Origin: Thioalkalivibrio sp. ALJ21
GTDB lineage: Bacteria > Pseudomonadota > Gammaproteobacteria > Ectothiorhodospirales > Ectothiorhodospiraceae
DNA: 64,000 bases
Assembly: GCF_000378605.1 (NCBI RefSeq)
Contig: NZ_KB905158.1
Coordinates: 1-64,000 of the forward strand
Direction: 5' to 3'
The position numbers and the translations under genes were made by a program. The notes beneath the pieces are model-generated. The model worked only from the letters and a program-made list of their open reading frames with translations, was not told where the DNA came from and did not search any database. This document shows positions 1 to 64,000 of the stretch, piece after piece (within the stretch, counting starts at the first letter, position 1; each line of letters starts with the position of its first letter).

Positions 1-96
1 TGGTTGCCACCACCACCGCCGCCGCCTTGGTTGCCACCACCACCGCCGCCGCCTTGGTTGCCACCACCACCGCCGCCGCCTTGGTTGCCACCACCG
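1..96. repeat. 27-bp tandem repeat encoding GGGGGGGNQ
   Basis: Three exact 27-bp units and a shortened fourth lie at the left edge, in frame with the minus-strand pilin, each coding seven Gly plus Asn-Gln. The array may continue beyond base 1. Such units are prone to copy-number change by slippage, which would vary the length of a flexible C-terminal linker. Confidence 0.9.
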
Positions 97-818
97 CCGC
101 CATCGTCATCACTGGCGCCTTCCCCAACGCCAACCAGGAACCCCGATACCATGCTGAATCCTTCCTGGTTATCGGTTTCGAGGAGCACTTCGCCGGTATC
201 CCGGTCTACGATCTGCTGCAGATCCTCAAGCGTCCTGCGCTCAAGGTTCCGATCCATGTCGTCAATCGGTGCAATGCTGTCGGCCTCACTCGGGTCGATC
301 GCCTCCCCAAAGTTACGACCTTCGCCCGACGGGTCAGGGATAGAGACCGTGCTGGGGAGGGTGCCACGAGCGAGATTGACGGCATGATCGGGCGGGCTCC
401 AGAGCACATCGCTGCTCACCAAAACGCCCAGCTCCTCTTCGTTCTCGCGCATGCCCTCCCAGACCACTCGAACAGCGACATCCAGCTGCGCAATCTGCCC
501 CGAAGCATCATCGGTAGGGTCCACGTCAGAGCGGACGTGAAAGTTCGCGTTAACCCCCTGGACCGGCGATCCCTCCGGCGTATCCAGGGCATCGATCGCA
601 CGTACCAGGTCATCCTGGCTCAACGCATTCCGTAGACTGTCGACTCGCGATTCCGCAATCTGAATCGCCTCGGCGCGAGCCTTCGATTCGCCTGTGCTCG
701 CCATGATTTCGCCGTAGAGCTTGGCAATCGCCAGCACGCCCACCGAAATCACCACCAACGAAATCAGCGCCTCCAGCAGGGTGATTCCACTTTGTTTGAC
801 TCGATAATCCTGCTTCAT
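1..818 (-). CDS. PilV-like type IV minor pilin with C-terminal Gly-rich repeat (3' end outside window)
   Basis: Reads leftward from ATG 818 and is still open at base 1, so about 272 N-terminal residues are visible. The N-terminus is a prepilin signal: basic leader, Gly11, then ITLLE with Glu at +5 of the mature protein and a hydrophobic helix (residues 12-32), as in PilV/PilI-type minor pilins processed by PilD. An AGGAAGG ribosome site precedes the ATG. From about residue 240 the protein becomes acidic and then enters a GGGGGGGNQ repeat (27 bp units, three exact copies plus a partial one at 1-96) that runs off the edge. Last gene seen in the FimT-PilW-PilX operon. Family class is firm; the PilV label rests on operon position and N-terminus. 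The Gly-rich tail is not usual for PilV. Confidence 0.8.
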   Translation of the reverse strand, partial: MKQDYRVKQSGITLLEALISLVVISVGVLAIAKLYGEIMASTGESKARAEAIQIAESRVDSLRNALSQDDLVRAIDALDTPEGSPVQGVNANFHVRSDVDPTDDASGQIAQLDVAVRVVWEGMRENEEELGVLVSSDVLWSPPDHAVNLARGTLPSTVSIPDPSGEGRNFGEAIDPSEADSIAPIDDMDRNLERRTLEDLQQIVDRDTGEVLLETDNQEGFSMVSGFLVGVGEGASDDDGGGGGNQGGGGGGGNQGGGGGGGNQGGGGGGGN

Positions 819-883
819 GCTTACGCCTTCCTGGGTTCTCGGTGTACGCGGGGCAGGGGCGGCCCAAGCGCACCAGCAATCGA

Positions 884-2149
884 TTAATAAGAGGTCCAAT
901 CACGCCAGGATCCGGACACGACCGAGCGCGCCCCGATGTTGGCGCCACCGCTAGCTGCCACGGGGTCAAAGATGAAATTCGGCGTCCCTGCAATGAAGTG
1001 CGGGTCCGATTCATCGATCACCTCCGCCATTCCCTCAATGACGGCGGAGCCGTAGAAATTCGGGTTCCCCGTGGCTTCGAGGTCGCCCATGACGTACAGC
1101 ACGCCATGGAAATCGTCGAAATTGCCGCGGGCAGTAACATCGCCATCGACTACCAAGATCACAGGGTTGTCGCGATCGCCGATCTGACCCAGGAGGCGGA
1201 CATCCCCCTCCACCCAGTGCACTTGGCCACGCGCATCTTCGCCGAGGGCGAGTTCTCCGCTGCTGTGCACGTTCTCCGGCGGCACCTGGGTGTTCCTGAA
1301 GTCCTCTTTGCTCATGCCCATGAAGGCCTCGAAGAACTGATCCTGGGTGAGAGCGAAATTGTCGTCTCGGTCGATCACCCCCAGGCCAAGGTCGTCCTGT
1401 TGGCTGTCTAGCTGATAAATGGAATCGCCCGGTGCAGGAACCGGATCCGAATCAGACGGCCGCGGCGCATCCCGGTGTCGAGTGAAGGTCGTTCCAGACG
1501 CTCCCGAGATTGATACGCCGCCACCCGATCGAATCGTGGTGTTCTCGTAGGCGTTGTAGACGGAGGCCGAGCCCCGCATATCCAGTCCACCTCGAGCGAC
1601 CAGCGGGTTATTCGGCGGGTTCGCCATTGCAGGGCCAGCCTTCATGCGCAGAACGACCACCTTTCGAGCCGCCAGGTCATCACTCCACCCGCAGGACACG
1701 ATGGTGGCATCCCGAAAATTGTCGCCCTCCTGGAGCATGAGGCCCTCTGCTGCGGGCCCTGGAAAGTTGGCGGGCTCAGCGGGACAAACACTGTCAATGC
1801 CCGACACTTCTGGGGCGTCCATTGCATCCGGATCCAGAAAGGTCGCGCGGTAAATCCTGGGGTCACTCGCGCCCGATGCGATCAGGGTCGGGGTGCTGCT
1901 CGACTGCATGTGGGCCATGGCCTTTTCAAGGCCGCCCTGAGCTGCACTCGAGGTCTGCTTCATGCGCACCTCGTTCGCCGACATGCGCTGCTCGAGCGCA
2001 GCCGTTTGCGCCGTAAACACCAGTGTCAAGGTGACCGCCACCAGGATCACTACCGTGATCAAAAGGGTTGCGATTCCTTCCTGGCGTCGCCGGAGCCGAT
2101 AGGGCAGACGGGGCTTATTCATGCGGTGTGCTCTCTGATTCGCGGTCAT
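884..2149 (-). CDS. PilX-like minor pilin
   Basis: 421 residues. The ATG at 2149 overlaps the TGA of the PilW gene (ATGA), which supports this start over Met10. After an Arg-rich leader (RLRRRQEG, to residue 25) comes a hydrophobic helix, IATLLITVVILVAV, followed by a polar helix with QRMSANEVRMKQTSSAAQGGLEKA, the layout of the PilX N-terminal family. As in PilX-type proteins there is no Glu at +5. The rest is a large extracellular domain with several Cys and Gly-rich turns. It should sit at the pilus tip with PilV, PilW and PilY1; no PilY1 is in the window. At 421 aa it is roughly twice the length of Pseudomonas PilX, so the C-terminal half may be a fused extra domain. Confidence 0.75.
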   Translation of the reverse strand: MTANQRAHRMNKPRLPYRLRRRQEGIATLLITVVILVAVTLTLVFTAQTAALEQRMSANEVRMKQTSSAAQGGLEKAMAHMQSSSTPTLIASGASDPRIYRATFLDPDAMDAPEVSGIDSVCPAEPANFPGPAAEGLMLQEGDNFRDATIVSCGWSDDLAARKVVVLRMKAGPAMANPPNNPLVARGGLDMRGSASVYNAYENTTIRSGGGVSISGASGTTFTRHRDAPRPSDSDPVPAPGDSIYQLDSQQDDLGLGVIDRDDNFALTQDQFFEAFMGMSKEDFRNTQVPPENVHSSGELALGEDARGQVHWVEGDVRLLGQIGDRDNPVILVVDGDVTARGNFDDFHGVLYVMGDLEATGNPNFYGSAVIEGMAEVIDESDPHFIAGTPNFIFDPVAASGGANIGARSVVSGSWRDWTSY

Positions 2150-2964
2150 TCGGTAATGCGAACGTTGCGTACGCTCACGGTATTGCTGTACTGGACGCGG
2201 GTATTGCTATCCTGGGTGTGCTCCGCCTCCAGGGAGATCGTGATACGACGGTTTTCCGCCAGAACGGATCCTTCCTCGAGGCCCTCTCCGGAGGGGCACA
2301 CATCGCCAACCGTGGTCGACCCATCGCTGCGCACCTCCATGCACCGAGATGGGCTCGCATCGAAATCGAGCGTTGTGACATTGGTCGTTAGCGGATCCGT
2401 CAGGGACGCCCATTCACCAGCATTGCAATCGAGAGTGTTGCGAACAGGGCTCACGAGCATCTGGATCTCGTTCCCGCTCAGCCGATACCCAAATACGAAT
2501 TGGGAGCGCTCTTCCTCCTCGTCGCCCCACAGATCGCTGAGGTCGTGGGCGAGGGTGATGCCTGGATCCGTGACCCGGTAGCTGTAGGTCGGGTCATAAC
2601 TCAGAAGGATGCACTGCCCCCCGTCATGGATCGCGATGTTCAGGTCGTCTTCCATAAACGGGTTGATGACTGGCCCATCCTCCTGCTCGCGGAGCCTCTC
2701 CGAATGCGAGTATCCGGCCCGACGAAGGTCATCGGTCATGAAGTCGATGGAGATTCGCGTCTCCTGCGTCAGGCGTGCCTCCCGTGTGGCAAAGGCACTC
2801 CCCTGGATGACCGTGATGTAGAGCGCAATGACGCCCGAGATCACGATCAGGCCCACCACCATCCCCACCATCAGCTCTACCAGGGTGAAACCCTGCTGCC
2901 GCGCGACGGTCCGCTGTTGCGGCCGGCCCCGTCGTGCCGCCAAAGACCGGCTCGTGCTCAGCAT
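2146..2964 (-). CDS. PilW-like minor pilin
   Basis: 272 residues. A 25-residue basic leader ends in RQQG, followed by FTLVELMVGMVVGLIVISGVIALY with Glu at +5, a class III prepilin signal. The following helix contains RLTQETRISIDFMTDDLRRAGY, typical of PilW (long alpha helix, then 'DlRrAGf'). The C-terminal half holds several Cys that could pair. Start ATG 2964 overlaps the end of the upstream FimT-like gene (stop at 2958-2960) and its stop overlaps PilX, so translation is coupled through the operon. Role: minor pilin priming or capping a type IV pilus. Family assignment is strong. Confidence 0.85.
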   Translation of the reverse strand: MLSTSRSLAARRGRPQQRTVARQQGFTLVELMVGMVVGLIVISGVIALYITVIQGSAFATREARLTQETRISIDFMTDDLRRAGYSHSERLREQEDGPVINPFMEDDLNIAIHDGGQCILLSYDPTYSYRVTDPGITLAHDLSDLWGDEEEERSQFVFGYRLSGNEIQMLVSPVRNTLDCNAGEWASLTDPLTTNVTTLDFDASPSRCMEVRSDGSTTVGDVCPSGEGLEEGSVLAENRRITISLEAEHTQDSNTRVQYSNTVSVRNVRITE

Positions 2965-3524
2965 TGGTTGTAGGCCCCCAGCCCGCGTTCGATACCGCAG
3001 GCGCGAGGACGCCCGATTAGGTTGATGTCGACCTGCATGGATGCATTTCCCGAGGCCGAGGTGAACACCAGAGGTTCCGCCAGGGCTTGATTGCCTGGGG
3101 CTCCAACGCGGCTCACGGTGCCGCGGATGTGGCTGAAACGGAGCTCCTGGTCACCCGTCATGGAGACCTGGCTGAATTGATCCGACCGGGTTGCCCGCTC
3201 TACCGGGTCCTCCCCGCCGGCAATCGTGATCTCGCAGGCATTGGACGCGCCTTCCATGCAGCTGCAGCCCGGCTCTTCGGAGATGCCATGGCACCACTGG
3301 TCACCGTTGACCTCGCTGCGAAAGTACATGTCGCGACGCTGCTGAATCGCCTCGCTGCGCACGGCCTGAATCTGACTGAGCGCACTCTCGGCCGCGCCGA
3401 TCACGCGCCGCTGCTCGGTCATATTTAGTACCGGGGTTGCGAGCATCATCAGGATCGCCAAAACGGCAATCGTGATCATGAGCTCAATGAGCGTGAATCC
3501 TTGCTTTTGCTTCACTCCAGGCAT
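2958..3524 (-). CDS. FimT/GspH-family pseudopilin
   Basis: 188 residues, first gene of the minus-strand pilin operon. Leader MPGVKQKQG (Gly9) followed by FTLIELMITIAVLAILMMLATP with Glu at +5 is a textbook PilD substrate. The QAVRSEAIQQRRD segment after the helix matches the GspH/FimT pattern. Cys-rich loop around WCHGISEEPGCSCMEGASNAC may form disulfides. FimT/FimU-type pilins join the tip complex, and FimT of some species binds DNA during uptake, so a DNA-uptake role is possible but not shown here. Transcription must start in the 3525-3700 intergenic region shared with the divergent PilE-like gene. Confidence 0.85.
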   Translation of the reverse strand: MPGVKQKQGFTLIELMITIAVLAILMMLATPVLNMTEQRRVIGAAESALSQIQAVRSEAIQQRRDMYFRSEVNGDQWCHGISEEPGCSCMEGASNACEITIAGGEDPVERATRSDQFSQVSMTGDQELRFSHIRGTVSRVGAPGNQALAEPLVFTSASGNASMQVDINLIGRPRACGIERGLGAYNQC

Positions 3525-3561
3525 GAAGAGGCCTTCCAGAATCCGTCTGTACAGGGCCCAT

Positions 3562-3567
3562 TATAAT
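3562..3567 (-). promoter_or_regulatory. Possible -10 box of the minor-pilin operon
   Basis: TATAAT reads on the minus strand 38 bp upstream of the FimT-like ATG. No good -35 box is evident at 17 bp, so an activator may be needed. Tentative. Confidence 0.3.
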
Positions 3568-3585
3568 GCCTAGGTTCCAGAAGAA

Positions 3586-3606
3586 TTGCATAAGTGCTAC
3601 CGTTTA
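3586..3606 (+). promoter_or_regulatory. Copy 1 of a 21-bp element shared with 54888-54908
   Basis: Begins TTGCATAAGTGC and ends GTTTA. It matches the element at 54888-54908 at 19 of 21 positions, and both lie between divergent genes. It is 115 bp upstream of the PilE-like ATG and 62 bp upstream of the FimT-like ATG. It could be an operator for a common regulator or a shared promoter core (TTGCAT as -35). Confidence 0.5.
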
Positions 3607-3618
3607 TAGAATGATCCG

Positions 3619-3642
3619 AACCGTTCGGAACCTTTATTCCGA
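3619..3642. promoter_or_regulatory. Inverted repeat GTTCGGAA / TTCCGAAC
   Basis: Perfect 8-bp arms separated by about 6 bp, between the 21-bp element and the PilE-like gene. A candidate operator or leader hairpin for the PilE transcript. Confidence 0.4.
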
Positions 3643-3700
3643 ACCACTCGGCCAGCGCCATCCCATCGTCATCTCACCCCGCAGAACAAAGGACCACCCA

Positions 3701-4117
3701 ATGGAACACCGAAATCGCCAGGCCGGCTTTACCCTGATCGAGGTCATGATCGTGGTCGCGGTCATCGGGCTGTTGGCCGCGATTGCCTACCCGTCCTACC
3801 AGAACCATGTCCTGAAGGCTCAGCGGTCCGATGCCCATGAGGCCTTGCTTCGCATCCAGATGGAGCAGGGGCGTCACCGGCTCAACAACCCGCAGTACGC
3901 CGAAGGTCTCACGGAGCTTGGCTACTCGAGCGATGTGATCGACTCAACCGACGGCCACTACCGTGTGCACATCGAGTCCGCGAGCGGATCCCGGTTCACC
4001 GTGGTTGCAACGCCCCAGGATCGGCAGACACGCGATGCCTGCACCAGCATCTCGCTTCAGTCCTCCGGCGGGTCCGCCACCCGAAACGGTGCGCCCTCTG
4101 GATCGATGTGCTGGTAG
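3701..4117 (+). CDS. PilE-like type IV minor pilin
   Basis: 138 residues from ATG 3701; an earlier in-frame start (3566) would add a leader unlike any prepilin and is rejected. Leader MEHRNRQAG then [28 protein letters not shown], with Glu at +5, is the classic PilE/PilA start. The C-terminal pair of Cys (RDACTS ... SMCW) would close the D-region loop. It is transcribed divergently from the FimT-PilW-PilX operon, whereas in Pseudomonas pilE is the last gene of that cluster. Probably a minor subunit of the same pilus. 138 aa is the usual size. Confidence 0.88.
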
Positions 4118-4240
4118 CCTTTCGGTAGGTGAGCGTCGACATGCAATAGCACTCGAACCAAAGGCTCGCGCTCAGGACCACCGAGAGTCATCGCCTACAA
4201 AGCGTGCTTTTAACGAATAAGAAACCAAGGAGTAGGGCCC

Positions 4241-4666
4241 ATGAAGATTGTTCTCGCCGCAGCTGCAGGGGTCGTCCTGTCAGGCCTGGTGCCTGCTTTC
4301 GCCTCTGACGCCCAAGCCTCCGTCGCGGAAGATTGCGCATTCACGGAAACCCTGGCCCGCTCATCAATGGCGGCTCGTGTGGGCGGCCTGAGTCGCTCAG
4401 AAGCCGAGTCCGGGGTGCTCCCGACCACCGACATCCGTCAACCCGCCTCGCAGCTGTCCTACATGGTCATGATGCAGGCGTGGGATGCCGATCTTTCGTC
4501 TCTGGGGGGCGCCCAACAGGCACCGGACGCATTCGCAGCTCAGCAGCTCGAAACCTGCATCCGTAACCTGTCCGACCCGCAACTGTCCGAGCAATGGTTC
4601 CGGGATGCCGCCGCCTACACCCGAAGCCGCGGCGGCCCTCAGGTTCAGCGCCAGCTCAACCGTTAA
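4241..4666 (+). CDS. Small exported protein of unknown function
   Basis: 141 residues, preceded by AAGGAG. The N-terminus MKIVLAAAAGVVLSGLVPAFA is a Sec signal peptide with a likely cut after AFA. The mature part (about 120 residues, two Cys at the positions reading EDC and LETC) is mostly helical by composition and has no motif I recognise. It stands alone between the pilin and the diguanylate cyclase genes. Codon use and the clear ribosome site make it a real gene. Periplasmic or secreted location is inferred only from the signal. Confidence 0.7.
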   Translation: MKIVLAAAAGVVLSGLVPAFASDAQASVAEDCAFTETLARSSMAARVGGLSRSEAESGVLPTTDIRQPASQLSYMVMMQAWDADLSSLGGAQQAPDAFAAQQLETCIRNLSDPQLSEQWFRDAAAYTRSRGGPQVQRQLNR

Positions 4667-4807
4667 CCGCAGGACGCCCTCTGCATCACACCCCCCGTGC
4701 GGTGGTGGCGCCCCATCCAGGAGCGAGCACACCTCACGGGGTTCCTTCAGGAATTCCAGGGCAGTTCATATACAGGCCTGAACATGCGAATTCCGGATGC
4801 GATTCCG

Positions 4808-4836
4808 TTGCCTTATCGAGGCCCCTGAATTATCTT
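4808..4836 (+). promoter_or_regulatory. Putative sigma-70 promoter of the REC-REC-GGDEF gene
   Basis: TTGCCT (4808-4813) and TATCTT (4831-4836) are spaced by exactly 17 bp and end 87 bp before the ATG at 4924. Confidence 0.5.
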
Positions 4837-4923
4837 ATATGATCTATTCTGTGCCGCATTTGCGATATGGGTCTTGTTCTCTAAAAGAGCCCGCACAAGC
4901 AATCATCAAAGGGTCGCGCGTTA

Positions 4924-6441
<1,518 letters not shown>

Positions 6442-6463
6442 AAGATATAAACTCCTATAAGCC

Positions 6464-6492
6464 TTGTTTTCGTCATACGCCTAGTATAAAAT
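6464..6492 (+). promoter_or_regulatory. Putative sigma-70 promoter
   Basis: TTGTTT (6464-6469) and TAAAAT (6487-6492) with 17-bp spacing, in the gap after the diguanylate cyclase. It would drive the membrane-protein gene at 6641 with a leader of about 140 bases; the leader holds a GC-rich hairpin near 6600. Confidence 0.5.
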
Positions 6493-6640
6493 AGAATCAT
6501 AGTCTGAATGGCGACATAAAACAGCGCCATCCACCAACGATTGCTAGGCGATCCAGCGCGCTGGAATCGCATCCGATATTAACGCCAGACGCTTCCCGCC
6601 CAGCGGGCGGCGGGCACTACGCGCTTGAAAGGAAGTCGAT

Positions 6641-7117
6641 ATGACGAACATGGACCCCAATCAGATCACGTCCCGCGAGCCGGCCCCGGAGCAGATGGGC
6701 CCGGAACCCAGCATGGCTACGCCCTGGGACGTGAACGAGAAAGAATATGCCCGCTGGAAGCGCTTCATGATGCAGGGCGCCAGCTCCCTGACCCTTATGT
6801 TCCTGGTCCTGTATGCCTGGGACTGGTTCGCCTTTGGGCTCCTGAATGATGGATGGCCGCAGTTCCTCGCCGGTGCCACTTCCGTGCTGGTGTCGATTGC
6901 TTCTTATATCGGCGTTGGTGCGTACAGCAGCGACTGGGATTCGGAGATTCCAATGAACCATCTGGCGCTCGCCTTAAGCGCATCGGTCATCCTGATGCTG
7001 GCAGCGGCCGTGATCGTTCCGGAGGCCATTCCGGGTCTGGTACTGGGCGCTTTCGTAGGTCTGGTTTTCGGCACGCTGTTCGGTCTCGTGCGCTGGGCGA
7101 GCGGACCCCTCCGGTAA
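6641..7117 (+). CDS. Four-helix membrane protein, unknown
   Basis: 158 residues, start ATG 6641 with AAGGAAG upstream. The first 45 residues are soluble and rich in Pro, Glu and Met. Four hydrophobic stretches follow (about 46-67, 74-93, 103-124, 126-150), with a short loop YSSDWDSEIPMN between the second and third. No catalytic motif is visible. It is flanked by a diguanylate cyclase and a chemoreceptor, so a role in surface or motility control is possible, but this is only context. A hairpin at 7135-7168 follows. Confidence 0.65.
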   Translation: MTNMDPNQITSREPAPEQMGPEPSMATPWDVNEKEYARWKRFMMQGASSLTLMFLVLYAWDWFAFGLLNDGWPQFLAGATSVLVSIASYIGVGAYSSDWDSEIPMNHLALALSASVILMLAAAVIVPEAIPGLVLGAFVGLVFGTLFGLVRWASGPLR

Positions 7118-7134
7118 CTCGACTACCTGTTAAC

Positions 7135-7168
7135 GCGGCAGGGTAGGGCTCACCCCCGATCCTGCCGC
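7135..7168 (+). terminator. GC-rich hairpin after the membrane-protein gene
   Basis: Arms GCGGCAGG and CCTGCCGC pair perfectly around an 18-base loop. Only a short run of T follows, so it is a weak intrinsic terminator or RNA-stabilising hairpin. Confidence 0.4.
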
Positions 7169-7323
7169 TTCACCGCGCAGCACCCCTCTCTTGGTTTCAT
7201 CCACGATCGCCTCAAAGGGCGGGCCGGCGGCCTATTGCGAGCCCAGACTATCTTGTGCCCGTGGAATGCTATTCCGTAATTGATATATTATATGCACCCG
7301 CCATAAACATCTGAGACCTCGCT

Positions 7324-7824
7324 GTGAGACACCTATCCAGGCGCCGCCCGAATCACTTGCGCACGGCATTTTCCGCTGCCGCATCCCTAGGAGTCGCGAC
7401 CGGCCTGATCGGGCTATTTCTTTCCTGGTCGCCACCGGCCTCCAACGATCGCTATATCAACGACGTGCTCTCCACCTGGGTGGAGGTCCACACGGTTGAT
7501 ATCGGACAGTTCGAGAGCGGATCCATCAGCCAGGAAGTCGCCCTGAACGCGCGCAACTGCAGGCTTTCCCGCGGTGAAGTCCGGAAGACAGTAAGCGATC
7601 AAGACATCACACCCGTGACCTGGTCCAGCTGGCAGGCGGACTGCCTGAATTCCATCCAGGACGCGCACTCCATGCACCACCAGGAGGCCGTGGCGCAGGC
7701 GTTTGACCAGCATGTCGCAACCGACTGCCCGGATACGGTCTGCAGAACTGGCCACACGGTCTCGTGGCAACTTCCGTTGCTGTCGGGTGCGCAGGGCGCC
7801 ACGACCACAGGAGAACCACTTTGA
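7324..7824 (+). CDS. Single-pass periplasmic protein, unknown
   Basis: 166 residues from a GTG start at 7324. A basic N-terminus (RHLSRRRPNHLR) precedes one hydrophobic helix (about 15-37, TAFSAAASLGVATGLIGLFLSW), then a soluble domain of about 130 residues with Cys in NCRLSR, DCLNS and DCPDTVCR, suggesting disulfides in the periplasm. Its stop overlaps the start of the next small membrane protein, so the two are co-translated. No family recognised. Start is moderately certain because the ribosome site is weak. Confidence 0.55.
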   Translation: MRHLSRRRPNHLRTAFSAAASLGVATGLIGLFLSWSPPASNDRYINDVLSTWVEVHTVDIGQFESGSISQEVALNARNCRLSRGEVRKTVSDQDITPVTWSSWQADCLNSIQDAHSMHHQEAVAQAFDQHVATDCPDTVCRTGHTVSWQLPLLSGAQGATTTGEPL

Positions 7825-8087
7825 CCGCGCCGGTGATGGTACGCCTCGTCCTAGGGGGCACCCTGATGATCTCCGGGTTGGCGGCCGGCTTGTACGCAGG
7901 CCTCTGGTGGGCTCTGGTCGGCGGCATCGTCGACATCATCGGGGTCATCCAAGCCGACTACGTCGATACGGCACGGCTGGTATTCGGGATTCTCAAAGTG
8001 ATGCTTTCTTCACTGATCGGATGGGCGGCCGCTTTCGCGCTCATCCTTCCAGGCTATTTCGTCCTTGCTCGGCCGCACGCGACCTGA
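7821..8087 (+). CDS. Small two- to three-helix membrane protein, unknown
   Basis: 88 residues from TTG 7821, chosen because a GGAGAA site sits just upstream and the start overlaps the TGA of the preceding gene. The product is almost wholly hydrophobic (MVRLVLGGTLMISGLAAGLYAGLWWALVGGIVDIIGVIQA, then a second segment LSSLIGWAAAFALILPGYFVLA). It resembles many short phage- or plasmid-type inner-membrane proteins but no family is recognised. It lies 51 bp before the chemoreceptor and is probably in the same transcript. Confidence 0.55.
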   Translation: MTAPVMVRLVLGGTLMISGLAAGLYAGLWWALVGGIVDIIGVIQADYVDTARLVFGILKVMLSSLIGWAAAFALILPGYFVLARPHAT

Positions 8088-8138
8088 AGGCAGCTGAACG
8101 CTCAAACCCCAATCTCAACCCCACAGGGAAACACCGCA

Positions 8139-9764
8139 GTGATCATCTTTCGCAATGCCAGCATCCGCTTCAAGTTATTCCTGGTCTTCGGATTCCTTAT
8201 CGCACTTTCCGGAACGATCGCGGGCGTTTCCTACCTCTCCTCGCACACCCAGGGGGAGCGCTATACCGCGGCCCTCGAGGTCATGGACGAACTCCGACGC
8301 CAGACACAGCTGGAGGTCGACCATGTCCGCTGGTCATTGAACCTGGGCTCCAGTCTCATCACGAATGAGCCCTTCGAGGGGCAACTTGATCACCGCCGTT
8401 GCAACTTCGGGCAGTGGTACTACGACTTCAAGGGGTCCGATGCCTACTACCAGGCAAGCCCGGAATTCCGCGAGGCCTTCGATCGCCTGGAAGAACCCCA
8501 TTACCGCCTTCACATGAGCGCGCACGCCATCACCTCCAGCATGGGGCGAGGGGAGACCGACAAGGCCGCCTCCACCTATAGCGACCGCACCCTGGTCGCT
8601 CTCGAAGAGGTGGCCTCAGGGCTCGATCGCTTCACCAGGATCCTGGAGGACGAGCGCGAGTATTTCCTGGCTCGAGCAGAAGATGGGCGCGCAACGGCGA
8701 ATCTCGTAATTGCATCGACAACAGCCGCCGGCGCCTTCATTGCGCTCCTGGTCGCATCCTCATTTGGGCGCTACCTCACCCGGGCGATCTCGGCCTTGCG
8801 GGATCGCGCTCGCTCGATGTCCAGGGGCGAGCTCAACCAAAGCCCCATTCCGGTCGCATCCAAGGATGAGCTTGGTCAGCTGGGCGAGGCCTTCAACGAG
8901 ATGCAAGGCCATCTATCGAACCTGGTGCGCGATGTGACGTCTTCGGCCGAAGCTCTCTCCGAAGCCGTGGACCTTCTATCGGCCAACGCCACCCAGGCAA
9001 AGTCGGGATCGAGCGCTCAGCAGCAGAAGATCGACCAAGTGGCAGCGGCCATGAACGAGATGAACGCAACCGCCCACAGCGTCGCCGAGCGCACCGAGCA
9101 GGCGTCAATCTCCGCGAGCGAAGGGAAGTCTCAAGCCGAGACCACCAGCACACGCGCGCGAGAGTCGAGCCTCCAGGTCAACGATCTCGCCAACAGCATC
9201 GGCCGATCGTCCGAGCGCGTAAAAGCCCTGGCTGACCAGACCAACAAGATCACGGACATCGTCGCCCTCATCCAGGGAATCACCGAACAAACGAATCTGC
9301 TGTCGCTCAATGCCGCCATCGAGGCTGCACGCGCCGGAGAGGCGGGGCGGGGCTTTGCCGTGGTGGCGGACGAGGTCCGAAAGCTTGCGCATCACACGAA
9401 CGAAGCAGCTGACGAGATCGGTGCCACGGTCAAGTCCCTGCAGGCCGATGCCGAATCCGCGGTGTCAGCCCTGAACGAAAACGAAGAGGGGGCGGCCCAG
9501 GTTCAAGGGGACATCACCGCGATGCTTCAGCAACTGCAGCAACTGGAGACCTCCATCTCTTCGATCGAGGAGATGAACCTGCACATCGCGAGCTCCACAG
9601 AAGAGCAGTCGGTGGTGTACGAGGAGGTGAACCGAAACCTCCAGGGCGTCACAGAAGAGGCCTCCGAGCACAGCAAGGGGGCGGACCTCCTCGAGACGAC
9701 TGCCCGAAGCCTGGCGGACCAGGCCGCTGACCTGCGCGAGCACATTCATCGGTTCCGGCTGTAA
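8139..9764 (+). CDS. Methyl-accepting chemotaxis protein with periplasmic CZB-like zinc-binding domain
   Basis: 541 residues, GTG start with AGGGAA upstream. TM1 11-34, periplasmic domain 35-185, TM2 186-206, HAMP about 209-262, then a signalling domain whose hairpin tip reads [32 protein letters not shown]. The periplasmic domain carries His62, the HRRCNFGQW motif (85-93, Cys88) and His121/His125, the ligand set of the chemoreceptor zinc-binding (CZB) domain. CZB domains are best known at the cytoplasmic C-terminus of receptors and cyclases; here it is the sensor between the two membrane helices. Likely ligands: zinc or oxidants such as hypochlorous acid. No CheA/CheW nearby, so it would feed the host chemotaxis or pilus array. 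Confidence 0.9.
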
Positions 9765-9850
9765 TCAGGCCCACGCACGCGCCAGGCACATCAATCGCGG
9801 GCGAGGGACACCTCAGCCCGCACTCATATCCAGGGAGAAAGGGGCGACAG

Positions 9851-10345
9851 ATGAGCGAGAACACTCAGGCAGCGCGACATGACCGGATCTATGCCCATAC
9901 CGTTACGATGACGGTCTATTCCGATAGCCCGGATCGACTGGGTCAGGCCATTAAGGCGATCCCCACATCAGAATCCGCCCTTGGCGACTCGCTCTTCATC
10001 ATTCGCCATGACCAGCAAAAAAGCCTCACCGCACTGGAGGCGTCCTCCGAGATCCTGGCAAATGGGGGCGACCCGGGCCACCTCCGGCTACCCAACCTGG
10101 ACGCACTCCTGGCGGATTGCCAGGACGCCCTGGTGGCCTGCGACTCCATCCACTCCGAGACCTTTCGGGGCCACCTGAATGTCCTGATCCATCAGGCCGG
10201 GCTCTACCCGGGCGATAGCGTGGAGATGTTCTTTTTCGGCAAAGAGGGGATCTGGGGCCAGGCGAACCGGCAAGAGCGCATCGACATGCTGAACGAGTAC
10301 CTGGAGCTCGAGCGCTACGTCCACAATGCATTCGCTATCCCATGA
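9851..10345 (+). CDS. Conserved-looking soluble protein, unknown
   Basis: 164 residues, start ATG 9851 with GGAGAAAGGGG upstream. No signal peptide or membrane helix. It is a mixed alpha/beta sequence ending with EYLELERYVHNAFAIP and contains the acidic-aromatic stretch DSVEMFFFGKEGIWG. It follows the chemoreceptor by 86 bp and overlaps the next gene by four bases, so all three may be one transcript. No family recognised; it could be an adaptor for the receptor, which is a guess from position only. Confidence 0.6.
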   Translation: MSENTQAARHDRIYAHTVTMTVYSDSPDRLGQAIKAIPTSESALGDSLFIIRHDQQKSLTALEASSEILANGGDPGHLRLPNLDALLADCQDALVACDSIHSETFRGHLNVLIHQAGLYPGDSVEMFFFGKEGIWGQANRQERIDMLNEYLELERYVHNAFAIP

Positions 10346-10623
10346 TCAGGATTATCGACCGCATTCTCGGCGCCACTCAACACTCGACGCCCACACCGCA
10401 CGAGAAGGACTTCCTGGATTACATGGAGGAGGCGACTGCGCGCGTGGAGCTCACCACCAAGGGGGCGCCTCGCACACTACACAGTCAATCGCGCGTCACG
10501 CCCGAACCCATCGAGGCGCTTCCCGAGCATGAGCTCGAGTCTGGTGATCAACTGGAACTGTGGGGCCGACTGGGCACCCTGTTGGGCTGCGAGATCATCC
10601 AGCACAAGACCCGCCGCCTGTAG
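10342..10623 (+). CDS. Small protein, unknown
   Basis: 93 residues; ATG overlaps the TGA of the previous gene (ATGA). Charged, with no hydrophobic segment, and no recognisable motif. Ends 66 bp before a strong terminator hairpin, so it is probably the last gene of the chemoreceptor transcript. Confidence 0.55.
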   Translation: MIRIIDRILGATQHSTPTPHEKDFLDYMEEATARVELTTKGAPRTLHSQSRVTPEPIEALPEHELESGDQLELWGRLGTLLGCEIIQHKTRRL

Positions 10624-10668
10624 CCCGATCCTCCGGGGCACGATCACGCCGTGTCCGAATGACCCCGC

Positions 10669-11139
10669 CTACCGAACCAGTCGTAGCTTCCCGTGGGGGC
10701 GCCCACGGGGCGCTTTTGGTCCGCTATCCCCCAGGGAGGGGCGCTCCACTGAACCTGGACCAGAAGAGGGGAGGGACGGATGCTCATGCGCAAAGACCGC
10801 CTCATCGTCCACAGCCGGGGCAACATCATCCCGAATCATCGCGAACATCGAGGCCGTGCGACGGTGGATTTCGACACAGGTTGCCCATAGCTCTGGCGCG
10901 CGAAATCGATCAGACTCTCTCACCTTGACCATGGGAACCGAAGACGCGCGGACGGGGTACCACATGTCCGCGGGATCAAAGCGGAAGTAGAGGGCAACGG
11001 GTTCACCTTGGTATTCGGGGGCCTGGTCTGCCCGAAGCGCCCGAAGCGCCCGGTCAAGCCCGGTCGCAAAGCTGCGATGATCGACCGCATCAAACGGTCG
11101 CCACAGGGCTTTGCACTTACTCGATACGGCTAGCCTCAT
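10669..11139 (-). CDS. Hypothetical protein
   Basis: 156 residues from ATG 11139, chosen over an upstream TTG (11184) because AAGGGAGGGG lies just before it. Contains CKALWRPFDAVDHRSFATGLDRALRALRADQAPEYQGEPVALYFRF, which looks like a folded alpha/beta core, while the last 40 residues are Pro/Gly/Ser-rich and cross the terminator hairpin of the opposite transcript. No family recognised. A frameshift near the 3' end or a shorter true protein cannot be excluded. Confidence 0.45.
   Translation of the reverse strand: MRLAVSSKCKALWRPFDAVDHRSFATGLDRALRALRADQAPEYQGEPVALYFRFDPADMWYPVRASSVPMVKVRESDRFRAPELWATCVEIHRRTASMFAMIRDDVAPAVDDEAVFAHEHPSLPSSGPGSVERPSLGDSGPKAPRGRPHGKLRLVR
10690..10716 (+). terminator. 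Rho-independent terminator
   Basis: CCCGTGGG and CCCACGGG form an 8-bp GC stem followed by GCGCTTTT on the plus strand. It ends the chemoreceptor transcript. It also overlaps the 3' end of the minus-strand gene 10669-11139. Confidence 0.65.
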
Positions 11140-11267
11140 ATACCCCTCCCTTGTATGCCCAGGGGTGCATATTCGCACTTGCAATCCACCTGCAGACCGG
11201 CGCAGCGAGCCCGGTTGCGAACCAAGGTGGAGGCGTGGTTTGTAACACGGTCAGCGCGCCATGGCGA

Positions 11268-11312
11268 CAAAAAAGCCGACCCAGGACATCCTCGAGCCGG
11301 CTATTTGTGAAG
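11268..11312 (-). terminator. Rho-independent terminator (minus strand)
   Basis: On the minus strand AGCCGGC pairs with GTCGGCT, directly followed by TTTTTT. It lies just past the stop of the gene at 11336-11890. Confidence 0.6.
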
Positions 11313-11335
11313 GGGTTCGCGAGAACGCCACCAGG

Positions 11336-11890
11336 CTAGGCCGCCTGATGGTTCGCCTCATCCCCCGCCAGGCAGTAATGCCCACGACGCGGTGAATCTA
11401 CGCGCCCGGTGCTCTTCAGGTAACTCATCACCTGCGCCAGGTGGCGCGGCTCTTCGTGGCCGGCCGCCGCAAGGCGCCGACGAATCTCATTGAGCGAAAG
11501 AGCCTCATTCTGGGGCATCAGCTCGAGGATCTCGTTGGTCCCCGCAGCGTTCGGATTCCTCCGGCGGGTCGCACCCTTGGGCTTCGGCTTCACACCCGCC
11601 CGAATACCGAGCAACAGCTCGAGCTGCTCAATCTTCTTCTCGACCGACTGAAGATCCGACTGCTGATCGCGCTCCAGCGCGCGCTCCTCCTTCCGGTGTC
11701 GAGCGTGCAGTTCGCGCTTCTGCGTGCGGTGCTCTTTCTTGATCTCGCGACGCTCGTCCTTGGCCGCCTTGAGGGAGGCCTCGATCTCGGCGCGCTTTGC
11801 CTCTTTCTCTTCCTGCTCGCGTTCGTCCGCCAGCTGGCGAAGCTGTTCCGGTGTTAGGTTTTTCACCAGATCTCCCAAATTATCGTCCAT
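11336..11890 (-). CDS. Coiled-coil protein with C-terminal winged-helix-like domain
   Basis: 184 residues with a strong AGGAGG site six bases before the ATG. Residues 15-100 are a highly charged heptad-rich coiled coil (Glu/Lys/Arg), followed by a basic linker KPKPKGATRRRNPN and a domain NEILELMPQNEALSLNEIRRRLAAAGHEEPRHLAQVMSYLKSTGRV that reads as a winged helix-turn-helix. Together this suggests a DNA-binding protein with a dimer- or filament-forming arm, such as a nucleoid-type or regulatory factor. It is next to the 2.1-kb gene-free repeat region and could bind there. Function is inferred; family unknown. Confidence 0.65.
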   Translation of the reverse strand: MDDNLGDLVKNLTPEQLRQLADEREQEEKEAKRAEIEASLKAAKDERREIKKEHRTQKRELHARHRKEERALERDQQSDLQSVEKKIEQLELLLGIRAGVKPKPKGATRRRNPNAAGTNEILELMPQNEALSLNEIRRRLAAAGHEEPRHLAQVMSYLKSTGRVDSPRRGHYCLAGDEANHQAA

Positions 11891-12163
11891 TTATAACCTC
11901 CTGATGCTCTTCTTATTGGCACGCCCAAATGGGCGCGTTCTATCTAAAATCATGAACCGCCAATTCCGGCCCCGTGCCCCCGGGTGAGCAGACCTAAAGC
12001 GGCACGAAAACACCACCGAATCCCATCGATGCAGATCCAGCAGAACCGCTCATGGCGTCTCGATTCCGGAGCCTCTTTGTTCTTCGTCCTTCAATTCGGA
12101 GTCCTGCGTGACTCCCTCTTCTGATGGACTACATGACAATGTGACTCGCATTATAGTAGACAC

Positions 12164-12206
12164 GTTCTAGGTTTCAATGCGGCCACTGAAAACAGGACCC
12201 TAGAAC
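12164..12206. promoter_or_regulatory. Long stem-loop GTTCTAGG ... CCTAGAAC
   Basis: Perfect 8-bp outer arms with a nested TTTCA/TGAAA pair inside. Located in the AT-rich part of the gene-free region. Could be a structured RNA, operator or recombinase site; nothing decides between these. Confidence 0.4.
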
Positions 12207-12837
12207 ACATTAAGACGCATGAAATCACAATATCACTTGCGCTCTTTATAGCGAGATCAATTTCCTTGTTATCACGCCAAATCGACCCCACCTGAATCAG
12301 CAATATCACCAGCAATGTATGGGGATTTCATCGAAAACGACCACATGCCGCGCGCGACAGAGGAGATCGCATGAGAAAAATCACTCTAGTTTTTTTTGGG
12401 GTCCCGATCCAAAGAAGGCGCAAACCCAATGCAGCATATAAGCAAGAGGGGTATCAGATAACACAAAGAGTCCCCAATATCACGGCCCCAAACCCCTATC
12501 CGGGACCATGAAAACCAACATCATTCTTAGATGAACTCCATCGCGCCCCCGGGCGTGGCCCGCATCCCATAGAAACCATCAATCAAAGCCCCCTCATTCC
12601 GCCAGGCACATTCCACGAGACCCGAATACACCAGGTGGCCATACCTGTTGAATCCTCCTGAACACCGCGAAAGAGGGCGACATCGAGCGAATCCCGACAG
12701 CCTTCGATGGGGAGCTCTCAAACCCCGGCCCCAGAACAAGTTCAGACACGCACCGTCCGGGCCCACCCCAATCCGGACTCGATACCCAAGAGACCGAAGA
12801 CCCCCGATCTCGAACGCCAGGAGAGGGTCCGCTAATA

Positions 12838-13033
12838 AGAACAGTTCTCGAACCAGAATCGGCACCATGAGGATTAGGAGATCCCAACCCGGGGAGGAGA
12901 GGGCGCCAAAAAGTGCACCGTAAGAGTCAGGACTCGGGATAGCGGTTACGCACCGCGCCGAGAGCACCCCGCCAGGAGCCGCATCAATAAACGGATCCCG
13001 GAATCAGGAGACACCGCAAAGAGAACAGTTCTC
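12838..13033. promoter_or_regulatory. Pair of 11-13 bp dyads GAGAACAGTTCTC
   Basis: AGAACAGTTCT at 12838-12848 and the full 13-bp dyad at 13021-13033. The flanks (AATAAG) are on opposite sides in the two copies, so the sites form an inverted pair about 180 bp apart. Candidate protein-binding sites. Confidence 0.4.
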
Positions 13034-13420
13034 AATAAGCTGGGTGTCTGCGGAGTGGGTGGCGAGACCCCCACCCGGGAAGACCCCGATCACCGCAGAT
13101 TTCGATTTAGAGCGCCAATTCCCCCGAAATCGCCCTCAGCCACTCCGTTGGCGAAAAAGGCTCGAATACAGGCTAATTCCGCCCCTTGAGATCGCTCGGG
13201 AGCACGCGAGAAGAGGGCAGATCCGCGGAATCACACCATCGGGGCCGAATCACTCCGAAATCACCCCGTCGGGCCCGCAAAAGCACGAGCCCGAAACACG
13301 CGCCACAGAGAACCAGCGAAAAGGGGTCAGAACGAGAGGAACCCAGAACGAACGGATCCAGGTATGCCGATCCCAATCACCCGGTTTCAGGATGAACGAG
13401 GCCAGGCAGGCTGAGACCAA

Positions 13421-13580
13421 TTGCCCGGTCTCGGGATTGCCCGGTCTCGGGATTGCCCGGTCTCGGGATTGCCCGGTCTCGGGATTGCCCGGTCTCGGGA
13501 TTGCCCGGTCTCGGGATTGCCCGGTCTCGGGATTGCCCGGTCTCGGGATTGCCCGGTCTCGGGATTGCCCGGTCTCGGGA
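13421..13580. repeat. Ten perfect tandem copies of a 16-bp unit
   Basis: Unit ATTGCCCGGTCTCGGG repeats ten times without spacers; the core CCCGGTCTCGGG starts at 13424 and every 16 bp to 13568. The core is itself nearly dyad-symmetric (CCCG/CGGG). Diverged copies CCCGGTTTCAG surround it at about 13380, 13618, 13660, 13709 and 13725. The 16-bp size fits iterons bound by an initiator of the TrfA type encoded at 36774-37706, or a ParR-type centromere. Function unproven. Confidence 0.8.
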
Positions 13581-14039
13581 GCACGAGATCGAGAGAGAAA
13601 GAAGGATTTCGGAATTACCCGGTTTCAGGACGAACGAGGCAGGCAAACCGAGCCCACTTATCCGGTTTCAGAATCACGAGATCGCGAACGATAGACCTCG
13701 GGATCACCCGGTTTCAGAATCACCCGGTTTCAGAATCACGATACCGAGAAAGAAGGATCTCAGAACAAGAGAGCCCAGAAAGGCGGAGACCCGAACTGGC
13801 GCCCCCACGGCGCAGCCAGCAGAGCCCAAACAGCACGAGATCACGCATCAGCGGATTCGCAATCCCGGTCACCAAAAACACCCGATCTCAAAACAAACGA
13901 TTCCTGCCGCAGAAACCGATCAGCTCGAGCTCGACCCGACGGAATCAGCCCCGAATGAAGCCGGAACAGAACGAGCCCAAAAGAGAGTAGGGCGCCACAC
14001 GATCCCAATTGGATGCGGACCCCACTACACAGACCCCGA

Positions 14040-15062
14040 TCAAAATACCGAATCCTCCCGCGGTCCCTGTGGCCGATCGTTCAAGATCCCAAAACCATTC
14101 AGGCTCCGAATCATCCGGTCGAAGTCCGCCACCTCGTCCTCCGCCAAGACGCTCGCTTCCCCCTTCACCGTCCGGCCGTAATGGTGTCGCGCCGTCGCGT
14201 CCGATGTGTGCCCCACGATCAACATCTGAGACAACTGACTCAGCCCACTCCGCTTGAGCGTGGCCGCGTACTGGTGGCGGGCCGAATAGAACGTCACCCT
14301 CTCTGCCTCGTAACCAAACACCGCCACAGACGCCCGACTCAACACGTAACGGCACCGCTCGTAGAACTCCTCCCACGTCCCGTTCTCATGCTGACGATTC
14401 GCCTCCTTGATCTGGTGAAGCACAATCCTCTGCTCGTGCTCGTCCAGGTGGCCGACCGGCACCCACCTCTCCGGCAGGAACGGGATCTCGAGACCCTGTA
14501 TCTTTGCGACCTTCGCCGCGTTCGTGCGCTTCCTGCTTCGAACCCTCACGCACTCCAGGCCTACGCCTTCCACTTCCTCGCGCACCCACTTCGCATCAAC
14601 CCATTCGGCCGGCCGCAGCCCGGTCACCTTGGTCGCCGCCAAGAAAATCAGGACGTCCCTCGCGAACTCTGATCGCGACTTCTTTAGATACTTCTCAAGC
14701 GCTGCGAAGTCTTCCGCGCTTAGATACTTCCTCCTGAGTGCCGACCCTTGTTTCTCGATCATTCCCTTCTTGTTCGCAGCCGGCCCCCCGACGATCTTGC
14801 TTACTTCTTCCCCCGATCCCGCTGCTGCTCTAATCGCACAGCGGTAGAGCTTCCACGTATTGAATGAGATTCCCTGCCTTACCTCATCCCTCAGCCATTC
14901 CGCTACATCTATCCATTCGCTCTCGCTCTTTGGTGTCCACCTCTCTCCCTTCGCTTTCTCCCTGCCGTATCGCTTCACCAGTTTTTGCACTGTCGATCGA
15001 TACGACGGAGGCTCGCTCCCGATCGCAGCAGGATCCCCTGCAGCTTGATCCTTGACGGTCAT
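14040..15062 (-). CDS. Tyrosine recombinase family protein
   Basis: 340 residues, ATG 15062 with AGAGGGAG upstream. The catalytic domain shows TGLRPAEW (first Arg), YSARHQYAATLKRSG (second Arg; the HxxR His is Tyr here), VGHTSDATARHHYGR with the candidate nucleophile Tyr. The YSARHQ variant occurs in a known subgroup of integrase-like proteins. The N-terminal 130 residues are a core-binding-type helical domain. It lies beside the gene-free repeat region and a cluster of 20-bp repeats, and could resolve plasmid multimers or have integrated a past element. No att site was identified. Confidence 0.75.
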   Translation of the reverse strand: MTVKDQAAGDPAAIGSEPPSYRSTVQKLVKRYGREKAKGERWTPKSESEWIDVAEWLRDEVRQGISFNTWKLYRCAIRAAAGSGEEVSKIVGGPAANKKGMIEKQGSALRRKYLSAEDFAALEKYLKKSRSEFARDVLIFLAATKVTGLRPAEWVDAKWVREEVEGVGLECVRVRSRKRTNAAKVAKIQGLEIPFLPERWVPVGHLDEHEQRIVLHQIKEANRQHENGTWEEFYERCRYVLSRASVAVFGYEAERVTFYSARHQYAATLKRSGLSQLSQMLIVGHTSDATARHHYGRTVKGEASVLAEDEVADFDRMIRSLNGFGILNDRPQGPREDSVF

Positions 15063-15446
15063 CCGTGAACTCCCTCTGTCAACCTGTTTTTCTGCTCTGG
15101 TATTATTACCGTTGTCACGTTAACTGTCACACGCAACCTCCGGGGGCTCGAGCAAGCCACCCCTGATCACCCCTCCGCGCGGGCCTCTCCGCGCAGAGGC
15201 CTGCACCCTTTGTCCGCCCCAGCGAGCACCCCTGGTAACACCTCTGGCCCCTCGGCTTTGTCGGCCTCTGCGCGCGGCAGTCGGGCCGCTGACACCCCCA
15301 CATGGACCGCCCAGCCATTGCGTTTGCGCCGCCACAACCCAAGCCGATAACGGCCGGCCTGGCGGGGGAGGGCGGGCGCTCGAGTCACGCGCATTCTTGT
15401 ACGTGAGCCACCGCGGATCACTGCTGGCCGGGCATTCCGGCCTTTG

Positions 15447-15569
15447 GGGCAATTTCTGGCACTCCGGGTCAATTTCTGGCACTCCTGGTCAATTTTAGGG
15501 CGACAGTACGCAGCCCCCTCCCTCGAGCTGGGTCAATTTCTGGCACTCCGGGTCAATTTCTGGCACCCC
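15447..15569. repeat. 20-bp direct repeats GGGTCAATTTCTGGCACTCC, possible IS21-type end remnant
   Basis: Copies at 15447-15465 (one base short), 15466-15485, 15530-15549 and 15550-15569, plus a partial copy at 15486-15497. On the minus strand the partial copy reads TGTCGCCCTAAAATTGACC, resembling the terminal repeats of IS21-family elements, whose ends carry several transposase-binding repeats. No istA or istB gene is present, so this would be a relic end. Alternatively they are iterons. Confidence 0.5.
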
Positions 15570-15694
15570 GCAGCCCCCATTTTTCGAGCCGCCCAGGTAA
15601 GCCGGACCTTCCATTAGGGCTTTGTCCTTAGGTGATGCTGTTTGAGCGTGCACGATTTACGCCCAAAACCCGGGAATCCCCTGTACGTCCTTTA

Positions 15695-15723
15695 TTGCTG
15701 GCCCCTTTGGTTTATTGTATATT
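15695..15723 (+). promoter_or_regulatory. Putative sigma-70 promoter of the dotDCB-icmT operon
   Basis: TTGCTG (15695-15700) and TATATT (15718-15723) with exactly 17 bp between, 43 bp before the DotD-like ATG. Confidence 0.6.
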
Positions 15724-15765
15724 CCTAAGAGATACTTCTTGTGCTTCTACAAACAGGGGTTTTAT

Positions 15766-16314
15766 ATGACCGAATCACTCCCGCACTACCTCTCAGGCCG
15801 ACGTCGACCGCTCGTTTTGGCGGCCGCCATCGCGCTCTTCACTGCGGGCTGTACTGCAACCCCGGAACCCAAGCCCCAGGAGGGTCCGACCGAGATCGAG
15901 CGGTCTCTTATGGAGTCGGCATCCACTATTGCTGAGTCTCGCCGGGCGCTAGCCGAAACCAAGAACGCTGACCTGACCTTGAGCCTGTCAGCGGAAGATC
16001 ACGCCCTACTTGATCGCCATGCGCGACAGGTCCCGCCGGGAATGGATCGGGAGATCAGCCTCCAGTGGGACGGGCCGGTCGATGGTGCTCTCGAGATCGT
16101 TGCGGGACTCGTTGGCTACGACTTCAAGCAAGTTGGAAACCCACACGGCAGCGCCCCCATGGTTCGCCTTCGCGCCAATAATCGAATCGCGGTGGACCTG
16201 GTGCGGGAGATGGGAACATCGGTCGCCGAGCAGGCTGAGGTTCGCGTTCACCCGCGCACCGACCACGAGTCCGGGCTCATCGAGCTGCAGTACCCGGGGG
16301 TGGATGAGGGATGA
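15766..16314 (+). CDS. dotD: DotD/TraH-like type IVB secretion lipoprotein
   Basis: 182 residues from ATG 15766 (AGGGG upstream); the longer in-frame start at 15715 is rejected because the signal peptide fits only this one. The lipobox LFTAGC (Cys about residue 28) marks an outer-membrane lipoprotein. The C-terminal half (DREISLQWDGPVDGALEIVAGLVGYDFKQVG ... IAVDLVREMGTSVAEQAEVRV) has the secretin-N0-like pattern of DotD, which with DotC recruits DotH to the outer membrane. It is directly followed by DotC and DotB in the order seen in IncI traH-traI-traJ. Confidence 0.82.
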   Translation: MTESLPHYLSGRRRPLVLAAAIALFTAGCTATPEPKPQEGPTEIERSLMESASTIAESRRALAETKNADLTLSLSAEDHALLDRHARQVPPGMDREISLQWDGPVDGALEIVAGLVGYDFKQVGNPHGSAPMVRLRANNRIAVDLVREMGTSVAEQAEVRVHPRTDHESGLIELQYPGVDEG

Positions 16315-17336
16315 TCCAGTTCAAGCGGTCTCTATGCGCATTTGGCGTGATGGCGGCGCTGTCCCTATCGACAGCTGCGGCCGGCGAAGAGGACAAGGCC
16401 GAAGGGGAGCGCGAACCACTCCAGTTCAGCCAAGAAGAAAGCCAAAAATCAGCCGAACGATCCGCTCAGGCCATCGAGCATCTGACCGTGGACCTGTATG
16501 TCCCGCCCCGCAGCCGGAGCGCGAATACCGGTGAGCCGCAGATGCTTCGGGATCTGAAGGATGTCCGCGACTGGGACGGAACCGATGCGGAGCGTCGTTC
16601 TTCAAGCCTGCGAATGAGCGCGATTGAAAGCGCCGCTCGTACCGCGGGCATTCAGGGTGGCCTCAAGTGGCGGACAGACCAGATTACTGAGGAGGTAATG
16701 AGCCTCGAGGAAGTGCTCGACGAGGTCTATGAGTTCGACTCCCTGATGATCAAGTCGCGTAACCACATGATCAAGCCGCCGGTCATCACCGACGCCAACA
16801 GCATCACCCGCATTACTGATTCCGGTCAGACCCTCCGGATTGCCTCAAAGACCTTCCGGATCCTATCTGAGCCGAGGTTCGTGACTCACCCCCCTGATTG
16901 GCGGAACTACCTGATCCTGCCAGTTCCCGAGCCGCGCTCGGTTCACCGCTCGTTGCGCCCGACAAGCAAGTCCGAGCATGACGCATGGGTGCGCGGTGCG
17001 GAGAAGGGCTGGGCGGAGGGCGTGGCCCAGGCAGAAGAGATCTTCCAGCTTCAGGTCGCGCGCCTCTCCCGGGATCTGCACGGGATGATCACCTACCACA
17101 TCCTCCGCTCTCACAACATGGTGACGGAGCCGATCGTCGATCAGAACTACAACCCGGTGAGCGGCGGCGGAGATCAGATGGCGATTTCAGATCGCATCAT
17201 GACGATCGAAGTTTCACCCAATCTCAACCCAGACCAATCATCCTGGGAGGCGGTCCCCAGGCTGCCCGACATCGAGCGCCTGTATCCGCCGAGCTACCGG
17301 ATGAGAATGATGGAACTCTCTCGGAGCCAAGAATGA
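16311..17336 (+). CDS. dotC: DotC/TraI-like type IVB secretion protein
   Basis: 341 residues; ATG overlaps the DotD stop (ATGA). Signal peptide about 1-24 (FGVMAALSLSTAAAG), but without a lipobox Cys, unlike Legionella DotC, which is a lipoprotein. The core YEFDSLMIKSRNHMIKPPVITDANSITRITDSGQTLRIASKTFRILSEPRFVTHPPDWRNYL is the hallmark of the DotC family, followed by the helical segment with GWAEGVAQAEEIFQLQVARLSRDLHGM. It should form the outer-membrane core with DotD and DotH. Its stop overlaps the DotB start. Family certain. Confidence 0.9.
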   Translation: MIQFKRSLCAFGVMAALSLSTAAAGEEDKAEGEREPLQFSQEESQKSAERSAQAIEHLTVDLYVPPRSRSANTGEPQMLRDLKDVRDWDGTDAERRSSSLRMSAIESAARTAGIQGGLKWRTDQITEEVMSLEEVLDEVYEFDSLMIKSRNHMIKPPVITDANSITRITDSGQTLRIASKTFRILSEPRFVTHPPDWRNYLILPVPEPRSVHRSLRPTSKSEHDAWVRGAEKGWAEGVAQAEEIFQLQVARLSRDLHGMITYHILRSHNMVTEPIVDQNYNPVSGGGDQMAISDRIMTIEVSPNLNPDQSSWEAVPRLPDIERLYPPSYRMRMMELSRSQE

Positions 17337-18514
17337 GCCAAGCAGCAGTCGCCACCACCGAAGAGCCCCAGGTAGACGAGGCGCAGGAGCCACTTGCGGA
17401 CCTCCTTAAGCGGTCGATCAATGTTCCGCTCGGTTTCTCCGGGCCCGAGCTCAACGAGATCCTGCAGCAGCTCGAGGAGCTGGAAGGTTTTGACGACCTC
17501 TACATCTCGACTGACATGCGGATGATCGTGAAGCTCCACGGTCACCTGTATCCAATCGGGAAGGCTCCCCTCAGCTATGCCGACGTCGAGATGATCATCA
17601 ACTTCATCTATGGCGACAACGGAGCGGCCGAGGTCTACCGAGGAAACGAGATCGACACATCGCACGACTTCCAGGCGTCCAGAAAGGTGTCGTATCGGTA
17701 TCGTGTCAACGCGGTGGGCATTCGCTCAAAGAGCTCCACCAAGGGCATCCAGATCACGATGCGATCGATCAAGAGCGATCCGATGCACATCGAAGATCTT
17801 GGCGTTGAAAACGAGGTCAAGGAAAACATCCGTCCCCGACAAGGACTGGTGCTTGTAGTAGGGGAGACCGGGTCCGGCAAATCGACCCTGCTCTCCAGCG
17901 TGGTCCGATCGATCCTCGAAGACCCGGAAGAGAATCGCGTCATCCTTACCTACGAGGCGCCGATCGAATATGTGTATGACAGCGTGGAGAGTCACGGCTC
18001 AATCGTCATCCAGAGCGAGATCCCGCGGCACGTCAAAAGCTTTGCAGCCGGCGTTCGGAACGCCCTCCGTCGAAGCCCGGAAATCATTCTGATCGGTGAG
18101 GCCCGCGACCGGGAAACAGTTGAGGCGGCCATTCGGGCAGCATCAACAGGCCACCTCGTCTACTCCACCGTTCATGCCAACTCTGTTGCCGAGACCCTGC
18201 GACGCGTCACAGGAGAATTCCCGGAGGGCTCCCGGGAGTCGCGCATGAAGGAGCTGGTTTCAAATATGCGAATGGTCGTTGCCCAGTACCTCGCGCGCGG
18301 CGCTCACGGTGGGCGCGTTCCGATCCGCGAATACCTGACGTTCAACCGAGAGGTTCGTGAGGCGCTTTCGGACGGACGGATCGACACGCTCATCAGCGAC
18401 GTGAATCAACTCGTTGAACTCCACGGCCTACCGATGGCGAGGGACGCGAAAGACAAGCTCGAACAAGGCCTCATCACCAAAGAAACCTACGACTTGGTCG
18501 TTTCGGGGATCTGA
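17333..18514 (+). CDS. dotB: DotB/TraJ-like type IVB secretion ATPase
   Basis: 393 residues from ATG 17333, which overlaps the DotC stop; upstream in-frame codons run inside dotC and are ignored. Walker A GETGSGKST (177-185), Asp box TYEAPIEYVY (206-215), Walker B with EIILIGEARD (250-259), His box GHLVYSTVHA (273-282): a secretion ATPase of the PilT/VirB11 superfamily, DotB type. It is expected to form a hexamer that docks on DotO at the cytoplasmic face. Length matches DotB. All key residues are present. Confidence 0.93.
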   Translation: MSQAAVATTEEPQVDEAQEPLADLLKRSINVPLGFSGPELNEILQQLEELEGFDDLYISTDMRMIVKLHGHLYPIGKAPLSYADVEMIINFIYGDNGAAEVYRGNEIDTSHDFQASRKVSYRYRVNAVGIRSKSSTKGIQITMRSIKSDPMHIEDLGVENEVKENIRPRQGLVLVVGETGSGKSTLLSSVVRSILEDPEENRVILTYEAPIEYVYDSVESHGSIVIQSEIPRHVKSFAAGVRNALRRSPEIILIGEARDRETVEAAIRAASTGHLVYSTVHANSVAETLRRVTGEFPEGSRESRMKELVSNMRMVVAQYLARGAHGGRVPIREYLTFNREVREALSDGRIDTLISDVNQLVELHGLPMARDAKDKLEQGLITKETYDLVVSGI

Positions 18515-18515
18515 T

Positions 18516-19499
18516 ATGCACCCAAGCAACTGGCGAAACATTTCCAAGATGCCAAAGATGGGGGTCGAGTCCTTGGCCCTCGATCTTCGCATCCTTCTTG
18601 TCTGGCTCCCGCTCATTGTCACGCCTGCACTGACGACCATCAGCGCAATCGCGACCGTGATTCTTCTGATCGCTCAATTCAAAAAGGTGAATGTGAAAAT
18701 GCTATTCCGACTGGCACGGCGCAAAATCTACGGAACCCGCCGAGGCGCCCATGTACTCTGGCGAGAGGGCTCTATCCTTTCGGTCGCACTCGCTTCGGTG
18801 GTGGTAGCCGGCTCAATGTCGGCCCCGGCCACCCCCGCCAATGCGTCCTTCTTGATTGTGGATCCGGCGCCGGGCCCAGGCGCTGAGGCGCGCCAATACC
18901 CGTACCCGCTTGACCCAGTTGTGCAGGGCTTCGCCCAAGAGGCCGAGATCAAGAAGACGGTGACCGAGCTTCTGCCCGGCGGATGGGCTGCCGAGTTTCA
19001 GCCCGCCTCTCTGGCCAACGAGAAAGTCCGCTGGTGGAGCGACCAGCGTTCCATCGGTCACATCATTGACCACCTGGGCGACCAGATTGGGGCCGCCGTT
19101 ACATTCGAGCTGGACTCCGGTCTCGTCCGCTTTGTAGACCAGCAGCGTGCTTTCGGAGAGAACGGCGCGGCCCAGCCGCTCAGCTGTGAGCGCTATGCTT
19201 CTCAGCGCCAGGCTGGCAACCAGGGCGCCGCTGAAAGTGAAGGCGCGGCCGCCGCCCCTCGGGAAGCAGCCTGGGGGCACCCGAGTGACGCAAAGGACGG
19301 CGCGGAAAGCGCGTCCTCAGGAGGGCAGGCGGGAGGCCGATCATCGTCAGCGAATGGCGAGCGCGCCCAGTCCGAGATCGAAGGTCCCGCATGGGGAACC
19401 AAAGATCAGCCTGGCGCTCACTTCATGCGAACCGACATCCTGAGCGATGGCACCGAGCTGGTTGTCCGCTCGTGCGAGTACCGCCTGAAGGAGGACTAA
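18516..19499 (+). CDS. IcmT/TraK-like protein fused to an exported TcpQ-like domain
   Basis: 327 residues from ATG 18516, one base after the dotB stop. Residues 1-85 match IcmT/TraK: NWRNISKMPKM, then two membrane helices and the basic segment LFRLARRKIYGTRR. IcmT proteins normally end here. Here the frame continues through another hydrophobic stretch ending APATPANASF, like an internal signal peptide (about 88-112), into a domain TVTELLPGGWAAEFQPASLANEKVRWWSDQRSIGHIIDHLGDQIGAAVTF that resembles the TcpQ/PilL C-terminal domain. The last 110 residues are Gly/Ala/Ser/Glu-rich. It may be a natural fusion that puts a periplasmic module on IcmT. IcmT part confident, TcpQ part moderate. Confidence 0.7.
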   Translation: MHPSNWRNISKMPKMGVESLALDLRILLVWLPLIVTPALTTISAIATVILLIAQFKKVNVKMLFRLARRKIYGTRRGAHVLWREGSILSVALASVVVAGSMSAPATPANASFLIVDPAPGPGAEARQYPYPLDPVVQGFAQEAEIKKTVTELLPGGWAAEFQPASLANEKVRWWSDQRSIGHIIDHLGDQIGAAVTFELDSGLVRFVDQQRAFGENGAAQPLSCERYASQRQAGNQGAAESEGAAAAPREAAWGHPSDAKDGAESASSGGQAGGRSSSANGERAQSEIEGPAWGTKDQPGAHFMRTDILSDGTELVVRSCEYRLKED

Positions 19500-19533
19500 C
19501 CCCAGACGGCTGAAAGGCCAAGTAGTGGGCTAG

Positions 19534-19582
19534 CCGCCCTCACGTCACCCTGGATCAAGGTGCGTGAGGGCGGTTTCTTTTT
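19534..19582 (+). terminator. Rho-independent terminator of the dotDCB-icmT operon
   Basis: An 11-bp perfect stem (CCGCCCTCACG with CGTGAGGGCGG) followed by TTTCTTTTT. Confidence 0.9.
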
Positions 19583-19638
19583 GCGTCCACCCCATCTCGG
19601 ATACGGATGGATAGACAGACCTTTCCGGGCATAGCGAT

Positions 19639-19661
19639 GAGGCCCCGCAATGCGGGGCCTC
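19639..19661. terminator. Strong hairpin, possible end of the minus-strand operon
   Basis: GAGGCCCCGC and GCGGGGCCTC form a 10-bp stem with a 3-base loop, 36 bp past the stop of the FimX-like gene. No T-run follows on the minus strand, so termination is not certain. Confidence 0.45.
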
Positions 19662-19696
19662 ACGAGGCACTTCAGGATTCGATACGGCCCGCTTCT

Positions 19697-21766
19697 CTAC
19701 GCGAACTCAAAGTCCAAAGAAGGCTCCGCACCCCTGAAGAAGCGACCTTGAACGAGCCCCAGGTTCAACCGATACAGATCAGCCAGGACGTCAGCGTTCT
19801 CTACGCATGGGACGATGAGTTTCTTGCCATGCTCCTGGGCGGTCTTGGAAATCTCTTCCATCTCGACCTGGCCTCCTTCTCCGCCACTTGCGAGGCCCTC
19901 AGTGAAGGATGCGTCCAGCTTGAGGTGATCAGCCTCGACATGCTGCAGGAGTCGCAGCGGATCCAGGCCGCCCCCGAACTCGCTGATACACATACCGACC
20001 TCCATTTCCCGAAGGCCGCTAGCCACTTCTCGAGCGTGTGCAAGATTGGCGGCCACTGCCGCCTCCTTGAATTCAACTGCGACGTTTTCCGGGGGCACGG
20101 TCGTCTCACCCAGGTCTTCTTTAAGCCACCCAAGGACGGCTTGATCCACCAGTGACCCAGCGCTCAATTTAAGGAAGAACAACGTGCTCGGGTTCCCCTT
20201 CATCTGATCAGCAAGGGCCTTCAGGGACGCCTTTAGGGTCCACCGATCAAGCGACGCCGCGAGACCTGTCCGCTCAGCGCTGGGGACGAAGGCGCTCGAA
20301 TCGTGGATCTCGCCGTCTGCATCCTTGAGGCGAACGGACACAGAGTACCGCGGACGATCAGTCCCATGGATGTTCACGATCGGCTCGTACATCAATTCGA
20401 GCCCGCCCTGGTCAATGGCCTCCTTGATGCGGGAGGCCCACTGCTGATCCGACTGAACCTGAGTGATTTCACCTTCTTCCGGGCGGAAGAAGCACACCTT
20501 GGGCCCTTCACTGGCCACCGAGTCTTGCAGGGCCTTATCCGACAGCGACAGAAGGCACTCCGCGTCCGACGAGGCCTCATCCGCAATCACCGCACCGGCC
20601 GAAAGCGTACATTCCACGGAGCTGCCATCAAAATCAAAGATGCGTCCCGAAACAGCGCCCATCAGTGCGAGTACCCGTTCCTCGACTTCGCCCCTTCGCG
20701 TGTCGGGGATCAGCAATCCGAAGTGCTCACCCTCCATGCGGGCGGTGACGGACGGGTCGCCAAAATGCTCATCGATCATATTTCCAATCTCGGCAAGCAA
20801 CAGGTCACTGGTCGACAGCCCAATGTTGGCGCGGATCTCAGTGAATCCATCAACCGCTAAGGTGACCAAAGCGAAGGGCTTTTCTGATGCCGCCGATTTT
20901 TGGTGGGCGGCCTCAACCATCTCCGCAAAGAAGTGCCGGTTGTACATCCCCGTAACCTGGTCGCGCTGTGAGAAGAAATCGGCCTTTCCTGCAAGCGCAG
21001 GATCTTCTTCCCCGGCGCCCAAAAGCACCTGGATGCAGTCTTCTCCGTCGACATTCGCAGCGGACAATCGAACGTCAGTTTCGAACTCCTCGCCGTCATA
21101 CGACTGGAGCCGCATGACCTGGCTGACCGATCCCGAATTCCCGCTGACCTGGAACTTGCGCATGAAAGCCTTCAGATCATCGCGAGCACCCGGCGCCACC
21201 AAGTCCATCAATGGCAAGCCCTCGACGTCATCCGGGTCCTCAATCCCAAAGCGCTCCCGCCAGGACTCGTTAGCGTAGAGATGCATTCCTTCGTGGACAT
21301 AGGCAATGGCGTCGCGAGAATTATCGAGGAGTTGTGCGCAGCGCTTCTCGGCCTCCTGAAGCTGAGTCTCCGCCCGAACCTGCTTCTGCCTCACCAGGAA
21401 ATGCTCGCGCGCACGCACCACCAGGATTCTCGCGAGATCATTCGAATCGTGCCCAATGGCCGCATAGGCGCCCATTTCGTAATCGGCAACGCGCTCCTCT
21501 TCCGGGCGATCGGTCATCACCAAGAGCGGAGTGCTTCGGCCCGCATCAAGCAATTGGGCGTCCACCTGCGCAGGCGTCAGATCTGAACCGCGCTCGATCA
21601 GCACGACGACGTCGGAACGGTGGCTCTCCAAAGCTTCGGCAAGATCCTCCGCAGTGGCCACTTGGTCCGGCCGAACCGCGTGCCCGTTACTCCGGATGCC
21701 ACTAATGACCTCTTCCGCTTTGTTCGGGTTGCTGGTCACAAAAAGAATGCGGATTGGTTCGTTCAT
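19697..21766 (-). CDS. FimX-like degenerate GGDEF-EAL c-di-GMP effector
   Basis: 689 residues, almost the length of Pseudomonas FimX (691). Layout: REC-like 1-120 without a clear phospho-acceptor, PAS about 145-250, GGDEF about 265-425 with EGEHF (345-349) in place of GGDEF, EAL about 440-685 with SVS (475-477) in place of EAL and EFKE where EiTE is usual. Both enzyme sites are therefore dead, as in FimX, which binds c-di-GMP through its EAL domain and drives type IV pilus assembly. The c-di-GMP could come from the cyclase at 4924-6441 and the targets could be the pilins at 1-4.1 kb or the secretion ATPase. It ends the minus-strand ParM/ParR-like operon. Confidence 0.8.
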   Translation of the reverse strand: MNEPIRILFVTSNPNKAEEVISGIRSNGHAVRPDQVATAEDLAEALESHRSDVVVLIERGSDLTPAQVDAQLLDAGRSTPLLVMTDRPEEERVADYEMGAYAAIGHDSNDLARILVVRAREHFLVRQKQVRAETQLQEAEKRCAQLLDNSRDAIAYVHEGMHLYANESWRERFGIEDPDDVEGLPLMDLVAPGARDDLKAFMRKFQVSGNSGSVSQVMRLQSYDGEEFETDVRLSAANVDGEDCIQVLLGAGEEDPALAGKADFFSQRDQVTGMYNRHFFAEMVEAAHQKSAASEKPFALVTLAVDGFTEIRANIGLSTSDLLLAEIGNMIDEHFGDPSVTARMEGEHFGLLIPDTRRGEVEERVLALMGAVSGRIFDFDGSSVECTLSAGAVIADEASSDAECLLSLSDKALQDSVASEGPKVCFFRPEEGEITQVQSDQQWASRIKEAIDQGGLELMYEPIVNIHGTDRPRYSVSVRLKDADGEIHDSSAFVPSAERTGLAASLDRWTLKASLKALADQMKGNPSTLFFLKLSAGSLVDQAVLGWLKEDLGETTVPPENVAVEFKEAAVAANLAHAREVASGLREMEVGMCISEFGGGLDPLRLLQHVEADHLKLDASFTEGLASGGEGGQVEMEEISKTAQEHGKKLIVPCVENADVLADLYRLNLGLVQGRFFRGAEPSLDFEFA

Positions 21767-21880
21767 GATCTGAGTGCACCGTCTGCGTAGTTAACCGTCA
21801 TGTAGGCCTCAAGCTTTTCTTGCCGGTGGCCATGTTCCCTTCTCGGGATGCTCCCCATCGTTGTCAGCGGGGTGGTGAAG

Positions 21881-22438
21881 CTAACCCAGGACACTGCCTA
21901 GGCTCGCAAGGGATCCTCGGCCTTCGGAGTCGCCACTCGTGGGGGCGTCCTGTTTCATTTCCCCGTCGGCCGCGTCCCGATCATCAGGGCGGCTGCCCTC
22001 CGATCGCTCGGCAAGTGGCCGCGGGGCTGGGACGTGCTCTGGTGATGGTTCGGGCGGGTCGTTCTGGTCTGGTGGCGACTCAACAGGTCCTTGTCGAGGG
22101 GGTGGCACTGCGTCATCAACTTCCGGCCAGGTCGTCGCGGGTGCGGGGCGAGGCCGAGACTCCGGGGCCTCCTTGCGCCCAGGCTGCTTATCAGCTCGCC
22201 CAATGCGGATCTCTGGCGCTTGCTCTTGAATGACCACTTGGACCGGTTGCCCACCCGAAAGAGATTCCCGGCACCGGAGATCAGCCTCCATCTGGTTGAT
22301 CATGGCCCTCCGGACCCACTGGTTTCGCACATGGCCGCCCATGCCCGACAGGTACAGCTCGAGATTCTTCTCCCCCGGGTCCCGGTCAGGATGGATCCGG
22401 ATCCTCAGCCTGAACTCTTTTGAATCGCTTACCGCCAC
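21881..22438 (-). CDS. ParR/StbB-like partition adaptor (putative)
   Basis: 185 residues. The first 60 (EFRLRIRIHPDRDPGEKNLELYLSGMGGHVRNQWVRRAMINQM) look like the ribbon-helix-helix DNA-binding domain of small ParR/StbB proteins. The remainder is disordered, rich in Pro, Glu and Asp, and could contact the ParM filament. The gene starts 114 bp after the ParM gene, in the ParM-ParR order of type II partition systems. Sequence support is limited to the N-terminal pattern, so the call relies partly on position. Confidence 0.55.
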   Translation of the reverse strand: MAVSDSKEFRLRIRIHPDRDPGEKNLELYLSGMGGHVRNQWVRRAMINQMEADLRCRESLSGGQPVQVVIQEQAPEIRIGRADKQPGRKEAPESRPRPAPATTWPEVDDAVPPPRQGPVESPPDQNDPPEPSPEHVPAPRPLAERSEGSRPDDRDAADGEMKQDAPTSGDSEGRGSLASLGSVLG

Positions 22439-22552
22439 GGAACACTCCTACCTTCGATCCCTAACTTGAAGGGGGCCGAAACGCATCAGCGATCCGACCC
22501 CGTTCCTCGAGAACCCAGCCAGTCAATTGCGCCCATCAGGGGCGAGTGGCGG

Positions 22553-23572
22553 TTACTTGGCTACGAACCTCATGTACTTCGCCATCCCACGGGCGTTCGC
22601 GAAGACGGGCTCATCCGCAACCGTTTGGTGGGGGAACCAGTCCTCAAGCATCTCCCTGAGACCCATCGACCCACCACCGATAAAGATGATGTTGTCCAGG
22701 GTGGCCGCCTGCCCAAGGAGTCGCATGGACTCATTGCTGATGCGACGCACCACCGCAGCCTTGGCTTCGTGAACCATCTGCGAGACGTCGATCTGCTTAC
22801 CAAGCAGCTTGATCGAGCCCGTATCGACCGCCTTATCGATCACTGCATCGGAAAGCTCGGAAACGTCGTACTTGTTCATGATTTCGCCGCGGACGTGCTT
22901 GTGAACGTCCAACATTCCTACATTCACGGACCCACTGCGCGCCATGTCGACCACCTGCGATTCGATCACCGCAAAGTCCGTGGTGCGGCCGCCGATATCA
23001 ATAATCGCAACGCTTTCGCTTCGGCGTTCATCCGATGCGACCATTCGGCCATCGCTGTCGAACTGGATGATGTAGTCAAACCACGCAGCCAGGCCTTCCG
23101 GTAGGACATCGTGCCGAACGATGGTGGCCATTCCCCTGTCAGCCTTATTCGGCGCCTTCACCAGCGAAGCTGGCGCCATGATGTTCTGCGTCTTTTTGTC
23201 GATCAGGGACTCATTCTTCTCGGTCACCGCGCCCGGGCGGTAATAGAGGCGAATTGGGAGGCCAGTGGCGATCTCCACGTCATGCCCGCCATAACCTGCA
23301 GACATCAGAGCGTGGTGAACGATGACCCGATTGAGAGGGGAGGTTGGGTAGCCATCGAAGGCGATGTTGTCGCCGTTCACTGCGCCGGCTGAATAATGGA
23401 CGCCATCAACCTCGATCTCCGAGATGTCCGTTACGCGACCATTCAGAGCGAGCTGCTCTGAGCGCCCGACACGGGCTCGGCTTTGGACAATGCGTGGCGA
23501 CTTCCCAACTTGAACGATCTTCGTGTTGAAGAAGCCATCATCGACGCCCAGGATCACTTTTTCACTGGCCAC
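22553..23572 (-). CDS. parM: ParM/StbA-family actin-like partition ATPase
   Basis: 339 residues. Actin-fold nucleotide motifs: VILGVDDGFFNTKIV (phosphate 1, residues 6-20), VAIIDIGGRTTDFAVI (phosphate 2) and NIIFIGGGSMGL (adenosine). Length and motif spacing fit ParM of plasmid R1 and its StbA relatives. It should polymerise and push plasmid copies apart, connected to DNA through the ParR-like product downstream. The short region upstream (23573-23637) has a dyad that might be an operator or part of a centromere. Confidence 0.87.
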   Translation of the reverse strand: MASEKVILGVDDGFFNTKIVQVGKSPRIVQSRARVGRSEQLALNGRVTDISEIEVDGVHYSAGAVNGDNIAFDGYPTSPLNRVIVHHALMSAGYGGHDVEIATGLPIRLYYRPGAVTEKNESLIDKKTQNIMAPASLVKAPNKADRGMATIVRHDVLPEGLAAWFDYIIQFDSDGRMVASDERRSESVAIIDIGGRTTDFAVIESQVVDMARSGSVNVGMLDVHKHVRGEIMNKYDVSELSDAVIDKAVDTGSIKLLGKQIDVSQMVHEAKAAVVRRISNESMRLLGQAATLDNIIFIGGGSMGLREMLEDWFPHQTVADEPVFANARGMAKYMRFVAK

Positions 23573-23617
23573 TCTTATCTCCCAATGTCACTGTTTGTAT
23601 CGGTTCTAGTATGCATA

Positions 23618-23637
23618 GAATGTATCACTTTACATTC
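23618..23637. promoter_or_regulatory. Dyad GAATGTA-6 bp-TACATTC upstream of parM
   Basis: Perfect 7-bp arms, lying 45-65 bp before the ParM ATG and overlapping the last codons of the transglycosylase gene. The spacer reads AAGTGA on the minus strand, a word also met upstream of the initiator gene. Candidate operator. Confidence 0.45.
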
Positions 23638-24215
23638 AATTCAACAAGTCTTTGCCAGTGATCATGCACTCGACCGATATACCTTTCGTGATGCTCGGGG
23701 GTACGCGAATGGTAGTTACCAACACCTTCCCAGAAGGTCTCGGCCCTGCTCAGCTCGTTTGCCAAGATCCAGGCGCCGATATGAAGGTTCATGCACCCAT
23801 TGTCGCGAATATCGACCACCCCCAGATCCACCCCAATTCTGTTCTTCATCTCCTGGATCCAGATCGTATTGATCTGCATCGGCCCAAGATCCCGGGTGCC
23901 GTTGGTGTTCTCGACCTCCAACCCAGTTCTACCGCCCTCTGTAGCCAAGATCGACAGCAGAAGCTCGGGCGCAATGCGATACCTGCGAGAAACAGACTCC
24001 ATGCAATCCTTGTATCCCGACAAGTAGGGGAATTCCCGATCTACGATTCGATGCATCCATAGGATCTGTCGATCGGTGGGCTCTTTTCCGTATAGGGCAG
24101 AAGTGGAGCCCAGGGGGCTCGCCGAAGCGGGGGCGGTATAGAGCGCAAGAAATATCACATAGGCAACACAAACCAGCGAGAAGTAGAACGCTTTTCCTGT
24201 TGATAGCGAATGCAT
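23625..24215 (-). CDS. Lytic transglycosylase (SLT domain), VirB1-like
   Basis: 196 residues. An N-terminal hydrophobic signal (about 9-32, ending ASAS) directs it to the periplasm. The SLT domain starts near residue 70: CMESVSRRYRIAPELLLSILATEGG with catalytic Glu93, then GPMQINTIWI and GCMNLHIGAWILANEL ... WEGVGNYHSRTPEHHERYIGRV, the conserved SLT/IagB order. It would open peptidoglycan for a transfer channel, as VirB1 and the IncI/PilT-type enzymes do. It sits between a DNA-binding-type gene and parM on the same strand. Confidence 0.88.
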   Translation of the reverse strand: MHSLSTGKAFYFSLVCVAYVIFLALYTAPASASPLGSTSALYGKEPTDRQILWMHRIVDREFPYLSGYKDCMESVSRRYRIAPELLLSILATEGGRTGLEVENTNGTRDLGPMQINTIWIQEMKNRIGVDLGVVDIRDNGCMNLHIGAWILANELSRAETFWEGVGNYHSRTPEHHERYIGRVHDHWQRLVELNVK

Positions 24216-24247
24216 GACGGATTCTATTGAGATAATAAGGGATTAAC

Positions 24248-24274
24248 GGGAACTCCCCCGCCAAAACTGACGGG
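24248..24274. terminator. Hairpin CTCCCCCG / CGGGGGAG
   Basis: Perfect 8-bp stem with a 10-base loop between the duplicated regulator and the transglycosylase. No T-run, so it may slow or protect the transcript rather than end it. Confidence 0.4.
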
Positions 24275-24309
24275 GGAGGGGGCCACAGCGGATCGCACGG
24301 GATCGGGTT

Positions 24310-25365
24310 TTACGCGGCGTCTTTTTCCGGATTCGACGACTTCTTCTTATTCCAGGTGCGAGTCTTCCAGATGTCATCGATCCCTCGGACGCGGGCCTCG
24401 AGGTTGACCATGTCGACCCATTCCTCGAAGCGGCCGGCTTCGGCCTCCCGCCTCAGATGGACCGCTAGACGGGCAACGGCAGGACTATACGCTGACTGCT
24501 CATTCTTCCAGCGCCGACCGGACACCATTTGCTTACCTAGGGCAATCCCAATTTCGTAAACCCCAAGGCCGGTCATCTCCATCAGCTCATCCACAGTCGG
24601 CGGCTCTTCAATCGGCCAGCGCTCTGGATTGTCCTTCAGGTATCGGAAGAGGATAGCGATCGGGGGCGATACCGCCTCCCGGGGTTGCTTGTTCACAGCC
24701 TTCCCCCAGATCGGCATCGTTACACCAAGCGCCTGCCGGACTTCCTCAACGGTCAGATTGAGATCCGTGAGGATCGCACCCAAGTGAAAGCCAAGAACGG
24801 GCGTCTTGTTCAGGTTCATCGAGGCGCCGCTGGCCGTATCTACCTGGACGGGATTGTCAGTCGACCACGTATCCCGCTCCATGATATCCCCAAGCCCTCG
24901 AAGCTCGGCCTCTTGTTGCACCAAGGAGAGCCAGTAGCTCAAGCGCCCACGGTTGGCCTCATGCATGATGTGGTGCGCAAGGCGCGCCACCGGCTGGGAC
25001 GGCTTCGTTGTTCCATTGAGCCAGCGAACGGCCGCGGTGCTGTGGCACCCCAGTGCGAGACTGAGCTCCTGGTTACTCAAGCCTGTGACTTTCTGGACCT
25101 CGCGCATATCCGGCGCATCCAGGACAGGGCAGTGCTCGGGATGCTTATCCAGGTAGCGGAGGAGGAGGGCGATCGTCACGTTCCGCACCGGGCAGAGCCC
25201 TTCGGCGCCCTTAACCTTGGCGGTCCAGTGCTGGATAGCCAGCCCCAGAGCGAACCGCATCTCCCCAACCGTCAGCTCCAGCTTCAGCCGCATGCGGTCA
25301 GCATCCCGACCAATCACGGGCCGATTCGAAGGAATTATAAGTCTTTGTTTTTGTTCTATGCTCAT
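24310..25365 (-). CDS. Internally duplicated helix-turn-helix-type protein
   Basis: 351 residues from ATG 25365 (GGGAGGG upstream); a longer reading up to 25536 lacks a ribosome site. The two halves are homologous: LKLELTVGEMRFALGLAIQHW ... ALLLRYLDKHPEHCPVLDAPDMREVQKVTGLSNQELSLALGCHSTAAVRWLNG and LTDLNLTVEEVRQALGVTMPIW ... AILFRYLKDNPERWPIEEPPTVDELMEMTGLGVYEIGIALGKQMVSGRRWKN. Each half has two segments that read like Cro-type HTH motifs (AxxLGxxxxxxxRW), giving four in all. A transcription regulator or DNA-architecture protein for the neighbouring transfer and partition genes is plausible. Family not recognised. Confidence 0.65.
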   Translation of the reverse strand: MSIEQKQRLIIPSNRPVIGRDADRMRLKLELTVGEMRFALGLAIQHWTAKVKGAEGLCPVRNVTIALLLRYLDKHPEHCPVLDAPDMREVQKVTGLSNQELSLALGCHSTAAVRWLNGTTKPSQPVARLAHHIMHEANRGRLSYWLSLVQQEAELRGLGDIMERDTWSTDNPVQVDTASGASMNLNKTPVLGFHLGAILTDLNLTVEEVRQALGVTMPIWGKAVNKQPREAVSPPIAILFRYLKDNPERWPIEEPPTVDELMEMTGLGVYEIGIALGKQMVSGRRWKNEQSAYSPAVARLAVHLRREAEAGRFEEWVDMVNLEARVRGIDDIWKTRTWNKKKSSNPEKDAA

Positions 25366-25542
25366 CTGCCCTCCCGTGAGGATTTCCAAAGCCAGGCAAA
25401 AACCGCCCAAGCCTGGATTACTGGTCGCGTCACAGAGATGCGCGGGGGGGGGCTTGCCCCGAAGTGCGAAAGCATGGTGAACCAAGCGCCCAATCGGCCT
25501 ATGATACGAGCCATGCGCCACAGCACCGCGCCGCACCCTGTT

Positions 25543-25569
25543 TTTCGTAAGTGTACACGATTTTCATGC
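25543..25569. promoter_or_regulatory. Divergent control region with small dyads
   Basis: Between the duplicated regulator and the gene at 25615. GTAAGTGTAC and, 16 bp on, ATGCG-TTG-CGCAT are short dyads. The first resembles the AAGTG-centred words at 3586 and 54888. Possible operator of the neighbouring regulator. Confidence 0.35.
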
Positions 25570-25614
25570 GTTGCGCATCATTTGTGGTATTCTCCTTGCG
25601 AGCGATAGAGCGGG

Positions 25615-26304
25615 ATGAGCAACATGGAAGAACTAGCGAAAGAACGGGAGATGGTCCTTCGGGGGGCGCACGTTTCCTTTGGAGACGACGGCATCGAGGA
25701 CCGCAAAGGATTGATTCTCCACTCTATCCCCATGCCCATGAGGATCCAAAGCGAGAGCCTCAACGGATCGGGGCTGCCGGAAGGGGCCATCACGCTTCTG
25801 TACGGCCTAAGGACACCCCTGTCCAGCGTACCCGCGCTTCACGAAAAGACAGAGAAGGAGGACGCTACCGTTCACCCGGTGAAGGTGCGCGTCCAGCTCC
25901 CGTGCCCCGCAGGCATCAACGCCACGATGGAGAACCTTCCGCACATCAAGATGATCCACCTGGATCATGCCCAGAGACCGCTGATCGAGCGGTTCACCGA
26001 GGAATTCCTGAAAGCGGTTCGATCGGAAGGAATCACCCCAAAGAACAAGCTCGGAAAGGAAATCGAGAGCCTGTCGGGGCTATCAATGACGGACATGATC
26101 GACCTGGTGGGCCGATACCCGGAGTTCCTGTCGAAAGTGCTCAGAACCGATGACTTCAAGCATATCCAGCTCGTTATCTATCGGATACGGGAAGAGGGTC
26201 ATTCGGCGATCCGCGCATCGCTATTTTCCGCGGATCCGGTTGTTGAGACCTTCCTGGTAGAGGCCCCAGATTTCCCTGTTTCGATGCCACCCCTGGGCTT
26301 GTAG
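25615..26304 (+). CDS. Unknown protein convergent to dotL
   Basis: 229 residues. No signal or membrane helix. N-terminal half is mixed; the middle shows HPVKVRVQLPCPAGINATMENLPHIKMIHLDHAQRPLIERFTEEFLKAVRSEGITPKNKLGKEIESLSGLSMTDMIDLVGRYPEFLSKVLRTDD, alternating strands and helices. It is transcribed away from the duplicated regulator and toward dotL, from which it is separated by 25 bp. No family recognised; position suggests a transfer-related or regulatory role. Confidence 0.55.
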   Translation: MSNMEELAKEREMVLRGAHVSFGDDGIEDRKGLILHSIPMPMRIQSESLNGSGLPEGAITLLYGLRTPLSSVPALHEKTEKEDATVHPVKVRVQLPCPAGINATMENLPHIKMIHLDHAQRPLIERFTEEFLKAVRSEGITPKNKLGKEIESLSGLSMTDMIDLVGRYPEFLSKVLRTDDFKHIQLVIYRIREEGHSAIRASLFSADPVVETFLVEAPDFPVSMPPLGL

Positions 26305-26329
26305 CACCTCTCAGAGACGGGCGAGGAGG

Positions 26330-28987
26330 TCAATAGAACCCCCGCCCATCTTCCTCCAGCTCCTCTTCGCTCACGCGCCCGCTTCTCGGGGCGAAATCGC
26401 CACCAGCTGAATCACCGTCATCGTCGTCCATGGTCTCAAGGATCTGGCCGATGATATCGACGACGACATCCGGGTCATGATCAGGAGTCGGATCGGTGGG
26501 GTAGCGCGTCGCCTGAGACAGCCGCTCGGTGGCTCCGCGAGCCGACTTCTCGGCTGCCCCCTTCTCCATTCCGGCATACTCATTCACTCTCGCCAGAGAG
26601 GAGGTCAGGCTGTCACGGTCAATCAGCCCTGATCCAAAGATGTCGCCGAAGTGCTCCTTGGCCTCAGAGTACGCATCGTCAGCGGCTCCCATTTCCTCTA
26701 CCCGGCCACGAACCCCGATAAGATCGTCCTCTTCCGGATCGTCATCATCCGATTCAGGCCCGAAGCCCTCGTAAACGTCACCACCAAACGGATCCTCGCT
26801 GCCATCAGCACTACTGATCTCATCAAGCTGATCGCCCAGGCTCCCCCCCTCGCTTTCATCCAGGGGCTCGCCCTCGATATCCCGGAATCGGTTGCCGCCG
26901 GCTGCCTCATCTGCTTGCTCTTCCTGTCTGAGCGCACGGATGTTTTCGGCAGCTCGGTCCGAAATGTCATCTGAGCCCTTCAAGGCCTCCAGGGCAGACG
27001 CGGCACGCTCATCCTCGAACGCAAACCCTCTCATGGCGGCAAGAACAGACTCGAGTGGCCCGGCACCGTTGGACCTCGCCTGCGCGATCAAGCTTGCTAC
27101 CGATTCAATCGCCTTCTTGTCGTGATGCGCCTCGACTTTCCTCGCTGGATCCACCTTCTCCTTCAGGATCTCCATGAACGTCCTGGTCGCCTTCTTACCC
27201 GAGTCCTTGATCCTCTCGATCTCGGTCTCGCTCGGCGAGTCAATCTCGAGCCCGCGAGTTAGCTGTACAAAGCGGATGAGCTTCGGATTCGCATAGAACA
27301 TATCGACGCGAATGAGCGTGTCCTTGAAATTGATGAACACTTGCCCCTCATCCAGGACCGCCAAGTCTCTCGGATCAAGTCGATTGCGGCGCGTTACGTT
27401 CGCGCCCGACTCGTAGTAGTCGCCGGCGCCGTCTTCGTTCCTCTGAAGGGACGTGTTCTCGCCAAAGTAGCCCTCACCAGCTCGCTCCTTGAACACCTTA
27501 ACGGTTTCCTCGAACTCCTCGAGGCGGCCAACAATCTTGATGTTCGTGTTACCGATTACGGACGCGGTTTCCCGAGCCGCCTTGTCGCCAAGGCGCTTCA
27601 TGGCGGGCACGTCCTGAGCGGCGTAGATCACCTGGAAACCAATGCTTCGCGCCTGCGCAGCCGCCACAGCCATCCCTGAAACGAAGTAGTAACCCACCTC
27701 GTCAAAGATCGCCGGGAAGGGGACACTCGACGCTGTCGGCCTGTTCTCCAGGTTGTCGTGAACATCCCCCTCCAGCACTGAACCCAGAGAACTCGCCATC
27801 ATGCTCTTCAGTGAGGCGACCACAATACGCCCCAGGTTAGCCAGTGAGTTCTCGGACTTTTCCAGCGCAGGAAGGAGAACGATAAGGATGCGGTTTCTCA
27901 GAACCACATCCTCCATATCCACTTCACTCATGCGCGCGTTGAATATGTGCCCAAAACGACCCGAGAGCTCGTTCAAGGCCGGAACCAGCTGCATCGTCAC
28001 ATAGCCGTGCTGCTCGAATGCGGTCGGGTTGTTGACCTGAGCGCCCTGAGCCAGGGCATCGATTTCTTCCTCTTTCAGGCCGGGGAGCGTCTTGAGGTAT
28101 GCCGTCAGCTCGGCCCGAGCAACCATCGGAATGGATTCGTCCCGGACGATCTTTGCCACCTTATCGAGCTCGAGGTTTTCCCGAATGATGTCAACCGTCA
28201 GGTGCTTACCCTGCGAGTCGCGCTGATACACGAGCGGCGTAACGAAGGCCGAGACTGCCGCCTCGGCCCGCTTGCCCCAAATATCCTTGTCGGCGTCGAC
28301 GAGGCTTCGGAGAATCTCGATGATCGCGGACGACGAGCCTCGAGACATGAAATTGAAGGTGTTCGTAATCTGCGAGTCAGGGAGGCTCCATGCGTCCACG
28401 TTACCCGTGAGATAGTTCACGACCAAGACATCGTCAGCCCGACCTACGCGGTGTGCTAGCGACATGATCCTGACCGCCACGTCTAGATCCGCCTTACCGT
28501 CAACGAAGACGAATCCGGACCCCTGGATGAGGGGGTTCCACATCAGCGAGGTCAGCGACGCGGTTTTGCCGCCACCGGTCGTAGCAAGGAAGAGGAGATG
28601 CTGGCGAAGAGCGTTATTGGTGAACCAAATTTCTTCGTCGGTGTAATGCCCTCGACCAAAAAAGTAAATGCCAGACGCGGGGCCCATTTTTCCGCTTCCA
28701 GCCTTAAGGTCATGAGGATCTTTTCGAAGGCCGGATGATGCCGGAAGAAAGAATGGTAGCTCCACGAGGCGAGCGAAGTGCCACCAAAACAGAAGACCGA
28801 ATAGCAGCAGGGACAAAGGGGCAACGCCAGGGATGAAGAGACCGAACAACCCGAACATCCCGACGACGATCCCCATGTCCGGGGACGCCACAAAGGACAG
28901 AGCCTTTTGGATTGGCGGTCGCGTATCCCGACTTACTAAGCGGCGATCAATCTCTTGATCGCGGACGTGAAGCTTCTCCGCGGGCAT
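26330..28987 (-). CDS. dotL: DotL/IcmO/TrbC-type type IV coupling ATPase
   Basis: 885 residues. Two membrane helices (about 37-72) precede a VirD4-like ATPase: Walker A ATTGGGKTA (135-143), Walker B FPAIFDEVGYYF (D429/E430), and a long all-alpha insertion. The layout matches DotL of Dot/Icm systems and TrbC of IncI plasmids. The last 230 residues are very acidic and low in complexity, longer than in Legionella DotL (783 aa), whose C-terminal tail binds the IcmS/IcmW adaptors. It would deliver the DNA-relaxase complex or proteins to the channel. It is preceded on the same strand by a Gly-rich exported protein and an IcmW-like protein. Confidence 0.9.
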   Translation of the reverse strand: MPAEKLHVRDQEIDRRLVSRDTRPPIQKALSFVASPDMGIVVGMFGLFGLFIPGVAPLSLLLFGLLFWWHFARLVELPFFLPASSGLRKDPHDLKAGSGKMGPASGIYFFGRGHYTDEEIWFTNNALRQHLLFLATTGGGKTASLTSLMWNPLIQGSGFVFVDGKADLDVAVRIMSLAHRVGRADDVLVVNYLTGNVDAWSLPDSQITNTFNFMSRGSSSAIIEILRSLVDADKDIWGKRAEAAVSAFVTPLVYQRDSQGKHLTVDIIRENLELDKVAKIVRDESIPMVARAELTAYLKTLPGLKEEEIDALAQGAQVNNPTAFEQHGYVTMQLVPALNELSGRFGHIFNARMSEVDMEDVVLRNRILIVLLPALEKSENSLANLGRIVVASLKSMMASSLGSVLEGDVHDNLENRPTASSVPFPAIFDEVGYYFVSGMAVAAAQARSIGFQVIYAAQDVPAMKRLGDKAARETASVIGNTNIKIVGRLEEFEETVKVFKERAGEGYFGENTSLQRNEDGAGDYYESGANVTRRNRLDPRDLAVLDEGQVFINFKDTLIRVDMFYANPKLIRFVQLTRGLEIDSPSETEIERIKDSGKKATRTFMEILKEKVDPARKVEAHHDKKAIESVASLIAQARSNGAGPLESVLAAMRGFAFEDERAASALEALKGSDDISDRAAENIRALRQEEQADEAAGGNRFRDIEGEPLDESEGGSLGDQLDEISSADGSEDPFGGDVYEGFGPESDDDDPEEDDLIGVRGRVEEMGAADDAYSEAKEHFGDIFGSGLIDRDSLTSSLARVNEYAGMEKGAAEKSARGATERLSQATRYPTDPTPDHDPDVVVDIIGQILETMDDDDGDSAGGDFAPRSGRVSEEELEEDGRGFY

Positions 28988-29067
28988 CTACGCACCTTGT
29001 GAAAATAGTGAGGCCTCATGCGGGGAGCGCAGAGGAGGCGCGACGGAGGGCGGGCGCGAGCTGCCCG

Positions 29068-29451
29068 TCAATAAGGGAATCCACCACCACCCGAAGGGTT
29101 GAAGCTTCCATCCCCAAACCCACCCCAGGTGCTCATTCCGCCACCACTGGTGGGAATGTCAGTACCGCTGATATCCGAGATGGCCCCAATGATTGCCGTC
29201 TCGCATGACCCCAGCTGACCACTAGAGCCGCCACCGAAGCCGCCGCCAAACGAGCTGTTATTCAGGAAACCACCAATCCCGCATGACGACATCAGTGACT
29301 CGCCAGCCTCCATTAGGTAGCGATCTGCGGCCGCCTGGTGGGCGTCCGCGGTGCTCTGGGAGCAAGAGGAGGGTGCAGCCTGAGACACCGAAGCAAGGCC
29401 TGCGACCGCAGCGCCCACCAACCAAAGCCCAATCTTGTTGCTCGTCTTCAT
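29068..29451 (-). CDS. Gly-rich exported protein in the dotL operon
   Basis: 127 residues with a Sec signal (MKTSNKIGLWLVGAAVAGLASVSQA, cut about residue 25). The mature protein has four Cys (SSCSQ, SSCGIGG, GSCETA pattern) and many Gly/Ser (FGGGFGGGSSG, PSGGGGFPY). Its helical N-part DAHQAAADRYLMEAGESLMSSCG could be a structured core. It lies 80 bp before dotL and 30 bp after the IcmW-like gene, so it should belong to the secretion apparatus, perhaps as a small periplasmic subunit. No family recognised. Confidence 0.6.
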   Translation of the reverse strand: MKTSNKIGLWLVGAAVAGLASVSQAAPSSCSQSTADAHQAAADRYLMEAGESLMSSCGIGGFLNNSSFGGGFGGGSSGQLGSCETAIIGAISDISGTDIPTSGGGMSTWGGFGDGSFNPSGGGGFPY

Positions 29452-29481
29452 CTTTCCCGGTCTCTACTGGGTTCGTTGTGG

Positions 29482-29940
29482 TTATCCTGCTGCCGCTCGG
29501 TCTCGCTCCAGAGCCTTAAGGATGACGGCCTGGCGCTCCTCCGAGAAGATCGTCCTCGCGATCTCGAGGCGCTTGATGTGACCAATTCGCATCAACAGGG
29601 TTCGTACATGCAGGTTAGCGACCCTCAGCCCAACCTTGGCCGGGTTCAGAAGTTCTTCAATGCGCTCCGGAGACTGTTCGACAACCTCCCTGAGCGTTAG
29701 GAATGAACGAGGGAGATTAATCATAGCTAGTAGACCGCAAAGTAACGCCGGATCGGTCTCCGCGAGGATCTTTCTATTTTCCGGCTTATCCAGCTTGGCG
29801 CTCAGTGCCTCAAGTGCAGACGAGGTTTCCTGGTCCTCGTCTGAAGGCCACCCTTCGTTGTTCATGGTGATCTCAACGAGGGTGCGAACGTCAATTTCGA
29901 GTTCGTCTAGAAAGCCCTCAACGTCCGATTCCCTCAGCAC
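29482..29940 (-). CDS. IcmW-like type IVB secretion adaptor (putative)
   Basis: 152 residues, the length of Legionella IcmW (151). Acidic and all-helical, with the order VRTLVEITMNNEGWPSDEDQETSSALEALSAKLDK ... AETDPALLCGLLAMIN ... RIGHIKRLEIARTIFSEERQAVILKALERD, which parallels IcmW as I recall it (ESVEDW ... LRLLSRVFCQYRLKLVLRALEGD). IcmW with IcmS forms the adaptor bound to the DotL tail, and this gene heads the operon that ends with dotL. The match is from memory and needs a profile search; otherwise it is an unknown small helical protein. Confidence 0.45.
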   Translation of the reverse strand: MLRESDVEGFLDELEIDVRTLVEITMNNEGWPSDEDQETSSALEALSAKLDKPENRKILAETDPALLCGLLAMINLPRSFLTLREVVEQSPERIEELLNPAKVGLRVANLHVRTLLMRIGHIKRLEIARTIFSEERQAVILKALERDRAAAG

Positions 29941-29984
29941 CCCGGGAACCTCTCGATCTTAAGTCTCGGCGTATTGTCGATCTT

Positions 29985-30005
29985 TATCATAAGTGGCATA
30001 GTACA
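29985..30005 (+). promoter_or_regulatory. CATAAGTGGCA word in the icmW-like/dotA divergent gap
   Basis: Shares CATAAGTG and spacing with the 21-bp element at 3586 and 54888, but diverges afterwards. Weak candidate for the same operator. Confidence 0.3.
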
Positions 30006-30046
30006 CGAAGATACTGACACCGGCAACAAGGGCAGGGGCCACATTA

Positions 30047-32608
30047 ATGCACATAAGTGATCGTCTATTTTCACTCTCGGCCTCTGGTCCTGGTGCGCGA
30101 TCGAAACGGTCAAGAGGGGGCCTGTCTCGCCCGCTCTCGGGCCTCTTCCTCCTCCTGTCCCTCCTTTTTTTCGCGAGCTCAGCGTTTGCGCAGTCTGCAG
30201 ACGAGCTCTCCCGGACAGAGCAGCTGCACGAGCACAGCGCATCAGAGCTCATCTCGGATGCGGAACAGCCGGGCTTGCCACCGGGATCGCTGCAGGGTCC
30301 AGCCGAAGATGACCTTGGTTACCTGATTCTGCGAAAGCTGCTCGGGGCGCCGGCATCCCAGACGCTCGAATACTTTGACCGGTCCGACGCTTCCCCGCCT
30401 CCGGGCGCAACGGCAACAGCTTACGTCCTAGGGATCCTCCCTGGAATCGCGCTAATTATTGCGGGCGTCCTGTTCGTCTACCTGTTCCTGATGGGATCTT
30501 TCAGTACGGGTAACACCGGTCAGTTCCTGGGCCGCAAATGGGACTCCGCCATGGTTCCGGTGCGATCAGGCCTCTGGGTGATGATGCTCATGCCTTTGCC
30601 CGGGTTTACCCCTTTGGCCGGTGTCCAGGTGCTGGTTCTGTTTCTGGCGCTCCTCGGGATCGGCATGGGGTCGGCCGTCTGGGCGCAAGCCGCCAAGTAC
30701 ATCGTTTCCGCCCCTATCGTCACTGTTGAGGTCCCCCAGTCAGCCGAGGCGGCAAACGCGCTCTTTCAAGGAAATGTCTGCCTCCACGCCCTGCGGGAAC
30801 AGCGAGTCCTAGAGGGAAGCGGAGCAGCGATAGATTGGGGGGCGCCTTATACCCCAAGCAACCCGAGGTATGCCGAGCGCGACCAGACCAACCCGTACGC
30901 CATGTCGACCCCGAACACGCTTGAGGATAGGAATGAGACGTGGCAAGAGATCAGGTTCGGCGAGGGCGGCGCCTGTGGCGCTAAAGAAATCATGACCGCT
31001 GTCCCGAACGCCGTGCCTGGGAACAGCCCGAATGCAAATGTAAGCAACCTAAATCGGGAGCAGTTCAACCGCATTGCTCAGCCGGTGCTCCCTGCCATGC
31101 AGGCTTTCGTTTCGTCCACGAACTCCCTCGCCCAGCGCATCGGCACAGATGCGGACTACGAAATCACCTCCGCCGACATCACTGAATACAGCCAGGCGAT
31201 GGCGACATTCCGCACTGCTGTGCAGGCCGGCGTCTACTCGGATCCTTCCGATCTATCTGAACTCGAGCTCCAGTATGCAGAAGACATCTCCAGAGGGGGG
31301 TTCGTCCTCGCAGGCGCCTTCTACTGGCAGATGGAGCGCCGCCACGATGCGATGGTCTCGTCCATCAAGCAGGCCATCTCGACACTGAGCGAGCCCGATG
31401 TCCCCAGCACCGGCACTGACGGCCTGTGGGAGCGCGTCAAGAACTTCATTCGGTCCGAGAAGGCGACAAACGAGTTCGTTGAAACCGCCATGAGCAACTC
31501 GGACGCGCTGATGCGGGAATACCTCGCTGCCACCATGTCGCCAAAGGAGCAGTTTGAAGCCACAGCCACTGCATACGGGGCATCCCCTCAGTTCCTTGGC
31601 GTCGGCCGCTGGCTCTCAGGGGCATCAGCAACGCTCGCCGAGAATCTGACCCGCATCATCCGCCATGACCAGCTTGCTGGGCACGGCGTAGACAACGCCA
31701 ATCCAAATCCGATTCTCGAGATCAAGCTAATGGGCGACGTGATCACGAACGTCGCCACTATCGCAATGGTTGCGGGCCACGCCTTCAAGTTCAAAAGCGA
31801 AGGCCTGTCTAGCCAGCCTGTTATTGGGAAGGGATTTTCAGCAGCGCTTGCGGTTCCAATTGGAACCGTTTCCTATCTCCTGATGCTCGCAGTTTTCCTA
31901 TTCAAAATAGGGTTCCTTTACGCGAACATTATTCCCGCGATCCCGACGATTCTTTGGTTTACAGCAGTTCTGAGCTACTTCATTTACGTCATTGAGAGCT
32001 TGGCTGCCGCGCCGTTCTGGGCAGCGATTCATGCGCACCCCGACGGGGGCGATGAATGGGCAGGCCGAGGGGGGAGCGGTTATCCCATCGTCCTCACTCT
32101 CACGCTGATGCCATCACTGATGGTCGTCGGGTTTGTCCTGGGCAACGCGATCATGCGCATGGGCGGCTGGCTCATCAACATCCTGCTGTTCGGGGCCCTG
32201 GAAGATATGAACTCGATGGGTCTCAACCTCCTCGCGTTTATTGGCATCCTGGTGGTTTACGGGATCCTGATGGTGATCCTGATTTACAAGTCATACTCCC
32301 TGGCCTTCACGCTGCCGAAGACCGTTCTGTCCTGGATGGGCGTCAACAATGCCATGGGCGACCTGGGCAGCAGCGAGGACAAGAACACCATCCTCATGGG
32401 TGCAGGTGCCGCGGGTGCCGCCGCTGGGGGAATCGCCCAGCAGGGACTCAACAAGAAACGCGGACCCGCGCCGTCTGCTAACCCCTCCGGTGAGCCGCCG
32501 CGCGGCGGAGGAGGCGAAGGTGGAGGATCTGATAGCACCACCGATGCCAAGGGAGGCTCATCCCGCGGGCAACGAGCAGGCCGGGTCGGCGACATAGGCC
32601 GGAAATGA
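30047..32608 (+). CDS. dotA: DotA/TraY-like polytopic type IVB secretion protein
   Basis: 853 residues. N-terminal signal-like helix (RPLSGLFLLLSLLFFASSAFAQ), then a membrane block (about 125-160 and 195-230: GVLFVYLFLMGSFSTGNTGQFLGRKWDSAMVPVRSGLWVMMLMPLPGFTPLAGVQVLVLF), a large periplasmic domain (about 240-580), and a C-terminal cluster of hydrophobic helices (600-770) with IESLAAAPFWAAIHAHPDGGDEWAGRGGSGYPI. This order and the FLGRKWDSAMVPVR segment are typical of DotA/TraY. The cytoplasmic tail is Gly/Pro/Ser-rich. Start ATG has only a GGGG-type ribosome site, so the exact N-terminus is less certain. It is divergent from the dotL operon. Confidence 0.87.
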   Translation: MHISDRLFSLSASGPGARSKRSRGGLSRPLSGLFLLLSLLFFASSAFAQSADELSRTEQLHEHSASELISDAEQPGLPPGSLQGPAEDDLGYLILRKLLGAPASQTLEYFDRSDASPPPGATATAYVLGILPGIALIIAGVLFVYLFLMGSFSTGNTGQFLGRKWDSAMVPVRSGLWVMMLMPLPGFTPLAGVQVLVLFLALLGIGMGSAVWAQAAKYIVSAPIVTVEVPQSAEAANALFQGNVCLHALREQRVLEGSGAAIDWGAPYTPSNPRYAERDQTNPYAMSTPNTLEDRNETWQEIRFGEGGACGAKEIMTAVPNAVPGNSPNANVSNLNREQFNRIAQPVLPAMQAFVSSTNSLAQRIGTDADYEITSADITEYSQAMATFRTAVQAGVYSDPSDLSELELQYAEDISRGGFVLAGAFYWQMERRHDAMVSSIKQAISTLSEPDVPSTGTDGLWERVKNFIRSEKATNEFVETAMSNSDALMREYLAATMSPKEQFEATATAYGASPQFLGVGRWLSGASATLAENLTRIIRHDQLAGHGVDNANPNPILEIKLMGDVITNVATIAMVAGHAFKFKSEGLSSQPVIGKGFSAALAVPIGTVSYLLMLAVFLFKIGFLYANIIPAIPTILWFTAVLSYFIYVIESLAAAPFWAAIHAHPDGGDEWAGRGGSGYPIVLTLTLMPSLMVVGFVLGNAIMRMGGWLINILLFGALEDMNSMGLNLLAFIGILVVYGILMVILIYKSYSLAFTLPKTVLSWMGVNNAMGDLGSSEDKNTILMGAGAAGAAAGGIAQQGLNKKRGPAPSANPSGEPPRGGGGEGGGSDSTTDAKGGSSRGQRAGRVGDIGRK

Positions 32609-32661
32609 TCGGCGCACCCTAGGCCTGCCAGTTCCTAGCTAACCAACGAGGACTGAAAACG

Positions 32662-32694
32662 GAAGCCCGCCACATGGCGGGCTTCTTATTGTCT
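32662..32694 (+). terminator. Rho-independent terminator of dotA
   Basis: GAAGCCCGCC and GGCGGGCTTC form a 10-bp stem with an ACAT loop, followed by TTATTGTCTT. Confidence 0.85.
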
Positions 32695-32742
32695 TGAACC
32701 CAGGCTTCAACGTTCGGAAGTGATTACACGCAGGCGCACAAC

Positions 32743-32778
32743 AAAAAACCGGTGCAGGAGCCTCGCTCTTGCACCGGT
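32743..32778 (-). terminator. Rho-independent terminator (minus strand)
   Basis: ACCGGTGCA and TGCACCGGT form a 9-bp stem, followed on the minus strand by TTTTTTGTTGT. It ends the operon whose last gene is at 32807-33961. Confidence 0.85.
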
Positions 32779-32806
32779 CTATGGGGCCCACATCTGGCCT
32801 AGAAGG

Positions 32807-33961
32807 CTACATTCTCTTCCACTGCGCGCGCGACAAGTCCGATGTGGTCGTCATGTCGCCATAAATGGCGCCGGCCGTGCACTCGGACTCCATGGCGCAA
32901 TGCTCATTTTGCGCCTTCATCTGCTCCAGATTGCGGCTCTTGGAGAGACCGTTTCTCGCCATGATGTTGAAGCCACCAAGCTCGGGGAACGGATCGTTCC
33001 CATCCTTATCCAGGATCGGAGAACTGGTGCGCTGGTAATACTCCATCGGGAAATAGAGGAGGCTCTTTCCAGACTGCTCGCGGAAAGTCCCGTTCTCCAG
33101 GATGAAGCGCTTCCTTCGTTCCAGCCATCCGTCATCCCGCTTGATGTCGGACGCTCTCTGCACCTTTCCAATCTTCTCCGCTTCCGGGGCGACACCCTCC
33201 GACGCCATACGGGACTTGTCGATACCTTCCCGCAGGCGATCAATGTAGCTCCTGGCGATCGCTATCCTCTCCGCGATTTCATCGGCACCGGCTCCGGATA
33301 GGTCGCCCCCGAGGAATGCATCCAGGTCATCACAGGCATCCCTTGCCATCCACGCCGGGACCACCATATACATGGCGACCCGCTCGGCTCGTGCAATCGC
33401 CTCGACGGAATACTCTCGGATCTTCTCGTTGCGCTCATTCTCGTCCCATTCATGATGGGAGTAGTGGCGGGGATCGGAGGGATTCTCAAACATCGCGATT
33501 ATCCGAGAGATTGCGACCTTCACCTCCATCTCCAGGATGGAGGAGATGACTGACCCGATGGGCTTGTCGGAGATGAGGCTGGGCTGAAGCTCCTCTTCGC
33601 TCACTCGCTGTTGTAGCTCGCGGGCACTGTCTTGCTCGCTGGACAGCTGTCGCCGGGTAGCTTCGAGGTTCTGCTTTAGAGCCCCGATCTCTTCGTCGAG
33701 GAGCGCGTTCTGTCCGCCTTCCTCGCGTTTCTTGGCGTTGAGATCGGAGATCTTCTGTACGACCCGATTGAAGTCCTCAGCGAGGTTGTTGTACTCATCG
33801 ACCAGCGTGTTGTACTGGCCCCAGGACGGCCTGGATTCCGCGTGACGCCTGGCCGCGAACATTTCGCGGATGGCGCTAGCCTCCTCTGGCGTTGGCCCCG
33901 AGAAGCAGGATGCGATAAACATCCCGCCCGCCATACCACTCCCGTTTCCTCGTCCAGACAT
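32807..33961 (-). CDS. Coiled-coil protein, unknown
   Basis: 384 residues. A Gly/Met-rich start (MSGRGNGSGMAGGMFIASCFSG) is followed by a long coiled coil (about 45-125: YNTLVDEYNNLAEDFNRVVQKISDLNAKKREEGG ... QLSSEQDSARELQQRVSEEEL) and a mixed C-terminal domain with YFPMEYYQRTSSPILDKDGNDPFPELGGFNIMARNGL and three Cys near the end. It is the last gene after the dNMP-kinase-like and primase genes, 69 bp downstream of the primase. No family recognised. It could be a structural or replication-associated partner; nothing more can be said. Confidence 0.6.
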   Translation of the reverse strand: MSGRGNGSGMAGGMFIASCFSGPTPEEASAIREMFAARRHAESRPSWGQYNTLVDEYNNLAEDFNRVVQKISDLNAKKREEGGQNALLDEEIGALKQNLEATRRQLSSEQDSARELQQRVSEEELQPSLISDKPIGSVISSILEMEVKVAISRIIAMFENPSDPRHYSHHEWDENERNEKIREYSVEAIARAERVAMYMVVPAWMARDACDDLDAFLGGDLSGAGADEIAERIAIARSYIDRLREGIDKSRMASEGVAPEAEKIGKVQRASDIKRDDGWLERRKRFILENGTFREQSGKSLLYFPMEYYQRTSSPILDKDGNDPFPELGGFNIMARNGLSKSRNLEQMKAQNEHCAMESECTAGAIYGDMTTTSDLSRAQWKRM

Positions 33962-34030
33962 GCTCAGGCCCCCACAAGGGTTGTCGTTTTCTTATTGGTT
34001 AGCGTGACGCCTGGCACATCATTTGTCAAC

Positions 34031-35557
34031 CTATCCCGCAACCCCTGGGCGGCGTGACAGGGCAGGGGTGATGCTCGTTTCTTTCCACCCATCAAGAGAG
34101 GCATCTCCCACGGCCTCGAGATCTTTCTGCATCTCCGTGTGCTTCGCTTTCTTCTCGAGCTTCTCCATCGCCGTCTCATAGATGTCGTCGATGTCCATGC
34201 CATCAGGGTCGAAGGAAATCACGTTCTCCCAGCACACGCTCATTCCGCGGTCGTGATTTTCCGATTTCCGAAAAGCCTCGCGAATGGAGTCTCCCTCGTT
34301 GACCTGATCCGCCAAGCCCTTGCAGATATTCGCTTCGAGAGGTAGGAACTGCGAGATGTAGTCCCAGCGGGAATCCTCCGCGATTCGCTTCGAGATGGTG
34401 CGCGAGCGGTATTGGGCAACCAGGACCCACTCGTGAAAACGGAGTCCGCGCTGCTGAGGTTGCGGAGCGTTATCCCGCAGGCTCGGAATCGCCTGCCCCT
34501 CCGGCGGCTGGCTACCTGACGGCACTGCGCTCTCCGGCGCAACCGGGCGAGTGAGACCATTGCGCTCACGCCTCTTGTCCTCAAGCGCGGCCACCCATAA
34601 GGCCTCCGGGATCTTGAGCTTCTCGGAGAGCTCTTTAGACAGGTTTGTTTCGATAGGGTGAGGGGAGGGGAGGCGAGAGAGGATGTCCTCGATCTCTCCG
34701 TAGCAGAAGAACCTTCCCTCCGCTGATTTCGTGAGCCCCCTGGCGGCGAAATCCTCGACAAACGCATCGGTCAGCGCCATGACGTTTTCCCGCATAAAGG
34801 CCTCGAACTGCTCTCTTCCTTTTTCGGTAATGAAGTCGTCAGGGTCGCTACCTTCAGGAAACAGAACAAACGCCGCCTCGAAGTCCAGGGCCGGGTCTGA
34901 GAGGATTCCATTGCGGATCTTTCGCATGGCTGCTCGGCCCGGGTTATCGCCGTCCATGGCGAACAGAACGTACCGACCTGCTTCGTTCAGATTCCGAAGA
35001 TTTTCCTCGGTCATCGCAGTGCCCATCGATGCCACGACGTTTGGGATTCCGTACTGCGAGAGCTTGATGACATCCATGTAGCCCTCGACAACGAAGGCCG
35101 GCTCGAGATCGGTTACCACCCCTAGGCGATGCGCGCCGAATAGGATTGATGATTTCTGGAAATGCTCGGACTCTGAGGAGTTCAGGTACTTTGGTCCGGC
35201 CGCATTATCATCGACCGCTCTGCCCCCAAACCCGGCCAGCGTCCCGTCGGCCGCCCGGATTGGGATCATGATTCGGTCCCGGAAGCGGTCAATCACCGCG
35301 CCTCTGTCCGTTTCGATGAGAAGGCCCGCTTCGACCCCCACCTCCTTGTCTAGATCCGTCGCAAGGTAGGCGCTCGATCGCGGGGAGTAGCCAATTTCCC
35401 AGTCCTTGACCGTCTCTTCCGAGAAGCCCCGATCCAGCATATAGCCCAGAGCCTCTTCGGACGCCCAAAAGGCTTCTTGAAAACGCTTGCTCGCCCACTC
35501 CAGAGTGTCGGCGACGTTCGCTTCTGGTTTCTGTTCCTTCTTTCCGAACCCAAACAT
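34031..35557 (-). CDS. DnaG-type primase catalytic protein lacking the zinc finger
   Basis: 508 residues. It begins where DnaG has already passed its zinc finger (KRFQEAFWASEEALGYMLDRGFSEETVKDWEIGYSPRS) and carries the intact RNA-polymerase core: DRFRDRIMIPIRAADGTLAGFGGRA, GPKYLNSSESEHFQKSSILFG, then TOPRIM with Glu158 (VVEGYMDVI) and Asp202-Gly-Asp204. No CHC2 cluster exists upstream in frame. The C-terminal 200 residues could be a helicase-contact domain. The missing finger may be supplied in trans by the product of 50574-52178, which has the finger but a dead TOPRIM. Translation is coupled to the dNMP-kinase-like gene (5-bp gap). Confidence 0.85.
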   Translation of the reverse strand: MFGFGKKEQKPEANVADTLEWASKRFQEAFWASEEALGYMLDRGFSEETVKDWEIGYSPRSSAYLATDLDKEVGVEAGLLIETDRGAVIDRFRDRIMIPIRAADGTLAGFGGRAVDDNAAGPKYLNSSESEHFQKSSILFGAHRLGVVTDLEPAFVVEGYMDVIKLSQYGIPNVVASMGTAMTEENLRNLNEAGRYVLFAMDGDNPGRAAMRKIRNGILSDPALDFEAAFVLFPEGSDPDDFITEKGREQFEAFMRENVMALTDAFVEDFAARGLTKSAEGRFFCYGEIEDILSRLPSPHPIETNLSKELSEKLKIPEALWVAALEDKRRERNGLTRPVAPESAVPSGSQPPEGQAIPSLRDNAPQPQQRGLRFHEWVLVAQYRSRTISKRIAEDSRWDYISQFLPLEANICKGLADQVNEGDSIREAFRKSENHDRGMSVCWENVISFDPDGMDIDDIYETAMEKLEKKAKHTEMQKDLEAVGDASLDGWKETSITPALSRRPGVAG

Positions 35558-35562
35558 ATCGC

Positions 35563-36474
35563 TTACACCGCAACCCTGGGCGCTCGTTGAGGCTCCGATT
35601 GAGATGGGGCAGAGGGGGAGGGCTGGTCAACGTGCGCGGCTTCGGGCACAAGGACCGATCCCAGAATGTTGTACGCCTCGTCCTTGAGAGACGCCAGCGA
35701 TGCATCGTTCCACACCACCAGGTCCCCGTCCTTCTCCTGAATGCCGTCTTCGCTGCAATGGGTGGCACTCTGAGGCGGCAGCTTGCGCCGGCGGGCATTG
35801 GCCTCGGAACGGATGTGAATCAAGGCGCCACCACTTTCACGAACGAGGTCACCTTCGTCCTCGAAGCGGATATCTGAGACCAGCGTCCTGGCTCCTTTCG
35901 GAGCCCTAATAGCCAAGCTTTGAACCCAGACCTTTGGGTTCACCATTCTTTGCCCCCAATCGGTGCCGATAGTCTGCTCCAGCGAGCGCATCGTCCGCCC
36001 TCCAAGCGCTTCGATGGAGGCGTCTTTGATCTCTTCGCGGCGCGCGAGCGAGACCCCAAGAACAGCGCACGAAAGCTTGCGGAGAGGGGCGGCAAACGAG
36101 TCCCAGTGGAAGGCTCCCCCTGATCCTTCCTGGAGAAATCTTGCAAACGTGTCTTTCCCGGCCCCCGCAAAACCCGCAATGCCCACGGATCCGCGGTTAA
36201 GCATCGCTTCCTGTCCGTGCAGATAGAGGGCCTTCCGCGAACCCCAAGGCTCGTCCAGTGGGATTGCCACCGTGGGATGCTGAAGCACGATCGGGAGCCT
36301 CCAGAAACCATGCCCAACGATGGCGCCCCAGTCGTGACGCAAAGATTGGGCGAGATCTGCCGCCGTCCATCCCGGCGCTGCATTAGCGGGCCGCCCAGGA
36401 TGCTGGGCGACATCGAAACCCGAGATGTCTGACACCAAATCAGCGAACGGTTTTGGCAGCTCCACAACACCCAT
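35563..36474 (-). CDS. Deoxynucleoside monophosphate kinase-like protein
   Basis: 303 residues. P-loop GIAGFAGAGKDTFARFL (about 98-114), then RTMRSLEQTIGTDWGQRMVNPKVWVQSL and TLVSDIRFEDEGDLVRESGGALIHIRSE: the sequence pattern of phage-type dNMP kinases (T4 gp1 family), which phosphorylate dTMP, dGMP and hmdCMP. About 95 N-terminal residues are additional and not recognised. The enzyme would supply dNTPs during plasmid replication or transfer. It precedes the primase gene with a 5-bp gap. Phage origin is likely since this family is mainly viral. Confidence 0.78.
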   Translation of the reverse strand: MGVVELPKPFADLVSDISGFDVAQHPGRPANAAPGWTAADLAQSLRHDWGAIVGHGFWRLPIVLQHPTVAIPLDEPWGSRKALYLHGQEAMLNRGSVGIAGFAGAGKDTFARFLQEGSGGAFHWDSFAAPLRKLSCAVLGVSLARREEIKDASIEALGGRTMRSLEQTIGTDWGQRMVNPKVWVQSLAIRAPKGARTLVSDIRFEDEGDLVRESGGALIHIRSEANARRRKLPPQSATHCSEDGIQEKDGDLVVWNDASLASLKDEAYNILGSVLVPEAAHVDQPSPSAPSQSEPQRAPRVAV

Positions 36475-36773
36475 GACTGAACCCTCGTGAATATTGCGCT
36501 GACCATATCACTTTCGACATTCTGTGCAAACTGTTTCCGGAGGAGCAGCGTTCGCAGTGCGACTTGCCGGTCTGGCCGACGGAAGGCTCTCGAGGCCCAC
36601 AGCGGCGCATATCGATCAAGCGTTACCGAATGACGTGCCGCGCCGAACGACGCCCATCATCAGCGCCGTTCGTTCTGTCACGGAACGGGGTACACAGGAA
36701 AGATGAAGCGAATCGAAAGCGCTTCATAGCGCCCTACTTGGGCCCATTCTTCTACTTCTGATAATAGGGGTTA
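36475..36773. other. 299-bp gap between the initiator and dNMP-kinase-like genes
   Basis: No gene. Contains two perfect inverted repeats: ATGAAGCG/CGCTTCAT at 36702-36726 and CTGATAA/TTATCAG at 36757-36776, the latter overlapping the stop codon of the initiator gene. Near the kinase start is the word TCGAAAGTGATATGG (minus strand, 36503-36517). Promoter and control sites are probable; a small antisense RNA is possible. Confidence 0.45.
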
Positions 36774-37706
36774 TCAGCAATTAGAGCCCTCCAGGGCCGC
36801 CTCTTGCTGCTTTCGCTTCTTCCCCGGCCGCACAAACCACAGGGTGTCCGAATCAATACCCCAGTTCTCCACCGCGCCGACCTCGACCAGGCGCTCCATT
36901 GCCTTCTTGGTCTTCGCCTTGAATGCCCGCTTCGACTGCGTTTCCGACCCGCATAGCTCGATGATCTTCCCGATCGAGACGCGATGCGGAACCGGCCGCG
37001 TTACGTGTGACATCACGTACCCGAAGAGCCAGCGCGCCAGGTCGCCCCTCACAGCCAGCCACATAGAGCGTTCATAGCGCGAGAAGCCATCCAGGAACAG
37101 CCTCGCAAGATTTACGTTGAGGTGAAGGTATGTCTCGCCGGTCTCTGCATCCGAGCTGAACTCATGGATCAGGCTACCTTTGTAGGTGGATCGCGGCGTC
37201 TTCACCTTCACCACGCACGCCATCATTCGGTCGATGCTCTCACCGAGCCATTCGTAGTCGGACTGTCCGACGTTCTTGCCAAGCTGTTTCAGGATTCCAT
37301 GAAGACTGCACCGCACCACGTCACCCTCCATCGGAGGCTCGTGATGGTCGGGCTCACGCCCTCCATCATCTTTGGCGGCTTGCTCCTGCAGCTTCCTGTC
37401 ATACCAATGGCTCAGGTTCCCGTATTTCTTCCTGTACAGGTCGACAGCGTGCATCCAGACAAGCAGGTCTGATTGGTCGAGCCGCATACCCGTGTAGCTG
37501 ATCGAGACGCCCTTCCAAGCCGCAATATCGCGGTTCTTGTACATGTCTCGAGCCCCTCGCCCAGCAACCTTGAACAAAGCCGACCTGAGTACGCAGTGCG
37601 GGGCGGCGATCTCGTCCTCCTTCCAGTACGGAATCACCTCCTTCCTGCGTCGCCCGCTCGCCCCGGAATCGATTCCCAGCTCCATCTGCTGCCCGTTGCT
37701 CGCCAT
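36774..37706 (-). CDS. TrfA-like plasmid replication initiator
   Basis: 310 residues. EDEIAAPHCVLRSALFKVAGRG ... WKGVSISYTGMRLDQSDLLVWMHAVDLYRKKYG, VVRCSLHGILKQLGKNVGQSDYEWLGESIDRMMACVVKV, then YERSMWLAVRGDLARWLFGYVMSHVTRPVPHRVSIGKIIELCGSETQSKRAFKAKTKKAMERLVEVGAVENWGI: the two winged-helix domains of TrfA-family initiators in the right order. TrfA binds iterons at oriV and opens the DNA for host DnaB. The iterons are not next to the gene; candidates are the arrays at 13421-13580 and 61166-61505. This is the best single marker that the DNA is a plasmid. Confidence 0.85.
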   Translation of the reverse strand: MASNGQQMELGIDSGASGRRRKEVIPYWKEDEIAAPHCVLRSALFKVAGRGARDMYKNRDIAAWKGVSISYTGMRLDQSDLLVWMHAVDLYRKKYGNLSHWYDRKLQEQAAKDDGGREPDHHEPPMEGDVVRCSLHGILKQLGKNVGQSDYEWLGESIDRMMACVVKVKTPRSTYKGSLIHEFSSDAETGETYLHLNVNLARLFLDGFSRYERSMWLAVRGDLARWLFGYVMSHVTRPVPHRVSIGKIIELCGSETQSKRAFKAKTKKAMERLVEVGAVENWGIDSDTLWFVRPGKKRKQQEAALEGSNC

Positions 37707-37760
37707 AAGCCCTACTCTCCCCCTGGAACATAAGAAGCAAAGGATATCATGAAAGCATTT

Positions 37761-37780
37761 AAGAGATCACTTGCGAACAT
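37761..37780 (-). promoter_or_regulatory. TTCGCAAGTGATC word upstream of the initiator gene
   Basis: In the divergent gap between the TrfA-like gene and the YqaJ-type nuclease gene. Closely related words occur at 36501-36520, 12228-12244, 23618-23637 and 32713-32727. A dispersed regulator-binding site is possible. Confidence 0.3.
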
Positions 37781-37857
37781 CGAAGGCCGGGTGTATATTA
37801 CCCCCTCAATGATCGTATGTAGTCATGTTGTTTCATCTCCTGGATCGGGGGCTAAAG

Positions 37858-39183
37858 ATGGGTTCCACGGCTGAAAGACTGATTGATGCGTTGCCTCAGC
37901 GCCCGCACATCCGCGATGAGGATGTCGCCCGCTGGCTCGACGCTGTTCGTCGCCGGGATCCTGGGCGCGAGGTTTGGCACACGGACCGTCTGTTTGGTAT
38001 TGGCGGCTCCGAAATCGGCAACTTCGTTCTGCACTCGCGAGGCGCCTTCGCGTTCGATCACCCGCGGAACATCATTCAGTCCAAGCTCCTTATGCGGGCG
38101 CCCAGTCCATCGAACCCTGACACGGAGCGCGGGACCGATCTTGAGCCGATCATCGGCAAGAAATTTCTCGAGCTTTCGGGTGGGACTCGGGACACCGAGG
38201 CGCTTCGTCACCTTGAAAACTATGACGGCCCTAAGCGTGCGAGCTGGATGCGGTCCAACCTTGACGACATCGTCGTCATTGACGGCAAGCGCTACATTCC
38301 CGATTACAAGGCTCCCGGGCCCGGCCGCGCTGAGATGTACAAAGAGAAGGGCGCCCCGCTCGATTACTCCTGCCAGCTCCACCAGTACCGGATGTGCTGC
38401 GAAGATGCCGGAATCCCAATCGACGGACTACTTCTCGTCCCTTTCTCTATGAATGAGTGGACCCCTCTTCCGCTCGAGATCGCCCATGACCCGAATCTCG
38501 ATTCCGAAATCGTCGCCGTGGGAGATCACTACTGGAATGAGTGCGTACTGAAAGGCTTCATTCCTCCATACCGGGAGCCCGATGAGGACCCCGACCCCGT
38601 CGAGATCCCCGATGAGCTGCGGGAGCTCGCGGTTCGTTTCGCCCAGGCCCGCGCGCTCGAAGAGGAAGGCAAGGATCGTGCTGCAACGCTGAAAACCAAG
38701 ATGGCGTTCATGGCCGAGCACTACGGGCTCACCCAGCGCCCCCTGACCTCGGTAGGCGTGGCCAACTTCAAGACCGACCTGCGCACAACGATTGACCGGG
38801 ACCGAATCAACGAGCTCCTTAAAGCGCAAGAGGTCGACCCCAAAAAATTCATGAAGGTCGCGCGGAGGGAGTTCGATCATGTCGCCGCGATCGAGGAAAT
38901 CGAGAGGCTTTATCCCGACATCGACTCAGAAGAGCTTGTCTACGAGAAGCCCTCGCTAACGGTTTCGCTGACCCGGAAGAAAAAGGGTGACGAGGCCGAA
39001 ATGCTGGAAATCATTCGATCCGAAGTGCGCTCTGCAGCGTCTTCGGTTCTCTCATCCGACGAGCCCGCTCAGGGCGAGCACGAAGAGGAAGCTGCCCCAA
39101 AAGAAACCGAGACGAAACCGAAAAGCAGTAACGAACCCGTACAACAACGAAGCACCCTTCATCAACTCCGCGGTCGCATCTAA
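37858..39183 (+). CDS. YqaJ/lambda-exonuclease-type recombination nuclease
   Basis: 441 residues from ATG 37858; an in-frame ATG at 37825 would add 11 residues but has no better ribosome site. Nuclease domain about 35-210: LFGIGGSEIGNFV, ERGTDLEPIIGKKF, SWMRSNLDDIVVIDGKRYIPDYKAP (Asp136/137, Asp149-x-Lys151), YSCQLHQYRM, the YqaJ form of the PD-(D/E)xK fold. The long C-terminal part is charged, mostly helical. It should chew double-stranded ends 5' to 3' and hand single strands to an annealing or binding protein, probably the next gene's product 26 bp downstream. Acts in plasmid recombination or repair. Confidence 0.83.
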   Translation: MGSTAERLIDALPQRPHIRDEDVARWLDAVRRRDPGREVWHTDRLFGIGGSEIGNFVLHSRGAFAFDHPRNIIQSKLLMRAPSPSNPDTERGTDLEPIIGKKFLELSGGTRDTEALRHLENYDGPKRASWMRSNLDDIVVIDGKRYIPDYKAPGPGRAEMYKEKGAPLDYSCQLHQYRMCCEDAGIPIDGLLLVPFSMNEWTPLPLEIAHDPNLDSEIVAVGDHYWNECVLKGFIPPYREPDEDPDPVEIPDELRELAVRFAQARALEEEGKDRAATLKTKMAFMAEHYGLTQRPLTSVGVANFKTDLRTTIDRDRINELLKAQEVDPKKFMKVARREFDHVAAIEEIERLYPDIDSEELVYEKPSLTVSLTRKKKGDEAEMLEIIRSEVRSAASSVLSSDEPAQGEHEEEAAPKETETKPKSSNEPVQQRSTLHQLRGRI

Positions 39184-39209
39184 CAACGACCCCTGACGAG
39201 GACGAAATC

Positions 39210-40802
39210 ATGAGTCTTTTTGCGCAGCTCCAAGAGAAAGCCCAATCCGCCAACGCTGAGGGCGGCGGCTCCATGGCCCCCATGGAAAACATTGCAATCG
39301 CAGTTTCCGGGTACGACATGTCGGGGCAGACGCATTACGCGGTCGGCCGGCGCATCGATGATGACGGAAACCCCGACCCGAATTCGCCAGAGATCCGGAT
39401 CAGTCTGCGCGAGGACAAGCAGAAGCGCGCTAACCCCCGGGCCGAGATCGCGGATTTCGCGAACCCTTCCAGCAAGAGCCACACAACGCAGGGCGGCATC
39501 CTGGTCGCCTCGAACTGCTATCCGACCCGGGGCGCAGAGAACACCTACTCCTCCCGCTGGCTGAGGCCGTACGCCCACAACCCGAGCGAGGCGATCGTGC
39601 TTCGACGGCTCACCACCGTTGATGCCTACCAGGGTGTTGACGATAAGAATCAGCCGCGCCAGTTCGTCCGGCTGGTCTCGTTGCGACCCTCGGGCGCTCA
39701 AGCGGTTACCAGCTCCGCAGACCTTCGGGCCAAGCTGCGCGATGCCCTGCAACCCTCCAACCCCGCCATCAATACGCTTGCCGTAGTGCGGGCTGTGGCG
39801 GCCGGCCCTGACGGCACGGACCAGACGTTCGGTGTTGTGGTGGACTCCCACTCCGAGCGCGATCCGTCTACGGGCTACAACCTCACCGCAGACGCAGAGA
39901 AGTCCCTGCAGATGCTCGAATCGAATGGCACCCGTAGCGGCTTCAGGCTCGCGGACTTCGACCAAGTGCTGGGCGATCCAAATCTCAAGATGATGGAAGT
40001 GGTTCCCGGGACCGCAATCTACATGGGCAAGCAGTCGGTGCAGGCGTTCTTTAAGAACCCCAAAACCGTCGATCTGACCAATCAGACTTACCGCGTCCCC
40101 AGTCTCGCGGAAGACGGCGTCGAGCGCGCCTTCATCCCGACTTGGGTTGCTCTGCGCGAGTACCCGCAGCGCGACCCCAATGTGGCGCCCGGTCTCTTTG
40201 TCACCGAGTTCGCACCGGAATTCTCGTTCCCGGATCGCTATCGTCTCCACGATATTCCGACGCCGAACTACTCGAATCCGGCTGCCGCTTTCCCCTCGAA
40301 CCCGCCGAAGAAAGAAGGCACGCAGCATCAGACCCCGATGAATCAGGGTCAGGCTATGCCGCAGCAGCAGAGCCCGATGAACCAGGGTCAGGCCATGCCA
40401 CAGCAGCAGAGCCCGGTGAACCAGGGTCATGCCATGCCGCCGCAGCAGAGCCCGGTGAACCAGGGTCAGGCCATGCCGCAGCAGCAGAACCCGATGAACC
40501 AGGGTCAGGCCATGCCGCAGCAGCAGAACCCGATGAACCAGGGTCAGGCCATGCCGCAGCAGCAGAGCCCGATGAACCAGGGTCAGGCCATGCCGCAGCA
40601 GCAGAACCCGGTGAACCAGGGTCAGGCCATGCCGCAGCAGCAGAACCCGATGAACCAGGGTCAGGCCGTGCCGCCGCCTCACCAAGGGTTCGATCAGACC
40701 CCTCCGCCTCCGATGGACGATCAGGCTGACGGACTTTCCGAGGAAGATGCCGCCTTCTTGGACCAGATGGCTCCCAGCAGCGCATTCCGGCCGCAGGTCT
40801 GA
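39210..40802 (+). CDS. Partner of the exonuclease with 13-residue Gln-rich repeats; possible ssDNA-binding protein
   Basis: 530 residues. The N-terminal 350 residues are a folded, strand-rich domain (ENIAIAVSGYDMSGQTHYAVGRR, EIRISLREDKQKRANPRAEIADF, GGILVASNCY) with no family that I recognise. Residues about 375-490 are nine copies of (S/N/T)P(M/V)NQGQAMPQQQ, then PPPHQGFDQTPPPP and an acidic end SEEDAAFLDQMAP. A folded domain plus a Gln/Gly/Asn/Pro linker plus an acidic tip is the general plan of single-strand-binding proteins, and the gene directly follows a lambda-type exonuclease, so an SSB or annealing role is proposed. It is inference, not homology. Confidence 0.6.
   Translation: MSLFAQLQEKAQSANAEGGGSMAPMENIAIAVSGYDMSGQTHYAVGRRIDDDGNPDPNSPEIRISLREDKQKRANPRAEIADFANPSSKSHTTQGGILVASNCYPTRGAENTYSSRWLRPYAHNPSEAIVLRRLTTVDAYQGVDDKNQPRQFVRLVSLRPSGAQAVTSSADLRAKLRDALQPSNPAINTLAVVRAVAAGPDGTDQTFGVVVDSHSERDPSTGYNLTADAEKSLQMLESNGTRSGFRLADFDQVLGDPNLKMMEVVPGTAIYMGKQSVQAFFKNPKTVDLTNQTYRVPSLAEDGVERAFIPTWVALREYPQRDPNVAPGLFVTEFAPEFSFPDRYRLHDIPTPNYSNPAAAFPSNPPKKEGTQHQTPMNQGQAMPQQQSPMNQGQAMPQQQSPVNQGHAMPPQQSPVNQGQAMPQQQNPMNQGQAMPQQQNPMNQGQAMPQQQSPMNQGQAMPQQQNPVNQGQAMPQQQNPMNQGQAVPPPHQGFDQTPPPPMDDQADGLSEEDAAFLDQMAPSSAFRPQV
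40336..40686 (+). repeat. 39-bp tandem repeat, nine copies, coding the 13-residue linker repeat
   Basis: In-frame units of the type CCGATGAACCAGGGTCAGGC plus 19 further bases, with few differences among the copies, mostly silent or Met/Val and Ser/Asn changes. Copies 3 and 9 are the most altered (Gln to His, Gln to Pro). The near identity of the units suggests recent expansion. Confidence 0.85.
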
Positions 40803-40820
40803 TTTCCACTCGACCCAATC

Positions 40821-40856
40821 AACCCTGCCCCGGTTTCCGGGGTGGGGTTTTTTCCG
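40821..40856 (+). terminator. Rho-independent terminator
   Basis: CCCCGG-TTT-CCGGGG with flanking pairs (AACCC/GGGTT) followed by TTTTTT. It separates the exonuclease operon from the helicase gene that starts 22 bp further on, so the helicase needs read-through or its own promoter. Confidence 0.8.
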
Positions 40857-40877
40857 TTCGGAACCGGAATTCCTGAG

Positions 40878-42425
40878 ATGCGATTAACCGACGAACAGCA
40901 GGCCATTCGAGACACCCGCAGCAAAAAGGTGTCGGTATCCGCTTTTGCGGGAACAGGGAAAAGCTCAACGCTCAGGGCGCTTGCGGAAAGCCGCCCTCGC
41001 GAAACCTTCTTGTATATCGCCTACAACTCATCCGTTGCTCGCGAGGCAAACGATAAGTTCCCGGCGAACACGAAGTGCACAACCGCTCACGGCCTCGCAT
41101 ACGCGGGGTACGGGCACCTCTATCGATCCAAGGGGAAGCTCCAGGCTGGAGGCTCGATGACCGCCTGGCAGGTGCTCCAAGCCCTACCGGAAGCCGCCCA
41201 GTCCCATATTTCCGAAGAGCAGAGACCCGTATTTGCGCGTCACGTCCTCGAGTCCCTGAACCGATTTCTCTATTCGAGCGACAAGCAGATCAAGATGCAG
41301 CACGTTGCCTTTCGCAAGGCCAATGATCCCGATGCCAACTACGACGCCCACGAGATCCTGAAGGCCGCACGATTTTGCTGGAGGCTGATGGTCGACTACT
41401 CCACTCGCGCGCTGCCGATGACTCACGACGGCTACCTGAAAGTCTTCCAGATTTCCGACCCCATCCTGAAGGGCGACACAATCCTTCTCGATGAGGGGCA
41501 GGACGCTAATGGCTCCATGTTGTCGATCATCGACAGCCAGCGAAGTGTCCGCAAGATCTTCGTCGGGGATCGCCACCAGCAAATTTACGCCTACCGAGGC
41601 GCCCTAAACGCACTCGATCGCCTCGAAGGATTCGACGAATACGCGCTCACCCAAAGCTTCAGGTACGGCGAGACAACGGCGTCGCTGGCAACGCGAATCC
41701 TGAAGGACGCTTCCAACGAGGAAAGGGTAATCCGCGGCGCACCCATCGAAACCGAGATTGCGGTTGCCGAAGCAAATCTCGAGCCCGGAAAGGCCATACT
41801 CGGGCGAAGCAATATCGGCCTGATAAACCGCGCCCTGGAAGCCATCGACCAGAGGATCCCCGTCTCCTTCCGCGGGGGGCTCAAGCAATACGATCCGATC
41901 AAGCTGGTCGATGTCTACGCACTGAAATACGGCGGAACCCTCCGGTCCCCCGAGCTCAAGCGTTTCCGGTCATACGAGACCCTGTCGTACTACGCCCAGA
42001 AGAGCGGAGATGCCGACATCCTTTCGGCGATCAAGCTCGTTGACACTCGCGGGCGCGACCTCCTGCGCGACATGGACCGCTTAACGCACGCAGCCAGCTG
42101 CCCCCGCGATCCCTCGAATGGCATCGATTTTCTTACGGTGCACAAGGCGAAAGGTCTCGAGTTCGACCGGGTCGAATTGTCTGACGATTTCTCCGCCCTG
42201 GAAGGACGGAGGAAAAGTGAGACTCGGGCCGTCTCCGAAGTCCCCCTGTCGGAGATCAACCTTCTCTATGTCGCGCTCACTCGTGGAATCCGCCGCATAG
42301 ACCTTCCTAAGGGGGTTCGCTCATTCATCCAAGCCAACTGGCCTACTGCAGGGGTGGGCCTGACGCGAGAGGAGTGGCTTAAGACGATGCCTGCCAGCGC
42401 CGGGAAGATCCCTGGGGGCGAGTAA
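40878..42425 (+). CDS. UvrD-like superfamily 1 DNA helicase
   Basis: 515 residues from ATG 40878 (a GTG at 40842 lies inside the terminator and is rejected). Motifs: Q-motif LTDEQQAI, Walker A AFAGTGKSST (22-31), motif Ia NSSVAREANDKF, Walker B DTILLDEGQDAN, motif III GDRHQQIYAYRGA, motif IV TQSFRYG, motif V DFLTVHKAKGLEFDRV, motif VI INLLYVALTRGIRRID. Shorter than UvrD (720 aa) and without the large 1B/2B inserts, so it belongs to the small plasmid/phage UvrD-like group. It should unwind DNA in replication or recombination with the exonuclease. Confidence 0.88.
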   Translation: MRLTDEQQAIRDTRSKKVSVSAFAGTGKSSTLRALAESRPRETFLYIAYNSSVAREANDKFPANTKCTTAHGLAYAGYGHLYRSKGKLQAGGSMTAWQVLQALPEAAQSHISEEQRPVFARHVLESLNRFLYSSDKQIKMQHVAFRKANDPDANYDAHEILKAARFCWRLMVDYSTRALPMTHDGYLKVFQISDPILKGDTILLDEGQDANGSMLSIIDSQRSVRKIFVGDRHQQIYAYRGALNALDRLEGFDEYALTQSFRYGETTASLATRILKDASNEERVIRGAPIETEIAVAEANLEPGKAILGRSNIGLINRALEAIDQRIPVSFRGGLKQYDPIKLVDVYALKYGGTLRSPELKRFRSYETLSYYAQKSGDADILSAIKLVDTRGRDLLRDMDRLTHAASCPRDPSNGIDFLTVHKAKGLEFDRVELSDDFSALEGRRKSETRAVSEVPLSEINLLYVALTRGIRRIDLPKGVRSFIQANWPTAGVGLTREEWLKTMPASAGKIPGGE

Positions 42426-42495
42426 CAGTTCCGCATGCTCTCCGTATGTGATACGTTTCATGCAATTCTTCTGACTGTTTTAGAGGGGCATCAAG

Positions 42496-45400
42496 ATGAA
42501 ATGGATTGATCTCAGCGAACACCAGGCGGCCGTGATACCTCAGCGGCTCCCATCAGGCCTGGTGGTGCTGGTCCTTTGGTCTGGACCCGAGTCTGATACT
42601 CAGCCCGAAGCGATTCGATCGATCGGGTTCCAGCAGCTCCCCTCTGGTATTTGGTTTTCTCGGCGCTGGACAAACCCCGAAGGCGGGCTGAAGCCGCCCA
42701 GAGTGGCCGATTTCTCGCCTGCATTCCCGCGTGCCGCCCTAAAAGAAATGTCGTGGGACCAAGTCACTACCATGCCCTCCTCCCCTCCTTCTGAGCCCAA
42801 TGCCCTCGAGCCCGCTTCGAACGAGGCGCCTAAAACGCCGGCCCAGCAGTTTGCGCCGCTAAACGAGGAGTCCTTCATCGGCATTAACTCGGACGGGGAG
42901 CGCGTCTACGCAGGCGCCGACGCCCGGTTTGTGGTCGCCGCGGATGGGTCGCGCGTGCCAGGCCCCGAGATCGATCCGAACGGCCGCGGCATCGTAGATG
43001 CCCGCTTCCTTCATGCCGGATCCGCGAGACGCATCGATGACTTTGCGCTGCTGTCCTGCGCTCGAGGAGCCCTCCAGAACGCATACCAATCAGGGTCGGA
43101 CCTAGGCAAAGAGCAGATCCGCGAGTTCGCGGACACCGTTCTGACAGGGGTCAATGCCAGGACGTCTATGGGGAAAGGAGCCGTGGCGAAGGCCCATGAG
43201 GCTTTGGTTGTGGCTAACGCTGAATTCGCGAATCGCATGCGCCTAGATGGCCAGTCCGCGATTGGCACCCTGCTTGACGACATGGTGTCGATCGAAGACC
43301 GGATTGCCCCGCTCTCCAGCGAGACTCACACCGACATGCCTCTACCCCTGGCGGCCTGCGCGGGCGACTTGATTCCAACCGCCGACCGCTTGGTTACGGT
43401 TACGCACTCAGTGGGCGCCAATGCGTCGGCCGCCCTACACCCCAGCTCGGAAGTGACGTTCATTGCGGATAAGTCCCGCACGGCCCTTGAGTCGTACGAT
43501 ATCCCGAAGCTGTTCCGGTCGAGCGCGACCATTCGAACGAACCTCGACCTCCGGCATCGCTATACACCCAACAGCACTGACGTGCTCATCGGACACATTC
43601 AGCAGCTTGACAACGCCATCACGGAACTCCCGCCGGTGGATGGTTCCCAGTTCCTCGATACGGCCCTGTGGCAGGCCACGCATGCGCTGCGCACCATAGG
43701 CGACTCCGGGCGCGCGTTCCTGTCCTTCCAGGCGCCGCCGAATGGATTCTCAGAGGCCGCCCTGGACCAGTTTGCTCGATGGGCTTCCACCTATTATCAC
43801 GTCGAGTCTGCGATTGATCTTTCCCCTTCAGCCACCGGGAAGCCATCGGTGGATCCGGCCCGCCAGGTGTTTGCGGTTCTCATCGGCGGCCGAAGAGCAG
43901 CGCCCGACCCAGAAGCATCGCGTGTGGAGATCCAGAAGCTGGAGTCCCTGGACGATCTGGCTGGCTGGGTGACCTCCACTCTCGAAGCCCGAAAATCTCT
44001 CGGTGCCGCCCAGGTGGAATACGAAGGTGAGCGGGTCTCGGAAATTCTGCGGGACCTGCGGAACAAGTCTCAGGCTGCTGAAGCGGCCCACCTGAACGCC
44101 TACCAGGCACGCTACATCCCGCTGACTCGCATAAGCGAAAGCAGCACCATGGTTCCAAAGTTCATGGCGCGCCCCCTGCGGCAGGCCTTTACTCGCCTCT
44201 TACACGAGAAAGGCCCAATCGATCAGTACGTCGGCACTTCTCTAGGGCTCGAAAAGGATGCCCTCTCGGACGGCCGTTACTCCGCCGAGCAGATCGACGC
44301 CCTTGGGCTAATGTTTCGCCGAATGGATCAAGGCAAGCCATTCCTCATTGGCGACCAAACCGGGGTCGGCAAAGGTCGAGAGCTTGCAGCGGGCATTGCC
44401 AAAACGATCCGCGATGGCAACCGCGCCGTATTCTTCTCTGAATCCTCCGCCCTCTTCCAGGACATCTACCGAGACCTGAGCGACATCGGGGCAGCCGATG
44501 GGATACGCATATGGTCGCTCAACGACGACGCCGTGATCCGTGATCCGGCCGACCCAGGCAACATCGTGTACCAATCCGACCCGAAGCAGACCCGGCGTCT
44601 GCTGAAGTCGAATCTTCGCGAAATCGACGAAACTCTCGAGGGCGTGGACCTAGTTCTCTGCACCTACTCGCAGATCAGCCGCCTAGCCCCCGGGGAGAAG
44701 AGGCTCCTGTCTAGCCACAGAAAGAAAGAAGACGGGGCTTGGGTGGATCCGGCCGGCGTCTACTCGCTTGACGACATCCAATCCATGAATCGCGCTGAGA
44801 ACAAAGGCGCCCTTATGACCTGGATTACCAGGGGCGCGAGCATCTTTGCCGACGAGGCCCACAACGCTGCCGGACAAAGCAACACTTTCGAGCGCATGAA
44901 GACCATTATTGAGGGCGCAGGCCCGGTCGTTTTTGCAAGCTCAACCAGCGCATCGGACGCCAAGAACTTCCCTCTGTACGCCGACCTGTTCCCTGGGGAC
45001 ATCAACGACGAGCAGCTCATTGGGACCCTCAAAAAAGGCGGCGCACCACTCGCCGAGGTGGTCTCCCAAATGCTCACCTCGGACGGCGCATACATCCGCA
45101 GGGAGCATGACATTGGGGCCCTCGACGTGGAGCCGATCACCGACCCATCTCGCCATGACCGAAACGTTCGGCTGACCAATGCGTTTGCTAACGTCATCAG
45201 TGAGTTCGGGATGCTCACAAGCGAAATACACCGGACCACATCTGCAGCCAGTCAGCGGCTTCGCCAGAGCAGCAAAGGATCGCCTGGCCCCAAGGCTGGT
45301 CGCGAAATAGGCTTCTCGTCCTCACTCGGCGTTGGGTCGCAGCTCGAGATTATGGGCAGGCACATCCACCTTCTCATGTCGGCAGATAGCGTTGCTGATC

Positions 45401-47856
45401 ACGCGATCGAGGATCTCAAGGCCAATCGAAAGCCAATCATCTTCTTCAACTCCACCTCGGAGGCTCTACTGAAGGCCGTCAAGGATCGCCATGAATCCCT
45501 TGGGCCCGAAGCCGAGACCCCTCTTGAGGCTGCCGGCTACGACATAACTGATGAAGGCATCCCTGCAATCCCCACCATCAGGGATTCTTTCGCCCGCGTG
45601 CTTCAGGGCGTTCTCCGGGTCGACGAACGCGATGAAAACAACAAGGTCCGCAGAACCATGTCGATCGAGGAGCTCGCCCAGGAATACGGGCTGAGCGCAG
45701 GGAAGGTCACGAATCAAATCCAGAGCGTCATCGACGCCATTGACGACCTTGCCAAGCAGGTCCCAGAGGAGGAGCTGCGCCTGGCCCCACTCGACATCAT
45801 TCGCCACCGAATCGCGAAAGCAGGCTTTTCAGTGGCCGAGCTAAGCGGGCGCAAGCATGAGATCCAATTCTCGGGCGAGGACGAGCGGCCCCGCATCGTG
45901 GATCGACCAAACGTCGCGCAGAACGACATCATCCGCGGATTCAACTTCGGCGAGTATGACGCCCTCATCGCAACACGAAGCGGAATGACTGGCATCAGCC
46001 TGCACGCTTCAAGGAAGTTCTCCGACCAGAGGCAGAGGTCTGTCATCAAGACGGAGGCCGAGACACGGCCGGAAAAGATCTTCCAGATGTTCGGTCGAGC
46101 CTATCGTAACGACCAGGTCAACACCCCTCTTCTCAAGACATTCACCACTGGCATGCCTTACGACATACGGCGAACTGCCATTGAGAACAACAAGATCCGG
46201 AGCCTCTCCGCAAACACAACGAGCAACCGCGCCTCGCCAATTCTGCGCGAGACCATTGACATCCTTAACCCCGTTGGTGACCGGGTGTGCGCAAACTGGC
46301 TGCTCAACAATCCCGACATGATCGACCGGCTGTTCATTCGAGAGGACGAGATCACCAACGGACTAAAGGGCGTCGGTGCCAACACCGGCAATTCGCTCTC
46401 GAACAAAGTCACTTCCCGGCTCATGATGCTTCCATATGAAGAGCAGATTGAGACCTATAATCAGCTGGAATACGAATTCCAGTCCCATGTTCGATCACTG
46501 GAGTCTCGAGGCATCAACCCATTCCGGGTAGAGGAAGCCGACCTAAAAGCACGCGAGCTCAGTCGCGAGGTGGTATTGGGTGCAGAACGGACCCACTATG
46601 AGTCCGAGTTCGATCGACCAGTAGAGCTGGTTGAAATCGAATTTGATATCACCGTCAACCCGCTTACTTCAGATCAAGTGGACGACCTTGTGCGTAAGGG
46701 ATCGGATGACATCCTGCATCTTCCTAGGGTCCGCGACGCTATCAAGCGTGGAGCGGCATCGGATGCTGCTATCAGCGCATCCCCGATGGCACCTTACCGA
46801 GCGATCGTCGAAAACAACCGCGAAGACCTCCTCGAAAAAACCCTGAAATGGGAGTTGATGGGGCGTCGGTTCAGCAGACATGGAGGACATGATTCCATTG
46901 AGTCGGCCCTTCAGGATTCAAAAAGCCAGGTTTTTGAACTCAATCAAAGGCTCGATGACCTAGTGGATGCGCTATCCAAAATCCGTATCGGATCGACCAT
47001 CACCAGTCACGACCTCTTTAGGGGAGACCGAGAATCCGTAGTCGTGGCCATCCAGCCCCCTACGCCTGGGTATGAGCATAACGCGAGCCAATATGAGGTC
47101 CACCTCGCCCGGCCAGACGCCAGCTCCGTTACGGCAGTCCCCTTGACCCAGCTCATTCAGTCTGGGGCCCTAGACACCATTTCGGCATCCATCTGGAGCG
47201 ACAATCACCCGCTCCGGTCTACATTTGACTCAGCCAAATCCGGGACCTTTAGCCAGCGCCGATACATGCTTTCAGGAAACCTGTTCTCTGCCGCGAACTG
47301 GGCATCCCAGAAGAATGTCGGAGTCCCCTTCGCCTATACGGACCATACAGGCGTGCGGCATCGGGCCATTTCCCTGAATGAGAAATTCCACCCAGAAATG
47401 ATTCGGTCGACAGACATACCTGTTACCGACGCTGCAAAAGCGATCGACTTCTTTGGAATCTTCCCGAAGTCGTCACTCGAAAACCAGATGGAATACAAAC
47501 CATCAAGCAGCGTGAAATTGCAGTGCAACCAGAGCGCGCCCACCAAATACGCGGTCCCTGGCGAGTACACCCTCCAATTTCCAACAAAAAATCCAAGGCT
47601 CGCAAGACTCGCCGACCACCTCCCCTCCGCTGGAAACACAACGCGCACCATCGTGGGCTTTGATGCCAAGGACATGGGCAATGTTCTGCAGTTTCTAAAG
47701 AGTGCCGGCATTCAGCTACGCACGCCCGCCCGAGAGAGGGCATGGGAATGGTCCCAGGAGTACGATGCGCGCGAACAAATGGGGTCGAAGAAACCCTCTG
47801 ATTCGTTGGAACCGGATGAAACAAAGGGTACACTAATGCACAAGGCAACGGCCTAG
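42496..47856 (+). CDS. Giant strawberry-notch-type SF2 helicase
   Basis: 1786 residues, GAGGGG before the ATG. The helicase core starts with YSAEQIDALGLMFRRMDQGKPFLIGDQTGVGKGRELAAGIAK (Walker A variant near residue 619), a DEAH-type box FADEAHNAAG (about 785), and ends with SGMTGISLHASRKFSDQRQRSVIKTEAETRPEKIFQMFGRAYRNDQVNTPLLKTF (motifs V-VI). This layout is that of SNO/strawberry-notch helicases, also found in the DarB-like antirestriction proteins of phage P1. No methyltransferase motif was seen in the N-terminal 600 residues, unlike P1 DarB. The remaining 550 C-terminal residues are unassigned. On a conjugative plasmid an anti-defence or DNA-entry role is possible. Confidence 0.78.
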   Translation: MKWIDLSEHQAAVIPQRLPSGLVVLVLWSGPESDTQPEAIRSIGFQQLPSGIWFSRRWTNPEGGLKPPRVADFSPAFPRAALKEMSWDQVTTMPSSPPSEPNALEPASNEAPKTPAQQFAPLNEESFIGINSDGERVYAGADARFVVAADGSRVPGPEIDPNGRGIVDARFLHAGSARRIDDFALLSCARGALQNAYQSGSDLGKEQIREFADTVLTGVNARTSMGKGAVAKAHEALVVANAEFANRMRLDGQSAIGTLLDDMVSIEDRIAPLSSETHTDMPLPLAACAGDLIPTADRLVTVTHSVGANASAALHPSSEVTFIADKSRTALESYDIPKLFRSSATIRTNLDLRHRYTPNSTDVLIGHIQQLDNAITELPPVDGSQFLDTALWQATHALRTIGDSGRAFLSFQAPPNGFSEAALDQFARWASTYYHVESAIDLSPSATGKPSVDPARQVFAVLIGGRRAAPDPEASRVEIQKLESLDDLAGWVTSTLEARKSLGAAQVEYEGERVSEILRDLRNKSQAAEAAHLNAYQARYIPLTRISESSTMVPKFMARPLRQAFTRLLHEKGPIDQYVGTSLGLEKDALSDGRYSAEQIDALGLMFRRMDQGKPFLIGDQTGVGKGRELAAGIAKTIRDGNRAVFFSESSALFQDIYRDLSDIGAADGIRIWSLNDDAVIRDPADPGNIVYQSDPKQTRRLLKSNLREIDETLEGVDLVLCTYSQISRLAPGEKRLLSSHRKKEDGAWVDPAGVYSLDDIQSMNRAENKGALMTWITRGASIFADEAHNAAGQSNTFERMKTIIEGAGPVVFASSTSASDAKNFPLYADLFPGDINDEQLIGTLKKGGAPLAEVVSQMLTSDGAYIRREHDIGALDVEPITDPSRHDRNVRLTNAFANVISEFGMLTSEIHRTTSAASQRLRQSSKGSPGPKAGREIGFSSSLGVGSQLEIMGRHIHLLMSADSVADHAIEDLKANRKPIIFFNSTSEALLKAVKDRHESLGPEAETPLEAAGYDITDEGIPAIPTIRDSFARVLQGVLRVDERDENNKVRRTMSIEELAQEYGLSAGKVTNQIQSVIDAIDDLAKQVPEEELRLAPLDIIRHRIAKAGFSVAELSGRKHEIQFSGEDERPRIVDRPNVAQNDIIRGFNFGEYDALIATRSGMTGISLHASRKFSDQRQRSVIKTEAETRPEKIFQMFGRAYRNDQVNTPLLKTFTTGMPYDIRRTAIENNKIRSLSANTTSNRASPILRETIDILNPVGDRVCANWLLNNPDMIDRLFIREDEITNGLKGVGANTGNSLSNKVTSRLMMLPYEEQIETYNQLEYEFQSHVRSLESRGINPFRVEEADLKARELSREVVLGAERTHYESEFDRPVELVEIEFDITVNPLTSDQVDDLVRKGSDDILHLPRVRDAIKRGAASDAAISASPMAPYRAIVENNREDLLEKTLKWELMGRRFSRHGGHDSIESALQDSKSQVFELNQRLDDLVDALSKIRIGSTITSHDLFRGDRESVVVAIQPPTPGYEHNASQYEVHLARPDASSVTAVPLTQLIQSGALDTISASIWSDNHPLRSTFDSAKSGTFSQRRYMLSGNLFSAANWASQKNVGVPFAYTDHTGVRHRAISLNEKFHPEMIRSTDIPVTDAAKAIDFFGIFPKSSLENQMEYKPSSSVKLQCNQSAPTKYAVPGEYTLQFPTKNPRLARLADHLPSAGNTTRTIVGFDAKDMGNVLQFLKSAGIQLRTPARERAWEWSQEYDAREQMGSKKPSDSLEPDETKGTLMHKATA

Positions 47857-47882
47857 CCCACACGAAACCTCAGAGGGGAGAA

Positions 47883-48398
47883 ATGAACAATAGCGACCAC
47901 GCGAAGAACCCTCCACGTCCCTTTAAGACAGGGGATGTCGTAGCGCTTCGAGACATCCCTCCGGGAGAGGATCAGCCACGAGATCTCGCTTGCTACGTCC
48001 CTGATGGCCGCAGCGCGGTAATGGTTCTAGTGGATGACCCTTACACCATTTTCCGCCTGGACCGGGAAAAGCTAGCTGAGCTGAGACCCCTCGCAAGGGA
48101 TGCCACCTTTGGCCCTGAGAACGCCGATCAGATTTCCGGCGTCCTTAGCGAGCGAGCGCGAGACACCGAGGTAGAGGTCGTGTCCGGGAAGTTCCGGTCT
48201 GGCGCCTACGCAATCGCCTTTCGAAAGGGGCTGGACACGCCTGTAGACGAGAAGATCTTTGCGATCGCTCACGGGCCCGAGGCGCAGCAGGCATTGGTTG
48301 AGGCCGCAGAAGGCCACAATCACTCCCTGCGATCTGCGGTCGCGAGCTCCCCGGATCGCGCGCCCTCCACTCCCCGGCCTCGCTCCCCGGGAATGTAG
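47883..48398 (+). CDS. Hypothetical protein following the SNO helicase
   Basis: 171 residues with GAGGGGAG upstream, 26 bp after the helicase stop. The N-terminal third (FKTGDVVALRDIPPGEDQPRDLACYVPDGRSAVMVLVDDPYTIFRLDREKLAEL) reads like a small beta-barrel; the C-terminus is disordered and ends RPRSPGM. No family recognised. Probably co-transcribed with the helicase and perhaps a small partner of it. Confidence 0.55.
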   Translation: MNNSDHAKNPPRPFKTGDVVALRDIPPGEDQPRDLACYVPDGRSAVMVLVDDPYTIFRLDREKLAELRPLARDATFGPENADQISGVLSERARDTEVEVVSGKFRSGAYAIAFRKGLDTPVDEKIFAIAHGPEAQQALVEAAEGHNHSLRSAVASSPDRAPSTPRPRSPGM

Positions 48399-48479
48399 AT
48401 CGCGCCCTTCTTGTTGGCCCTGGATGTGTGAATTAACGGGAGCGCACGAGAGCACCCCGTGCGCCCTCAAAGGCTATCT

Positions 48480-50558
48480 ATGAACCTGCTTATCGTTGAG
48501 AGTCCCAGCAAATGCAAAACCATTGAGGGGTACCTCGGCCCCGGCTGGGTCGTCGCTGCTAGCTACGGTCACATCCGGGATCTCCCCGAGAAAGAGATTG
48601 GGGTGGCGCCCCCCGATTTTCGCCCCAAATACGAAATTCCCGACCGCTCCAAAAAGGCGGTCTCTAAGCTCCGCTCCCTCGCCAAGAAAGCCGACAAGAT
48701 TTTCCTCGCGACTGACCCCGATCGAGAAGGCGAAGCCATTTCGTGGCATTTGGCGGCGGTTCTCGGCGTCTCGAAAGACCCACGAGTAAGCCGGATCTCT
48801 TTCAACTCCATTACACCGGAGGCCGTGAAGTCGGCAGTCAGCAACCCTGGCCGAATCGATACGCACCTGGTTGCGGCGCAAGAGTGCCGGCGGGTGCTTG
48901 ATCGACTGATCGGATACATGGTTTCCCCGGACCTTGCCCGGGCGCTCGCCGCAAAGGCTTCAGCCGGGCGAGTCCAGACTCCAGCCCTGCGCCTAGTAGT
49001 AGACCGACAAAATGAGATCGACGCGTTCGTCCCTACTGATCACTTCCTCGCTCGGCTCGGATTCCCTGGCGGGTGGTCAGCAACCTGGGTTGCTGCCGAT
49101 CACTGCGAGGGTGACCCGCCCTACTGCCTAGAGCGCGGACTTGCTGAACAGGCGGCGGGCACGCCCCAGGTTCGAGTGGCCACCTATGAAGAGGGCACTC
49201 AATCGCGCAACCCCAGTCCCGCGTTCACGACCTCATCTCTCCAGCAGGCTGCCAGTTCCAAGCTCAAGATCCCACCGAAGCGGGCCATGGACCTAGCGCA
49301 GAAGCTCTACGAGAAAGGTCTGATCTCGTACCATCGAACCGACTCCAAGAACCTCAGTGATGAGAGCGTCCAGGCTCTTCGGGCCTACCTTTCGTCAAAA
49401 GGTATCGAGCTGCCTGAGAAGCCGAATCGCTGGAAAGAAGCCTCCGGATCCCAGGAGGCGCACGAATCGATCCACCCTACGCGCTACGAGCTAGAGAAAA
49501 TCCCCGACTGCGATGACCCCGATCTCCAGCGGCTCTACGACCTGATCCATGCCAGGGCCCGCGCCTCTCAGATGCTCCCGGCCAGATACAACGCCAAGGT
49601 GGCGATTCTGGAGTCGACCCAAGCAGACTCTGGCGGCCGAATTCACCGATTCCGCGCAAAGGGACGCGTACTGAAGTCGCCGGGCTGGCTAGCCGCATGG
49701 AATCCAGATGAAGAAGCCGAGGAGGAAGTTGACCCGGATGACGATCCCGATGCCGACAACCCGATTCCTCGCCTAGCCAATGGGTCGGTGATTTCTGTCG
49801 AGCAGGGCCAGGTCGTTTCCAAAACGACAAAGGCCCCACCCCTCTATACAGAGGCTTCTCTAGTGCGGGCACTGGAGCGTCGGAATATCGGACGACCCTC
49901 CACCTATGCCTCAATCCTGGACCTCAATCAGCGTCGCGGTTACTGGTCCGTTTCGAAAGGCAAAATCCACCCGGAGCCGATTGGCCACTCGATCATTAAC
50001 GCGCTCCGCCCGCACTTCCAGTTCGTTGACCTGGCCTTCACCGCGGACCTCGAGGCCCAGCTGGACCGGGTAGCCAAAGGTGAAGCCCAGTTTGGTCCAC
50101 TGGTTAAGCTCGCGTACGAGATGCTCTCCAAAGAGACCGAGAACCTGAGGGCAAGCAATCCGGAGGCTCCCAAAGGGGCTGGCAACGAAGAGGCCCATGC
50201 TGATTGCCCGAAATGCGGCCGTGCAATGCGTCGCCTCCCTTCCAAGAAAAAGAGCGGCTCATTTTGGTGGTCGTGCTCAGGTTTCCGCGAAGACCCCAAA
50301 TGCGACTTCAAGGCGCCCGACCTCAAAGGCGCCAAGCCACCCAAGCCTGACCTGGAAGCTGCGAGCAACAGCGAGCGCAGCACGAGTGACACATCCGCAG
50401 CCCCGCCCTGCCCCAACTGCAACGAAGACCACGGCGGCCTCCTGCTGCAGCGAAAGGGGAAGTACGGGGTCTTTTATGGGTGCAACCGATATCCCGAATG
50501 CAAGACCACCGTGCAGGCCGACAAGAAAACGGGCGAGCCCGCCCTAGAGAGCGCCTAG
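48480..50558 (+). CDS. topA: DNA topoisomerase I (type IA)
   Basis: 692 residues from ATG 48480; a GTG seven codons upstream is less likely. TOPRIM: LLIVESPSKCKTIEGYLG and ATDPDREGEAISWHL. Catalytic Tyr284 in LISYHRTDS. LVRALERRNIGRPSTYASIL is the conserved domain I segment. Two C-terminal zinc ribbons (CPKCGR ... SCSGFREDPKC; CPNCNED ... YGCNRYPEC). Shorter than chromosomal TopA (865 aa). It would relax negative supercoils during plasmid replication or transfer. Directly followed (15 bp) by the CHC2 protein, consistent with a replication operon. Confidence 0.93.
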   Translation: MNLLIVESPSKCKTIEGYLGPGWVVAASYGHIRDLPEKEIGVAPPDFRPKYEIPDRSKKAVSKLRSLAKKADKIFLATDPDREGEAISWHLAAVLGVSKDPRVSRISFNSITPEAVKSAVSNPGRIDTHLVAAQECRRVLDRLIGYMVSPDLARALAAKASAGRVQTPALRLVVDRQNEIDAFVPTDHFLARLGFPGGWSATWVAADHCEGDPPYCLERGLAEQAAGTPQVRVATYEEGTQSRNPSPAFTTSSLQQAASSKLKIPPKRAMDLAQKLYEKGLISYHRTDSKNLSDESVQALRAYLSSKGIELPEKPNRWKEASGSQEAHESIHPTRYELEKIPDCDDPDLQRLYDLIHARARASQMLPARYNAKVAILESTQADSGGRIHRFRAKGRVLKSPGWLAAWNPDEEAEEEVDPDDDPDADNPIPRLANGSVISVEQGQVVSKTTKAPPLYTEASLVRALERRNIGRPSTYASILDLNQRRGYWSVSKGKIHPEPIGHSIINALRPHFQFVDLAFTADLEAQLDRVAKGEAQFGPLVKLAYEMLSKETENLRASNPEAPKGAGNEEAHADCPKCGRAMRRLPSKKKSGSFWWSCSGFREDPKCDFKAPDLKGAKPPKPDLEAASNSERSTSDTSAAPPCPNCNEDHGGLLLQRKGKYGVFYGCNRYPECKTTVQADKKTGEPALESA

Positions 50559-50573
50559 GAAGACACTGGAACC

Positions 50574-52178
50574 ATGAAAATCCCACAGGACTTCGTCGAC
50601 CGCCTTCGATCCGATGTACCGATCGAAGATGTGATCGGTCGGCATGTGAAGCTCAAAAAAAGCGGAAAGGAATTTCAGGCGCTTTGCCCTTTCCACACTG
50701 AAAAGAGCCCCTCTTTCTCGGTCGTGCCCTCCAAAGGGTTTTACCACTGCTTCGGGTGCGCCGAGCACGGCGACTCCATCAGCTTCATCATGAAATTCTC
50801 GCAAGTCGACTTTCGTACCGCGGTTGAGGAAGTTGCGGCAGTCGGCGGGCTCACCATTCCAGAGCCAACCCCGGACGCCACCAGCGCTTCGATCGCCAAG
50901 AAAAGTGCTGAAAGCAAGAAGAACGCTGACCGGAAATCGGGGCTCATCTCGAACGCCCTCTCCGTCTTTCAGGGAACCTGGAAGAACCTGCCGGAAAAGA
51001 CGCGCCGATCGATCACCTCAGGCAATGATGAATTCTTTTCCAATGAGATCGGGATTGGATGGGCAGACGGGGCCGGCTCCACGTCCGTGATCGATCTCAT
51101 TGCCGAGTCCCCAAACGATCTGGAACTGCTGCGCCAGGCGGGACTTGCCGAATATTCGGCAGCTGACGGGCGCTATCGCGATGCCATCAACAATGCCCTC
51201 ATTCTTCCTGCCGCCGATAGCGCCGGGAAGCTCCGGGGCATCTATTCGATCCCAGCGAAAGGCGCCCGAGTATTCCGGGGAGCGCGTCAGGTGAACTGGC
51301 ATGGAACCGGACGCCCCACCTGGGTGGGTGAGCCGCAACGGATCCAGTCACAGTCGTCCAAGAGCGACGGCCCCCAGTACCAAGGGGGCGACCGACTTTG
51401 GATTACAGATTCCATCACGATCTACGGGCAAGCGTTGAATGCGAGCATCCGGAACATCGTGTACGTCCCGAAGCCCGAAGGATTCGAGGCCGACCCAATG
51501 CTGCAGCGCCTCCAAAGGGTTTCCGAGAACCAAGTGATCCTGACGCACAATGAATCCCTTCTGGCGCCCTCCAAGAACCCCTTGCTGACGGCTGTCGCGC
51601 GGGTCAGCGATCCGAGCGTGAAATACGCGGTTGTCCCCCACTTTGCGATCCCGCAAGCCGCGAAAGCACCCCCTGAGGCGCTACCTGGATACATTGAACA
51701 GGTCGTGACGGGCCTCCAGATTTACGCTTGCCCAGAATGCTCGGGCGGGAAGGAGAGGTTCCTGGAGCAAGCAAGGCCCTGGGTTGAGGAGATCCGCCAC
51801 CCTATTTATCGATCCATGGCGCAGGAATCGATTGAGAAAGAGGCCGCACAAATCCACGAGGCTTCACTTTCAGTGGGATCCAGCAGCAAGGCATTCATCT
51901 CAACCCCAGAGGCCATCAGCGAGGATATGAAAGACCTGATCGCCGAGGCCGTTGAGAAGCGAGGTCGGATTTCTCGGCCCATGCCTCCTCACCTGCAGGG
52001 CCAACCGGGACACAATCTCCTCTTTCGCCTCACCAACGAACAGGCGCCTGACGTCACGCATGCTGAGCTTGCGGCAGCGAAGCTTATCCTTGATGACGTG
52101 AATGCCGCTAAGCGGGCCCCATCACTCGCCAGCGAAGACCAGGCGGAGCCGGCACCCCATAAAACAAGAACCCCCTAG
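50574..52178 (+). CDS. CHC2 zinc-finger, DnaG-like protein with degenerate TOPRIM
   Basis: 534 residues. Residues 1-95 are a perfect DnaG zinc-binding domain: Cys38-x2-His41-x17-Cys59-x2-Cys62, with FQALCPFHTEKSPSFSVVPSKGFYHCFGC. Beyond a charged linker (100-125) the order of the DnaG core is still visible (NEIGIGWADG, GRYRDAINNALILPAADSAGKLRGIYSI), but the TOPRIM acids are lost: Asp279 replaces Glu, and Asn326-Glu-Ser328 sits where Asp-Gly-Asp should be. It therefore should not make primers itself, but can provide the template-recognising finger to the finger-less primase at 34031-35557. The last 150 residues are unassigned. An intact split primase is the simplest reading. Confidence 0.8.
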   Translation: MKIPQDFVDRLRSDVPIEDVIGRHVKLKKSGKEFQALCPFHTEKSPSFSVVPSKGFYHCFGCAEHGDSISFIMKFSQVDFRTAVEEVAAVGGLTIPEPTPDATSASIAKKSAESKKNADRKSGLISNALSVFQGTWKNLPEKTRRSITSGNDEFFSNEIGIGWADGAGSTSVIDLIAESPNDLELLRQAGLAEYSAADGRYRDAINNALILPAADSAGKLRGIYSIPAKGARVFRGARQVNWHGTGRPTWVGEPQRIQSQSSKSDGPQYQGGDRLWITDSITIYGQALNASIRNIVYVPKPEGFEADPMLQRLQRVSENQVILTHNESLLAPSKNPLLTAVARVSDPSVKYAVVPHFAIPQAAKAPPEALPGYIEQVVTGLQIYACPECSGGKERFLEQARPWVEEIRHPIYRSMAQESIEKEAAQIHEASLSVGSSSKAFISTPEAISEDMKDLIAEAVEKRGRISRPMPPHLQGQPGHNLLFRLTNEQAPDVTHAELAAAKLILDDVNAAKRAPSLASEDQAEPAPHKTRTP

Positions 52179-52189
52179 GTGGGGGTTCT
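52167..52189. terminator. Bidirectional terminator between CHC2 and VWA genes
   Basis: AGAACCCCC and GGGGGTTCT form a 9-bp stem; the plus-strand stop codon TAG is in the loop. On the minus strand TTGTTTTAT follows, so it works best for the VWA/peptidase gene. Confidence 0.75.
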
Positions 52190-52213
52190 GCGTGCTTCGC
52201 CCTTCTCGAGCCC

Positions 52214-53929
52214 TTATGGCCTCATTCCCACCGCCGGTCGGTCTCCGGGATCGCGCACGGCATCCAGGTCGACCGTCGTCCCATCTTCAATCGCAACGAC
52301 CTCGGCATATTCCGACAGCTGCCCGCGGATGGCCTCCGCATGTGCTTGGCAGCTCTTCGGATAGATAAACACCGTGGGAGGCATCTCCTCAGGAAGCTCA
52401 CTGCGGCGGGGCGCTGGCGCTCCCATATCTGACGCATAGATCAACGCAGACACGCGTTTTCCGAGATTCTTCGTCGCCCATTCGACCGCCTGATTAATGG
52501 GCTCTGCAAAACTGGTCCCACCTCGGCCGCTGATGCCGAAGCCGCCCGAGGCGAGTGCTTCCTCCCAGTTGTCCTCCCGCAGGATTGTCGGCTTTCCTCG
52601 AATCACGGTGTCAGCCGACATGACGACCAGCTCGGGCGACGCGTCATCCTGCTGCCGAACCATTCCGAAGGCCTCCGTGACGACCTCGCTAAGAATCTCT
52701 CGATCCATAGATCCGGAGCTGTCGACCAGAAATAGCACGACATTCTCGTTGACATACGGGACACCTGAGCCATCGTAGAACGGCTCGAAACCGATCTCGT
52801 CCTCTTCCAGGTAGTAGATCTCATGAGGGATGTCATCGTTGTAGTCGATGAGGGCGCCCTCCCCCTGAATGAGGTGCCGCACCGAGTCCAACCAGGAGAG
52901 CTTGCTTTTCGCCGCTATATCGATGACTTCCTGGATTTCGTCCTCCACATGCCCGCCCGGCATCCTAGATGCGCTCTCGGACTGTTTGCGGATTTCTCTT
53001 GCCTCCGACAGGGCCGCCTGCACCTTGGCGTCAGCCTCCTTGTCCAGGGCCTCTTGTTTTTTCGATGTGTCCGCATCGCTGATCTTCAGCTTGTCCGCCA
53101 CGCCCTTCAGGCCTGCTTTATCCAGCGCCTTCTTCAGATCCGAAACCGAGACCAGGTGGTCATTCCCACTGGGGTCATTCGGATCGTCACCGCCTAGCGG
53201 GTTCTGCGGACCATCCCCGTCGTCAGGGATCCCTGGTGCCCCGCTCCCCCCCGGATCTCCCTGGCCTCCTGGCTGGTTTTGCTGCTGCTTGCGCTTCTCC
53301 TCGCGCTCTTTCTTTTGAACGATCGCGATCGCCTCTTCAGAGAGGCCTTTGTAGTTCGCCTTTTCTTCCTCAGACATTCCAAGGGCCGGAGGCGACGGCT
53401 TCGTCTCGCCAGGGAATATCGACCCGCCTGTGAACACGGGCCCACACCGCATTCCCGCCTCACTCAGGATCTCTTCAACTCTCGGGTTGATGTACGCATC
53501 GGCTGCGATGTTTGCCGCTCGCGGATGGATGCCCCGCATCCTCTGTAGATGCTTCAGCATCATGTGCATGCCTTCATGGGCTAGCACCGGAATCAACGAC
53601 TGGGTCTTCTCCCCTCTCTGGCGTGATTCGGCGTCCTCCTTGATGAGCATCGCCAAGAAATCCCGATGGAAGAAGATATGATGCCCAGTTGTGAACGCCG
53701 TTCGGCATACCTGGGTTAGCATTGGGTGGTCGTAGCAGTAGACCGGGGTCGAACGCAGGAGGATCGACAGCGCACCAAATCGCGGGACGCCTGACGCGTT
53801 GTTCCCTGAGAAGAACTCGACATACTCCTCAAGGATGTCCTGCATCTTGTCGTCGGTGTTGAGTCGCGGTGCTCGGGCCAGCTCCTCACTGAACTTCTTG
53901 GAATCTTCTTCGAGTCTAACCTCGCTCAT
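52214..53929 (-). CDS. Zinc-metallopeptidase-like protein with von Willebrand A domain
   Basis: 571 residues. N-terminal domain (1-170) has HEGMH (118-122) in LIPVLAHEGMHMMLKHLQR and a downstream NIAADAYIN (Asp144), the HExxH-plus-Asp pattern of the 'VWA-like, putative metallopeptidase' (DUF2201-type) family. The middle is a Pro/Gly/Asp linker (220-270) and a helical part (275-370). The C-terminal domain has the MIDAS motif FLVDSSGSMD near residue 400, completed by further Thr/Asp positions, so it should bind a metal and a partner protein. Such proteins usually team up with a MoxR-type AAA+ ATPase; one is encoded divergently at 54991. Downstream gene of a two-gene operon. Confidence 0.82.
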   Translation of the reverse strand: MSEVRLEEDSKKFSEELARAPRLNTDDKMQDILEEYVEFFSGNNASGVPRFGALSILLRSTPVYCYDHPMLTQVCRTAFTTGHHIFFHRDFLAMLIKEDAESRQRGEKTQSLIPVLAHEGMHMMLKHLQRMRGIHPRAANIAADAYINPRVEEILSEAGMRCGPVFTGGSIFPGETKPSPPALGMSEEEKANYKGLSEEAIAIVQKKEREEKRKQQQNQPGGQGDPGGSGAPGIPDDGDGPQNPLGGDDPNDPSGNDHLVSVSDLKKALDKAGLKGVADKLKISDADTSKKQEALDKEADAKVQAALSEAREIRKQSESASRMPGGHVEDEIQEVIDIAAKSKLSWLDSVRHLIQGEGALIDYNDDIPHEIYYLEEDEIGFEPFYDGSGVPYVNENVVLFLVDSSGSMDREILSEVVTEAFGMVRQQDDASPELVVMSADTVIRGKPTILREDNWEEALASGGFGISGRGGTSFAEPINQAVEWATKNLGKRVSALIYASDMGAPAPRRSELPEEMPPTVFIYPKSCQAHAEAIRGQLSEYAEVVAIEDGTTVDLDAVRDPGDRPAVGMRP

Positions 53930-53938
53930 GAGAGCCCC

Positions 53939-54808
53939 CTACATCCGTGCCCGGGCTCGCCGGGGTGCGTTGTTTGGATCCTGACTAGGCGCAGAGGCAG
54001 CCACCGCGGCGCGCATCCTCTGGGACGAGATGAACGCCCCCATGCTGGCTGAGCACCCACTTTCCGCCATATCCCGTATCGACCATCCGTTCATGGAATG
54101 AACCGGAGCTTCCAGCGAGACCTCCTGCCGCTCAACCCACCCCTTGAACTCTTTAGGCACGGAATCCAGCTCTGCCCGGCCAAGAACAAAGGCTGCAAAG
54201 CATGCAGCCTGAACATCAGGCCCCATTGTCTCCGCGCCCAGACCCGCCTTCTTGATGGATCTCCATGCCCTATCGGCATTCCCCATTGCGCCTTTCTTTG
54301 CCAACGAATCCAATGCGGACAGCATTGGATGCCGCCCCATGCCCCAATGAATTCCGCCAGGCTCGACCCCTGCCGATCGATTAACGTCAACCACAGCCCC
54401 CAACGACGACTCCACCACCTCGAGCGTGTCATCCTCATGAAGGCCTGCTGAGAGCTGATGCAGAGCGATCTCTGAAATCCAGACCGCCCCTCCGCCTCCC
54501 GCCCCGGTCAACTCGACCGACAGGCTTGACCGGTCACCTCTCCCCGCCCTGATGGCCTCCAGGGTGACCGCTGCGGCGTCTTCCGAGGATCCGGATGTGT
54601 CGATCGATGGCATCACGAGGGCGAGCATTGGAACCGATGGCGGCACGTCGATTTCCTCATCGATCCTCAGCGATACGTACTGATCGAGCGCCACCCACTC
54701 CGATGGAGCCTCCCTGATGTCTCCCGCGAGGCTTTCCGCGTCCTGGGAAGAAATGCGCTTCGGCATCTGGTGCAATAGATCGTCCAGCGAAAGCATTCTC
54801 GTCTCCAT
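53939..54808 (-). CDS. Unknown partner protein of the VWA/MoxR locus
   Basis: 289 residues from ATG 54808 (GACGGAAG upstream); an upstream start at 54856 is possible but its 16 extra residues are Arg/Pro-rich and unlikely. No signal or membrane helix. N-part METRMLSLDDLLHQMPKRISSQDAESLAGDIREAPSEWVALDQYVSLRIDEEIDVPPSVPMLALVMPSIDTSG; then Gly-rich and helical repeats, with a basic tail PRRARARM. No family recognised. It ends 9 bp before the VWA/peptidase start on the same strand and shares a promoter region with the MoxR-like gene. Probably a third component of that system. Confidence 0.6.
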   Translation of the reverse strand: METRMLSLDDLLHQMPKRISSQDAESLAGDIREAPSEWVALDQYVSLRIDEEIDVPPSVPMLALVMPSIDTSGSSEDAAAVTLEAIRAGRGDRSSLSVELTGAGGGGAVWISEIALHQLSAGLHEDDTLEVVESSLGAVVDVNRSAGVEPGGIHWGMGRHPMLSALDSLAKKGAMGNADRAWRSIKKAGLGAETMGPDVQAACFAAFVLGRAELDSVPKEFKGWVERQEVSLEAPVHSMNGWSIRDMAESGCSASMGAFISSQRMRAAVAASAPSQDPNNAPRRARARM

Positions 54809-54887
54809 CTTCCGTCTTTGCCGTGGCCTCAAGCGGGGAAAGGCCGGCGCCCACACCCCTCGTGCGGCGTTCAGTCTAGCGGCATGT

Positions 54888-54908
54888 TTGCATAAGTGCC
54901 ACTGTTTA
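54888..54908 (+). promoter_or_regulatory. Copy 2 of the 21-bp element shared with 3586-3606
   Basis: Begins TTGCATAAGTGC and ends GTTTA, differing from copy 1 at two positions (the 13th and 16th). It lies in the divergent gap between the VWA-partner gene and the MoxR-like gene, 83 bp before the latter's ATG. Confidence 0.5.
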
Positions 54909-54990
54909 CGCTAGTCTCCCCTCATCACGCGGCCGCGCGCGACATCGCACCACGGATCATTGATTAATTACGGCGCCAAGGAGCAAATGG

Positions 54991-56724
54991 ATGTCCGACA
55001 AGACCAAGAACCCAGGCTTTCCCGAGATCTCCACCGAACGATTGATCGAGTACCTCTGGAAGGATCTAATGATCCGTGCTCATACCTCAGGTGCCGACCC
55101 GGAATGGGATCGCCACATTGAAGATGTCTGGAAGGCGAAGCAAGGCACGCCGTACTTCGAACGCAAGGTAATCCCAACCTATGCGCGCGGCTTCCCCGGC
55201 ATGGGCAAAACGACTGCATTCCTGGTAGCCGCCAAAGAGGTGGCCGACGACCTCGGAATGAACCTGGTCGAGAACCCTGATGCCCATTACAAGGTTCAGA
55301 AGAACGACCTGGTTGTCGTCCTGATGGAGATGGCCGGCGAGGTGTCGAACTCCAACTTCAAGGGCCCCCCGCGGAAGCACACCTTGGCGGGGACCGACAA
55401 AGAAGACTTCACGAAGACGATGCCATCGCACAGCATCGGCGCCCTCAAGATGAGCCGCCTCGGCGTGCTTCTGCTCGATGATTTCGCGAACGCTACCCCA
55501 TCCATTCAGAACACGGCTCTCCCGGTTCTCCAGATGGGGCGCTCTGTGGGCATGGACCTTACCAGCTACCACGATGGCTTGAACCATGTCCTTGGCGGGC
55601 TGACCGGAAACCTTGGCGCGCTAGATGGAACCCACACAGCTACCACGTCCTCCGCGCTCGCTACGCGTGTTCGCTCATTCATGGTGAGGGACACCCTGAA
55701 GAAGTGGCATGATCGGACGATCGCGAAGTACAACGACCGGATCGCGGACGCGGGTTACTGCGACTTCCTGCAGCAGAACCCGGAGCTCTTCCACCGCCCC
55801 GATACATCCAAGGCCGGCCTTCCCTACCCGAACTCGCGAACCCATAGCGACTTTCTGGAGATGGCCCGAGAAGTTGTCTTCTCCTACGAGTACGAGATGG
55901 AGGAGGCAATCAAATCGCAGAAGTCCGGGCGCTCGATGCCGATCCCTACCTTTGAGCCCCACCTTCAAACGCTCGAAGAGCTCGGATCAGCCTCGCTTGG
56001 CGTGGAATCCGGCCGGAAGCTGCGTGCCTTCTATTCCGCGCGGATGACCCATGCGGCACCGCTCGCAAAAGAGCTGGCCGAGAACGGCGAGCTGAGCAAG
56101 GATTCCCTCGAGCTTCTGCAGTCAAAATGGGGCAACGAACAGTCGGCTGACGAGAAGGACTTCGGGTACGCCTTCTTCGGCAGCCTGTCCCGTTATATGG
56201 CGCCCAAGCTCGCCGAGGCCTGGAAGTCTTCCAAAGAAACTGGCGACACATCCACATTTGACGCTCACACTCGAGCGATCTCGCATGCGATGTATGACCT
56301 GGCCCCCGACAAGCGGCCCCTGGGCTACTTCTCGACGTCGCTAGCGGAGCGCATGGTCCGCACCACCGACGCACCCGACATCATCGGCCACAACACCCCT
56401 GCGGGGCCGGTGCTGAACCAGGACATGCTGGTCCAGATGGTCCGGGTCATGAGCACGAACGACAACGCGCATATCGCCGCGAATGAATTCTCGTCAAGCG
56501 CAGGCGAGAACAAGAACAAGCTCATCCACACGGGCTTTATCGACCCCATCTCCTTGATGGCCCAGATGAGCGACGCACCCGATCTGGATTTCGACGCGAT
56601 TGTTGAAGGGGTGGACCTGCCGAGCGCTGCGGAACCGAAAACCGCTGCGGCAAACGAGCAGGAGAGCACCAATGATCTGTTCCAAGAGCCCGTGAAACGC
56701 CCCAACAACAGCTTCGGCGTATAA
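54991..56724 (+). CDS. MoxR-like AAA+ ATPase
   Basis: 577 residues; AAGGAG precedes the ATG. Walker A GFPGMGKTT (67-75), Walker B LGVLLLDDFAN (Asp163/Asp164), then ATTSSALATRVRSFMV as the sensor/Arg-finger region. A C-terminal helical half (about 290-577) is long and unassigned. The ATPase core belongs to the MoxR-type branch, which act as chaperones that work with a VWA-domain protein. Divergent from the VWA/metallopeptidase operon, it completes a likely three-protein module. The target is unknown: metal or cofactor loading, protein remodelling or defence are all described for related pairs. A hairpin (56731-56756) follows. Confidence 0.8.
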   Translation: MSDKTKNPGFPEISTERLIEYLWKDLMIRAHTSGADPEWDRHIEDVWKAKQGTPYFERKVIPTYARGFPGMGKTTAFLVAAKEVADDLGMNLVENPDAHYKVQKNDLVVVLMEMAGEVSNSNFKGPPRKHTLAGTDKEDFTKTMPSHSIGALKMSRLGVLLLDDFANATPSIQNTALPVLQMGRSVGMDLTSYHDGLNHVLGGLTGNLGALDGTHTATTSSALATRVRSFMVRDTLKKWHDRTIAKYNDRIADAGYCDFLQQNPELFHRPDTSKAGLPYPNSRTHSDFLEMAREVVFSYEYEMEEAIKSQKSGRSMPIPTFEPHLQTLEELGSASLGVESGRKLRAFYSARMTHAAPLAKELAENGELSKDSLELLQSKWGNEQSADEKDFGYAFFGSLSRYMAPKLAEAWKSSKETGDTSTFDAHTRAISHAMYDLAPDKRPLGYFSTSLAERMVRTTDAPDIIGHNTPAGPVLNQDMLVQMVRVMSTNDNAHIAANEFSSSAGENKNKLIHTGFIDPISLMAQMSDAPDLDFDAIVEGVDLPSAAEPKTAAANEQESTNDLFQEPVKRPNNSFGV

Positions 56725-56730
56725 GTCTGA

Positions 56731-56756
56731 GGCGCCAGTCAATCCGGGCTGGCGCC
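56731..56756 (+). terminator. Hairpin GGCGCCAG / CTGGCGCC
   Basis: Perfect 8-bp stem just after the MoxR-like gene, without a T-run. Possible weak terminator. Confidence 0.45.
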
Positions 56757-56811
56757 CTCCATCCAAATCAGACCTGGTGAGCCCCAGGCTGCACTACGCG
56801 AACCCCCGCTT

Positions 56812-57384
56812 ATGGCTGACATCTTTAGCCACCCATGGCTTCTCGCTGCGGCCCTCACTTCGTTCTTTGCCATCGCCCTCGGGTGGGCTTTCCTGCCTCG
56901 CGCCCGTTCCTCTCAACGATATCGCATCAAGCAATCGAGAAAGATCCTTGAGCGCCTCCCTCATCTAGCTGGGGAAGTTGGGTCGCACTCTCATCGAGCA
57001 CGCGTCCTTTCCTACCTCCGAAAGATCGACCCTTTCACCTTTGAAGAGATGCTGCTCGAGGCATTCAAGCGTGCCGGGTTCCCCATCAAGAGAAACAAAC
57101 GATACACCGGCGACGGAGGTATCGACGGCCGCGTTCGTATCGATGGCGTTTGGTGCTTCATCCAGGCCAAGCGGTACAGCTCCTATGTGAGCGCGCAACA
57201 CGTACGAGACTTTCAAGCGCTATGCGACCGAATGAGAACTCCCGGTTTATTTATCCACACAGGACGGACCAGCCCCGGGACCAGGGCCCTTTTCCAGGAT
57301 CACGCGGGCACGGTTCTCGTCACGGGTGGAGAGCTTTACAACCTTCTACTGGTTGGCAAGTTCTCTACTTCTTGCGCTCAATAA
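56812..57384 (+). CDS. Membrane-anchored Mrr-type restriction endonuclease-like protein
   Basis: 190 residues. An N-terminal membrane helix (about 8-28: PWLLAAALTSFFAIALGWAFL) is followed by a basic linker and a PD-(D/E)xK domain: IDPFTFEEMLLEAFKRAGF (Glu78/79), GDGGIDGRVRIDGVWCFIQAKRY with Asp105, Gln118 and Lys120, the Mrr-cat pattern, and a C-terminal LFIHTGRTSPGTRALFQ. Soluble Mrr cuts modified DNA; this version is tied to the membrane, where entering DNA or the transfer apparatus would be met. No methylase nearby. Starts 87 bp after the MoxR-like stop on the same strand. Confidence 0.78.
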   Translation: MADIFSHPWLLAAALTSFFAIALGWAFLPRARSSQRYRIKQSRKILERLPHLAGEVGSHSHRARVLSYLRKIDPFTFEEMLLEAFKRAGFPIKRNKRYTGDGGIDGRVRIDGVWCFIQAKRYSSYVSAQHVRDFQALCDRMRTPGLFIHTGRTSPGTRALFQDHAGTVLVTGGELYNLLLVGKFSTSCAQ

Positions 57385-57417
57385 AAAAGCCCCGGCTCGC
57401 TAGAGACCAGGGCCTTC
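57383..57417 (-). terminator. Rho-independent terminator (minus strand)
   Basis: On the minus strand GGCCCTGG and CCGGGGCT pair imperfectly and are followed by TTTTTTATT. It ends the minus-strand genes 57451-58446. Confidence 0.65.
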
Positions 57418-57450
57418 TCGTTCAGGCTTTCGCCTTTCCTCTCTAAATAG

Positions 57451-57927
57451 CTACATCGCCATTCGTTTTCGAACCTCGAAAGCATGTTGCTCGGCTGTCA
57501 GACTTCCGGTCAACTTCGCCTGAACCCCGTCTTTCTTGAGCTGCTCAACAAGTTCATTCGTCGCCATCGACGTCTTGAACTCGAATACACGGCCATCAGG
57601 CTTCTCGACTTCGAGTTTTACCAGGTGATGGAGCTGCTCGTCCGTCGCCATCTTCTTCATTAAGCTCTCGACAAGCCGGAAGCGGACCTGGGGATCGACA
57701 TCCTCTGGAAGCGAGAACTCGATTTCCTGAGCGTCGTCCTGCTTGGCCTCAGCCTTGGGTTCGTCCGTCCATGCATGCCCCTCTAGGGCGGCTCTAACCC
57801 TCAGCGCCGCCTCGGACCCTTGCTCGGAAGATAGCGTCTGAACCCAGTCGAGCTCCGCCGCCCTGCCCACCGCAGCAGCGAGTTCACTGCGGACAACCTC
57901 CCGTTCGTCCCCTAGAAGATTCCTCAT
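57451..57927 (-). CDS. Hypothetical acidic protein
   Basis: 158 residues. N-terminal half is helical (EREVVRSELAAAVGRAAELDWVQTLSSEQGSEAALRVRAALEGH), then an acidic linker, then IEFSLPEDVDPQVRFRLVESLMKKMATDEQLHHLVKLEVEKPDGRVFEFKTSMATNELVEQLKKDGVQAKLTGS, a mixed alpha/beta domain. No family recognised. It follows the gene at 57967 by 39 bp on the same strand. Confidence 0.5.
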   Translation of the reverse strand: MRNLLGDEREVVRSELAAAVGRAAELDWVQTLSSEQGSEAALRVRAALEGHAWTDEPKAEAKQDDAQEIEFSLPEDVDPQVRFRLVESLMKKMATDEQLHHLVKLEVEKPDGRVFEFKTSMATNELVEQLKKDGVQAKLTGSLTAEQHAFEVRKRMAM

Positions 57928-57966
57928 CTCACCTTCCTATGGCCACAGTTTCGAAATATGGCCTAG

Positions 57967-58446
57967 CTACCCAGCCACAAACCGCTCAATGCGCTTGCAC
58001 CCGCGCCCGGAGTCGTAGGAAGCCGGGTCGATCTGCGAGCACTCTTCCACATGGGGGTGCACTACCAGAGACGAGCATTCACTGACTTTCGTCAATTCGT
58101 TCCCCTTGAGCGTGATCACCAAAGACCAGAAGCGGCCTTCAATGCGCGACTCCGCCCACAGCACCAGTTTCGACCCCTGAATCTCGAAGCTCGTCCAGCG
58201 ATACGAAAGCAGCTCATCAAACATTGGGGGAAGAACGAAGATCACTTCATTCGGGTTAACAGAGCCATCGACACAGATCCCAGTCGATTCCGAAAGCTTG
58301 TCTTGAGCATAGAAGACGCCCTGACCCTTCTCGTCAGCGTCCGCGACCACATACTCACTCTCGACCATCATGACGAGAAACGCTTCTTGCCTTGAAAAAC
58401 CTTCGTTTTCTCTCGACATTATTCGTGCTGCTCCTGAATCTGGCAT
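57967..58446 (-). CDS. Hypothetical protein downstream of the HipA-like gene
   Basis: 159 residues from ATG 58446, with GGGAGGG upstream; the TTG at 58470 is rejected. Contains YVVADADEKGQGVFYAQDKLSESTGICVDGSVNPNEVIFVLPPMFDELLSYRWTSFEIQGSKLVLWAESRIEGRFWSLVITLKGNELTKVSECSSLVV, strand-rich, with five Cys. No family recognised. It lies 46 bp after the HipA-like gene and may be its partner, although it has no evident DNA-binding motif as a HipB antitoxin would. Confidence 0.5.
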   Translation of the reverse strand: MPDSGAARIMSRENEGFSRQEAFLVMMVESEYVVADADEKGQGVFYAQDKLSESTGICVDGSVNPNEVIFVLPPMFDELLSYRWTSFEIQGSKLVLWAESRIEGRFWSLVITLKGNELTKVSECSSLVVHPHVEECSQIDPASYDSGRGCKRIERFVAG

Positions 58447-58492
58447 TTTGCCCTCCCTTAACTGATGCAAGCTAAATAACTGGCTGCGCCGA

Positions 58493-61105
58493 TCAGCCTC
58501 CTTTTTTATGGATTACGTTGGCGAGGTTTTCCTCGAGCCTGTAGGGGTTCATCAGTCCGTCCGGACCAAACACCCCCTCCATAACCAGGTCTGCATCAGT
58601 CGCCTCCTCCGCATTACTCTGGAGGCGCACTTTATCGGCGCTACTCTCGGTGTCCCTGTTACCCAGGAATCGCCCAAACTTCTCCGAAGCGCCGAAGAGA
58701 TGTACCTCTTTATCGGCGCCGCTTTTTTCTGTGTCGGGCTGAAAATTTGGCCCCAAAATCTTCTCGATCTTAGATTTCGCAATAATGGCCGCCCTGCCGA
58801 CGGCCTCTCGAGATGGCGCGTGCTCCTGAATGCACTTCGGAGCTGACTCGGAAATCAAATCCGCGCACGTAAAAATCCGTGAGGCCACGTCTTGGACGTG
58901 CATCCTAGCCTCAACTTCATCCATGCCGCAACCCTGTATTCCGAATTTTATCAAATCCTGACTATCGGGGTCCGTCTTTCCGTTTACCCGAAGAGCTAAC
59001 TGATCCCCTGATTTCCCGAGAACTCCCGCTGTCACAACTATGTCGTAACCCGGAGACAGAATCGTCTCTTCCCACTTATTTAGTCCGTGAGAGGCCCTGG
59101 ATAGCATCGAGAAGTTCTTTGCGTGGGCGTCCCCATTTCCGATCAGTGTGTTCACAATGGTTTGCCGAAAAAGCTGCCGTGCATCCCGATACCAGTTGCT
59201 CGAAGCTGACTTCACCGCTTCGGCGCAGTCTTCCATGGTTCCCCGATACTTGTGCTCCGCTGCGATACCCCTAACCGAGCAAAGATCTTCCGCCAAGAGC
59301 ATGCGCCCATCTTCCGGGTTCGGAATATCAAACCGCTCAACGATTAGTGCTGGCATCGGTTCTTTGAGGGCTGGCGCCGAGCTCAAGACACCGCGATCAC
59401 CGGAATCCAGGGCCGATTCGAAAATCTCTCGACCCGTCATCTCTTTTTCGCTGATCGTCCACCCATTTACTTCTGCGTCCTCCAGCCCAGGTCCCCCATC
59501 ATCCGCGCACTCGGCTTTCGATAGATCGACAATGCACGACGCTGCGACGCCGATTCCAGCGGCTCTCGCGAGCTCCATTCCGTACCATTCCAATGCTGGA
59601 AGCGCGTTGTACGCACCCGGCCCCGGCAGCTTTAGGATATGGGTAAAAGGCGAGTCGATCGCCGGCTTTAGCACTCCCCGCAACGTCATGCTCATCGGTA
59701 TCTTCGTTTGCGCCCCGGAGATCTTTGCTGCTGACTCAAGAGCAGCCATCTTCTGAGCCCCTAGCTCGAAATCACTTCGAGACGGGTCCGGTATTCCCTC
59801 GACCTTTCCTTGGAACTCTCCTTTGCTCGCAAGTGCAATCAAGGGCTCACCAATGTGCCGATCCTCTAGGACAATCAGCGCGCTCTCGTCCCGGTCCACG
59901 ATGGACAGGTTGGACATAAGACGATTATTTCTCTGTAAGAATTGGGCCTTCGAACTGTGCGAGGGGCCCGGCTCAGGAAGAAGATTGTCGACAAACGCCG
60001 GGAATCCACGGACCGGCGATGTGTTCGCCCACATGGGCAGGACCCACCCCTTCTCGTATGAGAAACGCCATCCCCCACTCTTAGTTCCCCTGAGTCTTCC
60101 AACGTGCATGTTTGCCCACCGGACAATCATTTCAGTGGGATTACGCAGTTCCGGACGGCCATTCTGACGAGAGGGAACAACCTCGAGGTCTCGCTTGCTG
60201 GAATAAAGGAGCCCCTGGTCGGCGAGCGAATACAGCTTGCTCCTGATCCGCTCGAGAGCCCGATCGGATCGGGAATCGGACAGCTCTCTCTCAATTTGAT
60301 TTACCCAAGCTTCGATCCTGGGCTCGATGGCTCGATCATCCGGCCCCAGCAGGAGCCGATTTCGCCTGAGAAGCCCTGCAATCTCCTCGTCGCTCAGGCG
60401 CGCCTCCTCGGTGTCGCGCACGAGGACAACATCGTGAAGCGTCTTGGCAAGTGTCGTTACCGGGATTTCCTGGATCAGAAACTGGCGCGCTTCGTTCGTA
60501 GAGACGCCATTCTTTGAGGCCATTGCGAAGTCCAGCACCTCCGGGTGCTCAATCAGCCGGTCGGGGGGCGACCGGTAAGCAACCTCCGCGTCCATATCGA
60601 CGTCTTTCTTGTACGTCTTGATCTTGACTGGTTCGACAAGTGAAGCCACATCCGAAGCACCCAGACGACTGAGACCTTCGATGATCTCCTCGCCGAGGAC
60701 TCGCTCGTGAAATCGTTTTAGATTCGGGTCTGACATGAACACGATCCCACCCCGCGGCCGCAGAAGGTAAGCCGAGGAATGGCTCACCACTGCTTCGGGG
60801 CGGTAGTAGGAAGCGATCCGAAGCGCGCAATCATGGAGGGTGCGATTGATCGCTCCAGCCGCATACTCAGGGGGCGCGGAGAGGTCCTCCAGGATCTCCC
60901 TGGGTGTGGACATGTACACGCCCGGGCAGACCTTCAGGATCTTCCCCTTCGACTCCAGCCTTCGGGCTGGTGACCGACTGATCGTACCGTCGACGAACAG
61001 CACGATCAGCGGCGTATGGGCGTCATCCTCCCACTTTTCCGTGCCTGCCGAACTCCCGCCTTCCTGGGCGTCCGGAACCAAGCTGGGATCTAGTTCTTCT
61101 GGCAT
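58493..61105 (-). CDS. HipA-like kinase fused to an AbiEi-like N-terminal domain
   Basis: 870 residues from ATG 61105 (a TTG at 61117 is the alternative). The N-terminal 240 residues contain SPARRLESKGKILKVCPGVYMSTP and RTLHDCALRIASYYRPEAVVSHSSAYLLR, the pattern of AbiEi-type antitoxin/nucleotidyltransferase-partner domains (winged helix, 'G.l.r...GvY'). Residues about 350-450 resemble the HipA N-subdomain, and the C-terminal third is a HipA kinase: LKLPGPGAYNALPALEWYGMELARAAGI, IVERFDIP, NGDAHAKNFSML (catalytic Asp about 662) and LSPGYDIV. HipA is normally 440 aa with a separate HipB. This doubled protein may carry its own control domain. No HipB gene adjacent. Confidence 0.75.
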   Translation of the reverse strand: MPEELDPSLVPDAQEGGSSAGTEKWEDDAHTPLIVLFVDGTISRSPARRLESKGKILKVCPGVYMSTPREILEDLSAPPEYAAGAINRTLHDCALRIASYYRPEAVVSHSSAYLLRPRGGIVFMSDPNLKRFHERVLGEEIIEGLSRLGASDVASLVEPVKIKTYKKDVDMDAEVAYRSPPDRLIEHPEVLDFAMASKNGVSTNEARQFLIQEIPVTTLAKTLHDVVLVRDTEEARLSDEEIAGLLRRNRLLLGPDDRAIEPRIEAWVNQIERELSDSRSDRALERIRSKLYSLADQGLLYSSKRDLEVVPSRQNGRPELRNPTEMIVRWANMHVGRLRGTKSGGWRFSYEKGWVLPMWANTSPVRGFPAFVDNLLPEPGPSHSSKAQFLQRNNRLMSNLSIVDRDESALIVLEDRHIGEPLIALASKGEFQGKVEGIPDPSRSDFELGAQKMAALESAAKISGAQTKIPMSMTLRGVLKPAIDSPFTHILKLPGPGAYNALPALEWYGMELARAAGIGVAASCIVDLSKAECADDGGPGLEDAEVNGWTISEKEMTGREIFESALDSGDRGVLSSAPALKEPMPALIVERFDIPNPEDGRMLLAEDLCSVRGIAAEHKYRGTMEDCAEAVKSASSNWYRDARQLFRQTIVNTLIGNGDAHAKNFSMLSRASHGLNKWEETILSPGYDIVVTAGVLGKSGDQLALRVNGKTDPDSQDLIKFGIQGCGMDEVEARMHVQDVASRIFTCADLISESAPKCIQEHAPSREAVGRAAIIAKSKIEKILGPNFQPDTEKSGADKEVHLFGASEKFGRFLGNRDTESSADKVRLQSNAEEATDADLVMEGVFGPDGLMNPYRLEENLANVIHKKGG

Positions 61106-61117
61106 CGAATGACTCAA

Positions 61118-61564
61118 AAATTAACTTTGCAGTTGAGACTAGCAGCCCATCACCCTCCGGGCAAGCCAAAAAACGCACCATTAGCCAGAAAACGCACCAT
61201 GTGGATACCCCTAATCATTCTGGATTGACCAGAAAACGCACCATCAACCAATAAACGCACCTTGATGCTGCTGTCGGCCGCGTCACTGGATGCCACCAAG
61301 TCGGGGTGAGCGCAAAGTCAAACCAGAAAACGCACCATCAGCGCAGAAATGCACCATGAGCTGGCTCGCCACAGGGGGCCAAGGGGGATCGGCGACGACC
61401 TAGACCAATCCGAGCGACCAGCTTTCGCACCATAGGCCAGATTTCGCACCATGACGCCCCCCCCGCGCGCGCACCCCAAGGAGGGCAAACCAAAAAATGC
61501 ACCTTTTGCGGATGCCGGTGACCGAAATGATTGCCGGAAACGGCGGTCAAGCGCCGCGCCCATC
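61118..61564. other. 447-bp gene-free region holding nine paired direct repeats
   Basis: No gene on either strand. It lies between the HipA-like gene and the end of a tyrosine recombinase gene and is occupied by the repeat array described separately. Confidence 0.7.
61166..61505. repeat. Nine 16-bp direct repeats (consensus CCAGAAAACGCACCAT) in 19-bp pairs
   Basis: Copies start at 61166, 61185, 61229, 61248, 61323, 61343 (one base short), 61418, 61437 and 61490. They form four pairs, each with start-to-start distance 19 (20 for the third), plus a single last copy. GCACC is invariant; the A-run changes to TTT in copies 7 and 8. Direct, irregularly spaced pairs are typical of iterons or of binding arrays for a partition or recombination protein. 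A CRISPR is excluded by the unequal gaps. Candidate target of the TrfA-like initiator or of the neighbouring recombinase. Confidence 0.85.
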
Positions 61565-62767
61565 TCACAATGTCCTAACGACGCTCTCGAGGTCCTCGAT
61601 ATCCTTGTGGATGTACTGGGCGGTGGTTTCGTATCTCTCATGTCGCCCAAACTTTTGAACCACCTTATCGGGCATGTTGAGGGCTCTGGCCCGATCGGAG
61701 AAACGTGTGATCCCCGTGTGACGAAACCAATGGGGAGATGCCTCCGTCATCATGTTTGCGCGATCTTCCTCGCCCTTTGACCGAAGGATGTCTCGCGCCC
61801 GGGCGAAGACCGGCGTGTAGAGCTGATGGATTCGTCTTGACGATATCCCGGTTTCTTTGCGTGCACCTCGCACTAGCGGCGTCGAGTTCCCTGGCGAAGG
61901 AAGGCTCGGCCCACCGGCGCACCGAAGATAATCACGAGCGGCCTGAAGCAGCCGGTCACTCATGGGAAGCAGGTCCTCGCGCCCCCCTTTTCCGCGAATC
62001 CGTATCCGCCACCGCCCATCCCGGCTGCGAGTACAATCTCCCACCGCCATCAGTGCGGGCTCATGGATGCGGGCCGCGACATCAACCATTAGTAGAGTAA
62101 TCAGATTCAGCCTTGCTCGGTCCTTCGCTTGCGCCACAGTCGAATGCGGCATCTCATCGATCGCCTCGAATATTGCCGACAACTGGATGTCATCGAAAAT
62201 ACGTTCTTGCTTGCCATGGGCGGCTGCGCTCCCCTTATTGCCCCGCCGGCGGGCCGACCTGCGCACCGCAAATGGCGTGGCAGCAAGGTAGTTCGCGTCG
62301 ACCAGGAAGGCATACATGGCCGCCACGACAACGAGCGCCGTCCTCCGACTGGATGGCGAAAGGCCGCCAATAAACGGCCGCCATTCTGGATTTCGACTCC
62401 CATCAGCAAGGACTCGTGGCTTCTTTGGCCCGCACCACTTCGACCGCGGCTGGGGATCTTTTAGAAACTCTTCGTAACAACGGATATCTTCGGGAGTGAG
62501 GTCGCTGATCGACTTTCCCCTCTCTTCCGCGGCCCACACCACCAGGCGCACACACTCTTTCTCATACGAGCGAAGGGTGCTCGGCGAATCTGTGTACTCT
62601 GCGAGAAATTCCTGGATCGCTGCCAGGTCATCTTCGACATGGATGAGTACCGGCGCACCCACTTCCCCTTCTGCGCGTTTGAGATACCCACCGGCTCGAG
62701 CCACATCCGCCAACGCCCCCGCCCGACCATGTGAAGTCGAAAGCCCCCGGCCCGCAACAGGGGCCAT
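61565..62767 (-). CDS. Tyrosine recombinase / phage-type integrase
   Basis: 400 residues from ATG 62767 (overlapping the TGA of the upstream gene); GTG 62770 is one codon earlier. Core-binding domain about 50-170 (FLAEYTDSPSTLRSYEKECVRLVVWAAEERGKSISDLTPEDIRCYEEFL). Catalytic residues: Arg in VAARIHEPALMAV, Lys in RIRGKGGREDLLP, His-x-x-Arg in ASPHWFRHTGI, His in KFGRHERYETTAQYIHK with Tyr nucleophile. All active-site positions are present, so it should be active. It reads toward the nine-repeat array, which may contain its recombination site. Possible multimer resolution or integration role. Confidence 0.88.
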   Translation of the reverse strand: MAPVAGRGLSTSHGRAGALADVARAGGYLKRAEGEVGAPVLIHVEDDLAAIQEFLAEYTDSPSTLRSYEKECVRLVVWAAEERGKSISDLTPEDIRCYEEFLKDPQPRSKWCGPKKPRVLADGSRNPEWRPFIGGLSPSSRRTALVVVAAMYAFLVDANYLAATPFAVRRSARRRGNKGSAAAHGKQERIFDDIQLSAIFEAIDEMPHSTVAQAKDRARLNLITLLMVDVAARIHEPALMAVGDCTRSRDGRWRIRIRGKGGREDLLPMSDRLLQAARDYLRCAGGPSLPSPGNSTPLVRGARKETGISSRRIHQLYTPVFARARDILRSKGEEDRANMMTEASPHWFRHTGITRFSDRARALNMPDKVVQKFGRHERYETTAQYIHKDIEDLESVVRTL

Positions 62768-63078
62768 CACGCTCTTGCTCCACCCAGGTTGTCCCTGGAC
62801 CTTTCGAGCTCCCGGAGCGCTCTCGGCTTTCGATGGTCCTTTGCGCGCTGAATCAGTGCCTCCAGATCATCCGCTAGCCACGACTCCACCTGACCAAGAG
62901 CGGATGACAAGGCCTCGTCAGAGTCGAGGTCGATCATCTCGTGAATAAGAGCCATAAGCTCATCATCAGTCATGCTCAACCCCATCGGATGCGTCCTTAG
63001 CCGCGGATCGTCCGCGCCCCAGTACCAATGAAACTCGCTCTCACCACCGTCATCACGATCGTATTGCGTCTCGTCCAT
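62767..63078 (-). CDS. Small acidic protein between SNF2 helicase and recombinase
   Basis: 103 residues from ATG 63078, just after the helicase stop with GGAG overlapping it; an upstream TTG is rejected. Acidic, helical, no Cys cluster: SMTDDELMALIHEMIDLDSDEALSSALGQVESWLADDLEALIQRAKDHRKPRALRELERSRDNLG. No family recognised. Co-translated with both neighbours, so likely functionally linked to the recombinase or helicase. Confidence 0.55.
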   Translation of the reverse strand: MDETQYDRDDGGESEFHWYWGADDPRLRTHPMGLSMTDDELMALIHEMIDLDSDEALSSALGQVESWLADDLEALIQRAKDHRKPRALRELERSRDNLGGARA

Positions 63079-63079
63079 C

Positions 63080-64000
63080 TCACACTCCAGCAAGGCTCAC
63101 AGCAGGACGAGCGACCCGAGCCTTCCCGGCCGCGGCCACCTTCTCCAGTAGCTCCTGCTTCACCGAGGCCTCCGCCTCCTCCTCATCCACCCCGGCCTGA
63201 GCAGAGAGCATCTCTCGCACCCGCTGCGCAGACCCCATCACCTGGTCGCTAGTCCTGCGCTTGGACTCAACGCAACGGTGCAGGTCCTCCGCAATCGTGC
63301 CCTCAGCGATCGGAATCGTGACATTCACATCTCGCGTCTGACGCATCCTCCAGGCCCGGTCCTCAGCCTGGTCTACCATCCCCGGCGTCCAAGGGAAAAG
63401 GTTGAACGTGACGTTATTCCCCCTGACCAGGTTGAATCCCACCCCCCCGGCTGCAGTGGTTGCGGAAAAGACCCTGCAGCTCTCGTCTTCCTGGAATTGG
63501 TCCATTCGGCGGGTGCGCTCTTCCATCGATGAGTCCCCGGTAACCGTAACTCCCTCGATTCCTCTCGCCCCCAGGGCCTCACTGACCCAGTCCGCGGTCT
63601 CCCGGAACTCGGAGAACACAATGAACTTCTCATCAGGCCGGAGGGCTAGATCGCGGAGCGTGTTCTCGACGACCCATTTCGCGGTCTCGCGCTCAACCAG
63701 CCGGCGCAGCGCGTTGAGCTTCGGAAGCGGGTTCTCGAACGAATCATCATTGTACAGGCGGTCGTACAGCTCCTGGCTCTCTGGCCCCAGGCTAAATCTG
63801 TTGACATTCCGGTGTTTCGCAGGGAAATGCTTGAGGACGTCGGCTTTTATCCGGCGAATCATCCACTCCGCGAGCACCTCACCCAGCCGCTCCCGAAGGG
63901 GGGCTCCCCCTGCAAATTCCTGCTCAAACCGCTGCCGGTCAAGTGCACCCAGCGGATGCCCGCACACCTTCAGGAGCGCGTGAATCTCTCGTTCCCGGTT
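63080..64000 (-). CDS. SNF2-family helicase, C-terminal part (5' end outside window)
   Basis: Open at base 64000; about 306 C-terminal residues are visible. They contain the SNF2 second RecA domain: RIKADVLKHFPAKHRNV, KFIVFSEFRETADWVSEAL (motif IV region), VFSATTAAGGVGFNLVRGNNVTFNLFPWTPGMVDQAEDRAWRMRQTRDVNVTIPIAEGTIAEDL (motifs V and VI). Similar to bacterial SNF2/SMARCAL1-type helicases of plasmids and phages. The protein would translocate on DNA; its N-terminal domains and partners cannot be seen. It begins an operon with the small acidic protein and the integrase. Confidence 0.85.
   Translation of the reverse strand, partial: NREREIHALLKVCGHPLGALDRQRFEQEFAGGAPLRERLGEVLAEWMIRRIKADVLKHFPAKHRNVNRFSLGPESQELYDRLYNDDSFENPLPKLNALRRLVERETAKWVVENTLRDLALRPDEKFIVFSEFRETADWVSEALGARGIEGVTVTGDSSMEERTRRMDQFQEDESCRVFSATTAAGGVGFNLVRGNNVTFNLFPWTPGMVDQAEDRAWRMRQTRDVNVTIPIAEGTIAEDLHRCVESKRRTSDQVMGSAQRVREMLSAQAGVDEEEAEASVKQELLEKVAAAGKARVARPAVSLAGV

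Follow-up and report, generated by a model that had tools for sequence, protein, structure and literature searches.

DnaG primase is normally one chain that combines a CHC2 zinc finger, a DNAG_N/TOPRIM core and a helicase-binding domain. The locus described here raises the question of whether these functions can be divided between two gene products. The window, a stretch of 64,000 nucleotides from Thioalkalivibrio sp. ALJ21, carries two separate genes for DnaG-like proteins, P0001 and P0002, on one replicon (contig C4) that is large and plasmid-like. The features discussed below are the following, with the evidence for each in brackets.

30047..32608, plus strand: DotA/TraY-like type IV secretion gene, 1.4 kb from the P0002 gene (tblastn)
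34031..35557, minus strand: P0002, fingerless DnaG-type catalytic core with a helical C-terminal tail, 508 aa (Pfam, AF2, PDB match)
34829..35095, minus strand: intact TOPRIM domain of P0002, aa 155-243, with Glu158, Asp202, Asp204, Asp238 and Asp240 (Pfam, alignment, motif test)
35126..35461, minus strand: DNAG_N domain of P0002 (Pfam)
35563..36474, minus strand: gene resembling deoxynucleotide monophosphate kinase, lying upstream of P0002 with a 5-base gap (Pfam DNMK, E 2e-15)
42496..47856, plus strand: strawberry-notch-type helicase, a backbone gene used as bait for relatives (Pfam AAA_34, Helicase_C_4)
48459..50558, plus strand: type IA topoisomerase, ending 15 bases before P0001 (Pfam Topoisom_bac, E 5e-93)
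50574..52178, plus strand: P0001, 534 aa, zinc finger joined to a DnaG-like core without catalytic motifs (Pfam, TIGR01391, hhalign, motif test, model)
50583..50861, plus strand: CHC2 zinc finger of P0001, C38, H41, C59 and C62 (Pfam, motif test)
51396..51599, plus strand: relic TOPRIM of P0001, aa 275-342, without EGxxD or DxD (models, hhalign, motif test)
52214..53929, minus strand: VWA/metallopeptidase-like gene (DUF2201), separated from P0001 by 35 bases (three Vibrio plasmids have a homologue next to their core gene)

Results

P0002 is a catalytic DnaG core without a zinc finger

Pfam matches P0002 to DNAG_N (E 4e-30) and Toprim_2 (E 2e-16), and Glu158, Asp202, Asp204, Asp238 and Asp240 all fall in the corresponding columns of an alignment to DnaG. 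The acids of the EGxxD, DxD and DPD motifs are present in P0002 only and not in P0001. Its top PDB match is the P. aeruginosa DnaG domain 5vaz (E 1.4e-25), and the core was modeled as a single chain by AF2 with pLDDT mostly above 90. The C-terminus consists of helices at low pLDDT with no Pfam match. No CHC2 finger was found by Pfam and motif test over the whole 508 aa, which bears out the first-pass annotation of an intact DnaG core without a finger; the frame is open over 34031-35557 as it had described, on the minus strand, which had gone unmentioned.

A finger concealed 5' of P0002 was discarded as an explanation: the in-frame stretch before the ATG runs for only 23 codons to a stop, and the preceding gene stops 5 bases away, leaving no room for an upstream finger. 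We also rejected the idea that P0002 is a recent copy of the host DnaG, to which it is 30% identical and with which it does not group in the best core tree, where it sits on a long branch. The host genome holds two CHC2 matches, the complete DnaG (contig C2) and P0001, and two DNAG_N matches, the same complete DnaG and P0002.

P0001 carries a zinc finger on a DnaG-like core without catalytic motifs

The frame at 50574-52178 is open and encodes an intact CHC2 finger, as had been noted at first pass, with a Pfam match at E 1.9e-35 and all four zinc ligands (C38/H41/C59/C62). Over the whole protein, the DNAG_N and TOPRIM families of Pfam were unmatched. TIGR01391 dnaG matches aa 3-220, and against the NCBIfam dnaG model P0001 and P0002 score 145 and 217.5 bits respectively, both below the cut-off of 283.6. 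When seven finger proteins stripped of their finger were compared with 11 DnaG cores (profile-profile, hhalign), they matched with a probability of 95% (E 2.9e-8, 238 columns); P0001 alone reached just 53% (E 1e-4) against the DnaG core profile. Judging from these comparisons, the part of P0001 that follows the finger is still DnaG-like. The E-values of the Pfam, TIGR01391 and hhalign matches exclude a chance resemblance of either protein to DnaG.

In the AF2 models the order of strands and helices in the relic TOPRIM of P0001 resembles that of the P0002 TOPRIM, at a pLDDT of ∼60 in this region and in single chains only, the model input being an alignment of DnaG relatives that biases toward a TOPRIM fold. 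A C-terminal helicase-binding domain gave a sub-threshold match (DnaB_bind, E 0.17).

EGxxD, DxD and DPD are all missing from P0001, and so is the longer DxD[AP]G motif. The first-pass annotation had the catalytic acids replaced by Asp279, Asn326 and Ser328. Asp279 does oppose the TOPRIM Glu, both in the hhalign profile alignment and in two further alignments including MAFFT '--add', and the absence of DxD[AP]G likewise stands. The other two residues are less sure: Asn326/Ser328 occupy the DxD positions only when the hhalign alignment, which places His325 just ahead of the Asp202 column and then opens a gap, is run on gap-free. Two alignments (one of them MAFFT '--add') put His325/Glu327 at the DxD pair, and MAFFT '--addfragments' aligns P0001 quite differently around it.

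The finger/core pair recurs on plasmids of Aeromonas and Vibrio

We searched 28 plasmid records, which were chosen by similarity and not at random. A finger/dead-core protein together with a separate fingerless core was found in 6 of the 28 (pMAH4, pAC1520, p292, pTUMSAT-V.nig1-2, pVb2289-tet and pL291), records that fall into four plasmid types, all of Aeromonas or Vibrio, the window excluded. The expected co-occurrence of the two genes on related plasmids was thus mostly borne out, but it is not strict. Finger proteins without a second core occur in 2/28 records and in one Shewanella draft genome; in these three Shewanella elements no DNAG_N match was found on the plasmid beyond the finger protein, and in the draft the only one was the host DnaG. 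Conversely, fingerless cores without any CHC2 match occur in 5/28 (pRK1-4, pF007, S. frequens, pPME5 and Pigmentibacter). Alteromonas pKD01, which pairs a finger/dead-core protein with a core in which a weak finger persists, looks like an intermediate state.

The division of motifs is consistent across these proteins. All seven finger proteins in the motif test have CHC2 and none has EGxxD or DxD[AP]G, whereas both of these motifs are present in five of five fingerless cores (four from split records and one from pRK1-4), none of which has CHC2. The finger proteins of pKD01 and pVb2289-tet likewise have no TOPRIM motifs. That of pMAH4 has one DPD, and one alignment mode gaps its acids into register. 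A further 32 loci with all motifs, termed fused, were chosen for having them and include repeats, and therefore provide no control. Nine distinct finger proteins were compared (window, pMAH4, p292, pTUMSAT, pVb2289-tet, pKD01 and three from Shewanella); blastp paired just the three from Shewanella and the two of p292 and V. nigripulchritudo, and the finger is retained throughout despite strong divergence elsewhere.

More distant relatives were sought in genomes and viral contigs. The post-finger part of P0001 matched its own genome alone among 369, and with a profile built from seven finger tails the only match in 394 genomes was S. inventionis, which had contributed a row to that profile. With whole P0001 as query, 40 of the 47 genomes in its order gave matches. 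Except in the P0001 genome itself, each had a single match, lying in an open frame 325 to 723 aa long, and these frames presumably encode the host DnaG. A scan of genome contigs with the helicase returned 54 loci, several of them short, with a DnaG-like gene in one (L081, local tblastn). Viral contigs scanned with P0001 or P0002 as single sequences yielded no relative. At 26 viral loci a finger was found and the core profile was unmatched, many of them having another TOPRIM-like motif; on viral contig L317 finger and core are also apart, the finger frame of 209 aa being unmatched by the core profile.

Gene neighborhoods and origin

The finger and core genes are non-adjacent in the window and in all six split records. 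The first-pass suggestion that the finger protein rides with topoisomerase I holds within the window, where the gap is 15 bases, and fails in the six plasmids with a located topA (W01, W02, W03, W07, W25 and W27), in all of which topA and the finger gene are over 20 kb apart. In the window the core lies on the side of the DotA/TraY-like gene (27% identity to an annotated S. aestuarii DotA/TraY, E 1e-64, tblastn) and the finger on the VWA side, whereas in p292, pTUMSAT-V.nig1-2 and pVb2289-tet the finger gene is by DotA and the core by the VWA gene. Such mirror placement would be expected if one duplication had been followed by losses in opposite directions.

A gene duplication followed by complementary loss, as proposed at first pass, fits these data, including the intermediate-like pKD01, but the trees do not show one origin. 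With four cores constrained as one clade p-AU was 0.074, and with seven fingers as one clade 0.063, with long branches, and the trees do not reject one origin either. In a tentative scenario, which we regard as possible but rather less than probable, an early primase duplication left copies near DotA/DotL and near VWA/AAA, after which finger and catalysis were divided oppositely by lineage. On this view, a heteromeric DnaG would have arisen in mirror-image form on two or more occasions, and pKD01 would be near the intermediate.

Discussion

On sequence evidence, the replicon probably encodes a two-subunit DnaG-type primase in which the P0001 finger serves the P0002 core in trans. P0002 would provide the RNA-polymerase core (DNAG_N and TOPRIM) with its metal-binding acids intact, and P0001 a template-reading CHC2 finger on a former primase core whose catalytic motifs are gone. 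Docked in trans on P0002, the finger would contribute template binding and the choice of start site. We infer an interaction and a priming activity, and the pair may prime plasmid DNA in vegetative replication or, in a transfer role, after conjugation; its source would be gene duplication and then complementary loss. We counted against this reading the finger without a second core in three Shewanella elements, the core without CHC2 in 5/28 records, the non-adjacent genes, the trees that do not recover one clade, the 53% core match and pLDDT of ∼60 of P0001, and the pMAH4 finger protein with its acids gapped into register and its one DPD.

Corn et al. 2005 are said to have found that the DnaG finger acts in trans between primase subunits. 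As proposed here, one chain's finger serves another's core; those subunits were reportedly copies of one full-length protein, whereas here they would be two gene products. In B. subtilis, the DnaG polymerase domain alone formed no stable complex with ssDNA and the finger alone did not bind (PMC5429622), so a fingerless core would be expected to be weak by itself.

Alternatively, P0002 might be a self-sufficient plasmid primase, or borrow the finger of the complete DnaG that the host does possess, with P0001 an unrelated DNA-binding accessory. Cores that occur without any CHC2 match in 5/28 records favor this reading. It gives no reason, however, for the presence of a DnaG finger with a dead DnaG core alongside fingerless cores in the window and four other plasmid types, and we regard it as unlikely. 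P0001 might instead be a dead primase that acts on the host replisome, its finger docking on DnaG or the helicase of the host so that priming is recruited to the plasmid or held back, with P0002 working independently. The three Shewanella elements lend this some weight, since a finger protein for which no second core was found must work there by itself or together with proteins of the host. Its pairing with fingerless cores elsewhere would again be unexplained, and we give this reading a lower probability still. That P0001 is a functionless, decaying DnaG copy would agree with the missing catalytic motifs and the high divergence of its core, but is very improbable given the long open frames and recognizable finger in nine distinct proteins, most of which are beyond the reach of blastp outside the finger.

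The two-subunit primase that we favor resembles bacterial DnaG in that the P0001 finger and the P0002 core both find their matches among DnaG families and solved structures of DnaG, and differs in having finger and active core on two proteins, the former with a motif-less core. Group 2 jumbo phages encode a standalone primase-type zinc ribbon beside a DnaG-like primase (PMC7824862), finger and TOPRIM core being separate genes there too; that ribbon stands alone, whereas P0001 retains a long dead DnaG-like core, and the carriers here are Dot/Icm-type plasmids rather than jumbo phages. TraC1 and SogL are stand-alone TOPRIM primases of conjugative elements, likewise DnaG-like, on mobile elements and in some cases encoded alone, and in the excerpt considered no zinc-finger partner is mentioned for them (PMC5512222). 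Among the papers surveyed by title and start of abstract, none describes this plasmid finger/core pair. A split DnaG as such has already been reported in jumbo phages, and what seems new is the plasmid form with its dead-core finger protein.

If our reading is true, these are natural plasmids that seemingly depend on a finger acting in trans, a mechanism that would be directly testable in them. Template reading and catalysis would be naturally separated, and a replication enzyme would have become a heteromer through gene duplication and complementary loss.

Complementary primase parts on a probable Dot/Icm-type plasmid

The first-pass annotation had proposed that duplication and complementary loss split a DnaG primase over two genes of the window. 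Both genes lie at the coordinates it gave, with one correction, the core gene being on the minus strand:

30047-32608, plus: DotA-like gene
34031-35557, minus: P0002, 508 aa, fingerless DnaG-type core
42496-47856, plus: strawberry-notch-type helicase gene
50574-52178, plus: P0001, 534 aa, CHC2 finger followed by a DnaG-like core without catalytic motifs
52214-53929, minus: VWA gene

The window covers the initial 64 kb of contig C4 (289,720 bases), whose ends are identical over 80 bases (1-80 and 289641-289720), which suggests a circular replicon. The contig encodes homologues of DotI, DotH, DotG and DotA, a DotL/IcmO-like gene, a DotC-like gene (Pfam T4SS_TraI), a DotB-like ATPase (Pfam T2SSE), and ParM-like and TrfA/RepC-like genes, from which we infer its probable identity as a large plasmid of the Dot/Icm type. 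It also carries type IV minor-pilin-like genes at its start (884-4117; translations judged by eye), two minus-strand tyrosine-recombinase-type integrase genes (14040-15062, under the Pfam cut-off, and 61565-62770) and, outside the window, a minus-strand array of 21 tRNA genes (236371-240255).

P0002 matches DNAG_N (4e-30) and Toprim_2 (2e-16) in Pfam, and the NCBIfam dnaG model over residues 7-300, under its curated cut-off. The Pfam search found no CHC2 finger in it, and the sequence upstream of it encodes none. As had been noted, its catalytic acids are intact, the full TOPRIM set being present. The core of its AF2 model, mostly above pLDDT 90, matches the Pseudomonas aeruginosa DnaG domain 5vaz (E 1.4e-25, TM 0.89 by target). 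A deoxynucleotide kinase-like gene precedes the P0002 gene with a 5-base gap.

P0001 has a CHC2 match (2e-35) and no Pfam match to DNAG_N or TOPRIM models; the NCBIfam dnaG model covers residues 3-220, again under the curated cut-off. The genome holds two CHC2 and two DNAG_N matches: a complete DnaG on contig C2 accounts for one of each, and P0001 and P0002 for the others.

The finger protein retains a diverged core

Judged by profile comparison, the part of P0001 that follows the finger is diverged yet homologous to DnaG cores. In hhalign, a profile of seven finger proteins stripped of the finger aligned with a profile of 11 DnaG cores along 238 columns that extend through DNAG_N and TOPRIM (probability 95%, E 2.9e-8); P0001 alone gave 53% over 89 columns. 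In its AF2 model (45-row alignment; pLDDT 73.8 on average, about 97-98 in the finger and about 60 in the TOPRIM region), the predicted strand-helix order follows that of the P0002 TOPRIM, and among PDB entries it most resembles 2au3, the finger and core of the Aquifex primase (E 1.6e-13, rmsd 20.8). This likeness is not independent evidence, because the input alignment consists of DnaG relatives.

The replacement of the TOPRIM glutamate by Asp279 held in the hhalign profile alignment, MAFFT '--add' and one further comparison. Loss of the DxD pair also stands; its assignment to Asn326 and Ser328 is less sure, with His325 and Glu327, one residue before, as the alternative (MAFFT '--add' included) and the hhalign profile alignment gapped exactly there. 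Under MAFFT '--add' the acid set is incomplete in all seven finger proteins; with '--addfragments' the pMAH4 protein gains all acids through gapping. Counted as motifs, CHC2 is found in 7/7, EGxxD and DxD[AP]G in 0/7, and DPD in one (pMAH4).

Recurrence of the split among related plasmids

Relatives were found through the strawberry-notch helicase and DotL, later through the primase parts. The resulting 28 plasmid records, a non-random selection by similarity, were searched with PF01807, 18 of them also with PF08275 and the remaining 10 with Toprim_2 only. A finger/dead-core protein and a separate fingerless core co-occur in six (pMAH4, pAC1520, p292, pTUMSAT-V.nig1-2, pVb2289-tet and pL291, the pL291 finger placed by family search alone). 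These represent four plasmid types, because the core of pMAH4 has 99.7% identity to that of pAC1520, and the cores of pVb2289-tet and pL291 share a single protein accession. Both genes are also present in a second V. nigripulchritudo record, NZ_AP024090 (tblastn; outside the family-searched set).

The other records are varied. Alteromonas pKD01 pairs a finger/dead-core protein with a weak-finger core. Two Shewanella records (S. xiamenensis, S. aestuarii) have the finger protein with no other DNAG_N match; the S. inventionis draft genome, where the host DnaG is the only further match, is a third case. Five have a fingerless core and no CHC2 (pRK1-4, pF007, S. frequens, pPME5 and Pigmentibacter, there within a 2,525-residue frame), and Sphingopyxis has a core and, in a separate 296-residue frame, a weak match to CHC2. 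Finger and core share one frame in six: S. maltophilia, pBVIE03, two Variovorax plasmids, Geobacter pSD and Thalassospira (a small frame, TOPRIM under the cut-off). Two Bosea records (L113, L114) have partial CHC2 matches in 189- and 236-residue frames, and Toprim_2 matched nowhere on either plasmid. The PF01807 search found no CHC2 in five, among them pND6-2, in which a topoisomerase-like frame matches Toprim_2 weakly. Where the helicase covers at least 80% of that in the window (6 records), three are split, two finger only and one small and fused. The strawberry-notch gene of V. anguillarum p292 (locus L096, 7986-15967) is annotated as two parts with an IS66-type element in between. A Reinekea contig with a helicase relative (L142, G415:C53) encodes a fused DnaG-like protein in a 563-residue frame, additional to the complete DnaG found elsewhere in that genome.

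The finger proteins of pKD01 (522 residues) and pVb2289-tet (498) have fingers above the Pfam cut-off (4e-24 and 3e-15), missed by a strict pattern because their ligand spacing departs from C-x2-H...C-x2-C; a motif search found no EGxxD, DxDxxG, DPD or FGGR in either. pVb2289-tet and the window have DotA, DotB, DotC, DotL, ParM, helicase, TopA, VWA and AAA homologues in common. The pKD01 core retains EGYMD, DADNAG and DPD behind an N-terminal finger match just under the cut-off (E 7.7e-6), with C-x2-H and C-x2-C present. A finger fused to the core in close relatives had been named as evidence against the split; pKD01, a more distant relative, does have the two together, which bears on that criterion. 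Its sequences fit the expectation for an intermediate stage of complementary loss.

Gene neighbourhoods and trees

A DotA match is at most about 5 kb away from the finger gene in p292, pTUMSAT and pVb2289-tet, where the core gene adjoins, or lies at most about 5 kb from, a VWA match. The window arrangement is reversed, with 1.4 kb between the core and DotA genes and 35 bases between the finger and VWA genes. Gene moves, or opposite losses after one duplication, could explain the swap. In pMAH4, AAA and VWA matches are found at 12-14 kb from the core, DotA being absent from the stretches examined, and in the two Shewanella plasmids neither DotA nor VWA is close to the finger (127 and 160 kb). 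The proposed association of the finger gene with topoisomerase I holds in the window alone among the seven replicons with both located.

In trees excluding pKD01 and pVb2289-tet, four split cores took two places: the window core grouped with that of pMAH4 (support 84/2, both long branches) and the p292 core with that of V. nigripulchritudo (100/99). One clade was not rejected (p-AU 0.074), nor was it for the seven fingers (100 columns; p-AU 0.063), which took three places. The trees are compatible with the split arising once or more often.

A putative heteromeric primase

Most likely, P0001 and P0002 form a putative heteromeric primase in which the P0001 finger would serve the P0002 core in trans. 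According to PMC5429622, the Bacillus subtilis DnaG polymerase domain formed no stable ssDNA complex and its isolated finger failed to bind; on this basis a core lacking the finger would be expected to work poorly by itself. The core-only plasmids keep alive the alternative that such cores are self-sufficient, and the Shewanella finger/dead-core proteins without a second core likewise sustain the idea that finger proteins act on host priming. Together, these Shewanella and core-only records indicate that the partnership is not strict.

PMC7824862 describes one jumbo-phage group in which a DnaG-like primase tends to have a standalone primase-type zinc ribbon alongside. On viral contig L317, too, a finger frame (209 aa, 4587-5213) lies apart from a DnaG core frame (215 aa, 9995-10639). 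The accessible parts of the literature searched held no report of a plasmid finger/core pair. Separate finger and core are already known from jumbo phages; the present pair differs in that the finger partner retains a dead core and in its recurrence on Dot/Icm-type plasmids.
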